Source: Hydrogenophaga pseudoflava
GTDB lineage: Bacteria; Pseudomonadota; Gammaproteobacteria; Burkholderiales; Burkholderiaceae_C
Direction of reading: 5' to 3'
Length of the DNA: 64,000 nucleotides
Assembly: GCF_031020795.1 (NCBI RefSeq)
Contig: NZ_JAVHJP010000002.1
Coordinates: forward strand, 558,001-622,000
A model generated the notes under the pieces. That model saw nothing but the letters and a program-made list of their open reading frames with translations, was not told the origin of the DNA and ran no database searches. Shown one piece after another: positions 1-64,000 of this stretch; within the stretch, counting starts at the first letter, position 1, and each line of letters starts with the position of its first letter. Both the position numbers and the translations under genes were made by a program.

Positions 1-1071
1 CGCTACCGGCGCTGCGCCAACCTGGCGGGCCCGGTGGGCTGCAACTGGCTGCTGCCCGAGACCGACACCAGCGAAAGCGGGCTGTGCCGCTGCTGCCGGC
101 TCACCCGGACCTGGCCCGACCTGGCGGTCGAGCAGAACCGCGAATGGGTGGCCCGCATCGCCACGGCACAGCGCCGCCTGCTGTCCATCCTCATCGCGCT
201 GGGTCTGCCGGCCTGGCCCGCCGGGGTCGATCCGGTGCTGGGCCTGGGTTTCGACCTGCTGCGCCAGCCCGAGGGCGGCGCGCCGGTCATCACCGGCCAC
301 GCTGACGGCCTCATCACCCTGGACGTGGCCGAGGCGGACGACGCCGAGCGCGAGCAGCGCCGCAGCGCGCTGCACGAGCCCTACCGCACCCTGCTGGGCC
401 ATCTGCGGCACGAGGTGGGCCACTACTACTGGCAGCGCTTGGTGGACGGCAGCGTGTGGCTGGCGCCGTTCCGCGACCTGTTCGGCGACGAGCGCGCCGA
501 CTACGCCGCCGCACTGGCGCAGCACCACGGCAGCGGCCCGCCGGCCGACTGGGGGGCGCGCCACGTCAGCGCCTACGCCAGCAGCCACCCCTGGGAGGAC
601 TGGGCCGAGACCTTCGCCCACTACCTGCACCTGGTCGACACCCTGGACACCGCGCGCGGCTTCGGCGTGGACGGCAACCAGGTGGAACTGAGCTACGAAC
701 GCTGGAGCACCGCGGACCTGGTGCCCGAGGCCGCGCCGGAGGGCACTGCAGCGCCCGACGCCGGCCTGCCGCTTTCCGATCCGTCGGCCTTCATCGACCT
801 CGTCAACGAATGGATGGAGCTGACCGGCGTGCTCAACGAGCTCTCGCGCAGCATGGGCCTGGCGGACTTCTATCCGTTCGTGCTCTCGCGCCCGGCGCTG
901 CGCAAGCTGCACCTGGTGCACCGCGTGGTGCAGGCACAGCGCGCGGTGGCACCACCCGGGCCGCGCCCGGGCCCGGTCCGGCCAGCCGGTCGCACGCACG
1001 AAGACGAGTCGGCCGATCCGGTGGGGGACGGCCACAGCGACGCCGAGCTGGCCGCCCGCACCGGCCCCTGA
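1..1071 (+). CDS. Putative zinc-binding metallopeptidase, 5' partial
   Basis: The reading frame is open from base 1, so the start lies outside the window. The visible N-terminus has a zinc-ribbon-like Cys pattern (RYRRCAN, GCNWLL, then LCRCCRLT), followed by a peptidase-like region with HEVGHYYW near codon 137, which supplies the HExxH zinc ligands. This layout (zinc ribbon followed by a putative metallopeptidase domain) is that of a conserved proteobacterial family whose substrate is unknown. The last 60 or so residues are polar and Pro-rich. It ends 72 bases before the next gene, whose own sigma-54-type promoter lies in the gap. Catalytic activity is inferred from the motif only. Confidence 0.8.
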   Translation, partial: RYRRCANLAGPVGCNWLLPETDTSESGLCRCCRLTRTWPDLAVEQNREWVARIATAQRRLLSILIALGLPAWPAGVDPVLGLGFDLLRQPEGGAPVITGHADGLITLDVAEADDAEREQRRSALHEPYRTLLGHLRHEVGHYYWQRLVDGSVWLAPFRDLFGDERADYAAALAQHHGSGPPADWGARHVSAYASSHPWEDWAETFAHYLHLVDTLDTARGFGVDGNQVELSYERWSTADLVPEAAPEGTAAPDAGLPLSDPSAFIDLVNEWMELTGVLNELSRSMGLADFYPFVLSRPALRKLHLVHRVVQAQRAVAPPGPRPGPVRPAGRTHEDESADPVGDGHSDAELAARTGP

Positions 1072-1082
1072 CGCGCCGGCCG

Positions 1083-1096
1083 GGCATGGCGTTTGC
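1083..1096 (+). promoter_or_regulatory. Predicted sigma-54 promoter for 1144 gene
   Basis: GGCATGGCGTTTGC fits the -24/-12 rule GG-N10-GC. The predicted start of transcription is near 1108, giving a 36-base leader before ATG 1144. It lies in the short gap after the metallopeptidase stop. Confidence 0.7.
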
Positions 1097-1143
1097 CGCG
1101 CACCGGGCTCCTTTCACTTCTACCTTTTTTCAGGAGCAACACC

Positions 1144-1692
1144 ATGGCCACCCCTTCCCGCGTAATGACCGGCTTGTTTCCCGACCGCGACAGCGCCGAG
1201 CGCGCCTACCAGGGCGTGCTGGACCGCGGCTACAGCCGCGACGACGTGAACCTCCTCATGTCCGACGAGACGCGCCGGCGCCAGTTCGGCAGCGACGCCA
1301 GTGGTGCCACCGGCACTGGCACGGGCACTGGCATTGAAACCGGTACCAAGGCCGCCGAAGGCGCCGGCATCGGCGCGGGCATTGGCGGCACCGTGGGCGC
1401 CATCGCCGCCGCTGTGGCGGCCGTGGGCACCAGCCTGGCGGTACCCGGACTGGGGCTGGTGGTGGCCGGACCGGTGGCGGCGGCGCTGGCCGGTGCCGGC
1501 GCGGGTGGCGCGGCCGGCGGTCTGATCGGTGCCATGGTCGGCTGGGGCATCCCGGAGGAGCGCGTCAAGCGCTACGAAAGTGGCCTGCGCGAGGGCGGCA
1601 TCGTCATGGGCGTGAACCCGCGCAACGACGAGGACGCCGACTACCTGGCCCGCCACTGGCAGGACAACCGCGGCACCGACATCTTCCGGTGA
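1144..1692 (+). CDS. Glycine-zipper membrane-associated stress protein
   Basis: The 182-residue protein starts at ATG 1144, preceded by AGGAG at 1132-1136. Residues 1-45 (TGLFPDRDSAERAYQGVLDR) resemble the N-terminal domain of the general stress protein 17M group, which is found in many stress-induced proteins of unknown role. The middle is a Thr-Gly run followed by a long Gly/Ala-rich hydrophobic stretch (about residues 70-130) that looks like a glycine-zipper membrane hairpin. The C-terminal part is soluble. A hemerythrin gene follows after 7 bases, so the two are probably co-transcribed from the sigma-54-type promoter at 1083. Function is not known; a membrane role under stress is inference. 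Confidence 0.85.
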   Translation: MATPSRVMTGLFPDRDSAERAYQGVLDRGYSRDDVNLLMSDETRRRQFGSDASGATGTGTGTGIETGTKAAEGAGIGAGIGGTVGAIAAAVAAVGTSLAVPGLGLVVAGPVAAALAGAGAGGAAGGLIGAMVGWGIPEERVKRYESGLREGGIVMGVNPRNDEDADYLARHWQDNRGTDIFR

Positions 1693-1699
1693 GCCCAGC

Positions 1700-2263
1700 A
1701 TGAACGCCACCAGTTCCGTTGCCGCGGCCGTCACCCCGGACCCGACCGAAGCCGTGACCCTGCTGGTCAACCAGCACCGCCGGCTGGAAGCCCTGCTGTC
1801 CCTGGTGGTGGAGGAGGCTGCCCCGCCCGAACGCACGCGGCGACTGCTCAAGGCCGCCGACGAGCTGGCCGTGCACATCGCTGCCGAGGAGATGCTGTTC
1901 TATCCGGCGGTGCGCGCCGAACGCACCGAGGACATCCTGCTCGAATCGCTGGAGGAACACCTCTCGCTCAAGCGCCTGCTGGCCGACCTGCTGGCGCTCG
2001 ACCCCGTGGACTGCACCTTCACCCCCAAGTGCAAGGTGCTGCTGGAACAGACCGAACACCACCACGAGGAGGAAGAGGACCACCTGTTTCCCAAGGTGAT
2101 GCTGTTGCTCGGTCCGGAAAAACGCGCAGAACTGGGGCGGCAGATGCTCCAGCAGCAGACCGACCTGATGCGCGCGGGCGAACCGCGCGAGTGGGCGGCC
2201 GAGCAGACCGAGGCCGCGCAGGCGCTGGACGAGGAGCCGACGCCGCGCACCGAACACCCCTAG
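1700..2263 (+). CDS. Hemerythrin HHE domain protein
   Basis: The 187-residue, mostly helical protein has the spacing of His and acidic residues expected of a four-helix HHE cation-binding bundle: VNQHRRLEALL near residue 28, HIAAEEMLFYP near 57, EEHLSLKRLL near 77 and HHHEEEEDHLFP near 117. Such domains bind a di-iron centre and bind oxygen or sense oxygen, NO or iron; which applies here cannot be told. It lies 7 bases after the glycine-zipper gene and 9 bases before an AsmA-like gene, so it is the middle gene of a three-gene operon. A second hemerythrin is at 7014-7604. Confidence 0.88.
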   Translation: MNATSSVAAAVTPDPTEAVTLLVNQHRRLEALLSLVVEEAAPPERTRRLLKAADELAVHIAAEEMLFYPAVRAERTEDILLESLEEHLSLKRLLADLLALDPVDCTFTPKCKVLLEQTEHHHEEEEDHLFPKVMLLLGPEKRAELGRQMLQQQTDLMRAGEPREWAAEQTEAAQALDEEPTPRTEHP

Positions 2264-2272
2264 CGCCGTCCC

Positions 2273-4372
2273 ATGAGCACCGCCCCGGCCGGCACCCACC
2301 CACCGCAGCCGCCCCGGCGGCCGGCGCTGCGCAGGGTCTGGCTGGGTCTGGGGGCCTTCGTGGTGCTGCTGGTGCTGGGGCTGGTCTGGGGCGAAGCCAC
2401 GGGCTGGTCCGCATTGCGCGGACCGCTGCAGCGCCAGATCGAAAAGGTGGCCCGCGTGCCGGTGCAGCTGGAGGGGCGCTTCCATCTGCGCATGCTGGGG
2501 GCGCCGCGGCTGGAGGTGGGGCGCATCAAAGTCGGGGCCGCGCAGGAGGTGCCGGCGCCCCACCTGCTGCAGGCCGAGGCTGCGCGGCTGGACTGGCGCT
2601 GGGGTGATCTGTGGCGCTGGTGGGCCCGGGACCAGCCACTGCGCGTGCAGGCCCTGACCGCGCAGACCCTGGACTTGCAGCTGCTGCGCCTGGCCGACGG
2701 ACGCGCCAGCTGGGCCCTGGGTCGGGGCGGCGACGGCGAGTCGGCGGCGGGAGAACCCGCCCCCCGGCCCCAGTTCGGACGCCTGCAGGTGGACGCGGGG
2801 CATGTGCGCCTGGACGATGCGCCGCTGCAGACGCAGCTGGACATCAGGCTGTCAGGCGGCGAGGGCGACGGGCGCGGCGCCCCGGCCGACAGCCCCGCCC
2901 CCGGCGGGTACCGGGCCGACATCACCGGCCGCTGGCAGCGCCTGCCGCTGGCGCTGGCGGTGCGCATGCAGGGCGCCTTGCTGCTGCTGGACGACGACAC
3001 CGCCGAACCGGTGCAACTGCGGGTGGAAGGCCGGGCGGGGGCCGCGCAACTGCTGTTCGACGGCCAGGCCGCCAGCCTGCTGAGTGCGCGCCGGCTCGAC
3101 GGCGCCCTGCGTTTCTCCGGGCCCTCGCTGGCAGCGGTGGGACAGCCCCTGGGGGTCACGCTGCCGCGCACGCCGGCCTTCCAGCTGCAGGGCCGGCTGG
3201 CGCACGACGACGGCGTCTGGGGCCTGCGCGCGGACAGCGCGGTGATCGGCCAGAGCGAGCTGGGTGGCGAATTCCGCTTCGACACCCGTGCGCAGCCGCG
3301 CCGCCTGAGCGGCCGGCTCACCGGCCGGCGCCTGCTGCTGGCCGACCTCGGTCCCGCGGTGGGCACCCGGGGTGAAGGGCGCGGCAGCACCGCCGAGCCG
3401 GCGCCCGCGCCGGAGCCCGGCCGCGTGCTGCCCCAGCGCCGCTTCGACCTGCCGTCGCTGCGCGTGATGGACGCCGACGTGGAGGTGGCCATCGAATCGC
3501 TGGACCTGGGCAGCCGGTCGCTGGCCCCGCTGCGCGCCGTGCGCAGCCGCGTGTTGCTGCAGGGGGGCGTGCTGCAGCTGCAGAACCTGCAGGCCGGTGT
3601 GGCCGGGGGGCAGGTGGCCGGCAGCACCACGCTGGACGGGCGCGGCGAGCCCGCCCGCTGGGAGCTGGCGCTGCGGGTGAGCGGCCTGGACATGGCCGGC
3701 TGGGTGCGCGCATTCAGGGCGCCCGGCGCGGCGCCACCACCGGGCGACGGTGCCGCGCTGCGGCGCGAGCGGCGCAACACCCGCGCGCGCGGCCAGCAGG
3801 ACGGCCCCCAGCCAGTGCAGTCCTACCTCACCGGGGTGCTGGGCGGCCAGTTCAACCTGCGCGGCCAGGGCCGGTCCACCGCGCAGATCCTGGGCAGTCT
3901 GCAGGGCAGCGCCGCGCTGCAGCTGAAGGAGGGCACGATCTCGCACCTCGTCACCGAAGCGGCCGGGGTCGACCTGGCGCAGGCCCTGGGCGTGCTGGTG
4001 CGCGGCGATGCGCCGCTGGCCCTGCGCTGCGCCCGGGTCGACATGGTGGTGCGCGAGGGCGTGGCGGTGGTGCAGCGCGGGGTGCTGGACAACTCCGACA
4101 GCACCCTGCGCCTGGACGGCCAGGTGGATCTGCGCAACGAGGCCCTGGCGCTGCGCGCGCGCGTCCGGCCCAAGGATTTTTCGCTGTTCGCGGTGCGGGC
4201 GCCGGTGCTGGTGACCGGCTCGCTGGGGCGCCCGCAGGTGGGTCTGGACGGCCGGGCGCTGAGCAAGCGTGCGGCCGCCGCCGCGGCGCTGGCCGTGATC
4301 GCCGCGCCGGTGGCGGCGCTGCTGCCCTTCGTGGACCCGGGGGATGACCCCGAAGGCGATCCCTGTGGCTGA
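2273..4372 (+). CDS. AsmA family membrane-anchored protein
   Basis: This 699-residue protein has one N-terminal membrane segment (about residues 20-42, LGAFVVLLVLGL) after a Pro-rich cytoplasmic tail. The remainder is a long periplasmic beta-rich region of AsmA type ending in a typical AsmA C-terminal domain (GGQFNLRGQGRSTAQILGSL near residue 523, then LRLDGQVDLRNEAL). AsmA-like proteins resemble bridge-type lipid transfer proteins and affect outer-membrane lipid homeostasis. The last 40 residues include an Ala-rich hydrophobic stretch. ATG 2273 lies 9 bases past the hemerythrin stop, so it is probably the third gene of that operon. The link between a hemerythrin and an AsmA protein is unusual and unexplained. 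Confidence 0.85.
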   Translation: MSTAPAGTHPPQPPRRPALRRVWLGLGAFVVLLVLGLVWGEATGWSALRGPLQRQIEKVARVPVQLEGRFHLRMLGAPRLEVGRIKVGAAQEVPAPHLLQAEAARLDWRWGDLWRWWARDQPLRVQALTAQTLDLQLLRLADGRASWALGRGGDGESAAGEPAPRPQFGRLQVDAGHVRLDDAPLQTQLDIRLSGGEGDGRGAPADSPAPGGYRADITGRWQRLPLALAVRMQGALLLLDDDTAEPVQLRVEGRAGAAQLLFDGQAASLLSARRLDGALRFSGPSLAAVGQPLGVTLPRTPAFQLQGRLAHDDGVWGLRADSAVIGQSELGGEFRFDTRAQPRRLSGRLTGRRLLLADLGPAVGTRGEGRGSTAEPAPAPEPGRVLPQRRFDLPSLRVMDADVEVAIESLDLGSRSLAPLRAVRSRVLLQGGVLQLQNLQAGVAGGQVAGSTTLDGRGEPARWELALRVSGLDMAGWVRAFRAPGAAPPPGDGAALRRERRNTRARGQQDGPQPVQSYLTGVLGGQFNLRGQGRSTAQILGSLQGSAALQLKEGTISHLVTEAAGVDLAQALGVLVRGDAPLALRCARVDMVVREGVAVVQRGVLDNSDSTLRLDGQVDLRNEALALRARVRPKDFSLFAVRAPVLVTGSLGRPQVGLDGRALSKRAAAAAALAVIAAPVAALLPFVDPGDDPEGDPCG

Positions 4373-4400
4373 GTGCCATGCCTGAGCGGGCCCGCCAGCG

Positions 4401-4414
4401 GGCGCGGCGCTTGC
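4401..4414 (+). promoter_or_regulatory. Predicted sigma-54 promoter for katE
   Basis: GGCGCGGCGCTTGC obeys GG-N10-GC with a good TTGC -12 element; the -24 element deviates (GGCGCG for GGCACG). Predicted transcription start is near 4426, 82 bases before ATG 4508. Confidence 0.55.
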
Positions 4415-4507
4415 CAACGGGTGTGTCCGCGCTATCGGCGCGGTGCGGGCACCTCCGGGTGTCCGTGTCCCGTCACCCCACCGCATTTCCCACACAGGAG
4501 CATGTCC

Positions 4508-6949
<2,442 letters not shown>

Positions 6950-6969
6950 GCCGGCGCGTCAGACAGGAA

Positions 6970-6997
6970 GAAAGGGCCCCGGGGCCCTTTCTTTTTT
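6970..6997 (+). terminator. Rho-independent terminator after katE
   Basis: A perfect 11-bp stem, GAAAGGGCCCC (6970-6980) with GGGGCCCTTTC (6981-6991), is followed by six T residues. It lies between the convergent catalase and hemerythrin genes and may also act weakly on the minus strand. Confidence 0.9.
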
Positions 6998-7013
6998 GCG
7001 CTGGCGGCGGTGT

Positions 7014-7604
7014 TCAGGCCGGGCGCTGCGACGACGAGCCCTTGCGCGTGCCACCGCCGTCTGGCGCGCCGTCCTCCATCGCATCGGGGGGCGGCTCCAG
7101 CTGCTCGCGCCGGGCCAGCATTTGCTCGGACAGGGTCGCCCAGTCCAGGCGCAGCTTTTCGAGTTTGGGGAACAGCTCCTTTTCTTCTTCCTTGATGTGG
7201 TGCTCCACGTATTCGCACAGCACCGTGAAGCGGGCGCTGAATTTTTCGTCGCCGACCTCCATCTGGTCGAGCTGCTCGATCAGCGCCTTGGCCGACTCGT
7301 GCTCCACCTCGGCCTCGTCGATCAGCTTGGGCTCGGCCTCGCGGGCCGCGGGGTAGAGGAACTCTTCCTCCAGCGTGGTGTGCACCTGCAGGTCGGCCAG
7401 CACCTGCCGCACGATGGCGTCGCAGCGCTCGGTGTCCTCGAGCGGGTCGAGCTTGGTGAACTCCTTGTAGGCCTTCTTCACGTTGCGGTGGTCTTTTTTG
7501 AGCATGTCCAGCACTTCGTCGCGCGACGCGCTGGACGAGGTGCTGTGTGTGGTGGAACGGTGGCTCGCGGAACTGGTCGATTCCGAGGATCGGCTCGTGG
7601 GCAT
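7014..7604 (-). CDS. Hemerythrin HHE domain protein, second copy
   Basis: This 196-residue protein has a Ser-rich N-terminal tail (about 25 residues, SSESTSSASHRSTTHSTS) and then a hemerythrin domain with KKDHRNVKKAYKEF, VHTTLEEEFLYPAA, EVEHESAKALIEQL and EYVEHHIKEEEKELFPKL, which together supply the His and Glu ligands for a di-iron site. The start at 7604 is preceded by AGGAGA on the minus strand. The C-terminal 35 residues are polar and disordered-looking. A sigma-54-type promoter lies 63 bases upstream. A role in oxygen, NO or iron handling is family knowledge; its partner is not visible. It shares the domain, but not the tail, with the protein at 1700. Confidence 0.9.
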   Translation of the reverse strand: MPTSRSSESTSSASHRSTTHSTSSSASRDEVLDMLKKDHRNVKKAYKEFTKLDPLEDTERCDAIVRQVLADLQVHTTLEEEFLYPAAREAEPKLIDEAEVEHESAKALIEQLDQMEVGDEKFSARFTVLCEYVEHHIKEEEKELFPKLEKLRLDWATLSEQMLARREQLEPPPDAMEDGAPDGGGTRKGSSSQRPA

Positions 7605-7993
7605 GGTGGGTCTCCTGTGGGGGGTGTGGGGAATGCGCCGGCCGGCTGGCCGGTTTCCGAACGGCGGCAAACGCCGTGCCGTGGGCCTCCCCGCCGGCCT
7701 CGCAACATCTCCGTCGCGGTGGACACCGCGGCAAGGATTGCGGCAAAAACTACCGGATCCCCCCGCCCGACAGCGGGGGCATGGGCGGCGGCGGGTCCCG
7801 AAGAGGCCGCAGCGGTCTGCCGCGCGCACGGCCCCGTGCCGCAGCCTCATTGGGGCAAGCGGCGCACCCTGGCGCAATGTGTTTCAAGACGTTGCCCGCA
7901 GCCGTCCGCGGCATGGTCGTTGCGTCGTGCGTGGAGGGAGGGCCATCCGCACGGTTGGTCCGGCATTCGTTACCGAACTTGAGGAGACCCGAC
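7605..7993. other. Divergent intergenic region, hemerythrin to rpoN
   Basis: These 389 bases hold the hemerythrin promoter (7667-7680, minus strand). I see no convincing gene and no sigma-70 or sigma-54 promoter for rpoN; the stretch 7690-7990 is G+C-rich. The only ribosome-binding site is GAGGAG at 7981-7986. Confidence 0.5.
7667..7680 (-). promoter_or_regulatory. Predicted sigma-54 promoter for 7604 hemerythrin
   Basis: On the minus strand the sequence is GGCACGGCGTTTGC, an excellent -24/-12 match. Predicted transcription start is near 7655, giving a leader of 51 bases. Confidence 0.75.
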
Positions 7994-9460
7994 TTGCTGT
8001 CCATGGACTTTCGTGCCGATCACCGGCAGACCCAGACCCTCTCCCCCCGACTCCAGCACGCCGTGCGCCTGCTCCAGCTCTCCTCGCTGGACTTTTCGGC
8101 CATGGTGCGCGACCTGATGGGCCGCAACCCCTTTCTGGAAGACGGCGAGGGGGAGAACGACGACAACGGCGACGCGCTGCCCGAGACGGCCGCGGCCGCG
8201 GCGGACGAGCGCCTGCCCGACCAGCTCGAAGCCCCCGCCGCCGAGCTGGTGGCACCTCCCGAGGACGAGACCTACCAGGGCGAGAACGACCGCGACCTGT
8301 GGCAGGCCGACGCCAGCGCCTCGCTGCGCCGCGGCGACGACGGCGACCTCTCGGCGCTGGACCTGATGGCGGCCGACACCACGCTGGCCAGCCACCTGCA
8401 CGGCCAGATCAACCTGCTGGTGCTGCCCGAACGCGAGATGGTGCTGGCGAAGGCGGTCATCGACTCTTTGGACGAGGACGGTTACCTGCGCACCCCGCTG
8501 GAGGAACTGGTGGAACTGCTGCCGCTGCAGCCGCCGGCCACGCTGGCCGACATGGAGCAGGCACTGGCGGTGGTCCAGTCGCTCGACCCGGCCGGTGTGG
8601 GCGCGCGCGACGTGGGGGAGTGCCTGCGCCTGCAGCTGCCGGAGCTGAGCTGCCCTGTATCGCGCGAGCTGGCGCAGCGCATCGTGGGGCAGCACCTGCT
8701 CCAGCTGGCCGCGCGCGACGTGCAGGGCCTGGCCCAGCGCCTGGGCGAGTCGGTGGGGCTGGTGGAGCAGGTGTGTGACCGCATCCGCCGGCTGGACCCC
8801 CGGCCCGGCTGGCGCTTCGGTTCCTCGCGGGTGGACTACGTGGTGCCCGACGTGATCGTGCGGCGCGTGCACAACCAGTGGAAGGTACAGCTCAATCCCG
8901 CCGTGGTGCCCAAGGTGAGGCTCAACCAGGTGTACGCCGAGCTCTTCAAACGGCACCGCTCGCCGCAGAACACCGAGATGGCCGACCAGCTGCAGGAAGC
9001 GCGCTGGACGCTGCGCAACGTGGAGCAGCGCTTCTCCACCATCCTGGACGTGGCGGAGGCCATCATGCGGCGCCAGGTGCACTTCTTCGAGTACGGCCCC
9101 ATGGCCATGAAGCCGCTGGGTCTGAAGGAAATCGCCGAGGAGGTGGGCATCCACGAGTCCACCGTCTCGCGCGTGACCAACAACAAGTACATGGCCACGC
9201 CCATCGGCGTGTTCGAACTCAAGTACTTCTTCTCGCGCGCCATGGTCAGCGCCAATGGCAGCGCCTGCTCCGGCACCGCCATCCGCGGCCTGGTCAAGGA
9301 CATCATCGAGGCGGAACGCCCCGAGGCCCCGCTGTCGGACGCCGAGATCACGCGCCAGCTTGCGCGACAGGGCCTGGTGGTGGCGCGCCGCACGGTCACC
9401 AAGTACCGCCAGATGCTGCGCCTGGAGTCGGTCGATCGGCGCCGCCGCTACGCCGCCTGA
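7994..9460 (+). CDS. rpoN: RNA polymerase sigma-54 factor, RpoN type
   Basis: The 488-residue factor has all three regions of sigma-54: a Gln/Leu-rich activator-interacting N-terminus (LQHAVRLLQLSSLDF), an acidic linker with many Asp and Glu (about residues 45-100), the core-binding domain, a helix-turn-helix (EVGIHESTVSRVTNNKYM) and the RpoN box ARRTVTKYRQML near the C-terminus, which reads the -24 element. TTG 7994 fits the GAGGAG site at 7981-7986 by spacing; ATG 8003 is the alternative and removes three residues. The gene stands alone, without the lptB, hpf and ptsN neighbours that usually accompany the housekeeping rpoN, and is surrounded by sigma-54-type promoters. I infer it is a second, dedicated paralogue; a genome-wide count would settle this. 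Confidence 0.95.
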   Translation: MLSMDFRADHRQTQTLSPRLQHAVRLLQLSSLDFSAMVRDLMGRNPFLEDGEGENDDNGDALPETAAAAADERLPDQLEAPAAELVAPPEDETYQGENDRDLWQADASASLRRGDDGDLSALDLMAADTTLASHLHGQINLLVLPEREMVLAKAVIDSLDEDGYLRTPLEELVELLPLQPPATLADMEQALAVVQSLDPAGVGARDVGECLRLQLPELSCPVSRELAQRIVGQHLLQLAARDVQGLAQRLGESVGLVEQVCDRIRRLDPRPGWRFGSSRVDYVVPDVIVRRVHNQWKVQLNPAVVPKVRLNQVYAELFKRHRSPQNTEMADQLQEARWTLRNVEQRFSTILDVAEAIMRRQVHFFEYGPMAMKPLGLKEIAEEVGIHESTVSRVTNNKYMATPIGVFELKYFFSRAMVSANGSACSGTAIRGLVKDIIEAERPEAPLSDAEITRQLARQGLVVARRTVTKYRQMLRLESVDRRRRYAA

Positions 9461-9487
9461 TGCGTGCGCCACCCGTCTCAGAGACGC

Positions 9488-9514
9488 AAAAAAAAGAGGC
9501 GCCATCGGCGCCTC
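9488..9514 (-). terminator. Terminator after Gly/Gln-rich gene
   Basis: Read on the minus strand, the 8-bp stem GAGGCGCC/GGCGCCTC (9496-9503, 9507-9514, loop ATC) is followed by eight T residues (A tract 9488-9495). It terminates the 10464 gene, and may serve the convergent rpoN less well. Confidence 0.85.
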
Positions 9515-9534
9515 CTTTCTGCCCTCGGACGGGC

Positions 9535-10464
9535 TTATTTGCTCTTGCTGCCGGAGCTGGACGAACCGCTGCCGGAGTCGGAGCCGCTGGCGCTCGAACC
9601 ACTGGAGCTGCCCGAACCGCTCGAACCGCCGGAGCTGCCCGAGCGGCTGCTGCGCCACTGGTTGAACTCTTCCGAGAACTTCTTGGTGCGGTCCTTGCGC
9701 CATTCGCGGTAGTCGCTGTCCAGGTTGTTCAGCTGTTCGGTGCGCCACTCTTCGTAATCGGGGTCAAAGCCCTGGTGCTGGCCGCTGTGGGCGGTGCCGC
9801 TCACGCCACGCTGGAGGTTGCCGCCGCCCTGGGACTGGTTGCCGTAGTCGTTGCCGTAAGACTGGCTGCCCCACTGGCCGCTGCCACCACTGCCGCCGGT
9901 GCTGCCGCCGCCGTAGTTGCCGCTGCTGCCGTAATTGCCACCGCTGCCGTAGCCGCCATAGCCACCCTGGAAGCCGCCGCCTTGGCTGCCACCGTACTGG
10001 CCGCCGCCAAAGCCCCGTTGCTCATGCTGCTGGCTCCAGCCGCCCTGGCCGCCGTAATGGCCACCCTGTTGGCCGCCCATGTAGCCGCCCTGGTTCTGCT
10101 GGTCGCCGAAGCCCTGGTTCATGCCCCGTTGGCCGTAGCCACCGTGTTCACCACCGTACTGCTGGCCGCCGCCGTACTGGCCCTGGCTCTGCTGGCCGCC
10201 GTAACCGCGGTCGTTCCCCTGGTTGCCGTACGAATTGCCGTAGGCATTGCTGCCCTGTTGGCTCCAGCCTCCCGAGGCGCCTTGCTGACCGCGGTCGCCG
10301 TACTGGTTCTCGCCGTACTGACCGCTGCCGAACTGACCTTGGTTGTGCTGTTGCTGGCCGGGCATGTTGCTGCTCCCGCCCTGGTTCCAGTTCTGCTGCC
10401 CGCTGGACTGCTCCTGCTGGGCACCTTCCTGACCGCGCTGGCGGTCCTGGTTGTACTGCGTCAT
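9535..10464 (-). CDS. Gly/Gln/Asn/Tyr-rich low-complexity protein
   Basis: This 309-residue protein starts at ATG 10464 behind AAAGGA. The first 200 residues or so consist almost wholly of Gly, Gln, Asn, Ser and Tyr in short degenerate repeats (GGQYGG, GYGGYG, QGQYGGGQQYGG), with no hydrophobic core and no signal peptide. A short, charged, probably helical segment follows (FDPDYEEWRTEQLNNL, then DYREWRKDRTKKF), and the last 40 residues are a Ser/Gly tail. Composition resembles prion-like or phase-separating sequences, but no function is established. It has its own sigma-54-type promoter, a 5' stem-loop and a strong terminator, so it is a single-gene unit. It lies divergently from the sigma-54 activator gene. 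Confidence 0.85.
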   Translation of the reverse strand: MTQYNQDRQRGQEGAQQEQSSGQQNWNQGGSSNMPGQQQHNQGQFGSGQYGENQYGDRGQQGASGGWSQQGSNAYGNSYGNQGNDRGYGGQQSQGQYGGGQQYGGEHGGYGQRGMNQGFGDQQNQGGYMGGQQGGHYGGQGGWSQQHEQRGFGGGQYGGSQGGGFQGGYGGYGSGGNYGSSGNYGGGSTGGSGGSGQWGSQSYGNDYGNQSQGGGNLQRGVSGTAHSGQHQGFDPDYEEWRTEQLNNLDSDYREWRKDRTKKFSEEFNQWRSSRSGSSGGSSGSGSSSGSSASGSDSGSGSSSSGSKSK

Positions 10465-10490
10465 GTCACTGTCCTTTCTGTCGGTTTGAA

Positions 10491-10512
10491 AGACAGACCG
10501 GCTGGTCTGTCT
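10491..10512 (-). promoter_or_regulatory. Inverted repeat in the 5' leader of 10464 gene
   Basis: A perfect 9-bp inverted repeat, AGACAGACC (10491-10499) and GGTCTGTCT (10504-10512) with a 4-base loop, starts at the second base of the transcript predicted from the promoter at 10525. It could be an mRNA-protecting 5' hairpin or a protein-binding site. Confidence 0.55.
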
Positions 10513-10524
10513 GCGACCGGATTG

Positions 10525-10538
10525 GCAAACGCCGTGCC
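10525..10538 (-). promoter_or_regulatory. Predicted sigma-54 promoter for 10464 gene
   Basis: GGCACGGCGTTTGC on the minus strand is identical to the 14-base core at 7667-7680. Predicted transcription start is near 10513, 49 bases before ATG 10464 and directly before the inverted repeat. Confidence 0.78.
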
Positions 10539-10581
10539 CATCGCCAACAGCGCACGACCCGGTGCCACCGCGCTCTACAAA

Positions 10582-10597
10582 TGTGACCCCTGTCACA
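10582..10597. promoter_or_regulatory. CRP-type palindrome upstream of sigma-54 activator
   Basis: TGTGACCCCTGTCACA matches the Crp consensus half-sites TGTGA and TCACA with the canonical 6-base spacer. It lies 113 bases before ATG 10710 and 118 bases from the divergent gene start. Binding by a Crp/Vfr-like regulator is inference. Confidence 0.55.
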
Positions 10598-10709
10598 AAA
10601 TGTCTTAGCGGAAGGGGGAGCATTGCCGCAGAATCGTCGGCCTCAGGCGCCTGCAAGGGCGCCTTCGCCATCAGAAAAACATCTGTTCAGAGGAAGGATC
10701 TTCACACCC

Positions 10710-12266
10710 ATGAACAAGCCCGCTGCCGGTGCCGCCATCAGCCACGTCCTGATCGTGGAAGACGACCCGGACGCAGCCATGACCCTGAGGGCCATGATCG
10801 CGCGCGATTCCTTCACCGTCGCCGTGGCCCACACCCTTCGCGATGCGCGGCGGCAGATCGCGCTGCAGTCGCCCGACATCCTGCTGCTGGACCTGCAGCT
10901 GCCCGATGGCAACGGCATGGACCTGTTCACCGACCCCACCTTCGCCGCCAGCTGCGAGGTGGTGCTGGTCACCGGCCATGCGTCGCTGGACACGTCCATC
11001 CAGGCGCTGCGCCTGGGAGCCGCCGACTACCTCGTCAAACCCATCAACATGCGCCAGCTCGAAGGTGTGCTCTCGCGTTTCATGAAGCCCGCGGTGCTCC
11101 AGGCTGAGGTGGCCAGCATGACGGCCACCCTGTCCGAGGACGGACACTTCGGCCACCTCTGGGGCACCTCGGCGTCGATGCGCCGGCTGTACGAGCAGAT
11201 CTCGCGCGTGGCGGCGACGGCGGTCACCGTGTTCGTCACCGGGGAAAGCGGCTCGGGCAAGGAGGTGGTGGCGCAGACCGTGCACGACCTCTCCCGCCGG
11301 CGCAAGCAGCCCTTTCTGGCGGTCAACTGCGGCGCCATCTCGCACAACCTGATCGAGAGCGAGATCTTCGGCCACGAGAAGGGCAGCTTCACCGGCGCCG
11401 AGCGGCAGCACCAGGGCTTTTTCGAACGGGCCAACGGGGGCACGCTGTTCCTCGACGAGATCACCGAAATGCCGCTGGAGCTGCAGGTCAAGCTGCTGCG
11501 CGTGCTGGAGACCGGGCGCTACATGCGCGTGGGCTCCACCACCGCGCTGGAAACCGACGTGCGCGTGATCGCCGCCACCAACCGCGACCCGCTGCAGGCG
11601 GTGGCCGACGGCAAGCTGCGCGAAGACCTGCTCTACCGCCTCAACGTGTTCCCGATCGAGCTGCCGCCCCTGCGCGAGCGGCTGTCGGACGTGCCGCTGC
11701 TGGCCAACCACTTTCTCAAGCAGGTGGTGGCCAAGGAAGGCGTGAACAAGCGCTTCAGCGACGAGGCGCTGGACCACCTGAGCCGTTACCGCTGGCCCGG
11801 CAACGTGCGCGAATTGCGCAACGTGGTGCAGCGGGCCTATGTCATGGCGCGTGGCGCGGTGATCGACACCCGCTGGCTGCCCGAAGTGGACGGCGCGGAC
11901 AGCCGCCCCGCGGAGCTGGCGGCCGAGCCGGCACCGGCCGCGCCCGTGGCCGCTCCGGTGTCCGCAGCGGCCACGCCCGGCGGTGCGTCGGCCCGCGAGT
12001 CGTCCGGCGTCCAGGCCCCGGTGTCGGCCTCCCCGGGGACGACCCTGGACGGTGCCCCCGCCGTGGTGCTGCCGGTGGGCATCTCCATGGCCGAGGCCGA
12101 GCGCGAGCTGATCCTGGCCACGCTGCGCCACTTCCACCACCACAAGGAACGCACCGCGGCCACCCTGGGCGTGAGCCTCAAGACGCTCTACAACCGGCTC
12201 AAGGAATACGCCGCCAACGACGACAGCGCCACGCGCGCGGCGGGCGAGCACGCACCGCCGCCCTGA
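10710..12266 (+). CDS. Sigma-54-dependent response regulator (NtrC family)
   Basis: The 518-residue regulator has a receiver domain (VEDDPD near residue 15, phospho-acceptor Asp61 in LLLDLQLP, Lys in LVKP), a AAA+ activator domain with Walker A GESGSGKE at 178, the sigma-54 contact loop as GSFTGA at 225-230 (GAFTGA is commoner) and Walker B TLFLDE, an Ala/Pro-rich linker of about 85 residues, and a Fis-type helix-turn-helix ([14 protein letters not shown]) at the C-terminus. It should open promoters for sigma-54 once phosphorylated. No kinase gene is adjacent; the nearest is the hybrid kinase at 13818. Start ATG 10710 follows AGGAAGGA. With the rpoN paralogue next door it is the prime candidate activator for the promoters listed here. 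Confidence 0.95.
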
Positions 12267-12283
12267 ACACGAGGGGTCCGCGC

Positions 12284-12297
12284 GGCACGCGCCTTGC
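12284..12297 (+). promoter_or_regulatory. Predicted sigma-54 promoter, leaderless, for topoisomerase IB
   Basis: GGCACGCGCCTTGC is a near-perfect -24/-12 core. The base 12 positions past the -12 C is 12309, exactly the A of the ATG, so the mRNA would have no leader. Confidence 0.7.
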
Positions 12298-12308
12298 TGC
12301 CGGCGGCC

Positions 12309-13502
12309 ATGCCGCCCACTGTCCGCGCCCCGGTTCCAGACGCTGGCGCCAGCGCGCCACCGGCGGTGGCCGAGGTGGTGGCGGTCGCCGGCCTGCGCCA
12401 CAGCAGCGACACCGAACCGGGCCTCTCGCGGCGGCGCTGCGGCCGGGGCATGGCCTACCGCGACGCGCAGGGCCGCGCGGTGCGCGACCCCCGGGTGCTG
12501 GAGCGCATCCGCCGCCTGGCCATCCCGCCGGCCTGGCAAAAGGTGTGGATCTGCGCCGACGAGCGCGGGCACCTGCAGGCCACCGGGCGCGATGCGCGCG
12601 GGCGCAAGCAGTACCGCTACCACCCCCAGTGGCTGGCGGTGAGCGGCGAACACAAGTTCGACCAGCTGCGCGACTTCGGTCTGCGCCTGCCGGCCATCCG
12701 CCAGCGCGTGCGGCGGGCGCTGGCGGATGGTGAAGAGCCCACCCGGGCCCGCGTGCTGGCCACGCTGGTGCGCCTGCTCGATACCACCGCCGCGCGCATC
12801 GGCAACAGCGCCTACGCGCGCGACAACGGGTCGTACGGGCTGAGCACGCTGCGCCGCCGGCATGTGCGCAGCGAGGGCGAGGCCCTGCGCCTGGGGTATG
12901 TGGGCAAGAGCGGTGTGGCCCACACGGTGCGTGTGACCGACCCGCGTGTGGCCGCCATGGTGCGGCGCTGCCGCGACCTGCCCGGACAGGCCCTGTTCAC
13001 CTACCAGGACGCCGACGGCAGTGTGCACGCCATCGACTCCGGGGCCGTGAACGACTGGCTCTCGGCCGGCGCCGCTGCGCCCGACGGCCGGGGGCCGCGC
13101 ACCACCGCCAAGAGCTTTCGCACCTGGCACGCCAGCGTGCAGGCGCTGTCCCTGCTGCTGGCGGCCGCCGAACGCAACCGCCGGGCCGGCCAAGACCCGC
13201 CCCCGGAAGGGCCGGCCAGCGTGCTCGAGGCGGTGGCCCGGCACCTGGGCAACACCGTGGCCGTGTGCCGGCGCGCCTACATCCACCCCGCCGTGCTGGC
13301 CCTGCTGCCGGCGCTGGAGCGGGGGGACACCGCCGCCGCCCTGCTGACACGGCCCTGGGCCTGCCGGGCACCCGCACGCCGCGGCCTGACACACAGCGAA
13401 TGCCAGCTGATGGCGCTGCTGTCCTCCGCCCCTTCCCGCCGCCGACCCCCGGGCGTGCGGCCCGGGAGGCGGCACACGCCTTGCCAGCAGAGGCCTCCCT
13501 GA
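12309..13502 (+). CDS. DNA topoisomerase IB, poxvirus-like
   Basis: The 397-residue enzyme relaxes supercoils by nicking one strand through a 3'-phosphotyrosine. Landmarks are AIPPAWQKVWICAD, HLQATGRDARGRKQYRYHP (catalytic Arg region), FRTWHASVQAL, and the active Tyr in RRAYIHPAVL (residue 324). Conserved sequence begins at about residue 29 (GLRHSSDTEPG). ATG 12309 has no Shine-Dalgarno sequence, yet coincides with the predicted start of a sigma-54 transcript; GTG 12366 is an alternative with a normal leader. Bacterial topoisomerase IB is an accessory gene, often in stress-related islands; its physiological role in bacteria is unclear. The last 40 residues are basic and Pro-rich. Confidence 0.92.
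   Translation: MPPTVRAPVPDAGASAPPAVAEVVAVAGLRHSSDTEPGLSRRRCGRGMAYRDAQGRAVRDPRVLERIRRLAIPPAWQKVWICADERGHLQATGRDARGRKQYRYHPQWLAVSGEHKFDQLRDFGLRLPAIRQRVRRALADGEEPTRARVLATLVRLLDTTAARIGNSAYARDNGSYGLSTLRRRHVRSEGEALRLGYVGKSGVAHTVRVTDPRVAAMVRRCRDLPGQALFTYQDADGSVHAIDSGAVNDWLSAGAAAPDGRGPRTTAKSFRTWHASVQALSLLLAAAERNRRAGQDPPPEGPASVLEAVARHLGNTVAVCRRAYIHPAVLALLPALERGDTAAALLTRPWACRAPARRGLTHSECQLMALLSSAPSRRRPPGVRPGRRHTPCQQRPP
13471..13484 (+). promoter_or_regulatory. Predicted sigma-54 promoter for 13521 gene
   Basis: GGCACACGCCTTGC fits the -24/-12 consensus. It lies inside the 3' end of the topoisomerase gene; predicted transcription start near 13496 gives a 25-base leader before ATG 13521. Confidence 0.72.
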
Positions 13503-13520
13503 ACCTTCTGGAGATGCATC

Positions 13521-13790
13521 ATGAACTTTCTCATCTGGTTGATCGTCGGCGGTGTGATCGGTTGGGTTGCCAGCCTGCTCATGCGAACGGACGGCCAGCA
13601 GGGCATCCTGCTCAACGTCGTCGTGGGCATCGTGGGTGCCATGATCGGTGGCTGGCTGATCTCGCCCATGGTCGGCTCGCCCACCATCAACGACGGGACG
13701 TTCAGCCTCGGTGCGCTGGGTGTGTCGTTGCTGGGCGCGGTGATCCTGCTGGCCATCGTCAACCTGTTCCGCCGCGGCAAGGTGCGCTGA
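13521..13790 (+). CDS. GlsB/YeaQ/YmgE family stress membrane protein
   Basis: The 89-residue protein has three hydrophobic segments with the Gly-rich pattern of the transglycosylase-associated (GlsB/YeaQ/YmgE) family: LIVGGVIGWVASLLM near the start, GIVGAMIGGWLI in the middle and LGVSLLGAVILLAIV near the end. The family is small, inner-membrane and often stress-induced; biochemical function is unknown. GGAG at 13508-13511 sets the start at ATG 13521. It is expressed separately from topoisomerase IB if the sigma-54-type promoter at 13471 is real. Confidence 0.9.
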   Translation: MNFLIWLIVGGVIGWVASLLMRTDGQQGILLNVVVGIVGAMIGGWLISPMVGSPTINDGTFSLGALGVSLLGAVILLAIVNLFRRGKVR

Positions 13791-13795
13791 GCGCG

Positions 13796-13816
13796 CACCG
13801 GGCTGCACGCCCGGTG
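13796..13816. terminator. Hairpin between convergent genes
   Basis: CACCGGGC (13796-13803) and GCCCGGTG (13809-13816) form an 8-bp stem with a 5-base loop in the 27-base gap between convergent genes. There is no clear T tract, so termination is likely but unproven. Confidence 0.5.
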
Positions 13817-13817
13817 T

Positions 13818-16079
13818 TCAGGCGCCGTCTGCCGGTGCAGGCGGCGCCTGTTCGTGCCGGAGCGCGGCGAGCAGGGTGCGCACCAGCACGTCCGGGTCCA
13901 CCGGTTTGCGCAGCACGGTGAAGCCGTCGAGCCCAGCCAGCGCGTTGCTGTAGCCGCTGATGAGCACCACCGGCAGCCCGGGGTGGGAGCGGCGCAGCAG
14001 CCGCGCCAGGTCCACGCCGTTGCGCTTGCCCGGCATCACCACGTCGCTGAGCACCACCTGTATCGAAGCGTCCTCGTGCACGCGGGCCTGTGCCTGTTCC
14101 ACATTGCCCGCGCGCTGGACCTGCGCGCCATAGGACTCCAGCAGCACCGTGGTGACGGTGGCCAGTTCGTTGCCGTCTTCGACCAGCAGCACCCGCATGC
14201 CGTCCAGCGCGTGCTGCGGCACCGGGGCGGGAGCGGGAAGGGGGGCGTGGTCGGCCGATGCGCCGGTCCCGGCAGAGGCGGCCGGCAGCACCATGCTGAC
14301 GGTGCTGCCCAAGCCCGGCGTGCTGGACATGCCGGCCATGCCGCCCGCCTGCTGACAGAAGCCGTGCACCTGGCTCAGGCCCAGACCGGTGCCCTGGCCG
14401 ACGCCCTTGGTGGTGAAAAACGGCTCGAACACCTGGGCGGCCTGCGCTTCGTCCATGCCGGCGCCGTTGTCGCTCACCGTCAGCAGCACATAGCGGCCGG
14501 GAGGCAGCCCCTCGGTCTCGTCGGTCAGGGCGGTGCGCGCCTCCACGCGCAGCCAGCCGCGGTCCGTGATGGCGTCGCGGGCGTTGAGTGCGAGGTTGAT
14601 CAGGGCCAGCTCCAGTTCGCTGGGGTCGACGTTCACAGGCTCGGTGCCGGGCGCCACGTCCACGCTGACGGTGACCTTCTCGCGCGCCACCATCTGAAGC
14701 ATCTCGCGCAGGTCGGCCAGGTAGGGGCCCAGCTCCACGGGGCGCGGGCTCACCGCCTGGCGCCCGCCGAAGCGCAGCAGCTGCTGCGACAGGTGGCTGC
14801 CCATTTCCACCGCGCGCTGGATCACCTCCAGCGGCATCTGCAGCCCGGGCAGCTGCTCCACGTGGCGCCGGATCAGATGGGCGCTGTTGCTGACCACGCC
14901 GAGCAGGTTGTTGAAGTCGTGCGCGACCCCTCCCGTGAGCCGCCCCAGCGCGGCGATGCGCTGGGCCTGCGACACGCGCTGTTCGGCCAGCCGGGTGCGC
15001 ACCACCGCCTCTTCGACCTTGCGCTCGAGGTCGCCCCGTGCGGTGGCCAGGGCCTGGGCGGTGCAGCTCATGGTCTGGCCCACCTCGTCGAACTCCACGA
15101 TGCCGGTGCGTGCGGCCGGAGGTTCGGGCGCCCCGGCCCGCATCGACTGTGCCGCCGCCTTGAGCGATTCGGTGGCCCGCGCAATGCCGCGCGCCACCCA
15201 GGAGGCCGCCGCCACGGCCACCGCGAGCAGCAGCAGCGCGCCCGAGGCCAGCTGCACCACCGCCAGGGGCGGCTCGTCGAAGATGGGGTTGTGGTCGCGC
15301 GGCGCCGCCACCACGTAACTCCAGCCCTGGGGCGTCTTGCTGAAGCTGCTGAGCACCTTCTGCCCGTCCAGCGACACGGACGGCGCCACGGTCTCGTTTT
15401 CCGTCTGTATCCGCCGCACCATGTCGGGCGAGGCCGTCCGCCCCACGTAGCGCACGCCGCCGGGGTGGCGGGCCATCACCCGGTGATGGTCATCGAGCAC
15501 GGTGCCGACCCAGTCGGGTGGCAGATCCTGCTGGTCGATCAGGCGCTGCAGCGTGTCCTGAGGCACCGCAATGACGAGGTTGAGCACGGTGCGACCCTGC
15601 CGCTGGACCGGCTGCACCACCTGCACATGCAGCGCACCGTCCGGTGGTTCCGCCACCAGCGGCCGCACCACCGGTGCCAGCGCCAGACCCCTGGCTGCAA
15701 GGTGCAGGGGTCGCGGCGGGCTCGGGGCGGGCAGGCGGGTGTCCAGCAGCACCTCGGTGGCGCTGCGCAGCTCGATCCAGCCCCCGAGGTCCTGCACGAT
15801 GCCACTGGTCCAGCCGTGCAGGAAGCGCAGGTTCCGGTCGTCCAATGGTTCGCCGGCCAGGATGTAGGAGCTCGACATGGCACGCGCGATGTCGGCGCGC
15901 CGTGTCAGCTCGCGGTCCAGCACCTGGGCCACGGCGCTGGCATTGTCACGCAGCCCGCGGTGAACCGCCTCGCGTTCGCTCTGGTAAGTGCGTGCGATGA
16001 CGATCAGTGCGGCCGCGATGGCAGGCAGCAGCACCGCCAGCATCAGCAGCAGCAGCCGGGAACGGATGGTGGTGGGCAT
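13818..16079 (-). CDS. Membrane hybrid sensor histidine kinase with receiver
   Basis: The 753-residue protein has an N-terminal membrane segment (about residues 8-28), a periplasmic dCache-like sensor region (about 30-270), a second membrane segment (ALLLLAVAVAAASWVARG), a HAMP-like linker, the dimerisation and phosphorylation helix with His387 (GGVAHDFNNLLG), an ATPase domain (LALINLALNARDAI, DNGAGMDEAQ, GLGLSQVHGF) and a C-terminal receiver (LLVEDGNE, LSDVVMPG, RKPVDPD). It is the nearest kinase to the orphan sigma-54 response regulator at 10710 and could be its partner, though not adjacent. It sits 122 bases downstream of the 16567 gene on the same strand. Ligand unknown. Confidence 0.9.
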   Translation of the reverse strand: MPTTIRSRLLLLMLAVLLPAIAAALIVIARTYQSEREAVHRGLRDNASAVAQVLDRELTRRADIARAMSSSYILAGEPLDDRNLRFLHGWTSGIVQDLGGWIELRSATEVLLDTRLPAPSPPRPLHLAARGLALAPVVRPLVAEPPDGALHVQVVQPVQRQGRTVLNLVIAVPQDTLQRLIDQQDLPPDWVGTVLDDHHRVMARHPGGVRYVGRTASPDMVRRIQTENETVAPSVSLDGQKVLSSFSKTPQGWSYVVAAPRDHNPIFDEPPLAVVQLASGALLLLAVAVAAASWVARGIARATESLKAAAQSMRAGAPEPPAARTGIVEFDEVGQTMSCTAQALATARGDLERKVEEAVVRTRLAEQRVSQAQRIAALGRLTGGVAHDFNNLLGVVSNSAHLIRRHVEQLPGLQMPLEVIQRAVEMGSHLSQQLLRFGGRQAVSPRPVELGPYLADLREMLQMVAREKVTVSVDVAPGTEPVNVDPSELELALINLALNARDAITDRGWLRVEARTALTDETEGLPPGRYVLLTVSDNGAGMDEAQAAQVFEPFFTTKGVGQGTGLGLSQVHGFCQQAGGMAGMSSTPGLGSTVSMVLPAASAGTGASADHAPLPAPAPVPQHALDGMRVLLVEDGNELATVTTVLLESYGAQVQRAGNVEQAQARVHEDASIQVVLSDVVMPGKRNGVDLARLLRRSHPGLPVVLISGYSNALAGLDGFTVLRKPVDPDVLVRTLLAALRHEQAPPAPADGA

Positions 16080-16201
16080 GCGCAGAGGGGCGTCGGAGCG
16101 CGGGGCAGGGCGAAAAAGTATGCATCAGGCCCACGGGCCGGCACAGGAAGACCCGCCAAAGGCAGGCCGACGGCGGGCCGGACGTCCGGAACCATGGCTG
16201 C

Positions 16202-16567
16202 TCAAGGCCGCCGCTTCGTGAGGTGTTCGCGCCGTTCCGCGTCCAGCCCTGGCGTGGCGCGCATGTCGGTGTCCACCTGGCCGGACGCCAGGTCGCGCGC
16301 CGCCTGGGTCATCACCGGGTCCGGTTCGGCGGCGGTGGCACCGCTGATCGATTCGTCGCGCTCGTGGGGCAGCCGCAGGTTGTCGTTGCCGTCGTCGGGC
16401 GGAGCGTCTCCGCGGGCGCTGTCGCCGGGCGCGGTGCGGTTGCCCGCCTGTCCGTCCGGCAGGTCCACCGAGACCGATGCGGCGGCGGGCGGATCGTCGC
16501 TGCGGTTGGCGCGGGGCTTGCGCACGCCCGGGGCGGTGCGGGCGGCGGGGGGAGGCGGCTTGTTCAT
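16202..16567 (-). CDS. Small acidic hypothetical protein
   Basis: The 121-residue protein is polar, Pro- and Asp-rich and without membrane segments, probably disordered for the first 60 residues. The C-terminal part contains DPVMTQAARDLASGQVDTD followed by GLDAERREHL, a motif I recall in short hypothetical proteins of Comamonadaceae; that is memory, not a search. ATG 16567 has no Shine-Dalgarno sequence, but is exactly where a sigma-54 transcript from 16579-16592 is predicted to start, so it may be translated from a leaderless mRNA. Function unknown. Confidence 0.7.
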   Translation of the reverse strand: MNKPPPPAARTAPGVRKPRANRSDDPPAAASVSVDLPDGQAGNRTAPGDSARGDAPPDDGNDNLRLPHERDESISGATAAEPDPVMTQAARDLASGQVDTDMRATPGLDAERREHLTKRRP

Positions 16568-16578
16568 GCGGCCCCATG

Positions 16579-16592
16579 GCAAACGGCGTGCC
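16579..16592 (-). promoter_or_regulatory. Predicted sigma-54 promoter, leaderless, for 16567 gene
   Basis: GGCACGCCGTTTGC on the minus strand. Twelve bases past the -12 C (16579) is 16567, the A of the start codon. Confidence 0.7.
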
Positions 16593-16616
16593 CGGGGCGG
16601 CCGGCGGCGGGTGCGC

Positions 16617-17111
16617 TCAGCGGTGGCGCCGCCGCCGCAGGCCGCCGAGCGCCAGCCCCAGCGCGAAGCCCGCATACACCAGGCCCAGGCTGGGCCGGCT
16701 CAGGCGCTGTTCGAACCCCGGGTTCAGCCTCTGCGGCACCAGCCGGTAGTCCACCAGCGCGGCCACGGCGGTCAGGGCCACGGCGTCGAGCGCGGCGTTG
16801 GCGGGCGTGGGCCGCCGGCGCTGGCGGCGCAGCCCGCTGTAGATGAGTGCCCAGAAGAAGGACGAGCCCAGGTGCACCGCGCTGCCGCTGGCCGTGTGCC
16901 GCCACGACAGGTCGTCGCGCCGCAGCGCCTCCTGCGGCCAGAACCAGTGGCTGACGGCATTGATCGGTGCGGCGGCGCTTCCCGCGTCGGTGTGGCCGCG
17001 CCAGGCCAGCACCAGCCCCGACACGGTGCCGGCGAGCAGGCCAGGAAGCCATGCCCCGCGCACGGTGGGGAACCGGGCGGGGCGGGGGGACATCGGGGGC
17101 GCTCGGTGCAT
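16617..17111 (-). CDS. Hypothetical membrane protein
   Basis: The 164-residue protein has hydrophobic stretches near the N-terminus (GLLAGTVSGLVLAW), in the middle (SSFFWALIYSGL and ALDAVALTAVAALVDY) and at the C-terminus (LGLVYAGFALGLALGGL), followed by a basic tail. It therefore looks like an inner-membrane protein with about four helices. I do not recognise a family with confidence. ATG 17111 is used here; ATG 17093, six codons in, is equally possible, and neither has a good ribosome-binding site. A sigma-54-type promoter is 48 bases upstream, back-to-back with that of the 17219 transporter. Confidence 0.72.
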   Translation of the reverse strand: MHRAPPMSPRPARFPTVRGAWLPGLLAGTVSGLVLAWRGHTDAGSAAAPINAVSHWFWPQEALRRDDLSWRHTASGSAVHLGSSFFWALIYSGLRRQRRRPTPANAALDAVALTAVAALVDYRLVPQRLNPGFEQRLSRPSLGLVYAGFALGLALGGLRRRRHR

Positions 17112-17158
17112 CGGTCGGGGAGGGCGGTGGGTGACAGCGTGGAGATGGCCGCACGGGG

Positions 17159-17172
17159 GCAAGGCCCGTGCC
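17159..17172 (-). promoter_or_regulatory. Predicted sigma-54 promoter for 17111 gene
   Basis: GGCACGGGCCTTGC on the minus strand. Predicted start near 17147 leaves a 36-base leader. Only 4 bases separate it from the divergent promoter at 17177. Confidence 0.7.
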
Positions 17173-17176
17173 CGCG

Positions 17177-17190
17177 GGCGCCCAGCTTGC
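17177..17190 (+). promoter_or_regulatory. Predicted sigma-54 promoter for 17219 gene
   Basis: GGCGCCCAGCTTGC has GG-N10-GC and TTGC, with a weaker -24 element. Predicted start near 17202 is 17 bases before ATG 17219. Confidence 0.55.
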
Positions 17191-17218
17191 CGGTCCACCG
17201 CGTCGTCCCTCCATTCCC

Positions 17219-18397
17219 ATGCCCATGACCGATGTCCTGTCCCCACCGGCCCCTGCGGCCCGCACCACCGGTGCTCCGCCCGCAACGCCTGCACCGCCCG
17301 CGAGCGAGCCGCCGGTGCGCGAGCAGCGCGGCATGCTGCGCGTGCTGCTCGCGCTCACCGCGCTGGCGCTCGCGGTCATCCTGGCGCCGTTCTATGGCGC
17401 GCTGCTCTGGGCGGTGATCATCGCGCTGCTGTTCGCCCCCATGCAGCGCTGGCTGCGGCGCCGGCTGCGGGGCAACGGCTCGCTGGCCGCGCTGCTGACG
17501 GTGGTCGTGGTGCTGCTGATCGTGGTGCTGCCGCTGCTGCTGGTGGCGGCCGGGCTGACGAGCGAGATCAATGCCTTGTACGAGGGCATCCGCTCCGGCG
17601 CGATCAGGCCCGCCGCGTGGGTGCACCAGGTGTACGAGCGCCTGCCGCCCGGGATGACGGCGCTGCTGGACCGGCTGGGCATCGGCAACGAGCAGCTGCT
17701 CGAGCGCAAACTGCAGGAGCTCTATGCGCAGCTGGGGCCGCTGCTCGCAGACGGCGCGCTGAGCTACGGGCAGCACACCATGCGCTGGGCGGCGGCCGTG
17801 TTCGTCATGCTGTACGTGGCCTTCTTCCTGCTGCGCGACGGCGCCGAGCTGGCGGTCACGCTCAACGACTCGCTGCCGCTGGCCCCGCGCCACAAGCGCC
17901 TGCTGCGCCACAAGTTCAAGGCGGTCATCCGCGCCACCGTCAAGGGCAATCTGCTGGTGGCCCTGCTGCAGGGCGGCCTGGGCGGCCTGGCGTTCTGGGT
18001 GCTGGGCCTGCCGGGAGCCTTGGTGGGCACGGTGCTGATGATGTTCCTGTCGCTGCTGCCCGCCATCGGCGCGGCCCTGGTCTGGGCGCCGATGGCGGTC
18101 TTCCTGCTCATCGACGGGCGCGTCGCGGCCGGTCTGGGCCTGCTGGCCTGGGGCACCGTCGTCATCGGGCTGGTGGACAACCTGCTGCGCCCGCTGCTGG
18201 TGGGACAGGACACGCGCCTGCCGGACTGGGTGGTGCTGATGACCACGGTGGGCGGCATGGCGGTGTTCGGCATCAACGGCTTCGTGATCGGCCCGCTGAT
18301 CGCGGCCATGTTCTTCGCGGTGTGGGACATCGCGCTGACGTCCCGCGGGGATGCCACGAGCCGCTCCGGCGGGCGCGACGGGGTCAGCGCCGGGTAG
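17219..18397 (+). CDS. AI-2E family permease
   Basis: The 392-residue integral membrane protein has two helices near residues 40-75 (LALAVILAPFYGALLW), a third near 100, a soluble region with coiled-coil character, and a block of helices after residue 200 containing the family signature region (ALLQGGLGGLAFWVLGLPGALV) and DNLLRPLLVGQ near 325. The AI-2E/PerM family includes exporters and Na+/H+ antiporters; the autoinducer-2 name does not prove the substrate. ATG 17219 or 17225 are both possible starts. The 3' end overlaps the convergent gene at 18384 by 14 bases. Confidence 0.9.
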   Translation: MPMTDVLSPPAPAARTTGAPPATPAPPASEPPVREQRGMLRVLLALTALALAVILAPFYGALLWAVIIALLFAPMQRWLRRRLRGNGSLAALLTVVVVLLIVVLPLLLVAAGLTSEINALYEGIRSGAIRPAAWVHQVYERLPPGMTALLDRLGIGNEQLLERKLQELYAQLGPLLADGALSYGQHTMRWAAAVFVMLYVAFFLLRDGAELAVTLNDSLPLAPRHKRLLRHKFKAVIRATVKGNLLVALLQGGLGGLAFWVLGLPGALVGTVLMMFLSLLPAIGAALVWAPMAVFLLIDGRVAAGLGLLAWGTVVIGLVDNLLRPLLVGQDTRLPDWVVLMTTVGGMAVFGINGFVIGPLIAAMFFAVWDIALTSRGDATSRSGGRDGVSAG

Positions 18398-18635
18398 CCG
18401 CTCCCGGCGCAGCCGGGCCCGGTGGCGGTGCGGGCGCGTCCAGGGCGGCGCCGGGGTCCTCCTCCCCCGCCACCGAGCTGGCGAGGTCGTCGAGCGTGGG
18501 AATGTTGCTTCCCGGCGCCAGGGTCCGGGTCGGACCCGGTGCATCGGAAGGGGGGTGCGTCGCGTCCGCGGAGGGCTTCACCCCCCGCGGAAGCAGGAAG
18601 GCCAGTCGGCCCAGGAGGCTTCTGACGGGGTTCAC
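18384..18635 (-). CDS. Small Pro/Ala-rich hypothetical protein
   Basis: This 83-residue frame from GTG 18635 begins with a short hydrophobic amphipathic stretch (SLLGRLAFLLPRG), and the rest is Pro, Ala and Asp-rich (PTLDDLASSVAGEEDPGAA), probably disordered. It lies 28 bases after the small membrane protein at 18664-18864 and would share its promoter. A weak AAGG precedes the GTG. Its 3' end overlaps the 17219 gene. No family recognised; it may not be a real gene. Confidence 0.45.
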   Translation of the reverse strand: MNPVRSLLGRLAFLLPRGVKPSADATHPPSDAPGPTRTLAPGSNIPTLDDLASSVAGEEDPGAALDAPAPPPGPAAPGAATRR

Positions 18636-18663
18636 GGCGGGCCGCCTTCGTCGGGCAGGGGGG

Positions 18664-18864
18664 TCAGCCCAGCAGCACGGCCACGAACGCGAACATGAAG
18701 ATCTGCAGCACCGCCATGCAAGGCAGGACGATGGGCATGTACGCGATGACATCCTCCAGGATGTCCTGTGCTTTCTCTTCCGTGTAGGCGGCGAGCTCCG
18801 GGTCGGAATAGTCCTTGGGGTAGTCGGCCAGGGCCTGGTCGGGGGGTGGTTGATGGGTGGACAA
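18664..18864 (-). CDS. Small single-pass membrane protein, TTG start
   Basis: The 66-residue protein has a polar, acidic first half (DYPKDYSDPELAAYTEEKAQ) and a hydrophobic second half (YMPIVLPCMAVLQIFMFAFV), so it probably anchors by its C-terminus. The start is TTG 18864, chosen because an ideal AAGGAGG lies 7 bases upstream and no ATG or GTG is available at that position. It has a sigma-54-type promoter at 18903. No family recognised; conserved-looking amino acid use and the strong ribosome-binding site argue that it is real. Confidence 0.75.
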   Translation of the reverse strand: MSTHQPPPDQALADYPKDYSDPELAAYTEEKAQDILEDVIAYMPIVLPCMAVLQIFMFAFVAVLLG

Positions 18865-18902
18865 CTCGATCCTCCTTCGGTGGGTGGACAGGGCCTGACC
18901 GG

Positions 18903-18916
18903 GCAAGCCATGTGCC
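18903..18916 (-). promoter_or_regulatory. Predicted sigma-54 promoter for 18864 gene
   Basis: GGCACATGGCTTGC on the minus strand; predicted start near 18891 leaves a 27-base leader that carries the AAGGAGG site. Confidence 0.72.
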
Positions 18917-19035
18917 GGCAACGGACTGCGGCACGCGCAGTCCCTCCGGGGCCGCCTCTGTGGTGCACCGTACAGACCCCCCGTCCGTGGCTTCGCACAC
19001 TGGACGATCCAACCACCCCACACCGGGAGCACACC

Positions 19036-19269
19036 ATGGCGAAATGCGAGACCTGTGGCAACAACTACGACAAGTCGTTTGAAGTGGTCATGCAGGGCCA
19101 GACCCATGTGTTCGACAGCTTCGAGTGCGCCATCTTCGCGCTGGCGCCGGCCTGTGAGCGCTGCGGCGTGCGCGTGATGGGGCATGGCGTGGAGAAAAAT
19201 GGCCGCATTTTTTGCTGCAGCCATTGCGCCGAAGAGGTGGGCATCACCGAGCTGCGTGACCGCGCCTGA
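19036..19269 (+). CDS. Small Cys-rich metal-binding protein
   Basis: The 77-residue protein has four CxxC-type pairs or near pairs: CETCG at residue 4, CERCG near 42 and FCCSHC near 60, with a central HVFDSFECAIF. This is a zinc-ribbon or metallothionein-like arrangement of known but uncharacterised bacterial proteins. GGGAG precedes ATG 19036. The CBS-domain gene follows 45 bases later, so they may be co-transcribed. I see no sigma-54-type promoter here. A role in zinc storage or as a protein adaptor is inference. Confidence 0.85.
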   Translation: MAKCETCGNNYDKSFEVVMQGQTHVFDSFECAIFALAPACERCGVRVMGHGVEKNGRIFCCSHCAEEVGITELRDRA

Positions 19270-19314
19270 GCGGGTCCGCCGGACCCGTGTTTCAACCTCA
19301 ACCAGGAGATCAAG

Positions 19315-19731
19315 ATGCAAACACTCAAAGACGTGATGAGCCCCGACGTGCAGGTGGTGAGCCCCGACGCGACGCTGAAGGAGGCCGCCGCCCTGATGCG
19401 GGACGAAGGCTTCGGCATGCTGCCCGTGGGCGAGAACGACCGCATGATCGGCACGGTGACCGACCGCGACATCGCCGTGCGCGCCGTGGCCCAGGGCAAG
19501 GACTGCAACACGGCGGTGCGCGATGTGATGACGAAAGACGTGATCTGGTGTTACGAGGACGACACCGTGGAAAAGGGCGCCAACGTGATGAGCACCTGCC
19601 AGGTGCGGCGGCTGCCGGTCGTGAACAGCGACAAGCGCCTTGTCGGGATCGTGTCGCTGGGCGACTTCGCGGTCGCCGTCGACGACATCCAGCCCACGGC
19701 CGACGCCCTGGTGGGCATCTCGCAGCCCTGA
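19315..19731 (+). CDS. CBS-pair domain protein
   Basis: The 138-residue protein consists of two CBS motifs: VMSPDVQVVSPDATLKEAA followed by GTVTDRDIAVRAV, and VMTKDVIWCYEDDTVEKGA followed by LVGIVSLGDFAVAV. Stand-alone CBS pairs bind adenosine nucleotides such as AMP, ATP or NAD and act as energy sensors on partner proteins. AGGAGATC lies just before ATG 19315. The partner is not evident; the gene is downstream of the small Cys-rich protein and upstream of a lipoprotein with a separate promoter. Confidence 0.92.
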   Translation: MQTLKDVMSPDVQVVSPDATLKEAAALMRDEGFGMLPVGENDRMIGTVTDRDIAVRAVAQGKDCNTAVRDVMTKDVIWCYEDDTVEKGANVMSTCQVRRLPVVNSDKRLVGIVSLGDFAVAVDDIQPTADALVGISQP

Positions 19732-19747
19732 GCGCCACGGGCCGGTG

Positions 19748-19761
19748 GGCACCGCAATTGC
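19748..19761 (+). promoter_or_regulatory. Predicted sigma-54 promoter for 19811 gene
   Basis: GGCACCGCAATTGC, a good -24/-12 match; predicted start near 19773 gives a 38-base leader. Confidence 0.72.
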
Positions 19762-19810
19762 CCCCCGATGGCATCCAACAGTTCGTTGGTGCAACCCGGA
19801 GGAACCTGCC

Positions 19811-20095
19811 ATGCCCACCGTCTTCACCCCCGCCGTCCGCCGCTGGATCGTCGTTGCCGCCGCCTCGGTGCCCCTGGTGGCCCTGACCGCCTGCGACCGC
19901 AACCGGTCCGACGATCTGCCGCCGCGCAGCGACAGCATCGAACGCCCGAACGACCCCAACCGTTCCCCCGTCACGCCCGCGACCCCGGCCAATCCGCCGG
20001 TGCAGGTCGTGCCGCCGGTCCAGCCCGAGGCGCCCGCCGCACCCGGCACCGGCACCACCCCGGGCGGCACGCCCGGCAGCGGCACCGGCCAGTAA
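19811..20095 (+). CDS. Small Pro/Thr-rich lipoprotein
   Basis: The 94-residue protein has a signal sequence with a lipobox LTAC near residue 26 (ASVPLVALTAC), so a lipidated Cys is expected. The mature part is almost entirely Pro, Thr, Gly and Val (PVTPATPANPPVQVV) and probably extended in the periplasm. GGAGG at 19799-19803 sets ATG 19811. No enzymatic domain; a structural or envelope stress role is a guess. Confidence 0.8.
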   Translation: MPTVFTPAVRRWIVVAAASVPLVALTACDRNRSDDLPPRSDSIERPNDPNRSPVTPATPANPPVQVVPPVQPEAPAAPGTGTTPGGTPGSGTGQ

Positions 20096-20118
20096 ACGCC
20101 GCCTCGCCGGTGTCCGCC

Positions 20119-20316
20119 TCAGGAGGCCTTGCGAGAGGCCTTCTTCGGTGGGGCGGGCACCCGGCCCCCCGCATCGCGCGCCTCGGACAGCGCGATCGCG
20201 ATCGCCTGTTTGCGGCTGCGCACCCTGGCGCCCGAGCTGCTCTTGAGATCACCCTCCTTGAACTCGTGCATCACCTTGCTGACCTTGCGCCGGGTGATGG
20301 TGTCGGTTTTCGTCAT
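20119..20316 (-). CDS. Small basic DUF6496-like protein
   Basis: The 65-residue protein is Lys/Arg-rich, with the segment VSKVMHEFKEGDLKSSSG followed by VRSRKQAIAIALSEAR, which is the pattern of short DUF6496 proteins in Proteobacteria. It may bind nucleic acid through its basic tail (PAPPKKASRKAS), but this has not been shown. GGGAG precedes ATG 20316. It lies 20 bases after the Crp/Fnr gene on the same strand, so it is probably the second gene of that operon. Confidence 0.85.
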   Translation of the reverse strand: MTKTDTITRRKVSKVMHEFKEGDLKSSSGARVRSRKQAIAIALSEARDAGGRVPAPPKKASRKAS

Positions 20317-20336
20317 GGTCGTGCTCCCTTCCGTGG

Positions 20337-21077
20337 TCAGGCGGCTTGAAGCAGCCGCGGTTTGCAGCCATCCACCGGCAGCAGGCGCTGGTAGGCGTCT
20401 CGCAGCACCCCGTAGCACTCGCAGGCCTGCTGCTCCAGTCCTTTGCGGTTGGTCACCTGCACGTGGCCCCGGGTGTAGCGGATCAGTCCGAGCTTCTGCA
20501 GCAGCAGCGCGCCTTCGGTGACCCCTTCGCGCCGCACGCCCAGCCGCATGGCGATCTGTTCCTGTGTCATGAACACCTCGTCGCAGCCCGAGCGGTCGGC
20601 CTGCAGCAGCAGGCAGCCGGCCACCTGCTGCGTGATCACGTGGTGCCGGGCGCACAGCGCGCGCTGCGCCGTCTGGGCCAGCAGCGCCTGCGTGAAGCCC
20701 AGCAGCATGCGCATGGTCGAACCCGCCCGGTTGAACTCGCTGCGCAGCACGCCGGCCGGTATGCGAATGGCCTCGCCGGTGGTCAGCACCATCGCGCAGC
20801 CGCACGTCGGCCCCCCGCTCATGACCAGCGACACGCCCAGCATGCCCTCGTTGCCCACCAGGGCCGACTCCACGCAGTCGCCGTCGAGGGTCACGTACAT
20901 GAGCGAGGCCAGAAGCGTGGTGGGAAAGTAGGCGTGGGTCAGCGTCTCGCCCGAGTCGTAGATGGTCTGGTTGCGCGTGAGCACCACGCGGTCGGCGTAG
21001 GGCTTCAGGCGCGACCACTCCACCGGCGTCAGGCCGGCAAGCAGGTGGTTGTCAAAGGGACTGGACGGAGTGTGCAT
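20337..21077 (-). CDS. Crp/Fnr family transcription regulator
   Basis: The 246-residue protein has an N-terminal cyclic-nucleotide-binding-like beta barrel (about 15-130) and a C-terminal winged helix (EQIAMRLGVRREGVTEGALLL near 180-205). The phosphate-binding Arg-Ser of cAMP-dependent Crp is not seen in the corresponding loop (GNEGMLGVSLVMSGG), and there is no N-terminal Fe-S Cys cluster as in Fnr, so the signal is unknown. AAGGA precedes ATG 21077. It is itself behind a sigma-54-type promoter, so it could extend the island's regulation to secondary targets. Confidence 0.9.
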   Translation of the reverse strand: MHTPSSPFDNHLLAGLTPVEWSRLKPYADRVVLTRNQTIYDSGETLTHAYFPTTLLASLMYVTLDGDCVESALVGNEGMLGVSLVMSGGPTCGCAMVLTTGEAIRIPAGVLRSEFNRAGSTMRMLLGFTQALLAQTAQRALCARHHVITQQVAGCLLLQADRSGCDEVFMTQEQIAMRLGVRREGVTEGALLLQKLGLIRYTRGHVQVTNRKGLEQQACECYGVLRDAYQRLLPVDGCKPRLLQAA

Positions 21078-21115
21078 GCTGGTTTCCTTCAAGGGCTGCG
21101 GACACGCTGGTCAAG

Positions 21116-21129
21116 GCAAACGGGATACC
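21116..21129 (-). promoter_or_regulatory. Predicted sigma-54 promoter for Crp/Fnr gene
   Basis: On the minus strand GGTATCCCGTTTGC preceded by T, so TGGTAT replaces TGGCAC. Predicted start near 21104, 27 bases before ATG 21077. Divergent from the promoter at 21149. Confidence 0.65.
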
Positions 21130-21148
21130 AGGGGGGCCGCTGTGCCCG

Positions 21149-21162
21149 GGCACCCGACTTGC
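21149..21162 (+). promoter_or_regulatory. Predicted sigma-54 promoter for 21218 gene
   Basis: GGCACCCGACTTGC; predicted start near 21174 leaves a 44-base leader with GAGGAG before ATG 21218. Confidence 0.7.
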
Positions 21163-21217
21163 CCGGCTCTGCTCACCTCGGTCCGCATGCGACCGACCCC
21201 GTTGTGAGGAGTCACCG

Positions 21218-21529
21218 ATGAACACCGCTTTCATGTTCGGCAGCCTGGTCTCCGTCTGGAGCTTCCATACCCCCGACGTCCCGCCACCGACGCCGTCCTT
21301 GCCCGAGGACCCGCCGGACAAGCCGGACCCCGACAAGCCCGACCCCGACGTGCCGCCGGAAAAACCCGACGAGCCGCCGCCCGACATCTACTTCCCGCCC
21401 GCCCCGCCCCAGCAGATGCCCATCCACGAGCCGCCCCAGACCGGGGACGCGCCCATCCAGGCCCACTTCCCCGGCCGCAATGACCGGGCCGGCCTGGTGC
21501 CCCCGGCAGCGGCCATCGTGTGGCACTGA
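21218..21529 (+). CDS. Pro/Asp-rich repeat protein
   Basis: The 103-residue protein begins with a short hydrophobic stretch (FMFGSLVSVWSF), then a run of Pro-Asp-Lys repeats (PDKPDPDKPDPDVPPEKPD), and a Pro-rich tail. It has a good GAGGAG ribosome-binding site and its own sigma-54-type promoter, which makes it more likely to be real than a random high-G+C frame. No family is recognised. An extended, possibly envelope-spanning or intrinsically disordered protein is inference. Confidence 0.65.
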   Translation: MNTAFMFGSLVSVWSFHTPDVPPPTPSLPEDPPDKPDPDKPDPDVPPEKPDEPPPDIYFPPAPPQQMPIHEPPQTGDAPIQAHFPGRNDRAGLVPPAAAIVWH

Positions 21530-21533
21530 CACA

Positions 21534-21547
21534 GGCATGCCACTTGC
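21534..21547 (+). promoter_or_regulatory. Predicted sigma-54 promoter for 21586 gene
   Basis: GGCATGCCACTTGC begins 5 bases after the stop of the Pro-rich gene; predicted start near 21559 gives a 27-base leader with AAGGAG. Confidence 0.72.
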
Positions 21548-21585
21548 CGAAGAAGGGCCTCTTTTCCCACCCCAAGGAGCACGCC

Positions 21586-21903
21586 ATGACCGACAGCACC
21601 ACCCATCCCGCCACCATGGGGACCACCCCCCGCGACAGCCAAGGCCAGGACTTGTTGAACCGCGTCACGGAAACCGCCCACGGTGCCGTCGACCGGTTCG
21701 CCGACAAGGCGGGGCCTGCGGTGCAGAAGCTGGAGTCGGGCGTGGTCCACGCCAACGAGGTCCTGCACGACCAGGCGCACCGCATGCGCGAAATGGGCGA
21801 CGAGTGGACCAACAGCGCGCGCAACAGCGTGCGCCAGCATCCGCTGACCGCCGTGTTTCTGGCACTGGCTGTGGGCGTGCTCGTCGCACGCGTCTCGCGC
21901 TGA
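21586..21903 (+). CDS. DUF883/ElaB-like C-tail-anchored protein
   Basis: The 105-residue protein has a polar N-terminus, a helical middle with heptad-like repeats (HGAVDRFADKAGPAVQKLES) and one C-terminal membrane helix (PLTAVFLALAVGVLVARVSR). This arrangement is typical of the ElaB/YqjD/DUF883 group, of which E. coli members tether ribosomes to the inner membrane in stationary phase. AAGGAG precedes ATG 21586. Its own sigma-54-type promoter is 39 bases upstream. Confidence 0.85.
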   Translation: MTDSTTHPATMGTTPRDSQGQDLLNRVTETAHGAVDRFADKAGPAVQKLESGVVHANEVLHDQAHRMREMGDEWTNSARNSVRQHPLTAVFLALAVGVLVARVSR

Positions 21904-22115
21904 TGTGCCGGCCCGACCAGTGCACCGGCGCCTGCGCCCAGCAGGCGACGTGCGGCAACACCCCGCTCGACATGGACACAGGTGTCTCGCAACGGGCGCC
22001 CTGTGCGGTGGACGACCCCGGCCCCACCCAGCGCACGCTGTGGCTGCACGCCGAGACCGACGCCGCGCCGGCGGCGTCCGCCGCTGAGGACGGCAGCCGC
22101 GGCGGCGCGGCCTAG
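21903..22115 (+). CDS. Possible small Cys-containing protein
   Basis: A 70-residue frame overlaps the stop of the preceding gene in the arrangement TGATG, which suggests translational coupling. The first 35 residues contain five Cys (MCRPDQCTGACAQQATC and APC), the rest is acidic and Ala-rich. It ends just before a strong bidirectional terminator. No family recognised. It may be a chance frame, and its reality rests on the overlap and on the lack of other use for the stretch. Confidence 0.4.
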   Translation: MCRPDQCTGACAQQATCGNTPLDMDTGVSQRAPCAVDDPGPTQRTLWLHAETDAAPAASAAEDGSRGGAA

Positions 22116-22133
22116 TTCCTCCATCGAAAGATC

Positions 22134-22171
22134 TGCCACGGGCGGGGAGCGATCGCTCTCCGCCCGTGGCA
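22134..22171. terminator. Bidirectional hairpin terminator
   Basis: A 38-base inverted repeat with one mismatch (arms TGCCACGGGCGGGGAGCGA and TCGCTCTCCGCCCGTGGCA) lies between the convergent 21903 and gmhA genes. Its centre is the palindrome GCGATCGC. Confidence 0.8.
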
Positions 22172-22178
22172 CTGTGCT

Positions 22179-22799
22179 TCAGAGCAGGCCGGCCCGGGCC
22201 AGGCGCTTCTCGGTCAGCGCACACAGCGTGTGGCCGATGAAGATGTGGGCCTCCTGCACGCGCGCGGTCACCCACGATGGCACGGTGACCGACACATCGC
22301 ACAGCGGTCCCAGGCGGCCGCCGTCCCGGCCCAGCAGTCCCACCGTCTTCATGCCGAGGCGGCTGGCGGTTTCCGCGGCGCGCACGACATTGGGCGACAT
22401 GCCGGAGGTGGAAATGGCCACCAGGCAATCGCCGGCGCGGCCCAGCGCCGCCACCTGCCGCGCGAAGACGGTGTTGAAGTCGTAGTCGTTGGCGATGCAG
22501 GTCAGGGCCGAGCTGTCCGTGGTGAGGGCCAGCGCGGCCAGTGGGCGCCGGTCCTCGATGAAGCGGCCCGACAGTTCCGCCGCCAGATGCTGGCTGTCGG
22601 CGGCCGAGCCTCCATTGCCGCAGAACATCAGCTTGCCGCCTTTGGCCAGACACGAGGTCCACAGTGCGGCGGCCGCTTCGACTTCGGCTTGCAGGTGAAT
22701 GAGCGCGTTGAAGACTTCCTGGTGCTGGTGAAGGCCTCGCTCGAAGTCTTCATCGACGTGGGCGGGGATTTTCAGAAGGGGTGGGGCAGCGGTGTTCAT
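22179..22799 (-). CDS. gmhA: Sedoheptulose-7-phosphate isomerase
   Basis: The 206-residue SIS-domain enzyme converts sedoheptulose 7-phosphate to D-glycero-D-manno-heptose 7-phosphate in the cytoplasm, the first step of ADP-heptose synthesis. The family motif MFCGNGGSAADSQHLAAEL is near residue 60, and TDSSALTCIANDY and ISTSGMSPNVV follow. Length is near the usual 190-200 residues. The ATG overlaps the hldC stop by 4 bases (22796-22799), so it is the last gene of the minus-strand operon that starts at 27009. It ends at a bidirectional terminator. Confidence 0.93.
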   Translation of the reverse strand: MNTAAPPLLKIPAHVDEDFERGLHQHQEVFNALIHLQAEVEAAAALWTSCLAKGGKLMFCGNGGSAADSQHLAAELSGRFIEDRRPLAALALTTDSSALTCIANDYDFNTVFARQVAALGRAGDCLVAISTSGMSPNVVRAAETASRLGMKTVGLLGRDGGRLGPLCDVSVTVPSWVTARVQEAHIFIGHTLCALTEKRLARAGLL

Positions 22800-23293
22800 G
22801 GCAGGGTCTCCACGGGTTCTTCGGCGCTGCGGCGGGCGCGCTGGATCAGCCGCGTGGTGGAGCAGCCCTGGCGGTAGCCGAGGATGGCGACCCGACCGCC
22901 CCAGCGGTCCACCAGGTCCGCTTCTGCCAGGGTCTGCAGGCTGTAGTCGCCGCCCTTGGCGTACACCTCGGGCCGCAGTTCGTCCAGCAGTGCGGCGGGC
23001 GTGGGCTCGTCGAACACCACGACGAGGGCGACACACTCCAGCGCGGCGAGCACGGCGGCCCGGTCCTCGGCGGCATTGAGCGGGCGCCCCGGCCCCTTGT
23101 TCAGCGCCCGCGCGGAGGCGTCGGAATTGACGCCCACCACCAGGCTGCTGCCCAGCCGGCGGGCCTGGGCGAGGCATTCCACATGGCCGCGGTGCAGCAG
23201 GTCGAACACCCCGTTGGTGAACACCAGCGGGCGCGGCAGCAGCCTGGCGCGTTCGGCCAGTTCGCTGCGTGTGCATTGTTTGAGCAGGTTCAT
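22796..23293 (-). CDS. hldC: D-glycero-beta-D-manno-heptose 1-phosphate adenylyltransferase
   Basis: This 165-residue nucleotidyltransferase has VFTNGVFDLLHRGHVE near residue 25, holding the HxGH nucleotide-binding motif, VGVNSD, and GGDYSLQTLAEADLV near 115. It matches the C-terminal half of HldE; the kinase half is a separate gene at 35716, as in the split HldA/HldC arrangement. It transfers AMP to heptose 1-phosphate giving ADP-heptose. Start and stop both overlap the neighbours by 4 bases (ATGA), showing tight translational coupling in the operon. Confidence 0.93.
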   Translation of the reverse strand: MNLLKQCTRSELAERARLLPRPLVFTNGVFDLLHRGHVECLAQARRLGSSLVVGVNSDASARALNKGPGRPLNAAEDRAAVLAALECVALVVVFDEPTPAALLDELRPEVYAKGGDYSLQTLAEADLVDRWGGRVAILGYRQGCSTTRLIQRARRSAEEPVETLP

Positions 23294-25113
23294 GTCGTGC
23301 CTTTCAACGGTGGTTCGGCGGGGGGCGGTTCGCCCGGCTTCTCCAGCAGGAAACTGCCGATCACCAGGGCGTCCAGCGGCGTGCTGTGGAAGGCGTCCAG
23401 CGCATCCTTGGGCGTGCACACGATGGGCTCGCCGCGGACGTTGAACGAGGTGTTGATCAGCACCGGCACGCCGGTGAGTTCGCCAAACTTTTCCAGCAGT
23501 GCGTGAAAGGCCGGGTTGCTGCTGGCCGAGACGGTCTGCACGCGGGCCGTGCGGTCGAGGTGGCAGGCGGCCGGAATCCGCGCGGCCTGTTCGGGCGGCA
23601 CCTCGTAGACGAACAGCATGAACGGGGCCTTGCCCCCGTTGGCCTGCGCCGGCGTGAACCACTCGGCCAGGCGCTCTTCGGGAATCGCCGGGGCCACCGG
23701 ACGGAAGTCCTCGCGGTCCTTGAGCTCGTTGATGCGCGCCTGCATGCCCTCGTCCAGCGGCGAAGCCAGGATGGAGCGCGCGCCCAGCGCGCGCGGACCG
23801 AACTCCATGCGGCCCTGGAACCAGCCGATGACCTTGCCCTGCGCCAGCAGACGGGCGGTGGAGGCCGCCACATCGTGCAGGCGCATGTAGGGCAGCTTGG
23901 CCCAGCGCAGCAGGGCCTCGATCTCTTCGTCCCCGTAACCGGGCCCCAGGTAGGCGTCGGTCATGGCCCAGCGCCGGTCGGCCAGGGCGGTGGGTGTGTC
24001 GGTCTCGGGCGGCGTGATCGGCCCGGCCGGGTGGGGCCGCTGCAGCGCATCGATCCACAGGGCCGCGCCCAGGGCCGTGCCCGCGTCGCCCGCCGCCGGC
24101 TGCACCCACACCTGTTCGAAGATGCCGCTGTCGCGCAGCTTCGCGTTCATCACGCAGTTCAGCGCCACACCACCGGCCATCGCCAGGCACGGCTGGCCGG
24201 TGACGGTGCGCAGCCAGCGTGCGATCTGCAGCACCGTGTCCTCCAGCACCGCCTGCAGGGCGGCGGCCAGGTCGAAGTGGCGCTGCTCCAGCGGCGCGCC
24301 GCGTGAGCGGCGGGGGCCGGCCAGGGCGGCGAGGTCCACCTGGGCCACCTCGTACCGGCCTTCGCCGAGCCAGCGCACGTGCCCGGCCAGCGCGTCGTGA
24401 TAGCGGCTGCGCTCGCCCATGGCGGCCAGTGCCATCACCTTGTACTCGTCGGACGAATGGAGAAAGCCCAGGTGCGCGGTGACCTGCTCGTACAGCAGGC
24501 CCAGGGAGTGCGGCACCTTCACATCGCCGAAGCCCTCGTAGCGGTCGTTGGAGTAGAGACCGTAGGTGGTGGAGGCGTTTTCCCCCCGGCCGTCCAGCGT
24601 CATCACCGCGCACTGCTCGAACGGACTGGCCAGGAAGGCGCTGGCCTGGTGCGAGAGGTGGTGGTCGACGAAGTGGAAGCGGTAGGGCCCGTCGTGCCGC
24701 ACGCCCTGGAAGCGGGCCCGCAGGTGGTGGGGCGCCCCGTCGGCCAGCTGGCGCGGCGCGTTGACGATGTAGGTGACGAACAGCGGGTCCCAGACGTTCT
24801 CCCAGCCCTCGGGCGGGCGGGCGGAGGGTTGCAGCGGCAACACCATGGGTAGGTCGGCGCGCGCGGCGCCGACGAAGCGCCAGGGGTTGAAGCTGTAGGC
24901 CACGTGGTCCACGTCGGCCAACTGGGCACCCGCCTCGCGCAGGCAGTCGTCGATGGCGTGGTAGGGCAGCTCCCACGCGGTGAAGGGCACCGGCCGCTTG
25001 CCGTGCTTGATGCGCGTGAAGCGCTCCTCTTCGCTGGCCGCAATCACCTGGCCGTCCACCACCAGGGCGGCGGCGCTGTCGTGAAAGGCGGCATTGATGC
25101 CCAGTGTGATCAT
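23290..25113 (-). CDS. NodU/CmcH family carbamoyltransferase
   Basis: The 607-residue enzyme has the family N-terminus (ITLGINAAFHDSAAALVVDG), a Kae1-like active site region (HHLSHQASAFLASPFEQ with DGRGEN), and the C-terminal carbamoyl-phosphate-binding half (FGPRALGARSILASP, NTSFNVRGEPIVCTP). Relatives carbamoylate sugar or antibiotic hydroxyls using carbamoyl phosphate and ATP. Its position between heptosyltransferase and hldC genes, with ATGA overlaps at both ends, suggests that it carbamoylates a sugar of a heptose-containing glycan. The sugar acceptor is inferred from context only. Confidence 0.92.
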   Translation of the reverse strand: MITLGINAAFHDSAAALVVDGQVIAASEEERFTRIKHGKRPVPFTAWELPYHAIDDCLREAGAQLADVDHVAYSFNPWRFVGAARADLPMVLPLQPSARPPEGWENVWDPLFVTYIVNAPRQLADGAPHHLRARFQGVRHDGPYRFHFVDHHLSHQASAFLASPFEQCAVMTLDGRGENASTTYGLYSNDRYEGFGDVKVPHSLGLLYEQVTAHLGFLHSSDEYKVMALAAMGERSRYHDALAGHVRWLGEGRYEVAQVDLAALAGPRRSRGAPLEQRHFDLAAALQAVLEDTVLQIARWLRTVTGQPCLAMAGGVALNCVMNAKLRDSGIFEQVWVQPAAGDAGTALGAALWIDALQRPHPAGPITPPETDTPTALADRRWAMTDAYLGPGYGDEEIEALLRWAKLPYMRLHDVAASTARLLAQGKVIGWFQGRMEFGPRALGARSILASPLDEGMQARINELKDREDFRPVAPAIPEERLAEWFTPAQANGGKAPFMLFVYEVPPEQAARIPAACHLDRTARVQTVSASSNPAFHALLEKFGELTGVPVLINTSFNVRGEPIVCTPKDALDAFHSTPLDALVIGSFLLEKPGEPPPAEPPLKGTT

Positions 25114-26270
25114 GGTGTGACCCCGGTAGGCGCCTCTTCCACAGGCGCGGCGGTGATGGCGGTGGCCGGCTCGGCGGGGGCGGGCGTGTCCATCACGTCC
25201 AGCACCGCCTGCACCACCTCGCCGGGCCCGATGCCCAGCAGGCAGGCGTGATGTCCTTGCGGGCAGACGCTCTTGAGGCAGTGCCGGCAGGGCACGTCGT
25301 GCGAGAGCACGCGCGAGGGCGTGCGCCAGGGCGTGTGCTGCGGATTGGTCAGCGCGTACAGCACCACCACGGGCGTGCCCAGCGCGGCCGCCACGTGGGC
25401 CGGCCCGGTGTTGTTGCACAGCAGGGCCCGGGCGTGGCCGACGAGCGCGGCGAACTGGCCCAGGGAGAGCTGCCCGGTCAGTCGCACCGGGGTCTGGTGC
25501 CGCATCTGCGCGGCGGCCTCGTCGATGAGGGGGGCCTCCGCGTGCGAGCCGGTGAAGACGATCTGGTGGCCGGTGGCCCGGGCCAGGGCGTCGGCCACGC
25601 GGCCAAAGCGCTCGGCGGGGTAGCGGCGCGACGCCGCGGTCGCCCCCGGGTGCACCACCACATAGGGCCGGTCGGGGTCGCCGCCGGCCGCCGCGAAGAG
25701 CGCGCGCATGCGCGCGGTGTCGCCGGCCTGGAAGCTCATGCGCAGGCGGTCATCGGGGGTCTCGAAACCCACCGAGCGCACCAGGTCGAGCTGGCGCCGC
25801 ACCTCGTGGCGCATGCCGCGCTGGCACACGTCCTGGTCGGGCACCCAGTCGGTGAGCAGGGCATAGGGGTTCTCGCGGCAGTGCGCCAGGCGCAGCGGAA
25901 TGCCGGCCAGCAGGCACACCATGGCCGCTGGCAGCGCACTCTGCGTGCAGGTGGTGAAGATGACGGCGGCGTCGAAGGCTTCTTCCGCCAGCCGCCGCAC
26001 CAGGGCCCGTGTCGCTTCGTCCGGATGCGGGCCGGGGTCGGGCTTCATCCAGGCCGCGGCGTGCACCAGGCAGCGGTCGATCCCGGGCACATGGCGCGCG
26101 GCCTCCGCGCCCGAGGCCGAGGCCAGCAGGGTCAGGCGGATGTCTTGGTGCCGCTGCCGGATGGCGGCGAAGGCGGGCGTCGTCATGAGCACGTCGCCCA
26201 GGTTGTCCAGCCGGATGGCCAGGATGTGGCGGGCTTCGGCCCAGGCCGGTGTCGTGGTGTCCTGCTTCAC
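25110..26270 (-). CDS. Glycosyltransferase family 9, heptosyltransferase-like
   Basis: The 386-residue protein has the two Rossmann halves of family 9: an N-terminal part with HILAIRLDNLGDVLMTTPAF near residue 14 and a C-terminal part with VVHPGATAASRRYPAERF and CNNTGPAHVAAALGTP, which binds the ADP-heptose. A Cys/His-rich segment (CRHCLKSVCPQGHHAC) near the end is common in one branch of the family. It starts at GTG 26270, 4 bases after the SDR stop, and overlaps the carbamoyltransferase by 4 bases. It probably transfers heptose in the cytoplasm; the acceptor is unknown. Confidence 0.9.
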   Translation of the reverse strand: MKQDTTTPAWAEARHILAIRLDNLGDVLMTTPAFAAIRQRHQDIRLTLLASASGAEAARHVPGIDRCLVHAAAWMKPDPGPHPDEATRALVRRLAEEAFDAAVIFTTCTQSALPAAMVCLLAGIPLRLAHCRENPYALLTDWVPDQDVCQRGMRHEVRRQLDLVRSVGFETPDDRLRMSFQAGDTARMRALFAAAGGDPDRPYVVVHPGATAASRRYPAERFGRVADALARATGHQIVFTGSHAEAPLIDEAAAQMRHQTPVRLTGQLSLGQFAALVGHARALLCNNTGPAHVAAALGTPVVVLYALTNPQHTPWRTPSRVLSHDVPCRHCLKSVCPQGHHACLLGIGPGEVVQAVLDVMDTPAPAEPATAITAAPVEEAPTGVTP

Positions 26271-26274
26271 GGGG

Positions 26275-27009
26275 TCAGGGCCAGGAGGTCTCGGCGTCCG
26301 GCAGCACCATGATCTCGGCGATCACGGTGCCGCGCGGCATGGCCAGCACGAAGCCCACGGCCTCGGCCACATTGGCCGGGTCCTGCAGGGTGCGGGTGTC
26401 GATGTCGGGGAAGCGGTCGAGCAGGAAGGGCGTGCGCATGCCGCCCACGATCAGCGTGGTCACGCGCACGCCCTGGGGCCGCAGTTCGGCGTGCAGCGCC
26501 TTGCCCATGCCCAGCAGGCCCCACTTGCTGGCGTGGTAGGCGCTGGCGTTGGGCCAGGCGCGCAGTGAAGCGGTGGAGGCCACATTCACGATGTGACCGC
26601 CGCGCCCTCCGTCGGACGCCCGCAGCATGGGCAGCGCCGCCTTGGTCAGCAGGAAGGGGCCGACCAGGTTGGTGTCGATCACCTTCCTCCACACCGCGCT
26701 GTCGACTTCGTCGATGGAGGCGGTGACGTCCGTGCCGGCGTTGTTGACCAGCACGTCCAGCCCGCCCCAGCGGTCGAGCACGGCGTCCAGGCTCTGTTGC
26801 ACCTGGGGCGCCTGGCCCACGTCACAGCCCAGCGCGAGCGTGGCGCCGCCGCCGGGGTCGGTGGCCAGGGCCACGCGTTCGGCGCTGTCGGCGCGGATGT
26901 CGAGCAGGGCCACACGGGCGCCGGCCTTGACCAGACGGGCGGCGATGGCCGCCCCCAGGCCGCTGCCGGCGCCGGTGACCAGGATGCGTTGTTGGGTCAG
27001 ATCGTTCAT
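26275..27009 (-). CDS. Short-chain dehydrogenase/reductase
   Basis: The 244-residue classical SDR has the NAD(P) site VTGAGSGLGAAIA, LDVLVNNAGTD and the catalytic pair in SAYHASKWGLLGMG (Tyr and Lys), with Ser in NVASTASLRAW. It is not an extended SDR, so it is not the HldD epimerase. It is the first gene of the heptose/carbamoyltransferase operon and may make or modify a sugar, but the substrate cannot be told. ATG 27009 lies one base from the start predicted for the sigma-54-type promoter at 27022. A GGAG at 27017-27020 would then lie upstream of the transcript. Confidence 0.9.
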   Translation of the reverse strand: MNDLTQQRILVTGAGSGLGAAIAARLVKAGARVALLDIRADSAERVALATDPGGGATLALGCDVGQAPQVQQSLDAVLDRWGGLDVLVNNAGTDVTASIDEVDSAVWRKVIDTNLVGPFLLTKAALPMLRASDGGRGGHIVNVASTASLRAWPNASAYHASKWGLLGMGKALHAELRPQGVRVTTLIVGGMRTPFLLDRFPDIDTRTLQDPANVAEAVGFVLAMPRGTVIAEIMVLPDAETSWP

Positions 27010-27021
27010 GCGCCGGCTCCG

Positions 27022-27035
27022 GCAAGGCGCGTGCC
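27022..27035 (-). promoter_or_regulatory. Predicted sigma-54 promoter, near-leaderless, for heptose operon
   Basis: GGCACGCGCCTTGC on the minus strand; predicted start near 27010, one base before ATG 27009. It would drive SDR, GT9, carbamoyltransferase, hldC and gmhA. Confidence 0.72.
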
Positions 27036-27055
27036 CGGTTCGCCTGCTTCGGCCG

Positions 27056-27069
27056 GGCACACCGGTTGC
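27056..27069 (+). promoter_or_regulatory. Predicted sigma-54 promoter, leaderless, for mscS-like gene
   Basis: GGCACACCGGTTGC; the base 12 past the -12 C is 27081, the A of the ATG. A 20-base spacer separates it from the divergent heptose-operon promoter. Confidence 0.72.
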
Positions 27070-27080
27070 TGCACCGGGCG

Positions 27081-27911
27081 ATGGACATGAGCGACGCGTT
27101 GGGCTGGTTGCAGGAGCGGCTGCTGCTGCTGAACTGGGAGCTTTTCCGGCTGGGAGAGACCGAGATCACGCTGGGGGCGCTGGTCCGGCTGCTGCTGCTG
27201 GGCACGGTGCTGCTGTGGGCGGGGAGCGCGGTGCGACGCTGGCTGGCCGACCGGCTGCTGGTGCATCTGCACCTCGAACCGGGCACGCGCTATGCGCTGG
27301 CCTCCATGGCGCGCTACCTCGTGCTCGGTCTGGGTGCGGTGCTGATCCTGCAGAACCTGGGCATCCAGCTCGGCGCGCTCGGCATGGTGGCCGGGGCGGT
27401 GGGCGTGGGCGTGGGCTTCGGCCTGCAGAACATCGTCAGCAACTTCATCAGCGGGCTCATCATCATGCTGGAGCGGCCCATCAAGGTCGGCGACCGGGTG
27501 GAGGTGGCCAGCGTGGAAGGGGTGGTGCACGAGATCAGCGCCCGGCGCACGACGGTGGTCACCTCGGACAACGTCGCCATCCTGATCCCCAACCAGCGTT
27601 TCATCCTGGACAACGTGGTCAACCTGGCCTATCTGGAGGCACCGGTGCGCCTGCGGGTGTCGGCCTCGCTGGCGCCAGAGACCGATGTCGCCGAGGTCGA
27701 GCGCCTGCTGGCGCGGATCGCGCGCGACCTGCCCGGCGTGATGGACACGCCCGCACCGCATGTGCTGTGGCTGGCCATCGGCGCCGCCGCCCGCCAGTTC
27801 GAGCTGGCGGTGTGGTACGAGCCGGCCCGCATTGCGCGCGACCAGCTGAAGAGCGAACTCAACCGGGCCATCGCGGGGAGCTTTGCCGCCCATGACATCC
27901 GCTTCGCATGA
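27081..27911 (+). CDS. Small mechanosensitive channel, MscS family
   Basis: The 276-residue membrane protein has two or three N-terminal helices and the MscS pore and cytoplasmic signature GAVGVGVGFGLQNIVSNF (near residue 110) with LERPIKVGDRV after it. The C-terminal cytoplasmic domain is about 140 residues. It releases solutes on hypo-osmotic shock or membrane tension. ATG 27081 is used (ATG 27087 is also possible); no Shine-Dalgarno is present, in accord with a leaderless transcript. Its 3' end overlaps the ABC-receiver fusion gene by 20 bases, so they form an operon. Confidence 0.92.
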   Translation: MDMSDALGWLQERLLLLNWELFRLGETEITLGALVRLLLLGTVLLWAGSAVRRWLADRLLVHLHLEPGTRYALASMARYLVLGLGAVLILQNLGIQLGALGMVAGAVGVGVGFGLQNIVSNFISGLIIMLERPIKVGDRVEVASVEGVVHEISARRTTVVTSDNVAILIPNQRFILDNVVNLAYLEAPVRLRVSASLAPETDVAEVERLLARIARDLPGVMDTPAPHVLWLAIGAAARQFELAVWYEPARIARDQLKSELNRAIAGSFAAHDIRFA

Positions 27912-30723
27912 GTTTCCGGCGGACGGGGCGCCCGCGCCACCGTCTCCGCCATCCTCTTCACCGGACACCACACGGCGCCCGTTCCGGGGCATCCTGCGGG
28001 CGCTCGGCAGCGCGGCCTGGCGGCACCGCCGGCGCACGCTGCTGGCCGTGCTGTTGCTGGTGCTGGCCAAGGTGGCCAGCGTGTGCGTGCCCCTGGTGCT
28101 CAAGGAAATCATCGACCGTTTCAGCGCCCCGGGCGCCTTGTCCACGGTGGTGGCGCCGGGCCAGTCGGCCACGTTCCCGGAAGGCGCGCAGCTGGTCGTG
28201 CTGCCGGTGTTCCTGCTGATCGGTTATGCGGCGCTGCGCTTCTCGGCCACGGTGTTCACCGAGTTGCGCGACCTCTGCTTTGCACGCGTCACGCTGGTCA
28301 CCGTGGCCGGTTTCGCGCAGCGCGCCCTGGAGCACCTGCACGCCATGGGACCGCGCTTCCATGTGCAGCACCCGATGGGGTCGCTGGTGCGGGATGTCGA
28401 CCGCGGCGCCGCCGCGCTGGGCTTCCTGCTCAGCGCGCTGCTGTTCACCCTGCTGCCCACCCTGGTGGAGATCGGTGCGGTGATCGCCATCATGGCCACC
28501 GCCTACGGTGGCGGGTTCGTGCTGATCCTGCTGGTGACCTTCCTGGCCTACGCCGTCTACACCGCCCTGATGACGGGTCGCCGCGTGCGCATGCAGCGGC
28601 GCGTCAACGCGCTGGACTCCCGTGCCAACGGCCTGCTGCTGGACAGCCTGGTGAACCAGGAGTCGGTGCGCACCCATGCCCGCGCCAGCCACGAGGCCGC
28701 GCGGTACGCCGCGGCGCGGGGGGCCTGGGTGGAGCGCAGCGTGGACAACCAGACCGCGCTGTCGGCCCTGCACCTGGGGCAGGGCGCGATCATCGCGGTG
28801 GGGCTGGGCGCCATCATGCTGCTCGCGGGGCAGGGCACCATGCGGGGCCTGCTGACCGTGGGCGACCTGGTGCTGGTGAACGCCTATGTGCTGCAGGTCT
28901 GCCTGCCGCTCAACGCCCTCGGCCAGCTGTACCGCGAGGCGCGCGACGCCCTGACCAACGCCGAGCGGCTGTGGGGCATGCTGGAGACCGCGCCCGAGAT
29001 CGTGGACAGCGCCCGGGCGCAGCCCCTGGTGGTCCAGCGCGGCGAGGTCGTCTTCGAGCACGTGGACTTCTCCTACGAGCCGGGCCGCCAGGTGCTGTGG
29101 GATGTGGACTTCCGCATCGAGCCGGGGCAGACGGTGGCCGTGGTGGGCGGCAGCGGCTCGGGCAAGTCCACCCTGGCGCGGCTGCTGCTGCGCACCTACG
29201 ACCCGCAGCGCGGCCGGGTGCTGGTGGACGGCACCGACATCGCCGGCGTGACCCTGGCGAGCCTGCGCACGGCCATCGGCGTGGTGCCGCAGGACAGCAC
29301 GCTGTTCAACGAAACCATCGCCTACAACATCGGCTACGGCCGCCAGGGCGCCAGCGTGGCCGAGGTGATCGAGGCGGCACGCGCGGCCCAGGTGGACGAG
29401 TTCATCGGCGCGCTGCCCCAGCAGTACGACACGGTGGTGGGCGAGCGCGGCATGAAGCTCTCGGGCGGCGAGAAGCAGCGCATCGCGATTGCGCGGGCCT
29501 TCCTCAAGAACGCGCCCATCATGATCCTGGACGAGGCCACCTCGGCGCTGGACACGCGCTCCGAGCGGGCGATCCAGGGCCAGCTCGACCGCATCTCGCA
29601 GGGCCGCACCACCCTGGTCATCGCGCACCGCCTGTCCACCATCGTGGACGCCGACCTCATCCTGGTGCTCGACCGCGGCCGCATCGTGGAGCAGGGGCGC
29701 CACGACCGGCTGATGGAGCAGGGCGGTCTCTACAGCCAGCTGTGGGACCTGCAGCGCCAGAAGCAGGCGTTCGACCGCCTGGAGCGGCGGCTGGCGCGCC
29801 AGTCCCTGAACCTGGCCGTGGTGCTGGCCGACGTGATCGACGGACTGCGGCCGCGCCTGGACGCGCGGGCCACCCAGCTCTACACCGTGATCGATCTGGA
29901 GAACGCGCGCGTGACCGGCGACCCCGGGGCGCTGTCCCAGGTGCTCTGGGACGTGTGTTCACATGCCGTGGATGCGACGCCGCCGGGCGGGCGCATGGAA
30001 CTGCGGCTCGAACGCCTGGACGGCCGCGTGCGCCTGACGGTGGCCGACGGCCGCCACGCTGCCGGCGCCGACCCGCTCGCATCCTCGCCCGCACCAGCGG
30101 GTCCATCGCCCGACACGTCGGCGATGGACCCGCTGGTGCTGCGCTCGGCGATCGAGCGCCAGGGCGGCCAGTTCACCCTGGAGCCGGCCACCGCCACGCA
30201 GGGCATGCGCTCCATCATCGACCTGCCCCTGCACGCGGTGGACGCCCCGGCGTCGCCCGCCGTGCAGAAGGCCGCCGCCGAGCCCGCCAGCGGCGCGCAG
30301 CGCCTGAGCGGGCTGAACGTGGTGGTCGTGGACGACAGCCCGGTGGCCCGCGAGGCGCTGCAGCAAGTGATGCGGACCGAGGGTGCGCAGCCGGTGGCCT
30401 TCGCCAACGGCACGGATGCGCTGCAGTGGATCGAGGCCCAGCCGCTGACCCAATGGCCCCGCGTGCTGGTCTGCGACGCGGTGCTGGGCGATGAGGAGGA
30501 CGGGTTCACCGTGGTGCGGCGCATCCGCCAGATCGAGGTCCAGCGCGGTGTGCCGCTGTCCCAGCGCATGTACGCCGTGGCCCTGACGGGCGCCACACGG
30601 CCCGAGTACCGGGTGCGTGCCCTCATGGCGGGCTTCCAGGTGCACATGAGCAAGCCGGTCGCACCCGACGAGCTGGTGGCCACCCTGGAAACGCTGGTGG
30701 CCCGGCCCAGGCCGCCTGTGTAG
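27892..30723 (+). CDS. ABC transporter fused to degenerate kinase-ATPase and receiver domains
   Basis: This 943-residue protein has an exporter-type ABC half-transporter (membrane domain about 40-350, nucleotide-binding domain with GGSGSGKST at 418, LSGGEKQRIAIARA at 523, MILDEATSAL at 543), then a histidine-kinase-like ATPase domain (about 650-780), and a C-terminal receiver from about 810 (VVVVDDSP, CDAVLGD, LTGATRP, MSKPV). In the kinase-like domain the N-box (LSQVLWDVCSHAVDATP) has Asp and His where Asn is expected, and the glycine-rich DxGxG is not recognisable, so it is probably inactive; the receiver keeps its Asp, Thr and Lys. It resembles HlyB/Atm1-like exporters. GGGGAG at 27875-27880 supports ATG 27892. 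Substrate unknown; glycan or lipid export is inference from context. Confidence 0.92.
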   Translation: MTSASHEFPADGAPAPPSPPSSSPDTTRRPFRGILRALGSAAWRHRRRTLLAVLLLVLAKVASVCVPLVLKEIIDRFSAPGALSTVVAPGQSATFPEGAQLVVLPVFLLIGYAALRFSATVFTELRDLCFARVTLVTVAGFAQRALEHLHAMGPRFHVQHPMGSLVRDVDRGAAALGFLLSALLFTLLPTLVEIGAVIAIMATAYGGGFVLILLVTFLAYAVYTALMTGRRVRMQRRVNALDSRANGLLLDSLVNQESVRTHARASHEAARYAAARGAWVERSVDNQTALSALHLGQGAIIAVGLGAIMLLAGQGTMRGLLTVGDLVLVNAYVLQVCLPLNALGQLYREARDALTNAERLWGMLETAPEIVDSARAQPLVVQRGEVVFEHVDFSYEPGRQVLWDVDFRIEPGQTVAVVGGSGSGKSTLARLLLRTYDPQRGRVLVDGTDIAGVTLASLRTAIGVVPQDSTLFNETIAYNIGYGRQGASVAEVIEAARAAQVDEFIGALPQQYDTVVGERGMKLSGGEKQRIAIARAFLKNAPIMILDEATSALDTRSERAIQGQLDRISQGRTTLVIAHRLSTIVDADLILVLDRGRIVEQGRHDRLMEQGGLYSQLWDLQRQKQAFDRLERRLARQSLNLAVVLADVIDGLRPRLDARATQLYTVIDLENARVTGDPGALSQVLWDVCSHAVDATPPGGRMELRLERLDGRVRLTVADGRHAAGADPLASSPAPAGPSPDTSAMDPLVLRSAIERQGGQFTLEPATATQGMRSIIDLPLHAVDAPASPAVQKAAAEPASGAQRLSGLNVVVVDDSPVAREALQQVMRTEGAQPVAFANGTDALQWIEAQPLTQWPRVLVCDAVLGDEEDGFTVVRRIRQIEVQRGVPLSQRMYAVALTGATRPEYRVRALMAGFQVHMSKPVAPDELVATLETLVARPRPPV

Positions 30724-30766
30724 GGTCTGCCGCAAATCTTGCTGGTGCCCGCTCGGCGGCAGCAAC

Positions 30767-30780
30767 GGCACGCCGTTTGC
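30767..30780 (+). promoter_or_regulatory. Predicted sigma-54 promoter for glycosyltransferase operon
   Basis: GGCACGCCGTTTGC; predicted start near 30792 leaves a 23-base leader before ATG 30815. It would drive five genes to 35729. Confidence 0.76.
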
Positions 30781-30814
30781 CGGTTCGGGTCAGTTCCAAC
30801 CAAAGGCCACCGAC

Positions 30815-32116
30815 ATGAACCACCCTCCCATGCGCATCCTGATGATCAGCGAGCACGCTTCACCCCTGGCCTATGCCGGCGGCACCGACGCCGGCGGCCA
30901 GAACATCTATGTCGACCATGTGGCCCGCCAGCTGGCGCTGGAGGGCCACCATGTCGACGTGCTGACCCGGCGCGACGACCCCGCGCTCTCCGAGGTGGTG
31001 CCGTTTGCCCGGGGCGCCCGCGTCATTCACGTGAACGCGGGGCCGCCCGAGCCGGTGCCCAAAGAGCAGCTGCAGGACCACATGCCCGACTTCGCCGCCC
31101 ACGCGTGGCGCATGCTGCGGGCGCAGCCCGCCTACGACGTCATCCACGCCAACTTCTTCATGTCGGGCTGGGTCGGGCTGAAGCTCAGGCCGCGCCTGCG
31201 GGCGCCGCTGGTCACCACCTTCCATGCCCTGGGCCTGGTGCGCCGCCTGCACCAGGGGGCGGCCGACGGGTTTCCGCCCCAGCGCATCGCCATCGAACGC
31301 GAGCTGGTGGCCGCCTCGGACCGGCTCATCGCCGAATGCCCGCAGGACCGCCAGGACCTGGAGCAGCTCTACGCGGCCTCTCCCGGGCGCATCAGCCTGG
31401 TGCCCTGCGGGGTCGACACGCAGCAGTTCCGGCCCGGCGACCGGCTGGAGGCGCGCCGCCGGCTGGGCCTGAAAACCGATGAATTCATCGTGCTGCAGCT
31501 GGGGCGGCTGGTGCCGCGCAAAGGCATCGACAACGTGATCGAGGCCATGGCGCTGCTGCCGGCCGACGTGCCGGCGCGCCTGGTGGTGGTGGGCGGTGCC
31601 TCGGACCGGCCGGACCCGGCGCTCACCCCCGAGATCGGACGGCTGCAGGCGCTGGCCACGGCCGCGGGGGCCGCGCACCGCGTGAGCTTCGTCGGACGGC
31701 GCGGCCGCGACGCCCTGCGCGACTGGTACGTGGCCGCCGACGTGTTCGTGACCACGCCCTGGTACGAGCCCTTCGGCATCACGCCGCTGGAGGCCATGGC
31801 CTGCGGCACCCCGGTGATCGGCAGCGACGTGGGCGGCGTGCGCTACACGGTGCAGGACGGCATCACCGGCTTTCTGGTGCCGCCCAGGGACCCGGCGGCC
31901 GTGGCCGAGCGCCTGATGCTGCTGCAGAAGCAACCGCAGCTGGCGCGCGAGCTCGGCCAGGCGGGCATCGCGCGGGTGCAGTCGGCCTTCACCTGGGCGC
32001 AGGTGGCCCGGCAGCTCGCCGAGGTCTACGCGCGGGTGCGTTATGCCGTGCCGCCACGGCGCGAGGGTGTGCAGCAGCGTCCCTCGTCCCGCCAGATGCA
32101 GGCGGAGGCGCCATGA
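30815..32116 (+). CDS. Glycosyltransferase family 4
   Basis: The 433-residue GT-B fold protein starts with MRILMISEHASPLAYAGGTD, has a donor-binding half with LQLGRLVPRKGIDNVIEAM, and the C-terminal signature PWYEPFGITPLEAMACGTPV, which carries the EX7E motif that holds the donor nucleotide sugar. It resembles sucrose-phosphate-synthase and MshA-like enzymes. The stop overlaps gmhB by 4 bases (ATGA). It leads the plus-strand operon of the heptose-glycan locus, so it probably adds a sugar to the glycan; donor and acceptor cannot be told. Confidence 0.9.
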   Translation: MNHPPMRILMISEHASPLAYAGGTDAGGQNIYVDHVARQLALEGHHVDVLTRRDDPALSEVVPFARGARVIHVNAGPPEPVPKEQLQDHMPDFAAHAWRMLRAQPAYDVIHANFFMSGWVGLKLRPRLRAPLVTTFHALGLVRRLHQGAADGFPPQRIAIERELVAASDRLIAECPQDRQDLEQLYAASPGRISLVPCGVDTQQFRPGDRLEARRRLGLKTDEFIVLQLGRLVPRKGIDNVIEAMALLPADVPARLVVVGGASDRPDPALTPEIGRLQALATAAGAAHRVSFVGRRGRDALRDWYVAADVFVTTPWYEPFGITPLEAMACGTPVIGSDVGGVRYTVQDGITGFLVPPRDPAAVAERLMLLQKQPQLARELGQAGIARVQSAFTWAQVARQLAEVYARVRYAVPPRREGVQQRPSSRQMQAEAP

Positions 32117-32688
32117 GCCACGCGCCGCGCGCGGCGGTGTTCGTCGACAAGGACGGCACCCTGGTGAAGAACGTGCCCTACAACGTGGACCCGGCCCTGC
32201 TGCAGTTCGAGCCCCGGGCCCTGGAGGCCCTGTCGGCGCTGGTGGCGGCCGGATACGCGATCGCCATCATCACCAACCAGAGCGGCCTGGCCCGGGGCCT
32301 GTTCACCCTCAATGAGTTCAAGGCCCTGGGCCGCGCGCTGCAACGCCGCCTCCAGGCGGCCGGGGTGCCGCTGGCCGGCCTTTATTTCTGCCCGCACGGG
32401 CCCGGCCCGGAAGGCGAGCCCACCTGCAGCTGCCGCAAGCCCATGCCCGGCCTGCTGCACCGCGCGGCCCAGGCGCACCGGCTCGACCTGAGCCGCTCGT
32501 GGATGGTGGGCGACACGCTGGACGATGTGGAGGCCGGACGGCGGGCGGGCTGCCGCAGCATCCTCTACGACTCCGGCGGTGAAACGGTCTGGCGCTCGGC
32601 GCCCCTGCGCAAGCCCCATGCGCATGTGTCTTCGTGGGACCAGGTGGCGGGGGTGATCCTGGAGGAGGTGCCCACGCCGTGCGTGTGA
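32113..32688 (+). CDS. gmhB: D-glycero-D-manno-heptose 1,7-bisphosphate phosphatase
   Basis: This 191-residue HAD phosphatase has FVDKDGTLV near residue 11 (DxD with Lys between; typical GmhB has DRDGT), ITNQSG, a zinc-binding Cys/His cluster (CPHGPG followed by CSCRKPMPG) characteristic of GmhB, and MVGDTLDDVEAG. It removes the 7-phosphate, giving heptose 1-phosphate for HldC. ATG overlaps the upstream stop by 4 bases. With gmhA, hldA and hldC it completes the ADP-heptose route within the same locus. Confidence 0.9.
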   Translation: MSHAPRAAVFVDKDGTLVKNVPYNVDPALLQFEPRALEALSALVAAGYAIAIITNQSGLARGLFTLNEFKALGRALQRRLQAAGVPLAGLYFCPHGPGPEGEPTCSCRKPMPGLLHRAAQAHRLDLSRSWMVGDTLDDVEAGRRAGCRSILYDSGGETVWRSAPLRKPHAHVSSWDQVAGVILEEVPTPCV

Positions 32689-33695
32689 CACCTTCGCAGA
32701 CCGCGGTGCTGGCGCCGCCCCCGCGCATCTCGGTGGTGGTGCCGACCTACCGCCGTCCCGACCTGCTCGAACGCTGCCTGCAGGCGCTGCTGGCCCAGAG
32801 CATCGGCGCGCACGCCTTCGAGATCCTGGTGGTGGACGACGGGCATTGCGACCGCACGCGCAGCCGAGTCGAGGCCCTGGCCGCCCGCCATGCACGCGGC
32901 TTCCTGCGCTACCTGCGTCCGCCGCACGGCCGCGGGCCGGCGGTGGCGCGCAACTGCGGCTGGCGCGCGGCGCGGGCCGAGTTGGTGGCGTTCACCGACG
33001 ACGACACCGTGCCCTCGGCCGTCTGGCTTGAGATGGGCGAGCGCGAGATGGGCCGGCGCGGCTGGATGGCCATGGCGGGGCGCGTGTTCGTCCCCAGATG
33101 CCCCTCGGGCGCCCCCACCGACCACGAGCGCATGACGCGCGGTCTGGAGAAGGCGGAGTTCGTGACGGCCAACGCCTTCGTGCGGCGCTCGGGCCTGCGG
33201 CGGCTGGGCGGCTTCGACGAGCGCTTCCAGCGCGCCTGGCGCGAGGACACCGACCTGCAGTTCCGCCTCGAAGCCCTGCACGGACCGGTGGGCTACTGCC
33301 ACGCGGCGCTCGTGGTGCACCCGGTGCGGCCTGAGCGCTGGGGCGTGTCCCTGGCGCAGCAGAAGAACGTGTTCTTCGATGCGCTGCTGTTCCGCAAGCA
33401 CCCCCGGCTCTACCGCGCCCGGGTGAGGACCATTCCGCCGCTCGACTACTACGCCATGGTGGCGCTGACGCTGGCGGTGCCGGTCCTGTCCTGGGCCGGC
33501 CAGGGCCTGCTTGCCGGGGCCTGCGCGCTGGGTGCCCTGGCCCTGGTGGCGCGCTTCGCGCTGCGGCGGCTGCGCAGCACCTCCCACCGCCCCGCGCATG
33601 TGCTGGAGATGATCGCCACCTCGGCGCTCATCCCGTTCCTCTCGGTCTACTGGCGCTTGCGGGGCGCGTGGCGCTTCCGCGTGTGGTTCTTCTGA
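32679..33695 (+). CDS. Glycosyltransferase family 2 with C-terminal membrane segments
   Basis: The 338-residue protein has the GT-A start ISVVVPTYRRPDLLERCL, LVVDDG, and the DXD-type motif FTDDDT near residue 108, then an acceptor region with REDTDLQFRL. The C-terminal 70 residues include two hydrophobic segments (VALTLAVPVLSW and LALVARFALRR), so it is membrane attached. GTG 32679 fits GGAGGAGG at 32661-32668; GTG 32685, which would give a 4-base overlap with gmhB, is the alternative. It transfers a sugar in the same operon, donor unknown. Confidence 0.88.
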   Translation: MRVTPSQTAVLAPPPRISVVVPTYRRPDLLERCLQALLAQSIGAHAFEILVVDDGHCDRTRSRVEALAARHARGFLRYLRPPHGRGPAVARNCGWRAARAELVAFTDDDTVPSAVWLEMGEREMGRRGWMAMAGRVFVPRCPSGAPTDHERMTRGLEKAEFVTANAFVRRSGLRRLGGFDERFQRAWREDTDLQFRLEALHGPVGYCHAALVVHPVRPERWGVSLAQQKNVFFDALLFRKHPRLYRARVRTIPPLDYYAMVALTLAVPVLSWAGQGLLAGACALGALALVARFALRRLRSTSHRPAHVLEMIATSALIPFLSVYWRLRGAWRFRVWFF

Positions 33696-34771
33696 TGGCC
33701 GGGCGCGCGCAAGCCCTCTACCCCCGTCGCATCGGCGTCTTCCGGGCGCTCATGCTCGGTGACCTGGTGTGCGCCACGCCGGCCTTGCGCGCGCTGCGCC
33801 AGGGCTGGCCTGCTGCGCACATCACCCTGGTGGGCCTGCCCTGGGCGGCGGCCTGGGCGGGTCGACTGCCCTGGGTCGACGACTTCGTGGTGTTCCCCGG
33901 CTGGCCCGGGCTGCCGGAACGGGAGCCTCCACCCCCGCCGGTGCAGGAGGCGTTCATTCGCGGCATGCGCCGCCGCCGGCTCGATCTGGCGATCCAGCTG
34001 CACGGCTCGGGCGACGTGACCCACGCGCTGGTGAAGCGCTTCGGGGCGCGCCACACCGCCGGCTTCCACCTGCCCGGGGCCGAGGGCCCGGCCCGTCCCG
34101 ACGAAACCCTCGTGCCCTGGCCGGCCGGTGGCCACGAGATCGAACGACTGCTGGCGGTCACCGACCGACTGGGCCTGCCCCGACGCGGGCTGCAGACGGA
34201 CTGGCCGCTGCGGGACGAGGACCGGCGCCGGGCGCGCGCGCTGCTGCCGTTCGAGGGACGCTTTGCCATCGTGCATGTGGGTTCGCAATGGCCTTCGCGG
34301 CGCTGGCCGCCGGAGCGTTTCGCGGCGGTGGCCGAGCGGCTCGCCTGCCAGGGCCTGGCCATCGTGCTCACCGGGGTGGAGAGCGAACGCGCGCTCACCC
34401 GCGCCATCGCGGAGCGCATCGTGTCCGGGCCGGTGGTGGACCTGGCGGGCCGCACCGACCTCTGGACCATGGGCGGCCTGGTGGCCGAAGCGCAGCTGCT
34501 GGTCGGCAACGACACCGGACCTGCGCACATCGCCGCGGCACTCGGAACGCCGAGCGTGGCGGTGGCCTGTGGCAGCGAAGTCGCGCGCTGGGCACCGCTG
34601 GACGCGGCACGCCACCGGGTGTTGTGGAGCGATCACGATTGCCGCCCCTGCAGCCACCGGCAGTGCCCCACCTCCCACGAGTGTGCACAGGCCGTGGCGG
34701 TGGAGCCGGTGGCGCAGGCGGCGCTGGCCAGTGTCTACAAGGAGCCTCAGCATGTCTTCTTCCCCGGCTAG
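33695..34771 (+). CDS. Glycosyltransferase family 9, second copy
   Basis: This 358-residue protein has IGVFRALMLGDLVCATPALR at residue 10, VHVGSQWPSRRWPPERFAAV in the middle and VGNDTGPAHIAAALGTPSV near the end, the marks of ADP-heptose:acceptor heptosyltransferases. A Cys/His patch (CRPCSHRQCP) near the C-terminus resembles that of the family 9 protein at 25110. ATG 33695 overlaps the GT2 stop as TGATG. Presence of two heptosyltransferases suggests at least two heptoses in the product. Confidence 0.9.
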   Translation: MAGRAQALYPRRIGVFRALMLGDLVCATPALRALRQGWPAAHITLVGLPWAAAWAGRLPWVDDFVVFPGWPGLPEREPPPPPVQEAFIRGMRRRRLDLAIQLHGSGDVTHALVKRFGARHTAGFHLPGAEGPARPDETLVPWPAGGHEIERLLAVTDRLGLPRRGLQTDWPLRDEDRRRARALLPFEGRFAIVHVGSQWPSRRWPPERFAAVAERLACQGLAIVLTGVESERALTRAIAERIVSGPVVDLAGRTDLWTMGGLVAEAQLLVGNDTGPAHIAAALGTPSVAVACGSEVARWAPLDAARHRVLWSDHDCRPCSHRQCPTSHECAQAVAVEPVAQAALASVYKEPQHVFFPG

Positions 34772-35729
34772 TGCCGCCCCGCGCCGCCGGCTGCGCATCC
34801 TCACCTGGCATGTGCACGGCAACTACCTCTACAACCTCACCCAGGTGCCGCACGACTTCTGGCTGGTCGTGGACTCGGCCCGCTCGGTGCACCACACCGG
34901 CCGCAGCGGAACGCTGCCCTGGGGCGACAACGTGCACGAAGCCCCGCTGGACCGGCTGGCCGAAATGGAGTTCGACGTGGTGCTCTACCAGGCGCGCGAC
35001 AACTGGGAGGTGGACCGGCGGCGCTGGCTCTCACCCGCGCAGCGCGCGCTGCCGCGCATCGTGCTGGAGCACGACCCGCCGCAGCAGCACCCCACCGACA
35101 CCCCCCACTGGTGCACCGACCCCGCGGCGCTGCTGGTGCACGTCACGCCCTTCAACGCGCTGATGTGGGACAACGGACCGCTGGCGGTCCGGGTGGTGGA
35201 GCACGGCGTGCGGCCCTTGGCCGAACCGCCCTGGCGGGGGGACGTCCCCGAAGGGCTGGTGGTGGTCAACCACATCGCGCGCCGCGGTCGCCGGCTGGGC
35301 CTGGACATCTGGCAGGCGGCGTCGGCCCAGGTGCCGCTGTGCCTGGTGGGCATGGGCAGTGAGCAGGCGGGCGGGCGGGGCGAGATCGCGCAACACCGGC
35401 TGCCGGCCCTGATGGCGGCGCACAGGTTCTTCTTCCACCCTGTGCGGCACACCAGCCTGGGTCTGGCGGCGGTCGAGGCCATGCTGGCCGGGCTGCCGGT
35501 GGTGGGCCTGGCCACCACCGAGCTGGTCACCGTGATCGACAGCGGGCGCAACGGCTACATCGACACCAGCCTGGAGCGGCTGGTGGACGTGATGCAGCGA
35601 CTGGTGCGCGACCGTGGACTGGCGGCCGAGTGGGGCGAGGCCGGGCGCCGCACCGCGCGCGAGCGTTTCTCCATCGACCGCTTTGTCCGGGACTGGCTGG
35701 CGGTGTTCGACGAGGTCACCGCCGCATGA
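34752..35729 (+). CDS. Glycosyltransferase, GT-B type
   Basis: The 325-residue protein begins RLRILTWHVHGNYLYNLTQV, a start found in family 4 transferases of polysaccharide clusters, and carries HTSLGLAAVEAMLAGLPVVG near residue 235, the EX7E-like donor site. AAGGAG lies just before ATG 34752, inside the 3' end of the GT9 gene (20-base overlap). It is the last gene of the operon. The 3' end overlaps the convergent hldA by 14 bases. Sugar donor and acceptor unknown. Confidence 0.85.
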   Translation: MSSSPASAAPRRRLRILTWHVHGNYLYNLTQVPHDFWLVVDSARSVHHTGRSGTLPWGDNVHEAPLDRLAEMEFDVVLYQARDNWEVDRRRWLSPAQRALPRIVLEHDPPQQHPTDTPHWCTDPAALLVHVTPFNALMWDNGPLAVRVVEHGVRPLAEPPWRGDVPEGLVVVNHIARRGRRLGLDIWQAASAQVPLCLVGMGSEQAGGRGEIAQHRLPALMAAHRFFFHPVRHTSLGLAAVEAMLAGLPVVGLATTELVTVIDSGRNGYIDTSLERLVDVMQRLVRDRGLAAEWGEAGRRTARERFSIDRFVRDWLAVFDEVTAA

Positions 35730-36717
35730 GCTGAACCGCGGCGCGCTGCCGCTCGGGCACCGGGGCGGTGGCGACCTCGGCATCGGCCCGCACCAGGTCC
35801 TGCAGCGACACGACGGACGTGCCCACCTTGCCCACCGCGATGCCCGCCGCCACGTTGGCCTGGCGCACCGCGTTCTCCAGCGTGGCGCCGGCCGCCAGGA
35901 AGGCGGCCAGCGCTGCCAGCGCGGTGTCTCCCGCACCGCTGACATCGAACACCTCGCGAGCCGCCGAGGCGATCTGCAGCATGCGGCCGTTGGCGCTGAA
36001 CAGCGCCATGCCGCGTTCGCCGCGTGTGACGAGCAGGTGGGTCAGCTCCAGCCGCTCCCGCAGCGCGTGCATCGCCTGCTGGAAGCCGTGTTCGTCCTTC
36101 CACGGCCCCGCCACCGCCGCGGCCTCGCTCTCGTTGGGCTTGAGCAGCCAGGCGCCCCGGTAGCGGTCGAAGCTCTGACCCTTGGGGTCCACCAGCACCC
36201 GGCAGCCGTGTTCGCGTGCCCGGGCGATCAGGCGCTCGCAGCCGGTGAGCGCGCCTTTTCCGTAGTCGCTCAGCACCACCCAGGGGTGGCGCGGCAGCAG
36301 GCCGCAGGCGATCTCGCACAGCGAGCGCGCCGCATCGGACGGAGCCTGCTGCTCGATGTCGATGCGCAGCATCTGGTGCTGCCGGCAGACCGCCCGGATC
36401 TTCTGCACGGTGGGCATGTCCGCACACTGCAGTTCGTGCAGGTCGATGCCTTCCTCGCGCATCAGGCGTGCCAGCCGGTCGCCGGCCTCGTCCTTGCCGA
36501 GCAGGGTGGCCAGCGTGGTGCGCCCGCCGAGCGCCGCCAGGTTGGCCGCCACGTTGGCGGCGCCGCCGGCCCGTTCCCACTCGCGGCCGAAGCGCAGCAC
36601 AGGCACCGGCGCTTCGGGTGAGATGCGCTCCACCGAGCCGTCCCAGTAGCGGTCGAGCATGCTGTCGCCGACGACCAGGACAGTGGGAGAAACGGAGCGG
36701 AGGTGAGGGTGTTTCAT
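35716..36717 (-). CDS. hldA: D-glycero-beta-D-manno-heptose 7-phosphate kinase
   Basis: The 333-residue PfkB-family kinase has VVGDSMLDRYWDG at the N-terminus, GGAANVAANLAALGG, VDPKGQSFDRYRGAWLLKPN and the ATP/catalytic site GAGDTALAALAAF, which match the N-terminal kinase half of HldE. It phosphorylates heptose 7-phosphate at O-1. The adenylyltransferase half is the separate hldC at 22796. It is transcribed on its own from a sigma-54-type promoter and converges on the glycosyltransferase operon. Confidence 0.92.
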   Translation of the reverse strand: MKHPHLRSVSPTVLVVGDSMLDRYWDGSVERISPEAPVPVLRFGREWERAGGAANVAANLAALGGRTTLATLLGKDEAGDRLARLMREEGIDLHELQCADMPTVQKIRAVCRQHQMLRIDIEQQAPSDAARSLCEIACGLLPRHPWVVLSDYGKGALTGCERLIARAREHGCRVLVDPKGQSFDRYRGAWLLKPNESEAAAVAGPWKDEHGFQQAMHALRERLELTHLLVTRGERGMALFSANGRMLQIASAAREVFDVSGAGDTALAALAAFLAAGATLENAVRQANVAAGIAVGKVGTSVVSLQDLVRADAEVATAPVPERQRAAVQLMRR

Positions 36718-36759
36718 GGAGAGGGCCGGTGGCAGCCAGGATGGCAGGCTTTCCGGACG

Positions 36760-36773
36760 GCAAGCACCGTGCC
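36760..36773 (-). promoter_or_regulatory. Predicted sigma-54 promoter for hldA
   Basis: GGCACGGTGCTTGC on the minus strand; predicted start near 36748, 31 bases before ATG 36717. Divergent partner at 36790. Confidence 0.75.
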
Positions 36774-36789
36774 CGGCGTGGCCGGGGGC

Positions 36790-36803
36790 GGCACGTGGGT
36801 TGC
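36790..36803 (+). promoter_or_regulatory. Predicted sigma-54 promoter for 36870 gene
   Basis: GGCACGTGGGTTGC; predicted start near 36815, 55 bases before ATG 36870. Confidence 0.72.
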
Positions 36804-36869
36804 CCCGGGCAGGCACTGCGCGCGTTCGCCGGCGCAGTCGTTCCTTCAACCCAACCACAGGAATCCACC

Positions 36870-37493
36870 ATGACACTCACAACCCACGCCTCAAGGACCT
36901 GCTCGGTCGCCGCGCTGGCGCTGGTCTTCGCCTGTTCCGCCCAGGCCCAGAGCAGCCAGAGCTCCACCATGCCGGCGGGCTCCTCCGGCTCGTTTTCGCT
37001 GATCCCGTACGCGACCAACGGCTACGTCGGCCTCAACGTGGGCAAGCCCGACTGGGACGTTCCCTGCGTCGGCCTGTTCGAGTGCTCCGAGAGCAACGCC
37101 TCGTACAACGTCTACACGGGCGGCATGTTCAACCCCTACCTGGGTGCCGAGCTGGGGTACGTGAACTTCGGTCGCTTCGAGCGCGCCGGTGGCCGCACGC
37201 GGGCCCACGGGCTGAACCTCAGCGTGGTGGGGCAGCTGCCCCTGGGCGGTCTGACGCTGTTCGCCAAGGCCGGCGCGATCTACGGCGAGACCAAGGTGAC
37301 TGCGAGCCCGCTGTCGGGGCTGGCCACCGGCAAGGACCGCGGCTGGGAGCGTTCGTACGGCCTCGGTGCGTCCTTCAACTTCACGCCGCAGTCGGCCGTG
37401 GTGCTGGAGTGGAACCGCTACGACCTGAACTTCGTGGGCAGCGGGCGCAACGACATCAACACCACCAGCCTGGGCTACGTGCACCGGTTCTGA
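36870..37493 (+). CDS. Outer-membrane beta-barrel protein
   Basis: The 207-residue protein has a signal peptide (VAALALVFACSAQAQ, cleavage near residue 26), followed by alternating hydrophobic and polar strands rich in Gly and aromatic residues (YATNGYVGLNVGKPDW, YLGAELGYVNFGRF). It ends in Phe (SLGYVHRF), the usual C-terminal signature for the Bam machine. It resembles small 8-stranded OmpA/OmpW-like barrels. Two Cys in CVGLFEC may form a disulfide. Function is unknown; it may be an envelope-stress porin or adhesin. Confidence 0.85.
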   Translation: MTLTTHASRTCSVAALALVFACSAQAQSSQSSTMPAGSSGSFSLIPYATNGYVGLNVGKPDWDVPCVGLFECSESNASYNVYTGGMFNPYLGAELGYVNFGRFERAGGRTRAHGLNLSVVGQLPLGGLTLFAKAGAIYGETKVTASPLSGLATGKDRGWERSYGLGASFNFTPQSAVVLEWNRYDLNFVGSGRNDINTTSLGYVHRF

Positions 37494-37510
37494 CCTTTTG
37501 CCGGCCCACA

Positions 37511-37548
37511 CACCGGAGGCGGCCGATGTGCATCGGCCGCCTCCGGTG
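37511..37548. terminator. Bidirectional hairpin terminator
   Basis: A perfect 18-bp stem (37511-37528 with 37531-37548, two-base loop), CACCGGAGGCGGCCGATG and its complement, sits between the convergent 36870 and 37590 genes. No long T tract is present on either side. Confidence 0.75.
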
Positions 37549-37589
37549 GTGCGCCCGCCAGGCGCGGGCATGCGGGTCTTGCGGGTGGA

Positions 37590-37904
37590 TCAGCTGGCGG
37601 GGCGCACCACGATGTTGTTCTGCACGTTGCGCACATCCGGCACCGAGCGCGCCACCGCGGCCGCCCGTTCCTTCTCGGTCTGCGAGGTCGCAAAGCCCGT
37701 GAGCTGCACCGTGCCGTTGAGCGTCTCGACGCCGATGCGCATGGCGCTGACCTGGTCGTCCTGGGCAAAGCGCGTCTTCACCCGGGCCGTGATGGTGGCA
37801 TCGTCCACGAATTCGCCCACCGTGCTCTGACCGCTTTTCACGGCACAGCCCGTGGCTGCAAGAGACCCGATGGCAATGGCCACGGCGAGAAAGAGAGGTT
37901 TCAT
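37590..37904 (-). CDS. BON domain lipoprotein
   Basis: The 104-residue protein has a signal sequence with lipobox ATGC near residue 20, then one BON domain (DDATITARVKTRFAQDDQV, and TVQLTGFATSQTEKERA). OsmY-like BON proteins are periplasmic or outer-membrane-bound, are osmotic-stress proteins and may bind phospholipid. GGAGAT lies before ATG 37904. Its upstream GG-N10-GC motif (37940) is a weaker match. Confidence 0.9.
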   Translation of the reverse strand: MKPLFLAVAIAIGSLAATGCAVKSGQSTVGEFVDDATITARVKTRFAQDDQVSAMRIGVETLNGTVQLTGFATSQTEKERAAAVARSVPDVRNVQNNIVVRPAS

Positions 37905-37939
37905 GGCGATCTCCAGAAAGTTGATGACGCCACCGCGCA

Positions 37940-37953
37940 GCAATCTGCATTCC
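37940..37953 (-). promoter_or_regulatory. Weak predicted sigma-54 promoter for BON gene
   Basis: GGAATGCAGATTGC on the minus strand keeps GG-N10-GC and TTGC, but the -24 element is poor. Predicted start near 37928, 24-base leader. Confidence 0.42.
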
Positions 37954-37973
37954 CGCGACGTTCCCTGCGTTGA

Positions 37974-37987
37974 GGTCTGCCGATTGC
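37974..37987 (+). promoter_or_regulatory. Weak predicted sigma-54 promoter for 38020 gene
   Basis: GGTCTGCCGATTGC keeps GG-N10-GC and TTGC, with a poor -24 element. Predicted start near 37999, 21-base leader. Confidence 0.42.
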
Positions 37988-38019
37988 CCGGCCGCCCCGT
38001 CCCGGACCCGCGAACCGCC

Positions 38020-38454
38020 ATGCACCGAGTGCCTGCTCCACCACCACCGTCGCCACCGAAAGGCCGCGCGCTGCGGGTGCTGATCTCCGACGATCACGTG
38101 GACGGCGCCGACACACTCGCCTTGCTGGTGAACCTGGAGGGCCACGAGGTGGAAGTGGCGCACGACGGCAAAGAGGCGCTGCGCATCGCGGACCACCTGC
38201 ACCCCGATGTGGCGATCCTGGACATCGGCATGCCCGGCCTGAACGGGCACGAGGTGGCCAGCCGTCTGCGCCAGACCGGGGAGGGTGCGTCCATGCTCAT
38301 CCTGGCGCTGACCGGGCGCGACGAAGTCGAGGACAAGCAGCGCGCCCGCGTGTCGGGCTTCGACGAGCACTTCACCAAGCCGGTGGACCCGGCCACCCTG
38401 CTGGGGCGCATCGCGGCCTGGCAGCGGGGCGGGCGCGGACCCCGTCGGGCCTGA
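38020..38454 (+). CDS. Single-domain response regulator
   Basis: The 144-residue protein is a receiver domain without an output domain: VLISDDHVDGAD near residue 21, AILDIGMPGLNGHE with the phospho-acceptor Asp, ALTGRDE and FTKPVDP. The first 18 residues are Pro-rich. Such proteins carry phosphate in relays or bind partners directly. Its closest likeness within the window is to the C-terminal receivers of the hybrid kinases at 41905 and 45207 (shared DIGMP and HHLIKP-type patterns). Kinase unknown; it may receive phosphate from one of these. Confidence 0.88.
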   Translation: MHRVPAPPPPSPPKGRALRVLISDDHVDGADTLALLVNLEGHEVEVAHDGKEALRIADHLHPDVAILDIGMPGLNGHEVASRLRQTGEGASMLILALTGRDEVEDKQRARVSGFDEHFTKPVDPATLLGRIAAWQRGGRGPRRA

Positions 38455-38587
38455 CCCATCGCCGTGGCCCGCGGGTCCGGTGGTCAATGTTGCGGCACTT
38501 TTGACGGAAACGGCCGCGGCCTTGCCGGCCCCCCCCGCGGGGCCGCAGTCTCTTCGCTGTAGGTCTGCGCGGTGTGACTCCGGGTCG

Positions 38588-38601
38588 GGTACATGCCTTG
38601 C
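38588..38601 (+). promoter_or_regulatory. Predicted sigma-54 promoter for 38676 gene
   Basis: GGTACATGCCTTGC, with GGTAC in place of GGCAC. Predicted start near 38613, 63 bases before ATG 38676. Confidence 0.58.
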
Positions 38602-38675
38602 CATCGCTCCTCACGACGTCTGTTCATTGCCGAATGTCCGGCCCTGGCGGCGTTGTTCTTATCAAGGAGCTACCC

Positions 38676-39035
38676 ATGACCTCAATCGTTCACTCTGTCT
38701 CCGTGGCCACCCTGGCCGGCCTGGCACTGGCCGCGAGCGCGGCCTTCGCCCAGACCACCACGCCGGGAACAGGCGGCGCCTCCGGCGCGAGCCAGCAGCC
38801 CATCGTGCCCGGCTCAGGCAACCCAGCCCCTGGCGCCACGACCACTACCCCCGGCACCTCCGGAACGACCGGGACCACCGGAACGACGGGAACCACAGGC
38901 ACTACGGGAACCACAGGCGCCACGGGTGGCACCACCGGCACAACAGGCGGCACCACCGGAGGCACCACGGGCACCACGTCGACCGACACGAACATGTCGG
39001 GCACCGAGCGCGCCGCGCGGGCGGACCGCAACTGA
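38676..39035 (+). CDS. Secreted Gly-Thr repeat protein
   Basis: The 119-residue protein has a signal peptide (VATLAGLALAASAAFAQ, cleavage near residue 26). The mature part includes about 15 consecutive GTT-like tripeptides (residues about 60-100), encoded by degenerate GGN-ACN-ACN codons. This resembles Gly-X-Y periodicity, but without Pro, so it is not a collagen helix. The Pro/Gly-rich region before it is also disordered. AAGGAGC precedes ATG 38676. Function unknown. Confidence 0.75.
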   Translation: MTSIVHSVSVATLAGLALAASAAFAQTTTPGTGGASGASQQPIVPGSGNPAPGATTTTPGTSGTTGTTGTTGTTGTTGTTGATGGTTGTTGGTTGGTTGTTSTDTNMSGTERAARADRN

Positions 39036-39066
39036 GCGGCCGTTGCCGCACCGCCTGACCAGAGAA

Positions 39067-39092
39067 AGCCGCCCCTCTTCGGGGTGGCGGCT
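39067..39092. terminator. Hairpin between convergent genes
   Basis: An imperfect stem (AGCCGCC with GGCGGCT plus two further pairs) closes around CTCTTC. It lies between 38676 and the L,D-transpeptidase gene. No T tract. Confidence 0.5.
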
Positions 39093-39099
39093 CCCCGCT

Positions 39100-39741
39100 T
39101 CAGAAAAGCGATTGCACCGGGCGGGTTTCCGGCAGCACGTAGATCCAGCCACGACCGCTGGAGAACAGGGGCCGGACCACCGCGTCGTAGAACGCCGGCG
39201 GCAGGTTGATGCAGCCGTAGGAGATGCGGTTGTCGTCGGGTGTCTCCGACGCCATGCGCTCGGGCCGGCGCTCCACGGGGTTGGAACGGCGCATCCGGTG
39301 CAGGGACACCGCAGCGTCGTAGTCCACCCAGAAGATGTCCTCTCCCTGGTGGTTGCGCCCCGGTTCCAGCCGGAACCGGCCGGCCGGCGTGGTGCGTTCG
39401 TGGGGACGGATCGCGCCGATGGGACGGGCGCCGATGCCCGGCACCGAATCGTCCCCCCTGGCGGCGCCCAGCAGCACCGGCGAGGAGTCCACGGGGCGCG
39501 CCTGCTCGTCGAACACCCAGATCCGCGCAGCGACCTTGTCGAGCACCACGAAGGGGCCGTGACCGCCGATGCCCCGCGCCTGGATGGCCCGCACCACCTC
39601 CTGGGTGGGCCCGGACGGCGGCACCGCCTGGGCGGTCGCGCCGCAGATCAGCGAGGGCAGGGCGAGGGAGGCGGCCGCCAGACGCGAGAGAACGGAGGGA
39701 AACATGGGCAAATGCTGCGGACGAAAGAGGGACAAGGGCAT
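39100..39741 (-). CDS. L,D-transpeptidase (YkuD domain)
   Basis: The 213-residue protein has a signal peptide (about residues 15-38, LSRLAAASLALPSLICGATA) and a YkuD catalytic domain ending in ISYGCINLP, where the Cys is the nucleophile, with the His in SLHRMRRSNP. Family members make 3-3 cross-links in peptidoglycan or attach lipoprotein in the periplasm. The start at 39741 is chosen because GGAG precedes it at a suitable distance and because the sigma-54-type promoter would start 24 bases before it; ATG 39705 is the alternative. Confidence 0.85.
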   Translation of the reverse strand: MPLSLFRPQHLPMFPSVLSRLAAASLALPSLICGATAQAVPPSGPTQEVVRAIQARGIGGHGPFVVLDKVAARIWVFDEQARPVDSSPVLLGAARGDDSVPGIGARPIGAIRPHERTTPAGRFRLEPGRNHQGEDIFWVDYDAAVSLHRMRRSNPVERRPERMASETPDDNRISYGCINLPPAFYDAVVRPLFSSGRGWIYVLPETRPVQSLF

Positions 39742-39776
39742 GGGGCTCCGGTGCGGCTTCGACGCCCCCGCAGATG

Positions 39777-39790
39777 GCAAGGGACGTGCC
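39777..39790 (-). promoter_or_regulatory. Predicted sigma-54 promoter for L,D-transpeptidase
   Basis: GGCACGTCCCTTGC on the minus strand; predicted start near 39765. Back-to-back with 39811 across a 20-base spacer. Confidence 0.73.
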
Positions 39791-39810
39791 CGGCCGGGTG
39801 CGCCGGGGAT

Positions 39811-39824
39811 GGCACGCGGTGTGC
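39811..39824 (+). promoter_or_regulatory. Predicted sigma-54 promoter for 39874 gene
   Basis: Preceded by T it reads TGGCACG at -24, a perfect match, but the -12 is TGTGC instead of TTGC. Predicted start near 39836; 38-base leader. Confidence 0.62.
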
Positions 39825-39873
39825 CACGGGGATTGTCCATCGAATCCCCGGATTCCTCAGCAAGGAGCACGAC

Positions 39874-40782
39874 ATGGCACCACGCACCAGCACATCGACA
39901 GGCGACGAACCCGTCCAGACCAGCGACCGCATACAGCCCGGACGCATGCCCGCCCAGCACCTCGAACCCGGCGAGCAGGAGGCCGACCTGGAACTTCAGC
40001 CCCGCTTCAAGGCGCCCGACTACCTGGGCAGCCAGAAACTGAAGGGGCGCATTGCCCTGATCTCCGGCGGCGATTCGGGCATCGGACGCGCGGTCGCGGT
40101 GATCTTCGCGCGCGAGGGCGCGGACGTGGCCATCATCTACCACTCCTCGGACGAAGACGCCGAAGAGACCCGCCGCCACGTGGAGGAAGAGGGCACACGC
40201 TGCCTGCTGCTGCGCGGCGATGTGAGAGACCGGGAATGGTGCAAGCAGGCGGTGGAGCGCACGGTGCAGACCCTGGGCGGACTGGACATCCTGGTCAACA
40301 ACGCCGGCTACCACAAGCACGTCGACTCGATCATGGACATCGACGACGAGCGCCTGTGCGAAACCTGGGAGATCAACATGGGTGGCTACTTCCGCCTGAC
40401 GCAGGCCGCGCTGCCGCATCTCAAGCGCGGCTCCAGCATCGTCAACACGGGCTCGGTGACCGGTCTGCGCGGCAGCGCCGATCTGCTCGACTACGCCTCC
40501 ACCAAAGGCGCCATCCACGCCTTCACCAAGTCGCTGGCCAGCAACCTGCTCGAGCGCGGCATCCGCGTCAACGCTGTCGCACCCGGGCCGGTGTGGACGC
40601 CGCTCAACCCCTCCGACATCCCGGCGCAAGAGGTGGCGGAGTTCGGGCGCGACGCCGACATGAAGCGGCCGGCGCAGCCCGAAGAACTGTCGCCCGCCTA
40701 CGTGTTCCTGGCCGCGCCTTCATGTTCCAGCTACATCACCGGCATCGTGCTGCCGGTGACCGGCAGCGTGGGGTCCATCTGA
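39874..40782 (+). CDS. SDR oxidoreductase, GSP39/YhdF-like
   Basis: The 302-residue enzyme has an extended polar N-terminus of about 50 residues, then ISGGDSGIGRAVAVIFAREG (NAD(P) site), LVNNAGYHKHVDS, and the catalytic Tyr-Lys in LLDYASTKGAIHAFTKS. The long N-terminus and the C-terminal GIVLPVTGSVGSI are typical of the general-stress group of SDRs (Bacillus YhdF/YdaD, E. coli YghA). Substrate unknown; aldehyde or quinone reduction is family conjecture. AAGGAG lies before ATG 39874. DUF421 follows 33 bases later. Confidence 0.9.
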   Translation: MAPRTSTSTGDEPVQTSDRIQPGRMPAQHLEPGEQEADLELQPRFKAPDYLGSQKLKGRIALISGGDSGIGRAVAVIFAREGADVAIIYHSSDEDAEETRRHVEEEGTRCLLLRGDVRDREWCKQAVERTVQTLGGLDILVNNAGYHKHVDSIMDIDDERLCETWEINMGGYFRLTQAALPHLKRGSSIVNTGSVTGLRGSADLLDYASTKGAIHAFTKSLASNLLERGIRVNAVAPGPVWTPLNPSDIPAQEVAEFGRDADMKRPAQPEELSPAYVFLAAPSCSSYITGIVLPVTGSVGSI

Positions 40783-40815
40783 GGCGGCCGGTCCGGCCCG
40801 CGTGAGGAACCCGCG

Positions 40816-41313
40816 ATGTTCGACCTCTCGGTGCCATGGTGGGAGCTGCCCCTGAGGGTGGCCATCATCTACGGGGTGCTGCTGGTGCTGGTCCGGGTGT
40901 CCGGCAAGCGCACGGTCGGCCAGTTCACCCCCTTCGATCTGCTCGTGGTGATGCTGCTCAGCGAGGCCGTGTCCTCCGGGCTGTCCGGCGGTGACGAGTC
41001 GGTCACCGGGGCCTTGCTGGCCGCGGCGAGCCTGATCGGCATCAACGTGCTGATCGCCATGCTGACCGCCCGCAGCCGGGCGCTGCAGACGCTGGTCGAA
41101 GGCGATCCGGTGTGCATCGGGCGCGATGGCCGGATCTTCGAGGACAAGCTGAAGGAGAACCACGTGCCCAGAATGGACGTGGAGTGCGCACTGCGCCAGG
41201 CCGACTGCGATCTGAAGGACCTGAAGTACGCCTTCCTGGAGGCCGACGGCGGCATCAGTGTGCTCAAGGAATCTTCCGGTGCCGTGAAAGAGCAGGAGGA
41301 GCGCGGTGGGTGA
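40816..41313 (+). CDS. DUF421 (YetF-like) membrane protein
   Basis: The 165-residue protein has three hydrophobic helices at the N-terminus (VAIIYGVLLVLVRVSGKR, FDLLVVMLLSEAV, LLAAASLIGINVLIAML) and a cytoplasmic C-terminal domain with GDPVCIGRDGRIFEDKLKEN, characteristic of DUF421/YetF. Members are spore or stress-related membrane proteins; function not known. It follows the SDR by 33 bases and overlaps the cysteine hydrolase gene by 8 bases, so the three form an operon behind the sigma-54-type promoter at 39811. Confidence 0.9.
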   Translation: MFDLSVPWWELPLRVAIIYGVLLVLVRVSGKRTVGQFTPFDLLVVMLLSEAVSSGLSGGDESVTGALLAAASLIGINVLIAMLTARSRALQTLVEGDPVCIGRDGRIFEDKLKENHVPRMDVECALRQADCDLKDLKYAFLEADGGISVLKESSGAVKEQEERGG

Positions 41314-41878
41314 CCCCGGGTTGCCGCAGCATCGGCGCGCGCTGCTGCTGATCGACTTCATCAACCCGCTGGATTTCCCGGAGGCCGGGCAGCTCGCGGC
41401 GAGCGCGGTGGAGGCGGCGCGCAGCACCCGCGAAATGGCCCGCGCGGCGCGTGCGCAGGGCATTCCGGTGATCTATGCGAACGACAACTTCGGCCGCTGG
41501 CGCTCCGACTTCCCCACGCTGGTGAACCAGCTGCGCCGCGGGTCGGGCCCCAGCGCGACCCTCGCTCGCCTGCTGCGGCCGCACCACGACGACCTGACCC
41601 TGCTCAAGCCCATGCATTCGGCGTTCTTCGGCACGCCGCTGGAGATCCTGCTCGAGCAGATCGGCGTGCGCGCCCTGGTGATGGCCGGTCTGGCGGCCGA
41701 CATCTGCGTGCAGCTGTCGGCCGCCGATGCCTTTCTGCGGGGGTTCCGGGTGCACGTGCCGGAGGACTGCACCGCGGCCGAAACCGCCGGCAAGAAAGCC
41801 GCCGCACTGACCTACATGCGCGACATCCTCAAGTGCGACACCCGCCCCTGGCAGCGCCTGCGCTGGCTCGCTTCATGA
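41306..41878 (+). CDS. Isochorismatase-like cysteine hydrolase
   Basis: The 190-residue enzyme has ALLLIDFINPLDF (catalytic Asp), TLLKPMHSAFFGT (catalytic Lys) and GLAADICVQLSAAD (nucleophilic Cys), the triad of isochorismatase/nicotinamidase-like hydrolases. Substrate cannot be assigned; relatives act on nicotinamide, N-carbamoyl amides or isochorismate. The GTG start at 41306 overlaps DUF421 by 8 bases. It closes the operon 39874-41878. Confidence 0.88.
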   Translation: MGDPGLPQHRRALLLIDFINPLDFPEAGQLAASAVEAARSTREMARAARAQGIPVIYANDNFGRWRSDFPTLVNQLRRGSGPSATLARLLRPHHDDLTLLKPMHSAFFGTPLEILLEQIGVRALVMAGLAADICVQLSAADAFLRGFRVHVPEDCTAAETAGKKAAALTYMRDILKCDTRPWQRLRWLAS

Positions 41879-41904
41879 CGGCCGGTCCCGGGGGCGCCGC
41901 GTGA

Positions 41905-43791
41905 TCAGCGCAGCTCGCCTGGCCTGGATGCCGCAAATTCTTCAAACGACTCCACCAGGCTGCGCTCCAGCTCCCGCGGCTGCACCGGCTTGACCAGGTG
42001 GTGGTCGAAGCCGGCGAGCGACGCCGCCTCCTTGTCACTGGCCTGGCCCCAGCCCGAAATGGCCACCAGGTGAATGTGCTCGGTGGTCCGGGAGCGCCGC
42101 AGCCGGCGGGCCACTTCGTAGCCATCGCACTTGGGCATGCCGATGTCCAGCAGGGCGATGTCGGGCAGGGTGTCGACCGCGCAGCGGATCGCCGCTTCCC
42201 CGTCGTGCACCACCTGCACCAGGTGACCCCTGGCGCGCAGGATTTCGGCAAATCCTTCCGCCAGGTCGACGTTGTCGTCCGCGATCAGGATGCGGAGTTG
42301 CCGGATGGGCCGCTCGTCGGCGGCATCGGTCCCGACGTGGTCGGTGTCCTGCGCCTGGAGGCGGGGGAGCCGCACCATGAAGCTCGACCCCTTGCCGGGC
42401 CCGTCGCTCGTCATGGTGACCAGGCCTTCGTGCAGTTCCACGATCTGGCGCGACAGGGTGAGGCCCACGCCCAGGCCCACGTTGCCGCGTTCAAGCGACT
42501 TGTCGGCCTGCTCGAACAGATCGAAGATGCGCGTCTGCATCTCTGGCGCCACGCCGATGCCCGTGTCCTGCACCGTCACCAGCACCGAAGCACCGTCGTT
42601 CTTCACGGTCACATCCACCTGTCCGCCCGGCGGGGTGTAGCGGCAGGCGTTGTTCAGCAGGTTGGAGAACACCTGGGTCAGCCGGACGGCGTCCCCATGC
42701 ACATAAGGCGTTTCATCGGCCGGGTGCAGGTTCATGCCCACGTCCTGCTTTTCCGCCATGGACTGCACGCCTTCGACGGCCGTGGCCACCAGATCGTTCA
42801 TGTCCACCAGCTGGCGGTCCAGCGAGAGCTTGCCCGTGGCCACGCGCGACGCATCGAGCAGGTCGTTGATGAGACGCACCATGTGCTTGAGCTGGCGGTC
42901 CAGGATCACCACCGCCTTGGCGCGCGTTTCTGCCGGGGTCTTGTCCATCTGCAGCAGCGCGACCGCGCTGGTCATGGGCGCCAGCGGGTTGCGCAGCTCG
43001 TGGGCGAGGGTGGCCAGGAATACGTCCTTCAGATGGTCGGCCTTGCGCAGCTCCTGTTCGACACGCCGCCGCGACTCCACCTCCTTTTCGATCTCGGACG
43101 TGCGCGTCTGGCACTCGGACAGCAGGCTGTTGAAGGCCGCCACCAGCAAGGCCACATCGCGGTAATCGGTGTCGGGCGCCCGCAGCGCCCAGTTGTGGCT
43201 GGACGTCACCTCCTGCGCCACCTGGGTCATCTTCTCCAGCGGTGCGGAAATGCGGCGCTGAAGGCTGCCGAAGAAATAGAACGCGACCGCCAGGCTGAGG
43301 CTGCCCAGCGCGATCAGGATGCCGGCAAACACCAGCATGCGCGTCCAGATGTCGTGCCGGGCCGACAGGTGCAGCGTGCCCAGGTACTCGCCGTCCCGCT
43401 CGATCGGGTAAGCGAGTTCCAGTATCGAGCCGCGAAAAGTGGTTTCCAGCTCGTTGTGGATCGCCACGCGGTGCACATCGACCACCGCCCCGGGCCCGCC
43501 GTAGGTCGCGAACAGCCCGCCGTTGGCGTCGTACATGGCCGCCCACTCGATGCGCGGCTGCGATTTCAGCAGGGCCAGATTGGCATGCGCCGCTTTCGCG
43601 TCATCGAACTCCAGCGCCGCCACAGAGGCCTCTGCGAGCAGGGCGGCCTGCGTGCGCAGATCGGCGACCCAGGCCTTGCGGTTCGACCCGAGTTCATGGA
43701 AGAACAGTGCCGCTGCGCTGAGCAGCATCGCGACCGCCGTCGTCTGCATGGCGGCGCGCACCAGCTGCTCGCGCAAGGAGGTCGGTCTCAC
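41905..43791 (-). CDS. Hybrid sensor histidine kinase with receiver
   Basis: The 628-residue protein has an N-terminal helix (ATAVAMLLSAAALFFHEL), a periplasmic sensor of about 110 residues, a second helix (MLVFAGILIALGSLSLAVAF), a HAMP domain, the phosphorylation helix FLATLAHELRNPLAPMT, an ATPase domain (LTQVFSNLLNNACRYTP, DTGIGV) and a receiver (LIADDNVDLAEG, ALLDIGMPKCDGYE, HHLVKPVQP). GTG 43791 overlaps the upstream YfiR-like gene as GTGA, so the two are coupled. YfiR-like partners often control such membrane enzymes from the periplasm. Confidence 0.92.
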   Translation of the reverse strand: MRPTSLREQLVRAAMQTTAVAMLLSAAALFFHELGSNRKAWVADLRTQAALLAEASVAALEFDDAKAAHANLALLKSQPRIEWAAMYDANGGLFATYGGPGAVVDVHRVAIHNELETTFRGSILELAYPIERDGEYLGTLHLSARHDIWTRMLVFAGILIALGSLSLAVAFYFFGSLQRRISAPLEKMTQVAQEVTSSHNWALRAPDTDYRDVALLVAAFNSLLSECQTRTSEIEKEVESRRRVEQELRKADHLKDVFLATLAHELRNPLAPMTSAVALLQMDKTPAETRAKAVVILDRQLKHMVRLINDLLDASRVATGKLSLDRQLVDMNDLVATAVEGVQSMAEKQDVGMNLHPADETPYVHGDAVRLTQVFSNLLNNACRYTPPGGQVDVTVKNDGASVLVTVQDTGIGVAPEMQTRIFDLFEQADKSLERGNVGLGVGLTLSRQIVELHEGLVTMTSDGPGKGSSFMVRLPRLQAQDTDHVGTDAADERPIRQLRILIADDNVDLAEGFAEILRARGHLVQVVHDGEAAIRCAVDTLPDIALLDIGMPKCDGYEVARRLRRSRTTEHIHLVAISGWGQASDKEAASLAGFDHHLVKPVQPRELERSLVESFEEFAASRPGELR

Positions 43792-44486
43792 TTGGGCCTT
43801 TCCACCACGCGGTCGGCGACCACGAGCAGGCGCGAACTGAGTTTGACCCCCGCCACGTCGGCGGCAGGCAGCGATGCTTCAATGCGCACCCCTTCTTCGG
43901 CCAGCGTGAAGCCGATGGTCGCGCCCTGGTCCACGCCGCCAAGGGCGTCGGTGGTGAGCACCGGTGGCCGCTCGCGGGAAGCCGCCTTGGCGTGCGCACG
44001 CACCGCCCAGGCCGCGGCGCTGACGTGAAGCAGGTGCAGGTTCGTCGAAGCGCCCTCGCTGGCAACGAGCTGGCGGACCTCGATCGTGCGCCCATGCACG
44101 GGGCGGCCCGAGACCGCGCGGCTCAGGGCTTCGAACATGTCCTGGGAGCCCATCACCCCCACCACGATCGACGCGGCCGGGTCCGCAAACGCAATGCCTG
44201 GCCACTCGATGTAGCCGATGATCTTGTGCAGATAGTTGGCCAACACCTTGTCTGCACTGGGCAAGCCCGTGGCAGAAAGGTCGCGGCGGGGCCACAGGGT
44301 CAACATTGCGAGGCTGGAGAACAGGACCGACCGCCGGGTCGGTCCGCCCCAGCGGTCCTTCTTGAGGGGCGCTGAGGCCGCATGCGGGTCGGAATCCCCG
44401 CCAGGGCCATGTTGTCGAGTGGATGTCGCGGTCAATGGCCCTCCCAAAAAAAGCGCATTGTGCGCCGGAGTCAAGGCTCCGTTCAA
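43788..44486 (-). CDS. YfiR-like (DUF4154) periplasmic protein
   Basis: The protein (up to 232 residues) carries the YfiR domain: KVLANYLHKIIGYIEWPG, VVGVMGSQDMFEALSRAV, NLHLLHVSAAAWA and GATIGFTLAEEGVRIEASLP. A twin-Arg-like hydrophobic segment (RRSVLFSSLAMLTLW, near residue 50) suggests export. YfiR proteins repress a partner membrane enzyme from the periplasm; here the likely partner is the kinase encoded immediately downstream. The start is uncertain: TTG 44486 gives the longest frame, but has no ribosome-binding site. Confidence 0.8.
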   Translation of the reverse strand: MNGALTPAHNALFLGGPLTATSTRQHGPGGDSDPHAASAPLKKDRWGGPTRRSVLFSSLAMLTLWPRRDLSATGLPSADKVLANYLHKIIGYIEWPGIAFADPAASIVVGVMGSQDMFEALSRAVSGRPVHGRTIEVRQLVASEGASTNLHLLHVSAAAWAVRAHAKAASRERPPVLTTDALGGVDQGATIGFTLAEEGVRIEASLPAADVAGVKLSSRLLVVADRVVERPK

Positions 44487-44539
44487 GCACCACTGTCATG
44501 TCTCGCAATGGCGGCGGACGGCGTCACCACGCGAGGGAT

Positions 44540-45079
44540 TCAGCGCTTGTCGTCGGTGCCGCGCGCCGGGTCGACCGAACCCTTGAGTGCCTGTGCGATG
44601 CGCAGGTGCTCGCGCAGCATCGGCAGGTGTTTGGTGGCGAAGGCCTTCACCTCCGGGTCCCGCGCCTGGCGCGAGGCCTCTTCAAACAGACGGATCGTGC
44701 TTTCATGCGCCTCCACACCCATCTGGCTGATGAAGCGCCGGTCGAAGTCGTTGTCTCCGAGGTTGGCGATGAGCAGTTCCTTGCCCTTCTGCAGCATCGA
44801 AGGCTCCTTCGGCGGTGTGTACTCCTTGGAAGCGGCGAGGGCCTGCAGCTCGGCGCCCATGCCTGCGTGGTCGTCGATGAGGCGCTGCGCATAGTCGCGC
44901 ACCCGCGGGTCACGGGCCTTGGTCTGGGCCAGGCGACTGGCCGACTGTTCGGCCAGGCCGTTCTGTGCCGCCTGCTCCAGGAACTCCTGATCGCCTTCGG
45001 CCAGCTTGTCGGCAAAGGCGGTGCCACTGAACACCAGGGCCAGCGCCAGGGCGGCGCATCTGAGGATCTGAGCTTTCAC
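44540..45079 (-). CDS. DUF4142 periplasmic protein
   Basis: The 179-residue protein has a signal peptide (CAALALALVFSGTAFA) and a mature four-helix DUF4142 domain, ferritin-like in shape: FLEQAAQNGLAEQSASRLA, VRDYAQRLIDDHAGMGAEL, EAHESTIRLFEEAS, and KHLPMLREHLRIAQAL. Members are periplasmic, and some affect stress survival; no metal site is established. GTG 45079 is preceded by AAGGAG at a suitable distance. A sigma-54-type promoter lies 61 bases upstream, so this gene belongs to the regulon though it sits among the kinases. Confidence 0.88.
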   Translation of the reverse strand: MKAQILRCAALALALVFSGTAFADKLAEGDQEFLEQAAQNGLAEQSASRLAQTKARDPRVRDYAQRLIDDHAGMGAELQALAASKEYTPPKEPSMLQKGKELLIANLGDNDFDRRFISQMGVEAHESTIRLFEEASRQARDPEVKAFATKHLPMLREHLRIAQALKGSVDPARGTDDKR

Positions 45080-45139
45080 GGGAACACTCCTTGAATCGTT
45101 GGAACAGAGGGATTGCCCTCAGAGGGCGCACGACAGGTG

Positions 45140-45153
45140 GCAAACCACATGCC
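45140..45153 (-). promoter_or_regulatory. Predicted sigma-54 promoter for DUF4142 gene
   Basis: GGCATGTGGTTTGC on the minus strand; predicted start near 45128, a 49-base leader. Confidence 0.7.
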
Positions 45154-45206
45154 CGGCTGTTCCGGGTGCGGTCGGCTGGCGCCACAGGCCGCCACTGTCC
45201 GGAGCG

Positions 45207-46754
45207 CTACGTCAGGAGCTGCAGGAGCCGCGTCAGTTGCTGAAAGTCCGCCGGCTTGATCAGATGGTGTTCAAAGCCGGAACTGAGGATGCGCTCCCTG
45301 TCGGCGGCCTGGCCCCATCCTGTCAGCGCCACCAGCACCACCGACGAGAAGGCCTCGACGGAACGGATGCGGGCGGCCAGCTCGTAGCCATCCATGTCCG
45401 GCATGCCGATGTCGATGAAGGCGATCGAAGGAAGGGCCGTCGCCATGTGGTCCAGCGCCACCTTGCCCCCGTAGGCCACCGACACCTCCGCCCCCATCGC
45501 GGCGAACAGCTGCCCCAGGGAATCCGCGGCATCGCGGTTGTCGTCCACCACCAGGATCCGGTGGCCCTGGCCGACGTTGAATTCGTCGGCGGTAGATGAG
45601 GGTGTGTTCGCAAGGACCGGTGCCGGTATCAGGGGCAGCTCCACCGTCACCGTCGTGCCCGCGTCCACACCCGGGCTGCTCACGCCGACCCGGCCGCCAT
45701 GCAGCTCCACGAGGCCGCGCGCCAGCGTCAGGCCGACGCCCAGCCCGGCCTGTTCCCCTCGCGCGTTGCCGCGGATCTGCACGAACATCCCGAACACGGC
45801 CTCGAGCATGTCCTGGGGGATTCCGATACCCGAGTCGGTGATCTCGACCCGCACGAACCGGTCGTCCGAGTGCATCGAGACACGGATGTGTCCCTCCGGA
45901 GGGGTGAATTTCGACGCATTGTTCAGGAGGTTGGTGATCACCTGGGTCAGGCGCACCGCATCGCCCTGCACGTGGCAGGGCGTCGGCGGGAGGTCCAGGA
46001 ACAGCGTCTGGTTCGAGGCCGCGAACAGGGGGCGGCAGACCTCGACCGCGTCGCGCACCACGCCATCGAGTGCAATGGTGGCCGTGCGCAGCGTGATCTT
46101 GCCCTGGCTGATGCGGGACACCTCCATCAGGTCGTCGATGAGGCGGACCATGTGGGTGACCTGCCGGTCCATCATCGCGTACAGCCCCCGCAGCTTCTCC
46201 GGCTCCACCTGTTGCGAAGACACGATGGTCAAGGCCGTGCGCACGGGGGCGAGCGGGTTGCGCAGCTCATGCGCCAGCGTGGCGAGGAACTCGGTCTTGC
46301 GCTGATCCGCCTCGCGCAGACCGTCCAGCGTGGAGCGCAGCTGGTACTGGCGCCTGCGTGCGGCCAGGGCCGACCGCACCGTGCTCACGAAGGTCGAGAC
46401 CCGCATCGGCCTCTCGAGAACGGTCACGTTGCCCAGCCGTTCGATCGCCTGGGTGATGGCCTGCGACTCCAGGTCCGAACGGGCCGCGATGACCACCGGC
46501 AGGTCGGACCAGGGGGGTTGCGACTGCAACCACGACAGCACCGGCCCAAAGCCCGGGTCGTCGAGCAGCTCCTCCGCGATGACCATGGTGCCGACGCCCC
46601 TGGACATTTCCGTCGCCAGCGACGCGGCATCGGAACACGCCAGCGCGGTGATGCCCGAGCGGGCGAGCAGGGGGACCACGATGGCCGTGTCCTTCTCAGT
46701 CACCAGCTTGAGCAGCACGCGCAACTCGTCCGCGTGCGGGGGCCTTCTGTTCAT
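45207..46754 (-). CDS. Soluble hybrid histidine kinase with pseudo-receiver
   Basis: The 515-residue protein has no membrane segment. Residues 1-125 look like a receiver fold in which the phospho-acceptor position is not Asp (VGTMVIAEELLDD), so it is probably a pseudo-receiver. Then come the phosphorylation helix FLATLAHELRNPLAPVRT, an ATPase domain (LTQVITNLLNNASKFTP, DSGIGIPQD) and a true C-terminal receiver (LVVDDNRDAADS, AFIDIGMPDMDGYE, HHLIKPADF). ATG overlaps the stop of the KaiC-like gene by 4 bases (46751-46754), so it is coupled to it. Confidence 0.92.
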   Translation of the reverse strand: MNRRPPHADELRVLLKLVTEKDTAIVVPLLARSGITALACSDAASLATEMSRGVGTMVIAEELLDDPGFGPVLSWLQSQPPWSDLPVVIAARSDLESQAITQAIERLGNVTVLERPMRVSTFVSTVRSALAARRRQYQLRSTLDGLREADQRKTEFLATLAHELRNPLAPVRTALTIVSSQQVEPEKLRGLYAMMDRQVTHMVRLIDDLMEVSRISQGKITLRTATIALDGVVRDAVEVCRPLFAASNQTLFLDLPPTPCHVQGDAVRLTQVITNLLNNASKFTPPEGHIRVSMHSDDRFVRVEITDSGIGIPQDMLEAVFGMFVQIRGNARGEQAGLGVGLTLARGLVELHGGRVGVSSPGVDAGTTVTVELPLIPAPVLANTPSSTADEFNVGQGHRILVVDDNRDAADSLGQLFAAMGAEVSVAYGGKVALDHMATALPSIAFIDIGMPDMDGYELAARIRSVEAFSSVVLVALTGWGQAADRERILSSGFEHHLIKPADFQQLTRLLQLLT

Positions 46755-48265
46755 GAGCTGCCCGGGTTCCCGGGACCGGGGGCCGAGCCCCCCAGCGAGA
46801 CGGGCACGCCGCTGAGCACCCCATGAAACTGCCGCAACGGCGGCCCCAGGGCGATGCCATGGCCGGTCATGCGGAAGCTGCGGATGCTGCGCTCGTGTTG
46901 ACCACCGCGTTTCTTCATCACGGAGATGGCCTGTCGCACCTCGCCTTCCGCCTCGAAGTAGCGCAGCAGCACCACCGTGTCGGCGAGGTAGCTGGCGTCC
47001 AGCGGCGTGTCCATCTGCAGGCCGAAGATGCCATGCTGGGCGCCGATCAGAATGGTGGCCACACCCGAACGGCCGAGGTAGGTCAGCAGCTCGTGCAGCT
47101 GCACGATCAGGAACCGGTCTTCGGGCATGGCGTTCAGGTAACCGTTTAGACTGTCGATCACCAGCACCTTCGCCTGGTATTCGCTGACGGCCCTGCGGAT
47201 CTCGTGCACGAATTCCCCTGGGGACAGCTGGGCGGGATCGACCTGACACACCCTGATGCGACCTGCCTCCATGTGCCCGGACAAGGGCATGCCCATGCCT
47301 TCGGTGCGGGTGCGCATGGTGGCGATGCTTTCATCGAACAGGAACAGTGCCGCGCATTCGCCCCGGTCCGCCGCGGCCAGCGCAAACTGCATCGCGACCG
47401 TTGATTTCCCGGTGCCCGGTGCGCCCACCAGCAGCGTGCTCGAACCCCGTCGAAGCCCTCCGCCGAGCAGATCGTCCAGGTCTTTCACACCACTGCTCAG
47501 GTGCTCCTGGTCGTCCACATGCGTGTGCTCGGTCGCGACCAGGCGCGGGAAGACAAGAAACCCGCCCCGTGCAATCCGGTAGTCGTGGTAGCCGCCGCGA
47601 AACAGCTTGCCGCGGAACTTGAGGACGATGAGCCGCCGCCGCGAATCACCAAAGGCCGGCGTGTTGTGCTCCAGATGAAGCACCCCGTGGGCGATGCTCT
47701 GGACCTGGAGGTCGCGCTCGGGCGCCGTCATGTCGTCCAGCAACAGCACCGTGCAGCTGCGCCGCGAGAAGAACTGTTTGAACGCCAGGATCTGTCGGCG
47801 GTACCGCAACGAGTTGCCCGCCAGCAGCCTCAGCTCCGAGAGCGAATCGAAGACCACGCGGCTCGGGTCCACCCGTTCGACATCGGCCAGGATGCGAAGC
47901 GAGGCTTCACCGAGTTCAACCTCGGAGGGATGGAACAGGGTGTTCAGCTCATCGGGCAGGAACTGATCGACCGACGGGAGCATTTCCCGCGCCTCGATGC
48001 CACTCAGGTCCCAGCCATGCGAGGCCGCGACGCCCTGGAGCTCCGTCTCCGTTTCCGACAGCGTGACATACAGCACGCGTTCACCCAGGCGCACACCTTC
48101 CATGAGGTACTGCAGCGCGATCGTGGTCTTTCCGGTGCCGGGGCTGCCTTCCACCAGATACAGCCGACCCTTGGTGAGTCCGCCGCCCAGGACATCGTCC
48201 AGGCCGGGAACGCCTGTCTGGATCAGGTCATGGGGTGGGTCCGAGGGGAGGGGGGCCTTGGGCAT
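46751..48265 (-). CDS. KaiC-like double-domain ATPase
   Basis: The 504-residue protein has two RecA/KaiC domains, each with a Walker A: GSPGTGKTT near residue 37 and GAPGTGKST near 285, and Walker B segments VVFDSLSEL and VLVIDSLNGYL. This is the layout of cyanobacterial KaiC, here without kaiA or kaiB in view. In non-cyanobacterial bacteria KaiC-like proteins often pair with histidine kinases and affect stress resistance instead of timing. The start at ATG 48265 (MPKAPLPSD) begins conserved sequence; it has no clear ribosome-binding site. The downstream kinase is translationally coupled. Confidence 0.93.
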   Translation of the reverse strand: MPKAPLPSDPPHDLIQTGVPGLDDVLGGGLTKGRLYLVEGSPGTGKTTIALQYLMEGVRLGERVLYVTLSETETELQGVAASHGWDLSGIEAREMLPSVDQFLPDELNTLFHPSEVELGEASLRILADVERVDPSRVVFDSLSELRLLAGNSLRYRRQILAFKQFFSRRSCTVLLLDDMTAPERDLQVQSIAHGVLHLEHNTPAFGDSRRRLIVLKFRGKLFRGGYHDYRIARGGFLVFPRLVATEHTHVDDQEHLSSGVKDLDDLLGGGLRRGSSTLLVGAPGTGKSTVAMQFALAAADRGECAALFLFDESIATMRTRTEGMGMPLSGHMEAGRIRVCQVDPAQLSPGEFVHEIRRAVSEYQAKVLVIDSLNGYLNAMPEDRFLIVQLHELLTYLGRSGVATILIGAQHGIFGLQMDTPLDASYLADTVVLLRYFEAEGEVRQAISVMKKRGGQHERSIRSFRMTGHGIALGPPLRQFHGVLSGVPVSLGGSAPGPGNPGSS

Positions 48266-48464
48266 GGTGTTCAGGAAGTCGGTGGGCGCCCCAACTGGAA
48301 ACCTGCGGGCCCGGAAGAAACGATTCCAGTGCCGACGACCTGACGGTCTCGTTCGGGTCTCGGGCACTGAACCTCCACCATGCACCAGCGAACTGCCCGC
48401 GTCGGTGCGATGGCGAACAGAACGCTCGCTATTGGAAGCGCTGCCGCCCATGCCTGCAACCGCC

Positions 48465-48502
48465 AAAGAAAAAACCGCTTAGGCCTTGCGACCTAAGCGG
48501 TT
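48465..48502 (-). terminator. Terminator of tRNA-Asn
   Basis: Read on the minus strand, an 11-bp stem (48492-48502 with 48473-48483, AACCGCTTAGG arm) with an 8-base loop is followed by TTTTTTCTTT. It lies 9 bases beyond the tRNA 3' end. Confidence 0.88.
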
Positions 48503-48511
48503 GGTGTTTTC

Positions 48512-48587
48512 TGGCTCCCCGACCTGGACTCGAACCAGGGACCTGCGGATTAACAGTCCGTCGCTCTACCGACTGAGCTATCAGGGA
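48512..48587 (-). tRNA. tRNA-Asn (GTT)
   Basis: The 76-base minus-strand sequence folds as a cloverleaf with D arm GCTCAGTCGGTAGAGC, anticodon loop CTGTTAA (anticodon GTT), T arm GGTTCGAGTCC and an encoded CCA at 48512-48514. It has its own promoter and terminator and lies at the junction of the accessory and core parts of the window. Confidence 0.97.
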
Positions 48588-48597
48588 ACAGCCTCAA

Positions 48598-48627
48598 ATT
48601 ATAGTGTGCTTTTTTGCTTTTCCGGAA
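48598..48627 (-). promoter_or_regulatory. Sigma-70-type promoter of tRNA-Asn
   Basis: A perfect -10 box TATAAT lies on the minus strand at 48603-48598. A weak -35 (TTCCGG) is 18 bases upstream. Confidence 0.6.
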
Positions 48628-48654
48628 GCCCGGTCACGGAATCTTCAAAAAAAG

Positions 48655-49719
48655 TCAGCCGCCTGCGTTGTCGGGGGCGACAGGCGCCACGCCCAGCAGG
48701 CGGTGCAGGCGCGAGCTGGAGGTGGTGTATTCCAGCTGGACCGGTTTTCCGGAAGCCACGCGAGACGCCGCAGCGTAGGCCGCCAGCACGCACTCATGGA
48801 AGCCGCAGACGATGAGCTTTCTCTTCCCGGGGTAGGTGTTGATGTCACCCACGGCGAAGATACCGGGCTCGCTGGTGGAAAAGGTCTCAGTGTCGACCAC
48901 CAGCTGTTTGCGCTCCAGCGCGAGCCCCCACTGGGTGATCGCGCCCAGACGCGGAGACAGCCCCTGCATCACATACACGCTGTCCACGTCCAGACGCTCG
49001 GTGTCGCCCTCGGCGCGCAACACGTTCACCGTGCTCAGGCGCCCTGCATCCGATTCGACGGCCGTGGCCTGCCCGATCAGCAGCCGCATCCGGCGCTGGG
49101 CACACAGCGCACGCATCTGCGTCTCCAGTTCCGATCCGGCCTGGAACACGTCGCGGCGGTGCATCAGCGTCACATCGACACCGCCTTGCTGCACCAGCGC
49201 CAGGGCCCACCGCAAGGCGCTGTCGGTATCGCCCACGACCAGCACCCGGCGGCCGGTTTCCTGCTCGGGGGAACGAGGGAAGAAGAAGAGCTGGGAGCCC
49301 TCGAAACCGTCGAGGCCCTCCAGCTTGAGGCGGCGCGGCTCAAAGGCACCAACACCCGCGGCGATGAACACCGTTCGGGTCAGCAGCGAGGTGTGTTGCG
49401 AGGTCGTCAGCAGAAAGCGGTCGTTGCCCTGTCGTTCGACACGGGAGACCGTCTGGCCCAAGTGAAAGGAGGGAGCGAAAGGCCGGACCTGCTGCAGCAG
49501 CGCATCGGTCAACTCCTGGCCGGTGCACACGGGAACCGCAGGGATGTCGTAGATCGGCTTGTCTGGATACAGCTCTGCCGGCTGGCCGCCAGGGTGGGGC
49601 AGCGCGTCGACGATGTGGGTCCGAAGTTCAAGCAGACCCAGCTGGAAGGCCTGGAACAGGCCCACCGGACCGGCGCCGATGATGACTGCGTCGGTTTCGA
49701 TCACATCACCGGTCGCCAT
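48655..49719 (-). CDS. Ferredoxin--NADP reductase, thioredoxin-reductase-like
   Basis: The 354-residue flavoprotein has the FAD site AVIIGAGPVGLFQAFQLG, PHPGGQPAELYPDKPIYDIP, the NADPH site RVLVVGDTDSALRWALAL, and the C-terminal FAD-binding GIFAVGDINTYPGKRKL. It lacks the CxxC redox pair of thioredoxin reductase, as expected for type 2 ferredoxin-NADP reductase. It probably serves the ferredoxin encoded directly upstream (stop at 49731, 11 bases from ATG 49719). A plant-type reductase is also present at 58797. Confidence 0.92.
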   Translation of the reverse strand: MATGDVIETDAVIIGAGPVGLFQAFQLGLLELRTHIVDALPHPGGQPAELYPDKPIYDIPAVPVCTGQELTDALLQQVRPFAPSFHLGQTVSRVERQGNDRFLLTTSQHTSLLTRTVFIAAGVGAFEPRRLKLEGLDGFEGSQLFFFPRSPEQETGRRVLVVGDTDSALRWALALVQQGGVDVTLMHRRDVFQAGSELETQMRALCAQRRMRLLIGQATAVESDAGRLSTVNVLRAEGDTERLDVDSVYVMQGLSPRLGAITQWGLALERKQLVVDTETFSTSEPGIFAVGDINTYPGKRKLIVCGFHECVLAAYAAASRVASGKPVQLEYTTSSSRLHRLLGVAPVAPDNAGG

Positions 49720-49730
49720 GTCTCCGGGTT

Positions 49731-50060
49731 TCAGCGAACGAGTTCGGACAGCTTGCCGGTGCGGTCTTTCCACTCGTCGTGGTCGGGCAGCGGGTCCTTG
49801 CGCTTGGTGATGCTCTTCCAGTTCGGCAGCTTGGCCAGCTCGGCATTCAGTGCCGTCATGTGCACCTGGTCCTTGGGCAGATCTTCTTCAGCAAAGATGG
49901 CGCTGACCGGGCACTCGGGGATGCAGACCGCACAGTCGATGCACTCATCCGGATCGATGGTCAGGAAGTTCGGGCCTTCGCGGAAGCAGTCGACAGGGCA
50001 GACGTCGACGCAATCGGTGTATTTGCAGCGGATGCAGGCTTCGGTGACGACGTGGGTCAT
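49731..50060 (-). CDS. fdxA: 7Fe-8S ferredoxin FdxA
   Basis: The 109-residue ferredoxin begins with [18 protein letters not shown], and has [16 protein letters not shown] in the second cluster region, giving one [3Fe-4S] and one [4Fe-4S] cluster. The C-terminal 45-residue extension is the usual one for this type. It carries electrons in the cytoplasm. It lies upstream of the ferredoxin-NADP reductase on the same strand. Confidence 0.95.
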
Positions 50061-50174
50061 GGTGTGGGAGAAAAATCGATCAAACCAGTGATTTTAGGCG
50101 GTGCAGGAGGGTAAGGCCTGGGGATGCCCTTGGCCTTGATATTGGTTAAACGCCGCCTGCGCCGGGCGCGCGTC

Positions 50175-51479
50175 TCAGTTCACCAGCACGGCGCCCGAGG
50201 TCTTGTGGCTGGCCGTGTCGACCAGCACCAGCGAGCCCAGGGCGCGCGACTGCGCGAACGGCGCAGTGGCCAGCGGCTCCTGCAGCGCCAGTTCGATGTG
50301 GCCGATGGCGTTGGGTTCGAGCTGCGTGGCGTCCTCTTCGGCCAGGGTGTGGATGTCCAGCTTGTGCACGATGCGCTTGACCTTGGCCTTGACCCAGCGG
50401 TGGCCGTGCAGCGCCCAGTAGACGCGGCCGGCGACCAGGGTCTCGTCGTCCATCCAGGCGACCGTGGCGCGGATCTCGCGGCTGGCTTCGAGCGATTGGC
50501 CCTGTTCGTTCACGGCCAGCAGCCAGTCGCCGCGCGAGACATCGACTTCGCGGTCGAGCGCGATTCCGGCGCTGTGGCCGGCGGCCACGGCCTTGGGCTG
50601 GCGCACATGGTTGAGCACCTGGGCCACGGTGGCGGTCTGGCCGCTGGGCATCACCTTGATCTGTTGACCGGGTTGTACGGTGCCGGTGGCGACGCGGCCC
50701 CAGAACACGCGGCGGCCCTGGCTGGTGTCGGAGGAGGAGGAGAACTTCTCGACCCACTGCACCGGGAAGGCCAGCGGCAACTCGGTGTCGGGGCGGGTCA
50801 CCGGCAGGTGTTCCAGGATGTCCAGCAAGGTCGGGCCGTTGTAGCCGCACCAGCCGGCCAGCGCCGGCGCGTCGACCACGTTCCAGCCCTTGAGCGCGGA
50901 GACCGGCACGGTGGCGGTGACGGCGATGCCGGCATCGGCGGCGAATGCAGCGAGCGCGCCGGCAATGTGGGCGAAGGCCACGGCGCTGTCTTCGACCGCA
51001 TCGAGCTTGTTGACGGCGAACACGACGGAGGGCACACGCAGCAGCTTGAGCAGCAGCGAGTGGCGGCGGGTCTGCGGCAGCAGCTTCAGGCCGGCGTCCT
51101 TCCAGTCCAGCTTGGTCGCGTCGACCAGCACCACCGCAGCGTCGGCGGCCGAGGCGGCGGTCACCATGTTGCGCGTGTACTGCTCGTGGCCGGGCGCGTC
51201 GCCGATGATGAACTTGCGGGTCTCGGTGTTGAAGTAACGGTAGGCCACGTCGATGGTGATGCCTTGCTCGCGCTCGGCCGACAGGCCGTCGGTCAGCAGC
51301 GCGAGGTCGGTCTCACCCTGGCGCTGCACGCCGGCCAGGTGGTCCTGCAGCACGGCCTTGCTGTCGACCAGCAGGCGGCCGATCAGGGTGCTCTTGCCGT
51401 CATCGACGGAGCCGCAGGTGATGAACTTCAGCGCGGTCCGGGTGTCGGCGGCGGTGGAGGGGGTAACAACAGCGTTCAT
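50175..51479 (-). CDS. cysN: Sulfate adenylyltransferase subunit 1
   Basis: The 434-residue GTPase has GSVDDGKSTLIGRLL (P loop), DAPGHEQYTRNM, and VNKLDAVED, then beta-barrel domains. With CysD it activates sulfate to APS using ATP and GTP. There is no C-terminal APS kinase domain, unlike NodQ-type fusions, and no cysC in view. It is the last gene of the minus-strand cys operon, 43 bases after cysD. Confidence 0.96.
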   Translation of the reverse strand: MNAVVTPSTAADTRTALKFITCGSVDDGKSTLIGRLLVDSKAVLQDHLAGVQRQGETDLALLTDGLSAEREQGITIDVAYRYFNTETRKFIIGDAPGHEQYTRNMVTAASAADAAVVLVDATKLDWKDAGLKLLPQTRRHSLLLKLLRVPSVVFAVNKLDAVEDSAVAFAHIAGALAAFAADAGIAVTATVPVSALKGWNVVDAPALAGWCGYNGPTLLDILEHLPVTRPDTELPLAFPVQWVEKFSSSSDTSQGRRVFWGRVATGTVQPGQQIKVMPSGQTATVAQVLNHVRQPKAVAAGHSAGIALDREVDVSRGDWLLAVNEQGQSLEASREIRATVAWMDDETLVAGRVYWALHGHRWVKAKVKRIVHKLDIHTLAEEDATQLEPNAIGHIELALQEPLATAPFAQSRALGSLVLVDTASHKTSGAVLVN

Positions 51480-51521
51480 GGGAATGTTCGGGGGATGTCA
51501 GGTCGTGAGGGCGCGTCGGCT

Positions 51522-52466
51522 TCAGAAATAGCCATCCTTCTTGCGCTTCTCCATGGAGGCCTCGGAGGTCTTGTCGTCCATGCGCGTGGCGCCGCGCTCG
51601 CTCACGTCGGCGGCCAGGGTCTCGATCACGATGTCGCCGGCCGTGGCGGCCAGGCTTTCCACCGGGCAGGTGCAGGTGATGTCGCCCACGGTGCGGAAAC
51701 GCACGTCGCGGATCTGCACGGTCTCGCCGTCCTTGGGCGGGGTCAGTTCGGTCACCGGCACCAGCAGGCCGCGGCGGTCGACCACCTCGCGCTTGTGGGT
51801 GTAGTAGATCGAGGGCAGGGCGATGGCTTCACGCTCGATGTACTGCCACACGTCCAGCTCGGTCCAGTTGCTGATGGGGAACACCCGGAAGTGTTCGCCC
51901 GGGGCCAGGCGGGTGTTGAACAGGGTCCAGAGCTCGGGGCGCTGGGCCTTGGGCTGCCACTGGCCGAAGCTGTCGCGGTGCGAAAAGATGCGCTCCTTGG
52001 CACGGGCCTTCTCTTCATCGCGGCGGGCGCCGCCGATCAGGGCGTCGAAACGGAACTCTTCGATCGCTTCGAGCAGCGTCACCGACTGGTGCACGTTGCG
52101 GCTCTCGCCCGGGTGGGCCAGGCGCACGGTGCCGCGCTTCATCGAATCTTCGACGCTGCGCACGATCAGCTCGGCCTGCAGTTCTTTTGCGCGGCTGTCG
52201 CGGAAGTCGGTCACTTCGGGGAAGTTGTGACCGGTGTCGATCATCAACAGCGGGTAGGGAATGCGGCCGATGCCAAACGCTTTCTCGGCGCACTTGAGCA
52301 TCACCAGCGAGTCCTTGCCGCCGGAGAACAGCAGGGCGGGGCGCTCGAAAGCGGCGGCCACCTCGCGCAGGATGAAGATGGTTTCCTCTTCGAGCGCGTC
52401 GAGGTGGGCGTTGCTCAGGTGGTGTTCGGCGGATTGCAGCACGGCGGAGTCGGTACGGGCGTTCAT
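51522..52466 (-). CDS. cysD: Sulfate adenylyltransferase subunit 2
   Basis: The 314-residue ATP-sulfurylase subunit has the PP-loop LLFSGGKDSLVML, IDTGHNFPEVTDFRD and RRDEEKARAKERIFS, and a C-terminal SMEKRKKDGYF that is characteristic of CysD. ATG 52466 begins the conserved region. It forms the heterodimer with CysN. It lies 36 bases after cysH. Confidence 0.96.
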   Translation of the reverse strand: MNARTDSAVLQSAEHHLSNAHLDALEEETIFILREVAAAFERPALLFSGGKDSLVMLKCAEKAFGIGRIPYPLLMIDTGHNFPEVTDFRDSRAKELQAELIVRSVEDSMKRGTVRLAHPGESRNVHQSVTLLEAIEEFRFDALIGGARRDEEKARAKERIFSHRDSFGQWQPKAQRPELWTLFNTRLAPGEHFRVFPISNWTELDVWQYIEREAIALPSIYYTHKREVVDRRGLLVPVTELTPPKDGETVQIRDVRFRTVGDITCTCPVESLAATAGDIVIETLAADVSERGATRMDDKTSEASMEKRKKDGYF

Positions 52467-52501
52467 GATGGGTTTCGGCAGTCGGTTCGGTAGGCCGGGC
52501 G

Positions 52502-53125
52502 TCAATGCGCCAGATGCAGGCCGCACTCGCGGTTCTCTTCACCCTTGGTCGGGTCCACGTAGTCGAAGTTGTTGGGCAGGCCGTGCAGTTCGCAGTAGTG
52601 GTACAGGTCTTTGGAGGTCCAGTGCAGCAGCGGCGCGACCTTGATCAGACCGTCCGGGTTGATGCTCACCGGGTCCATCTGGGCGCGCACGGCGGTGTCG
52701 GTGGCGCGCAGGGCGGTGAACCAGACCTTGGGCGCGGTTTCGCGCAGGGCGCGGGCGAAGGGCTCGAGCTTGACCTCTTCGGTGAACGCGGCGTGGCGCG
52801 GATCGTCCAGCGCGGGCGTCGGGCCTTCGACGGCTTCGCGGTGCGCGCGCGACCGGCGCGGCAGGTAGATCTTCAGGTTCAGCTTCAGCTGCTTCGTCAC
52901 CTCGTCGGCGAAGCGGTAGGTGGCCTCGGTGTTGTAGCCGTTGTCCATCCACACCACGGGCACGTCCGGGTTGACCTGGGTGACCAGGTGCAGGATCACG
53001 GCCTCGAAGGGGCGGAAGTTGGTCGTGACGATGGCCGGCTGGTTCAGGCCCAGGGCCCACTTCACGAGGGCGGGCGCGTCGCGGCCGATGTCGGCGTTGA
53101 TTTTGGCGAGATCGATGGTGCTCAT
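52502..53125 (-). CDS. cysH: Phosphoadenylylsulfate/adenylylsulfate reductase family protein
   Basis: The 207-residue protein has VTTNFRPFEAVILHLVTQVN, VWMDNGYNTEATYRFADEV, LRATDTAVRAQM and the catalytic tail RECGLHLAH. It lacks the Cys-Cys and CxxC pairs that bind the [4Fe-4S] cluster in APS reductases, and is shorter than E. coli PAPS reductase (244 residues). The product is sulfite. Whether it uses APS or PAPS is uncertain; no cysC lies in the window. I recall similar short CysH in Burkholderiales. Confidence 0.88.
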   Translation of the reverse strand: MSTIDLAKINADIGRDAPALVKWALGLNQPAIVTTNFRPFEAVILHLVTQVNPDVPVVWMDNGYNTEATYRFADEVTKQLKLNLKIYLPRRSRAHREAVEGPTPALDDPRHAAFTEEVKLEPFARALRETAPKVWFTALRATDTAVRAQMDPVSINPDGLIKVAPLLHWTSKDLYHYCELHGLPNNFDYVDPTKGEENRECGLHLAH

Positions 53126-53142
53126 GGTGTTCGTCCGGGTGC

Positions 53143-53526
53143 TCAGGCGGCGGCGAAATGCGGGCGGGTGTCTACGGCATCGCCCTGGTAGTAGGCGTCG
53201 TACTGGGCCAGCAGCTTCTGTCCGTGTTCGATGCTCTGGTCGGCGCGCAGCACGGCCTGCGTGAAACCGCTGCGCTGCATCTGCGCCAGCTGGTCGATCA
53301 GCACGTCGCCCACCGCGCGGATCTGTCCGGTGAAACCCAGGCGGCGGCGCAGCAGAAAGGCCTGGCTGAAGGCACGGCCGTCTGCAAACGAGGGGAACTG
53401 CAGTTGCACGGTGTGGACGCCGTCCAGCGAGGCCTCGCGCGGGTCGGCGTCGTTGGGCAAGGTCAGGGTGCCGGCCTCGTCGGCGCTGAAGCTGTCGGCC
53501 TTGAAGAGTTGGATCGTGGATTTCAT
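53143..53526 (-). CDS. DUF934 protein of the cys cluster
   Basis: The 127-residue protein has FPSFADGRAFSQAFLLRRRLG, IRAVGDVLIDQLAQMQRSGF and a His/Gln/Tyr-rich end. DUF934 genes lie next to cysI and cysH in many Proteobacteria and are thought to assist sulfite reductase; the mechanism is not settled. It is 17 bases from both neighbours on the same strand. Confidence 0.92.
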   Translation of the reverse strand: MKSTIQLFKADSFSADEAGTLTLPNDADPREASLDGVHTVQLQFPSFADGRAFSQAFLLRRRLGFTGQIRAVGDVLIDQLAQMQRSGFTQAVLRADQSIEHGQKLLAQYDAYYQGDAVDTRPHFAAA

Positions 53527-53543
53527 GTCGTTGACTCGTGCGT

Positions 53544-55325
53544 TCAGGCGGCGACCGGGGTGCGGGCCGTGGCCACGCGCACCGCGTTGGCGGCGGTCTT
53601 GAAGGGCTCGATGCCCACGCGCTTGACCGTGTTGACGAAGGTCTCGGCCGGCTGGCGCTGGGCGCGGAAGGTATCGATCAACGCCTCGATCACGTCGACC
53701 ATTTCGTCGGCCGCAAAGGAAGGACCGATCACCTTACCCGGCACCGCTTCGCCCGACAGGCGCGTGCCGTCGGAACCGCCCAGCGTGACCTGGTACCACT
53801 CCTGGCCGTCTTTGTCGACGCCCAGGATGCCGATGTGGCCGCTGTGGTGGTGGCCGCAACTGTTGATGCAGCCGCTGATGTGCAGGTCGATCTCACCCAG
53901 GTCGTGCAGCTCGTCCAGGTCCTGGTAGCGGGCCAGCAGGGCCTGCGCGATGGGCAGCGAGCGGGCGTTGGCCAGGTCGCAGAAATCGCCGCCGGGGCAG
54001 GCGATCATGTCGGACAGCAGGCCGATGTTGGGCTTGGCCAGGCCCAGGCGGCGCGCCTCGCGCCACAGCTCGGGCAGCTGGTCGCAGCTGACCCAGGGCA
54101 GCAACAGGTTCTGTTCGTGGGTCACGCGTGCTTCGCCGCAGGAGAAGCGGTCCACCAGCTCGGCCGCGCGCTCCAGCTGCTCGGCTGTGGCGTCGCCGGG
54201 CGCCGAACCCAGGCGCTTGAACGACAGGGTGACGGCGCGCAGATCGGGGTTCTGGTGCGGCTTGACGTTGCGGGTCAGCCAGCGGCTGAACTCGATGTCG
54301 TCCTCGGCCGCGGCCTTGAGGATGTTGGCGATCTTGGCGTCGGCGCTCTTGCGGTCGCAACTGAGGGTGGGCTGCACGAAGAAGGCGCTCACGCGGTCGA
54401 GTTCGGCCTGGGTGATGGTATGGGGCGCGCCGTCCTTTTCCACGATGTCGCGGTACTCGGCCTCGACCTGATCGGTGAAGGACTGCCCTTCGGCCTTGAC
54501 CAGGATCTTGATGCGGGCCTTGTACTTGTTGTCGCGGCGGCCGAAACGGTTGTAGGCGCGCACCACGGCTTCGAGGTAGTTGAGGATCTGGTTCCAGGGC
54601 AGGAACTCGCGGATCACCGAGCCGATGATCGGAGTGCGGCCCATGCCGCCACCCACGCGGACCTGAAAGCCCAGGTCGCCATCGACATTGCGCAGCAGGC
54701 GCAAGCCCACGTCGTGCCAGGGCGTGGCGGCGCGGTCTTCGCGGGCGCCGGTGATGGCGATCTTGAACTTGCGGGGCAGGAACGCGAACTCGGGGTGCAG
54801 CGTGCTCCATTGGCGCATGATTTCGGCGAAGGGGCGCGGATCGGCCACCTCATCGACCGCAATGCCCGCCAGGGCGTCGGTGGTGATGTTGCGGATGCAG
54901 TTGCCGCTGGTCTGGATGCCGTGCAGGTTCACGCTGGCCAGCAGGTCCATGGCGTCTGCCGCGCGGTGCAGCGGAATCCAGTTGTACTGGACGTTCTGGC
55001 GCGTGGTGAAGTGGGCGCAGCGGTCCGGCAGGCTGGGAACGTCGGCCAGGGCGGCGTTGGCCTTGGAGGTGTCGTGCGCCTCCTTGTGGTCGAAGTCGCG
55101 GGCCAGCCGGGCCAGCACGCGCAGCTGGGCGCTGTTGATTTCGCCGTACGGCACGGCGACGCGCAGCATGGGCGCAAAACGCTGGATGTACCAGCCGTTC
55201 TGCAGGCGCAGCGGCTTGAAGGCTTCGCCGTCCAGCGTGCCGGCCTGGAAGCGTTCGAGCTGGTCGCGGAACTGGGCGGCGCGCTGGTGGACGAACTGGC
55301 GGTCGAAATCGGAGTACTGGTACAT
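53544..55325 (-). CDS. cysI: Nitrite/sulfite reductase, sulfite-reducing (CysI type)
   Basis: The 593-residue siroheme [4Fe-4S] enzyme has the two ferredoxin-like half domains, CPGGDFCDLANARS and ISGCINSCGHHHSG, whose four Cys coordinate the cluster-siroheme pair. It reduces sulfite to sulfide in the cytoplasm. Its location in the cys cluster argues for sulfite over nitrite. Start ATG 55325, with 22 bases between it and the permease stop. Confidence 0.92.
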   Translation of the reverse strand: MYQYSDFDRQFVHQRAAQFRDQLERFQAGTLDGEAFKPLRLQNGWYIQRFAPMLRVAVPYGEINSAQLRVLARLARDFDHKEAHDTSKANAALADVPSLPDRCAHFTTRQNVQYNWIPLHRAADAMDLLASVNLHGIQTSGNCIRNITTDALAGIAVDEVADPRPFAEIMRQWSTLHPEFAFLPRKFKIAITGAREDRAATPWHDVGLRLLRNVDGDLGFQVRVGGGMGRTPIIGSVIREFLPWNQILNYLEAVVRAYNRFGRRDNKYKARIKILVKAEGQSFTDQVEAEYRDIVEKDGAPHTITQAELDRVSAFFVQPTLSCDRKSADAKIANILKAAAEDDIEFSRWLTRNVKPHQNPDLRAVTLSFKRLGSAPGDATAEQLERAAELVDRFSCGEARVTHEQNLLLPWVSCDQLPELWREARRLGLAKPNIGLLSDMIACPGGDFCDLANARSLPIAQALLARYQDLDELHDLGEIDLHISGCINSCGHHHSGHIGILGVDKDGQEWYQVTLGGSDGTRLSGEAVPGKVIGPSFAADEMVDVIEALIDTFRAQRQPAETFVNTVKRVGIEPFKTAANAVRVATARTPVAA

Positions 55326-55347
55326 GGCTGTCGTGGGAAGGCGGAAA

Positions 55348-56139
55348 TCAGAAAGCGATCAGCTTGGTGCCGGCGTAGGCCAGCAGCAGCGAGAGCAGGG
55401 AGCGCACCAGGCGCTCGGGGGTGTGGCGCATCAGGCGGGTGCCCAGCCAGATGCCGGGCAGCGAGCCGGCCAGCAGCTTGCCCAGCAGTGGCCAGTCCAC
55501 CGAACCGAGGCTGGCGTGGCCCAGGCCGGCGACCAGGGTCAGCGGCACGGCGTAGGCGATGTCAGCGGCCACGATGCGCGGCAGCGGCAGCAGCGGGAAC
55601 AGAAGCAGCAGCACCGACACACCGATGGCGCCGGCGCCGACCGAGGTCAGCGTCACGAGGGTGCCGATGACGGCACCGAACAGCACCGGCAGGCTCCAGT
55701 GGCGGGCGTGAGTGGCGTTGTCGATCTCCGCCGCGGGCAGACTGCGCGGCAGCACCTTGCCGCGGGCAGCCTTGTAGAGCATGGCGGCGGCTGTCAGCAG
55801 CAGCGCGATGCCCAGGGTGTGGGTCATGACTGACTGCACGGCAGGATTGGCGGGGCCGACACGGTGCAGCACCCACAATGTGGCCAGTGCTGCCGGAATG
55901 CTGCCGGCGCACAGCTGCGCCACCACACGCCAGGGCACCAGGCGTTGCCGCGCCAGATTGGCCGTGCCGCCCGCCTTGGTCACGGCGGCGAACAGCAGGT
56001 CGGTGCCCACGGCCAGATAGGGCTTGATCCCGAAGAAAAAGATCAGGATCGGCGTCATCAGCGACCCGCCGCCCACGCCGGTCAGGCCCACGACGAGGCC
56101 CACGAAAAAACCGGCGAAGACAAAAGCGAGTTCGGACAT
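55348..56139 (-). CDS. TauE/SafE (TSUP) family permease
   Basis: The 263-residue permease has eight hydrophobic helices including the family motif FFVGLVVGLTGVGGGSLMTP near the start and GAVIGTLVTLTSVGAGAIGV in the second half. TSUP members carry sulfite, sulfoacetate or thiosulfate. As the first gene of the cys operon it may import sulfate or export sulfite. ATG 56139 is the most likely start; two ATGs upstream (56175, 56166) are possible. Confidence 0.9.
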   Translation of the reverse strand: MSELAFVFAGFFVGLVVGLTGVGGGSLMTPILIFFFGIKPYLAVGTDLLFAAVTKAGGTANLARQRLVPWRVVAQLCAGSIPAALATLWVLHRVGPANPAVQSVMTHTLGIALLLTAAAMLYKAARGKVLPRSLPAAEIDNATHARHWSLPVLFGAVIGTLVTLTSVGAGAIGVSVLLLLFPLLPLPRIVAADIAYAVPLTLVAGLGHASLGSVDWPLLGKLLAGSLPGIWLGTRLMRHTPERLVRSLLSLLLAYAGTKLIAF

Positions 56140-56246
56140 GGAGCGCGACTGTACGCAGTGGTCCATATATCTCAAACGACATTTTGGTTGTTCATATATT
56201 CCCTCTGGTTATCAGTGGCGTCGGGATTCGTGGGTAACATGCGGCG

Positions 56247-57038
56247 ATGGTCAAGCAGCGGATTCATGTGCAGGTGGTCGGTTTCAGTGATGTGGAGCGA
56301 CACGCGCTGAATACGGTGTTCCGGCTGTCCGAAGAACGCGAGCTCAGTTATGCCCCCTGGGTGCCGCTGACCGCGCCTGGTGCTCCGGCCCCAACCCGGC
56401 TGGCAGAGGTGGTCCTGGTGGATGGAGACGCGGCTGAGGCCGTGTTGTCGCATGCCCGTGAGACGCCGCAGGGGCAGAGGCTGATCTGGGTCGGCCCCCA
56501 GGCGCCAGCGCATGCCTGGCGGGTGCTTCAGCGGCCAATCCAGTGGGCCGCCATGCTCAATGACCTCGACGCGGTGTTTGCGGCCCGACAGCTGGATTCG
56601 GGCTTTCTCGACCTGGATGTGACACAGCCGGGCGCCCTGGAAGCCGATTCGGCGCCACCAAACAGGCGTGCGCTGATCGTGGGCGCTGCGGCCGAACGGA
56701 GGCCGATCAAGGTCTGGCTGCAAGGGGTGGGCGTGTCTGAGGTGGACGAGGCGGACAGCACCGAAATTGCGCTCGAATGCATCGGGCGGCACCGCTACGC
56801 CTGTGGCGTGTTCGATCTCGACGAGCACCACGTGGACACTTGGCAGCTGGCGCGCCTGTTTGCCCAGCACAACGCCAATGCCTTGACCGTGGGGGTGAGC
56901 GAGCACGCCGATCCGTTGGCGCCCTGGCTGAACCGCCGGCGGCTCAAGCGGGACACCGAGCGGACCGGTATCAGCGCCCTGGTCGGGCGGCCGCTGCAGG
57001 AAGCCCAGTGGCGCCGCTGGCTGGAGCTGCTGGCCTGA
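56247..57038 (+). CDS. Hypothetical protein with receiver-like regions
   Basis: The 263-residue protein has two weakly receiver-like alpha/beta stretches (VQVVGFSDVERHALNTVF with VVLVDGDAAEAV, and ALIVGAAAERRPIKVWLQG with GVFDLDEHHVDT), both without a clear phospho-acceptor pattern. There is no membrane segment. I do not recognise a family. It starts divergently from the TSUP gene, with an A+T-rich region between them, and converges on mnmC with a 6-base gap. Confidence 0.8.
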   Translation: MVKQRIHVQVVGFSDVERHALNTVFRLSEERELSYAPWVPLTAPGAPAPTRLAEVVLVDGDAAEAVLSHARETPQGQRLIWVGPQAPAHAWRVLQRPIQWAAMLNDLDAVFAARQLDSGFLDLDVTQPGALEADSAPPNRRALIVGAAAERRPIKVWLQGVGVSEVDEADSTEIALECIGRHRYACGVFDLDEHHVDTWQLARLFAQHNANALTVGVSEHADPLAPWLNRRRLKRDTERTGISALVGRPLQEAQWRRWLELLA

Positions 57039-57044
57039 GCCGGA

Positions 57045-58205
57045 TCAGGCCGGTTGCCGGCGGGCGGCCTTCCAGACAAACCGGGCCGGGTCGAGCGCTT
57101 TCTCCAGATCCTGTTCAGCCAATGGCGAAGGCTCGCCGCTCATACGTCCGGCCAGCCAGTCGGCACACCAGTGGGCCAGCGTCAGGCCGCGAGACCCGAG
57201 CGCTGTGAGCATGAACAGGCCGGGCAGGCGCGGCGTCTGCGACAGCGGAATCCTGCCTCGCCGAGCGCCCGCGGCGCTGAAAAGGTCGTGCAGGGCTTGG
57301 AGGTCCGGCGCAGCGCCTACCATTGGAAGCCGGTCCTGAGACGCGCAGCGGACCTGGGACCATCCGAGCAGGCGTCCTTCGCGGGCGCAGCGCCGCAGCT
57401 CGGCCGCCGCGGCCGCATGCATCTCTTCGAGACTGGCTGCGTTTCGCTCGTGCGCGGCCGTCTCGACCATGGTGTCGTCGCGACCGCGTTCGTAGGTAGA
57501 TCCCATGGCCCAGACGCGGGACGGCCAGTCCGGCGCGAGACCGGCGTCTTGGTAGGCCGGCACGAAAACCCCGTTGTTGCGCATGGGCCGGGGGGCCAGT
57601 GGTGGCGCGTCCAGAGCGGCCAGCGTCAGCTGTCCTTTGACCGGGCGCAGGGGCACGGCGCCGGAGCCGGCTCCCATGATGCCTTCGAGCAGAGGGAGCG
57701 CCCCGTAGGCGGTGGCCACCACCGCGGCCGGTGCGGCGCCGAGCCGCACGCCGGCTGTGTTCTTCGCCACCCACTGCCCGTGCTCGTGGACCAGGTGGGT
57801 CACGCCGGCATCGAAGCGGGTGCTCAGTCCTCCGGAGGCCCGCGCCTCGTCCAGCCAGGCCTGGACCAACGCGGAAGGTCGGACCACCGCCGCGGGCCAG
57901 CGGCCGGGGTCGTGGCCGAGGTTGTCCACTTCCGTGGCCTGCCAGCCATGGCCCTGGGGCACCAGACGTTCCAGCTGGGACCGTGCATCGGCCACCCCCA
58001 GAGTGCAGAGGCGGGACAACGGGGTGGGGGCGCGCGTGACATGCGGGCTGAGCATGCCCACTGGCAGGCCGGAAGCCCCCTGGGCTGGCCGGCGGTCCCG
58101 TTCGATCAGCTCAACCCGCCAGCCTCGGCGGGTGAGGGCCGCGCAACAGGCGGCCCCGGCCAGGCCGGCCCCGAGCACCAGCGCATGGCGGGATTCGGAT
58201 GTCAC
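57045..58205 (-). CDS. mnmC: FAD-dependent oxidoreductase, MnmC C-terminal-like
   Basis: The 386-residue flavoprotein has LVLGAGLAGAACCAALTRRG (dinucleotide site), ERDRRPAQGASGLPVGMLSP, and the C-terminal MLTALGSRGLTLAHWCADWL, matching the oxidase half of the bifunctional tRNA modification enzyme MnmC, which removes carboxymethyl from cmnm5s2U34. The methyltransferase half is not fused, so it is a stand-alone mnmC2 version. It starts at GTG 58205. It is near yggX on the same strand. Confidence 0.85.
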   Translation of the reverse strand: MTSESRHALVLGAGLAGAACCAALTRRGWRVELIERDRRPAQGASGLPVGMLSPHVTRAPTPLSRLCTLGVADARSQLERLVPQGHGWQATEVDNLGHDPGRWPAAVVRPSALVQAWLDEARASGGLSTRFDAGVTHLVHEHGQWVAKNTAGVRLGAAPAAVVATAYGALPLLEGIMGAGSGAVPLRPVKGQLTLAALDAPPLAPRPMRNNGVFVPAYQDAGLAPDWPSRVWAMGSTYERGRDDTMVETAAHERNAASLEEMHAAAAAELRRCAREGRLLGWSQVRCASQDRLPMVGAAPDLQALHDLFSAAGARRGRIPLSQTPRLPGLFMLTALGSRGLTLAHWCADWLAGRMSGEPSPLAEQDLEKALDPARFVWKAARRQPA

Positions 58206-58226
58206 AAGGGGGTGCGGCCAGCGGAC

Positions 58227-58505
58227 TTACTGGGCATCGCTGGGAGGCACGTAGCCCGCCGCGGCGTCGGCGCCTTCGCCAAAAAAGTGCTTTTCCATCT
58301 GGCGGGCGAGGTACTGGCGGGCACGGGCATCGGCCAGGTTGAGGCGGTTTTCATTGAGCAGCATGGTCTGGTGCTTGAGCCAGGCGGCCCATGCTTCCTT
58401 GCTCACACTTTCATAGATGCGTTTGCCGAGCTCGCCGGGGTAGGGCGGAAAGTCCAGGCCTTCGGCGTCCTTGCCGAGCTTGATGCAGTGAACGGTACGT
58501 GCCAT
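58227..58505 (-). CDS. Oxidative damage protection protein YggX
   Basis: The 92-residue protein has [39 protein letters not shown], and [14 protein letters not shown], the full pattern of the YggX iron(II)-trafficking family, which protects Fe-S clusters. GGAAAC precedes the start. It lies 21 bases upstream of mnmC on the minus strand. Confidence 0.95.
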
Positions 58506-58796
58506 GGGGTTTCCTTATTCTCTAGGTGTCTAAGTAAAATGAAAAACTATTCGTTCCAGTATTAACCCTGGGTCGGCATGATGCGCGCAGCCAGCAAGAC
58601 CGGGGTTGCATGGTGCAGGGGGCTTGCAAGAGGGGCTCCACTGTAGCAACGAATACCCAGTGCAAGCGAATCCCCTCCGGGCGCCGGTGCCAGTTCCTGA
58701 TTTATCGCAAGACGCACCGGAACCCGACTTCTACAATCGCGAACTGTTTTTGTTTCCAAGTCCGGCGTCCCGGCCGGGCCCATCTCCATCAAGACC

Positions 58797-59573
58797 ATGA
58801 GTGCATTTCTGGAAGAGCGCGTCCTGAGCGTTCACCACTGGACCGACCGACTGTTCAGTTTCACCACCACGCGCGACACGGCGCTGCGCTTTTCCAATGG
58901 CCACTTCACCATGATCGGCCTGCGGGTGAACGACAAGCCGCTGCTGCGGGCCTACTCGATCGCCAGCGCCAACTACGAAGAGCACCTGGAGTTTCTGAGC
59001 ATCAAGGTGCCCGACGGCCCGCTGACCAGCCGCCTGCAGCACATCCAGGTGGGCGACACCATCGTCGTCGGCAAGAAGCCCACGGGAACCCTGCTGATCG
59101 ACTACCTGCTGCCGGCCAAGCGCCTGTACCTGCTGGCCACGGGCACCGGGCTGGCGCCGTTCCTCTCCATCGTGCGCGACCCCGAAACCTATGAGAAATT
59201 CGAGCAGGTCGTGCTGATCCACGGCGTGCGCGAAGTCAAGGAACTGGCCTACCGCGACATGCTGGAAAACCAGCTCAAGCAGCACGAGTTCCTCGGCGAG
59301 ATGGTGAGCCAGCAGTTCATCTACTACCCCACCGTGACGCGCGAGCCCTTCGTGCACCAGGGCCGCATCCCCAACATCATTGAGAGCGGCCAGATCGCCA
59401 AGGACACCGGGCTGCCCGAGCTGAACCCGGCCGAAGACCGCGTCATGATCTGCGGCAGCCCCGAAATGCTGCGTGACCTCAAGGCGCTGTGCGAGAAGCG
59501 CGGTTTCGCAGAGGGCAACACCACGCGCCCAGGCCAGTTCGTGATCGAGCGCGCGTTCGCCGACAACGGCTGA
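58797..59573 (+). CDS. fpr: Ferredoxin/flavodoxin-NADP reductase, Fpr type
   Basis: The 258-residue flavoprotein has RAYSIASANYEEHLEFLSIKV (FAD binding), GPLTSRLQHIQVGD, LATGTGLAPFLSIV and MICGSPEML (NADP binding), and ends FVIERAFADNG, typical of bacterial Fpr. It exchanges electrons between NADPH and ferredoxin or flavodoxin, often for oxidative stress defence. The 292-base upstream region to yggX holds probable promoters for both. Confidence 0.96.
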   Translation: MSAFLEERVLSVHHWTDRLFSFTTTRDTALRFSNGHFTMIGLRVNDKPLLRAYSIASANYEEHLEFLSIKVPDGPLTSRLQHIQVGDTIVVGKKPTGTLLIDYLLPAKRLYLLATGTGLAPFLSIVRDPETYEKFEQVVLIHGVREVKELAYRDMLENQLKQHEFLGEMVSQQFIYYPTVTREPFVHQGRIPNIIESGQIAKDTGLPELNPAEDRVMICGSPEMLRDLKALCEKRGFAEGNTTRPGQFVIERAFADNG

Positions 59574-59645
59574 CCGCCCGTCGCTGGAACTTGAAGGCGC
59601 TGGCCGGGTCCACCCGCAGCGCCTTTTTCATCTTCTGGAGTTTTC

Positions 59646-60158
59646 TTGAGCTTCCTGACCCCCGCCTTCGATTTTCTTGACCGGCACCCGCGCCGCGCGC
59701 TGGCCCTGGTTGCCGCCGCCTGCGTCGGTCTGCTGGCCTTCGGCATGTACCTGCAGCACGTGGTGGGGCTTGAACCCTGCCCGATGTGCATCGTGCAGCG
59801 CTACGCGCTGATCCTGGTGGCGATCGTCGCGGGCGTCGGCGCGTCGATGACCGGCCGGGGCCGCCCGGTGGCGATCGCTCTGATGGGGGGCCTGGCGCTG
59901 GGCGGCGCCTTCGTGGCCGCACGGCAGAGCTTTCTGCAGTGGTACCCGCCCGAAGTGCTCAGCTGCGGGCGGGACTTCTACGGAATGATCGAGTCCTTCC
60001 CGCTCAAGCGCGCGATTCCCATGATCTTCAAAGGCAGCGGCGACTGCTCGGCGATCGACTGGACCTTCCTGGGCCTGTCCATTGCGAACTGGTCCTTCCT
60101 TTGCTTCGCCGGCATCGCGGCGCTGGCGGCGGCGCTGCTGCTGCGCCGCCGGGCCTGA
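59646..60158 (+). CDS. dsbB: Disulfide bond formation protein DsbB
   Basis: The 170-residue inner-membrane protein has four helices, the first periplasmic redox pair CPMC near residue 41 and the second Cys pair in LSCGRDF and SGDCSAID. It oxidises DsbA and passes electrons to quinone. It starts at TTG 59646, preceded by GGAG. It is 72 bases after fpr. Confidence 0.93.
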   Translation: MSFLTPAFDFLDRHPRRALALVAAACVGLLAFGMYLQHVVGLEPCPMCIVQRYALILVAIVAGVGASMTGRGRPVAIALMGGLALGGAFVAARQSFLQWYPPEVLSCGRDFYGMIESFPLKRAIPMIFKGSGDCSAIDWTFLGLSIANWSFLCFAGIAALAAALLLRRRA

Positions 60159-60308
60159 TCAGAGAATCGCGGAACCTGGGCGCTCACCAGGCGCGCTCCT
60201 TTCATCGCTCTTGAGCGGTGCGCCTTCCGCTCCCTGAAGCGGCATTGCGAACTTCGGCCGCCGTTCTTGCGGACGGTCCCTTGGCCTGCGACGCTGGAAA
60301 GGACCTGC

Positions 60309-61649
60309 TCAGCTCAGCTTCTTGACCAGCACCTGGCTGCGGCGGTCCCAGTTGTACTTGCGTTTGCGCGCCTCGGGCAGCCAGTCGGGATTGACTTGCA
60401 CGAAGCCGCGCTTGATGAACCAGTGCATGGTGCGGGTGGTGAGTACAAAGATGCTCTGCAGGCCCTGGGCGCGGGCGCGCGTCTCGATGCGTTTGAGCAG
60501 GCGCTCGCCGTCGCCCTGGCTCTGGCTCTGCGGCGAGACGGTGAGAGCCGCCATTTCCGCGGTACGCTCCTCGGGGTAGGGATAGAGCGCCGCGCAGCCG
60601 AAGATCACACCGTCGTGTTCGATGATGGTGTAGTTGCCGGCGTCGCGTTCGATCTCGGTGCGGTCGCGCTTGACCAGGGTGCCGTCCTTCTCGAACGGCT
60701 CGATCAGCGCCACGATGCCGCTGACATCGTCGATGGTGGCCTCGCGCACACTCTCCAGCTTCTCGTCGACCACCATGGTGCCGATGCCGTCGTGCACATA
60801 GATCTCCAGCAGCAGCGAGCCGTCCAGCTTGAACGGAATGATGTGGCTGCGCTCGACCCCACCTTCGCAGGCGCGCACGCAGTGCTGCAGGTAGAACCCC
60901 GGATCGGTCGGCACAGTGGCGGCAGGCAGGCTTGCGATGAGGCGTTTGGCGTCGGCCAGCGGCAGCTCGGTGTCGATGTCGCTCTCCGGGTCGTTGGCAT
61001 CGACGCGGATGCCGGGGATCTCGGTCAGGAAGATCAGCTTGTCGCTTTGCAGGGCCACGGCCACCGAGGTCGCCACGTCCTCCATGCTCAGGTTGAAGGC
61101 TTCGCCGGTGGGCGAAAAGCCAAACGGCGAGATCAGCACCAGCGCACCCATGTCCAGCGTGCGCTGGATACCCTCTGTGTCCACCTTGCGCACCAGGCCC
61201 GAGTGCTGGAAGTCCACGCCGTCGATCAGGCCCACCGGTCGTGCGGTGATGAAGTTGCCCGAGATCACGCGCACCCTCGCGCCGGCCATGGGTGTGTTGG
61301 GCAGGCCCTGGCTGAACGCGGCCTCGATCTCGTAGCGCAGTTGGCCGGCGGCTTCCTGCGCGCAGTCCAGCGCCACCGGGTCGGTGATGCGCATGCCGTG
61401 CGAGTACTTCGCTTCCTGGCCCTTGAGGCGCAGCTGTTCGTTGACCTGCGGGCGGAATCCGTGCACCAGCACGATCTTCACGCCCATGGCCTGGATCATC
61501 GCGATGTCCTGCGCGATGGACGCCAGCTTGCCGGCGTCGATGGCCTCGCCGGTCAGCCCGATCACGAAGGTCTGGTTGCGGAACTTGTGGATGTACGGTG
61601 CCACCGAACGGAACCAGGGCACGAAGGTGAAATTGAAGACGGTGGACAT
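60309..61649 (-). CDS. argA: Amino-acid N-acetyltransferase
   Basis: The 446-residue N-acetylglutamate synthase has an amino-acid kinase-like N-terminal domain (FVIGLTGEAIDAGKL, KIVLVHGFRPQVNEQL) and a C-terminal GNAT domain (CAALYPYPEERTAEMAALTV, GDGERLLKRIETRARAQGL). It makes N-acetylglutamate for arginine synthesis and is normally inhibited by arginine. ATG 61649. It is divergent from hrpA. Confidence 0.96.
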   Translation of the reverse strand: MSTVFNFTFVPWFRSVAPYIHKFRNQTFVIGLTGEAIDAGKLASIAQDIAMIQAMGVKIVLVHGFRPQVNEQLRLKGQEAKYSHGMRITDPVALDCAQEAAGQLRYEIEAAFSQGLPNTPMAGARVRVISGNFITARPVGLIDGVDFQHSGLVRKVDTEGIQRTLDMGALVLISPFGFSPTGEAFNLSMEDVATSVAVALQSDKLIFLTEIPGIRVDANDPESDIDTELPLADAKRLIASLPAATVPTDPGFYLQHCVRACEGGVERSHIIPFKLDGSLLLEIYVHDGIGTMVVDEKLESVREATIDDVSGIVALIEPFEKDGTLVKRDRTEIERDAGNYTIIEHDGVIFGCAALYPYPEERTAEMAALTVSPQSQSQGDGERLLKRIETRARAQGLQSIFVLTTRTMHWFIKRGFVQVNPDWLPEARKRKYNWDRRSQVLVKKLS

Positions 61650-61723
61650 GTGGGGCGGGTGGGGCAGACGGACGGGGCGCGCGGGATAATCGCCGGTTGC
61701 CTGATTTTGACTGAAGTTCCCCC

Positions 61724-64000
61724 TTGTCCTCTGCGCCGCTGCACATCGAGTTCCCCGAAGCCTTGCCTGTCTCCGCCCGCCGGCAGGAGATCGAGGCGGC
61801 CATCCGCGACCACCAGGTGGTGATCGTCTGCGGCGAGACCGGCTCGGGCAAGACCACGCAGTTGCCCAAGATTGCGCTGGCGATGGGGCGCGGCCGGGTC
61901 AATGCCAAGGCGGGGCAGCGCGGCCAGCTGATCGGCCACACCCAGCCGCGGCGGATCGCGGCCAGCAGCGTGGCCAAGCGCATCGCCGAAGAACTCAAGA
62001 CCCCGCTGGGCGAGGTGGTGGGCTACAAGGTGCGCTTCCAGGACCGGCTTTCCAAGGACGCCTCGGTCAAGCTGATGACCGACGGCATCCTGCTGGCCGA
62101 GACGCAGACCGACCCGGACCTCAAGGCCTACGACACGCTGATCATCGACGAGGCGCACGAGCGCTCGCTCAACATCGACTTCCTGCTGGGCTATCTGCGC
62201 CAGCTGCTGCCGCGCCGGCCGGACCTGAAGGTCATCGTCACCTCGGCCACCATCGACGCAGACCGCTTCGCCGACTACTTCGCTTCCAGCAAAGGCAAGG
62301 CGCCGGTGCTGATGGTGTCCGGCCGCACCTTCCCGGTGGAAGTGCGCTACCGGCCTTTCGAGGAAAGCCGCGAATACGACCTGAACAACGCCATCGCCGA
62401 CGCCGTGGACGAGCTGTGGCGTGGGGGGGCGGGCCCGGGCGGAGACATCCTGGTGTTTTTGCCGGGTGAACGCGAGATCCGCGAGGCCGCCGACCACCTG
62501 CGCAAGCACCTGGCCCACCAGCCCGCGCTGCGCAACGCCGAAGTGCTGCCTCTGTTCGCACGCCTGTCGCAGGCCGAGCAGGACCGCATCTTCCAGCCGC
62601 ACGGCCAGCGCCGCATCGTGCTCTCGACCAACGTGGCCGAGACCTCGCTGACGGTGCCGGGCATCCGCTTCGTCATCGACGCCGGCACGGCGCGCGTCAA
62701 GCGCTACAGCTTCCGCCAGAAGGTGGAGCAGCTGCTGATCGAACCGATCAGCCAGGCCGCGGCCAACCAGCGTGCCGGCCGGTGCGGCCGCGTGGCCGAC
62801 GGCATCTGCATCCGCCTGTACGACGAAGCCGACTTCAACGGCCGTTCGCGCTTCACCGACCCCGAGATCCTGCGCAGCTCGCTGGCGGGCGTGATCCTGC
62901 GCATGAAGGCGCTGCACCTGGGCGCGGTGGAAGACTTCGCGTTTCTCGAAGCGCCACAGCGCCGCGCCATCACCGATGGCTACCAGCTGCTGGCCGAACT
63001 CGGCGCGGTGGACGAGGCCAACGAGCTCACGCCGGTCGGCAGGACACTGTCCAAACTGCCGTTGGACCCGCGCGTGGGCCGCATCCTGCTCGAAGCGCGC
63101 GACCGCGGCGCGCTGGACGAGGTGCTGGTGATCGCCTCGGCCCTGAGCCTGCAGGACGTGCGCGACCGGCCCATGGACAAGCAGACCCAGGCCGACCAGG
63201 CGCACAAGCAGTTCGACGACGAGAAGAGCGAGTTCACCGGCACGCTCAAACTCTGGAAGTGGCTGGAGGACAGCAAAGGTGGCCACGGCAAGGACCACAA
63301 GCTCAGCCACCGCCAGTACGAGAACCTGCTGCGCGAGCACTACATCAACGTGCGCCGCGTGCGCGAATGGCGCGACATCCATTCGCAACTGCACACCGTG
63401 GTGGCCGAGCACAAGTGGTCGATCAACACCGCGCCCGCGAGCTATGAACAGCTCCACCTGTCCATGCTCGCCGGCCTGCTGGGCAACATCGGCCAGAAGA
63501 ACGACACCGAAGACTGGTACCTGGGGGCGCGCGGCATCAAGTTCCACCGCCACCCCGGCGCGAACCTGAGCAAGAAGCCCGGCCGCTGGATCGTCTGCGC
63601 CGAGCTGGTGGAGACCGCACGCCTGTTCGGTCGTGGCATTGCGAACATCGAGCCGCAGTGGCTGGAACACGTCGGCGCGCACCTGCTCAAGAAGCAGGTG
63701 CTGGACCCGCACTGGGAAAAGAAGGCCGGCCGCGTCAGCGCCTATGAGCGCGCCACGCTCTACGGCCTGATCGTCTACCAACAACGCCGCGTGGACTACA
63801 GCAAGGTGGACCCGGCCGGTGCGCGCGAGCTGTTCATCCGCGAAGCCCTGGTGGGCCACCTGCACGAGGACACCTGGGACAGCAAGCTGCCCTTCCTGGC
63901 CGCCAACCGCCGCACCGTGCGCGAGGTGCAGGAGCTGGAGCACAAGGCGCGCCGGCAGGACGTGCTGGTGGACGACGAACTCATCTACGCCTTCTACGAA
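61724..64000 (+). CDS. hrpA: ATP-dependent RNA helicase HrpA, 3' partial
   Basis: The frame is open to the end of the window and covers 759 codons of a protein usually near 1300. It has the Walker A GETGSGKTTQLPK (near residue 40), the DEAH box LIIDEAHERSLN near 140, and the SAT motif VTSATIDADRF, followed by the helicase C-terminal domain (LFARLSQAEQDRIF, STNVAETSLTVPG) and HA2. Only the TTG at 61724 follows the in-frame stop at 61712, so it is the start. Role in RNA remodelling is family knowledge. Confidence 0.92.
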   Translation, partial: MSSAPLHIEFPEALPVSARRQEIEAAIRDHQVVIVCGETGSGKTTQLPKIALAMGRGRVNAKAGQRGQLIGHTQPRRIAASSVAKRIAEELKTPLGEVVGYKVRFQDRLSKDASVKLMTDGILLAETQTDPDLKAYDTLIIDEAHERSLNIDFLLGYLRQLLPRRPDLKVIVTSATIDADRFADYFASSKGKAPVLMVSGRTFPVEVRYRPFEESREYDLNNAIADAVDELWRGGAGPGGDILVFLPGEREIREAADHLRKHLAHQPALRNAEVLPLFARLSQAEQDRIFQPHGQRRIVLSTNVAETSLTVPGIRFVIDAGTARVKRYSFRQKVEQLLIEPISQAAANQRAGRCGRVADGICIRLYDEADFNGRSRFTDPEILRSSLAGVILRMKALHLGAVEDFAFLEAPQRRAITDGYQLLAELGAVDEANELTPVGRTLSKLPLDPRVGRILLEARDRGALDEVLVIASALSLQDVRDRPMDKQTQADQAHKQFDDEKSEFTGTLKLWKWLEDSKGGHGKDHKLSHRQYENLLREHYINVRRVREWRDIHSQLHTVVAEHKWSINTAPASYEQLHLSMLAGLLGNIGQKNDTEDWYLGARGIKFHRHPGANLSKKPGRWIVCAELVETARLFGRGIANIEPQWLEHVGAHLLKKQVLDPHWEKKAGRVSAYERATLYGLIVYQQRRVDYSKVDPAGARELFIREALVGHLHEDTWDSKLPFLAANRRTVREVQELEHKARRQDVLVDDELIYAFYE

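What the first reader, a model, noticed from the sequence alone, without database searches (positions are those of the whole stretch)
1083..45153. A sigma-54 stress regulon with its own rpoN and activator
By eye I found 25 intergenic -24/-12 motifs, each in the right orientation 13-94 bases before a start codon. Eighteen read GGCA-N6-TTGC exactly. At about 67% G+C my rough expectation is two to three such exact matches on both strands of the whole window. They precede catalase, hemerythrin, topoisomerase IB, GlsB, AI-2E-type, Crp/Fnr, DUF883, MscS, heptose, BON, L,D-transpeptidase, DUF4142 and other genes. rpoN-type and sigma-54 response regulator genes lie in the middle (7994-12266). Sigma-54 control of general stress genes is unusual, since that role normally belongs to RpoS or ECF factors. 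Motif counts are seen; regulon membership is inference.
Basis: partly seen in the sequence, partly recalled or inferred. Interest (0 to 1): 0.93.

Follow-up and report, generated by a model that had tools for sequence, protein, structure and literature searches.

The report
Stress island with its own sigma-54
A 58-kilobase stretch beside a tRNA gene, missing from a same-genus genome and so likely a genomic island, carries a second sigma-54 gene, the gene of a likely partner activator and 22 promoter-like sites of a distinct type, and is predicted to switch on a set of stress and cell-envelope genes as one unit, largely apart from the cell's housekeeping sigma-54.

Summary
GGCA-N6-TTGC occurs 21 times in the window against 4.1 expected (0 of 100 shuffles reach it); 19 of 21 are promoter-like. 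The cluster fills about 58 kb next to tRNA-Asn; a same-genus genome has nothing there.

The island sites differ from like sites in the rest of the genome: C at -11 in 19 of 22 against 8 of 35, T at -26 in 0 of 22 against 22 of 35. In 24 related loci C at -11 holds for 53 of 58 sites, but for 2 of 21 sites before rpoN2 itself. RpoN2 has an altered RpoN box. The linked activator co-occurs with it: both in 25 of 150 genomes, one alone in 3.

Best reading: a portable sigma-54 subsystem (RpoN2, dedicated activator, C-type promoters), its rpoN2 promoter likely read by housekeeping RpoN1. Stress function rests on gene content and a published katE precedent. No transcript data; signal, enhancers and kinase unknown. 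RpoS is absent here but present in 17 of 26 RpoN2 genomes, so this is no general RpoS replacement.

The parts
1..48511 (.). In-window part of the likely genomic island (whole island about C12:548,244-606,511, i.e. it begins about 9.76 kb left of the window)
   Evidence: Empty site in same-genus genome G101; tRNA border; degenerate repeat at the left edge
48512..48587 (-). tRNA-Asn(GTT), right border of the island
   Evidence: ARAGORN, Rfam; same tRNA at the empty site in G101
8003..9460 (+). rpoN2, second sigma-54, RpoN box ARRTVTKYRQ
   Evidence: Pfam AID, CBD, DBD; NF009118 529 bits against cut-off 396; box and tree
10710..12266 (+). Sigma-54 activator: receiver, AAA+ with GSFTGA, Fis-type HTH
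   Evidence: Pfam, loop, co-occurrence with RpoN2
7910..7923 (+). Site before rpoN2, G at -11, not of island type (6.1 bits on the island matrix)
   Evidence: relatives
1083..1096 (+). C-type site before 1144-1692, hemerythrin, AsmA, catalase
4401..4414 (+). One-mismatch C-type site 93 bp before the long catalase gene 4508-6949
   Evidence: 15.2 bits; Pfam catalase
7667..7680 (-). C-type site before hemerythrin 7014-7604
10525..10538 (-). C-type site before 9535-10464 (no family)
12284..12297 (+). Site (T at -11) before topoisomerase IB 12366-13502
13471..13484 (+). C-type site at the 3' end of the topoisomerase ORF, before GlsB/Transgly_assoc 13521-13790
16579..16592 (-). C-type site before 16202-16567
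17159..17172 (-). C-type site before 16617-17093
18903..18916 (-). C-type site before 18664-18864
19748..19761 (+). C-type site before 19811-20095
21149..21162 (+). C-type site before 21218-21529
21534..21547 (+). C-type site before 21586-21903 (weak DUF883-like, below cut-off)
27022..27035 (-). C-type site before the SDR 26275-27009 and the heptosyltransferase, carbamoyltransferase, cytidylyltransferase, SIS genes behind it
27056..27069 (+). Site (T at -11) before MscS 27081-27911
30767..30780 (+). C-type site before glycosyltransferase operon starting 30815
36760..36773 (-). C-type site before PfkB kinase 35716-36660
36790..36803 (+). C-type site before OMP barrel 36870-37493
39777..39790 (-). 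C-type site before 39100-39705 (no family)
45140..45153 (-). C-type site before DUF4142 protein 44540-45079
13818..16079 (-). Hybrid histidine kinase, candidate kinase of the activator (untested)
   Evidence: Pfam
41905..43776 (-). CHASE8 hybrid histidine kinase, candidate kinase (untested)
   Evidence: Pfam
45207..46718 (-). Hybrid histidine kinase next to a KaiC-like protein (46751-48265), candidate kinase (untested)
   Evidence: Pfam

Best explanation
This is a likely genomic island of about 58 kb that carries a second sigma-54 (RpoN2), a linked response-regulator activator and 22 exact -24/-12 promoter-like sites, and it would work as a self-contained regulon in which RpoN2 and that activator read a distinct promoter type with C at -11. 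Shown by sequence: the border at the tRNA and the empty site in one same-genus genome, the site cluster, the C at -11 and the missing T at -26, the altered RpoN box, and the co-inheritance of RpoN2 and activator. Inferred: rpoN2's own site, which has G or A at -11 in 18 of 21 related cases, is read by housekeeping RpoN1 with another activator, so that RpoN1 sits above RpoN2; RpoN2 polymerase then waits on the C-type promoters as closed complexes; a kinase, possibly one of three hybrid kinases in the island, phosphorylates the activator, whose GSFTGA loop opens the complexes. The changed RpoN box would relax the need for T at -26, and sigma factor and loop together would read -11. The output, judged by gene content, is stress protection (catalase, hemerythrins, topoisomerase IB, GlsB type, MscS, DUF4142) and envelope glycan building.
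For: Site excess and intergenic confinement. Promoter type: C at -11 19/22 island vs 8/35 elsewhere, p 3e-6; T at -26 0/22 vs 22/35, p 5e-7; in 24 related loci C in 53/58, against 2/21 before rpoN2, p 9e-12, and 3/16 in 56 contrast loci. rpoN2's own site scores 6.1 bits where 21 island sites score 13.1-22.4 left out one by one. RpoN box ARRTVTKYRQ with T in 20/20 and Q in 19/20 RpoN2 rows, against A and E in 18/19 contrast rows; RpoN2 clade 100/100. Activator in 25 of 26 RpoN2 genomes and in 2 of 124 others, p 5e-25; 23 of the 25 have both on one contig. GSFTGA in the window and 12 of 13 related activators; the loop touches -11/-12 DNA and the RpoN box reads -24 (PMC7175178, passages). Island. 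Precedents: -11 separates two RpoN in Cereibacter (PMC11999139, passage); rpoN2 mutant loses katE transcription in a Burkholderia (PMC4745423, passages).
Against: No expression or binding data. No enhancer motif found. Two of the 22 island sites have T at -11, one (rpoN2's) has G. Loss of T at -26 may be partly composition: T is rare in a 71% G+C island. A Burkholderia plasmid RpoN with the same box and a GSFTGA activator has mixed bases at -11 near it (2 C, 3 T, 1 G of 6 intergenic sites) and groups with the canonical side of the tree, long branch. Clusters near rpoN2 were strong in 3 of 5 other genomes looked at, weak in G049 and not significant within 45 kb in G116. RpoN2 is positively, not negatively, associated with RpoS (17/26 vs 46/124). 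No tRNA-Asn near rpoN2 in the 24 related stretches and no integrase seen. G046 has two RpoN2 and no activator hit.
Confidence: 0.68

Rival explanations
1. Housekeeping RpoN1, with the island activator, reads the island promoters, and RpoN2 is redundant or drives only a few genes.
For: Both sigma factors share the GG/GC core; 8 of 35 sites elsewhere in the genome also have C at -11; in Ralstonia an rpoN2 mutant showed no growth or virulence phenotype (PMC4676750, passages).
Against: Promoter type differs between island and rest and tracks RpoN2 loci; the RpoN box differs; the activator is found almost only with RpoN2.
Confidence: 0.13
2. The regulon is real, but its task is envelope and surface-glycan remodelling (or dormancy), not a general stress response.
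For: Heptosyltransferases, glycosyltransferases, carbamoyltransferase, OMP, AsmA and PfkB genes take up much of the island.
Against: Catalase, two hemerythrins, topoisomerase IB, MscS, GlsB type, CBS and DUF4142 genes; katE precedent.
Confidence: 0.12
3. The C at -11 and missing T at -26 are by-products of the island's high G+C, not of a different reader.
For: Island G+C 71.0% against 63.1% and 67.0% in the flanks; T is rare there anyway.
Against: C at -11 is 86-91% where composition gives about a third; sites before rpoN2 in the same kind of DNA have C in 2 of 21; the neighbouring columns show no such bias.
Confidence: 0.05
4. The motif is the binding site of an ordinary transcription factor and not a promoter.
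For: No transcript starts are known.
Against: It is not a palindrome, it has the sigma-54 core and spacing, all 18 intergenic window sites face a gene start, and it lies round a sigma-54 gene in related loci.
Confidence: 0.02

Closest known systems
RpoN paralogues with cognate activators in Cereibacter (Rhodobacter) sphaeroides
   Same: Several RpoN, each with its own activator; the -11 base helps keep RpoN1 and RpoN2 apart (PMC11999139, passages).
   Different: There for nif, flagella and an Xre repressor; not an island with its own promoter set, and not stress genes.
RpoNp of Bradyrhizobium sp. DOA9
   Same: Second RpoN with a distinct site logo (TGG to CGG before -24) and a proposed stress role (PMC13207237, passages).
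   Different: Plasmid copy, 22 scattered predicted sites that may belong to either RpoN, second change lies before -12 GC and not at -11.
RpoN2 of Burkholderia pseudomallei
   Same: rpoN2 mutant loses katE transcription; a potential RpoN box precedes katE (PMC4745423, passages).
   Different: Only katE studied; no activator, island or promoter type reported in the passages seen. Sequence not compared here.
RpoN paralogues of Ralstonia solanacearum and Aquincola tertiaricarbonis
   Same: Beta-proteobacteria with two and four rpoN genes (PMC4676750; PMC9850573; passages).
   Different: No phenotype found for Ralstonia rpoN2; the Aquincola work concerns RpoN1 and flocs.
RpoS or EcfG general stress regulons
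   Same: Similar kinds of target genes (recalled).
   Different: Sigma-70-family factors without an ATP-driven activator (recalled).

Membership tests
Sigma-54 (RpoN) | Activator-interacting, core-binding and DNA-binding domains | tested here: met
   PF00309, PF04963, PF04552 over their cut-offs
Sigma-54 (RpoN) | RpoN box ARRTVAKYRE | tested here: inconclusive
   Variant ARRTVTKYRQ, shared by the clade
NF009118 sigma-54 subfamily | Score over NCBIfam cut-off 396 | tested here: met
   529 bits
Bacterial enhancer-binding protein | AAA+ sigma-54 interaction domain with GAFTGA loop | tested here: met
   PF00158 234.5 bits; loop variant GSFTGA
NtrC or PrsR activator | Score over NCBIfam cut-off | tested here: not met
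   TIGR01818 387 against 558.6; TIGR02915 352 against 502.6
tRNA-borne genomic island | Adjoins a tRNA 3' end; absent from a close relative | tested here: met
   one relative only
tRNA-borne genomic island | Direct repeat of the tRNA end at the far edge | tested here: inconclusive
   Degenerate repeat L185:10249-10270 / window 48518-48540; 0 of 816 control windows under three scorings, 6 of 1636 under a laxer one
tRNA-borne genomic island | Integrase gene | tested here: not met
   None among the island genes scanned with Pfam (not every called gene was scanned)
Orthogonal sigma-54 regulon | Own promoter type | tested here: met
   (sequence only)
Orthogonal sigma-54 regulon | Transcription needs this sigma and not the other | not testable with these tools
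   needs mutants and transcripts
General stress regulon | Induced by stress, needed for survival | not testable with these tools
   gene content only

The most novel reading that the evidence does not exclude
A horizontally delivered, orthogonal sigma-54 operating system: an island brings its own sigma-54, its own activator and some two dozen promoters written in a private -26/-11 code that the host's sigma-54 reads poorly, while one non-private promoter hands the island's sigma factor to the host's sigma-54, giving a sigma-54-to-sigma-54 cascade for stress survival.
Probability: 0.5. Interest if true: 0.9.

Novelty: new variant of a known kind. Interest (0 to 1): 0.8.

Why it matters
Bacterial stress regulons are normally run by sigma-70-family factors (RpoS, ECF; recalled). 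A portable sigma-54 regulon that needs an ATP-driven activator would be a different logic for the same task: silent until signalled. The natural contrast between sites before rpoN2 (2 of 21 with C at -11) and their neighbours (53 of 58) makes the question of how sigma-54 paralogues stay apart testable by single base changes. It also suggests a function for a large group of proteins now named only sigma-54 factor: 2,125 database clusters score E 1e-120 or better among the 8,000 candidates scored, a level that the canonical RpoN would not reach (my inference).

Tried and rejected
Whole-genome counts of C-type sites as a marker of RpoN2: rejected, coding hits swamp them (61 in the own genome, 62 in RpoN2-less G101; VGGCAYG-N4-TTGCC 24 against 15). 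RpoS replacement: rejected; the own genome has no RpoS over cut-off, but RpoN2 and RpoS are positively associated over 150 genomes (17 of 26 against 46 of 124, p 0.009). Enhancer motif: dyads and k-mers in 75 upstream regions gave only strings that look to me like coding sequence or overlapping divergent promoters. NtrC or PrsR identity of the activator: below cut-offs. Shared tRNA site in relatives: no tRNA-Asn in 24 related stretches. Burkholderia low-oxygen locus as the same thing: a term search of PMC6127331 found 0 RpoN, 0 promoter and 2 'sigma'; dropped. Novelty in print: searches, open-licence PMC only, listed nothing on this island, its promoter type or its activator; subscription papers are not held.

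Limits: genes were called with my own codon-usage script, not a standard gene finder. One same-genus genome was compared. The named loci are the best 80 of 578; 24 are the RpoN2 clade, 56 served as contrast, one of which (L042, Variovorax) turned out RpoN2-like. Truncated gene calls lost 5 of 24 RpoN2 from the alignment (20 rows include the window); the contrast rows are RpoN1 plus 18 of 56 loci, chosen by length and by RR[ST]V-x-KYR. One search scored only the ten best candidates per genome. G009, with a partial RpoN2 (86% over 177 residues), was left out of the 26. The five genomes for the cluster test were picked for few contigs or seen in a listing; G086's site list may be incomplete. VanZ-like, LptB-like, aat and similar names not covered by a Pfam row are recalled or by eye.
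Full report
What is there. The window holds 21 exact GGCA-N6-TTGC sites against 4.14 expected in shuffles, 0 of 100 reaching 21. With genes called by a self-trained codon script, 18 of 21 are intergenic and face a gene start 11-99 bp away; 13471 overlaps the end of the preceding gene and was put in by hand, which makes 19 promoter-like; 44185 and 45012 lie inside genes. A matrix from 21 island sites gives 27 hits of 13 bits or more in 84 kb: 25 intergenic, 13471, and one inside a gene outside the island, although only 11% of the bases are intergenic; reversed controls give 0 and 1. A one-mismatch site lies 93 bp before the long catalase gene (4401).

Borders. Genome-wide there are 129 hits of GGCAY-N5-TTGC, and 24 lie in one stretch of about 58 kb, which begins some 10 kb left of the window. 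On the right it stops at tRNA-Asn(GTT), 48512-48587. In the same-genus genome G101 the fpr gene, the tRNA-Asn and, within 100 bases, a gene that by eye is a relative of the left-hand border gene (L185:9880-10236) follow each other, then aat; the flanking genes match at 56-97%, one at 24%. At the left edge in the own genome lies a degenerate copy of the tRNA's 3' part in the same orientation (L185:10249-10270 against window 48518-48540): 0 of 816 control windows score as well under three scorings, 6 of 1636 under a laxer one. No integrase was seen. The block is most likely an old tRNA-borne island. G101 has a single sigma-54 match, at the canonical level, and no activator match.

Two sigma-54 genes. 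The genome has two. The canonical one lies on another contig, behind the end of an ABC ATPase gene (my reading). The island copy has all three sigma-54 domains and fits NF009118. In a tree of 41 rows it falls in a clade of 22 with support 100/100. Its RpoN box reads ARRTVTKYRQ: over 20 RpoN2 rows T is fixed and Q is 19 of 20, while 18 of 19 contrast rows have ARRTVAKYRE, the exception being a Variovorax protein that the tree puts with RpoN2. Against a one-to-one link, the RpoN of a Burkholderia pyrrocinia plasmid has the RpoN2 box but branches, on a long branch, with the canonical side. The RpoN box reads the -24 element (PMC7175178, passage).

A distinct promoter type. Of the 129 hits, 57 are promoter-like by my rule: 22 in the island, 35 elsewhere; 72 are in genes or have no gene behind them. 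C at -11: 19 of 22 against 8 of 35; T at -26: 0 of 22 against 22 of 35. In 24 named loci with RpoN2 relatives 101 hits split into 58 promoter-like, 21 before rpoN2 (in 19 loci) and 22 dropped: C at -11 in 53 of 58, 2 of 21 and 11 of 22. In 56 contrast loci 16 promoter-like hits have C in 3 and T at -26 in 4. The site before rpoN2 in the window scores 6.1 bits on the island matrix; the 21 island sites score 13.1-22.4 with each left out in turn. The missing T at -26 may be partly composition; C at -11 is not easily so.

A dedicated activator. The gene at 10710 encodes receiver, AAA+ and Fis-type HTH domains, with GSFTGA for GAFTGA; 12 of 13 related activators have the same loop. That loop contacts sigma-54 and the -11/-12 DNA (PMC7175178, passage), the very place of the promoter change. 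Over 150 family genomes RpoN2 (50% identity or more) is in 26 and the activator in 27: both in 25, RpoN2 alone in 1, activator alone in 2, neither in 122; 23 of the 25 have both on one contig, the nearest pairs at most about 46 kb apart. G071 and G106 have two RpoN2 genes and two activators, each pair a few kb apart. The activator gene has no intergenic island-type site of 9 bits or more before it.

Clusters elsewhere. VGGCAYG-N4-TTGCC within 45 kb of rpoN2: G141 12 of 31, G086 8 of 35, G124 5 of 27, G049 2 of 16, G116 1 of 23, with 0.3-0.5 expected each; G101, without RpoN2, has at most 3 in any 90 kb. Strong clustering is thus seen in three of five.

What it may do. Genes with island-type sites or behind such genes: hemerythrins, AsmA, long catalase, topoisomerase IB, GlsB type, MscS, SDR, heptosyl- and glycosyltransferases, OMP, DUF4142. 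Related loci have relatives of the hemerythrin, catalase, BON, CBS, Zn-dehydrogenase and DUF2383 proteins near rpoN2, a changing subset in each. In a Burkholderia an rpoN2 mutant lost katE transcription (PMC4745423, passages). RpoS is not found over cut-off here, but 17 of 26 RpoN2 genomes have it, so RpoN2 is no general substitute.

Mechanism. Most likely RpoN1, with an activator not identified, opens the rpoN2 promoter; RpoN2 then occupies the C-type promoters; the island's activator, on phosphorylation, opens them. The first step rests only on the base at -11 and on the Cereibacter literature (PMC11999139, passage). Signal, enhancer sites and kinase are unknown; no enhancer motif was found.

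Verdict. A sigma-54 regulon with its own rpoN and activator is well supported as anatomy; 'stress' and 'read by RpoN2' remain inference. Sigma-54 paralogues told apart at -11 are known; an island that packs sigma factor, activator and some two dozen promoters of one distinct type did not appear in the papers I could search.

Noticed in passing
window 28048-30723 (+): One ORF of 891 residues reads as an ABC exporter (MsbA-like, below cut-off) followed by a weak histidine-kinase ATPase and a receiver domain; relatives of 929 residues at 58-59% identity lie near rpoN2 in two Rhizobacter loci (L020, L022). A transporter fused to two-component parts.
   Followed up: partly
L009:14703-14780 and L016:17436-17513: A 25-residue hydrophobic peptide (MGKYFLAWLLGVP...) with an upstream GGCA-N6-TTGC site occurs in two RpoN2 loci.
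   Followed up: no
L020 and L022, 55-190 bp before rpoN2: Rhizobacter rpoN2 has two sites in tandem, one with A and one with C at -11, perhaps a switch between the two sigma factors.
   Followed up: no
L120:1201 (C19:369797 of the own genome): A C-type site far outside the island, before a 75-residue Q- and N-rich protein whose start resembles by eye that of the island protein 9535-10464; a possible satellite of the regulon. L091 and L114 are other candidates.
   Followed up: partly
L191 (Burkholderia pyrrocinia plasmid pBPJTT): An RpoN with the box ARRTVTKYRQ and a GSFTGA activator 10 kb away sit among CBS, PRC-barrel, DUF1328, DUF3008 and trehalose genes, with six intergenic GGCA-N6-TTGC sites in 25 kb; bases at -11 are mixed.
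   Followed up: partly
   Followed up: no
window 46751-48265 (-): A double KaiC-like ATPase with a hybrid kinase behind it forms the tRNA-side end of the island.
   Followed up: no
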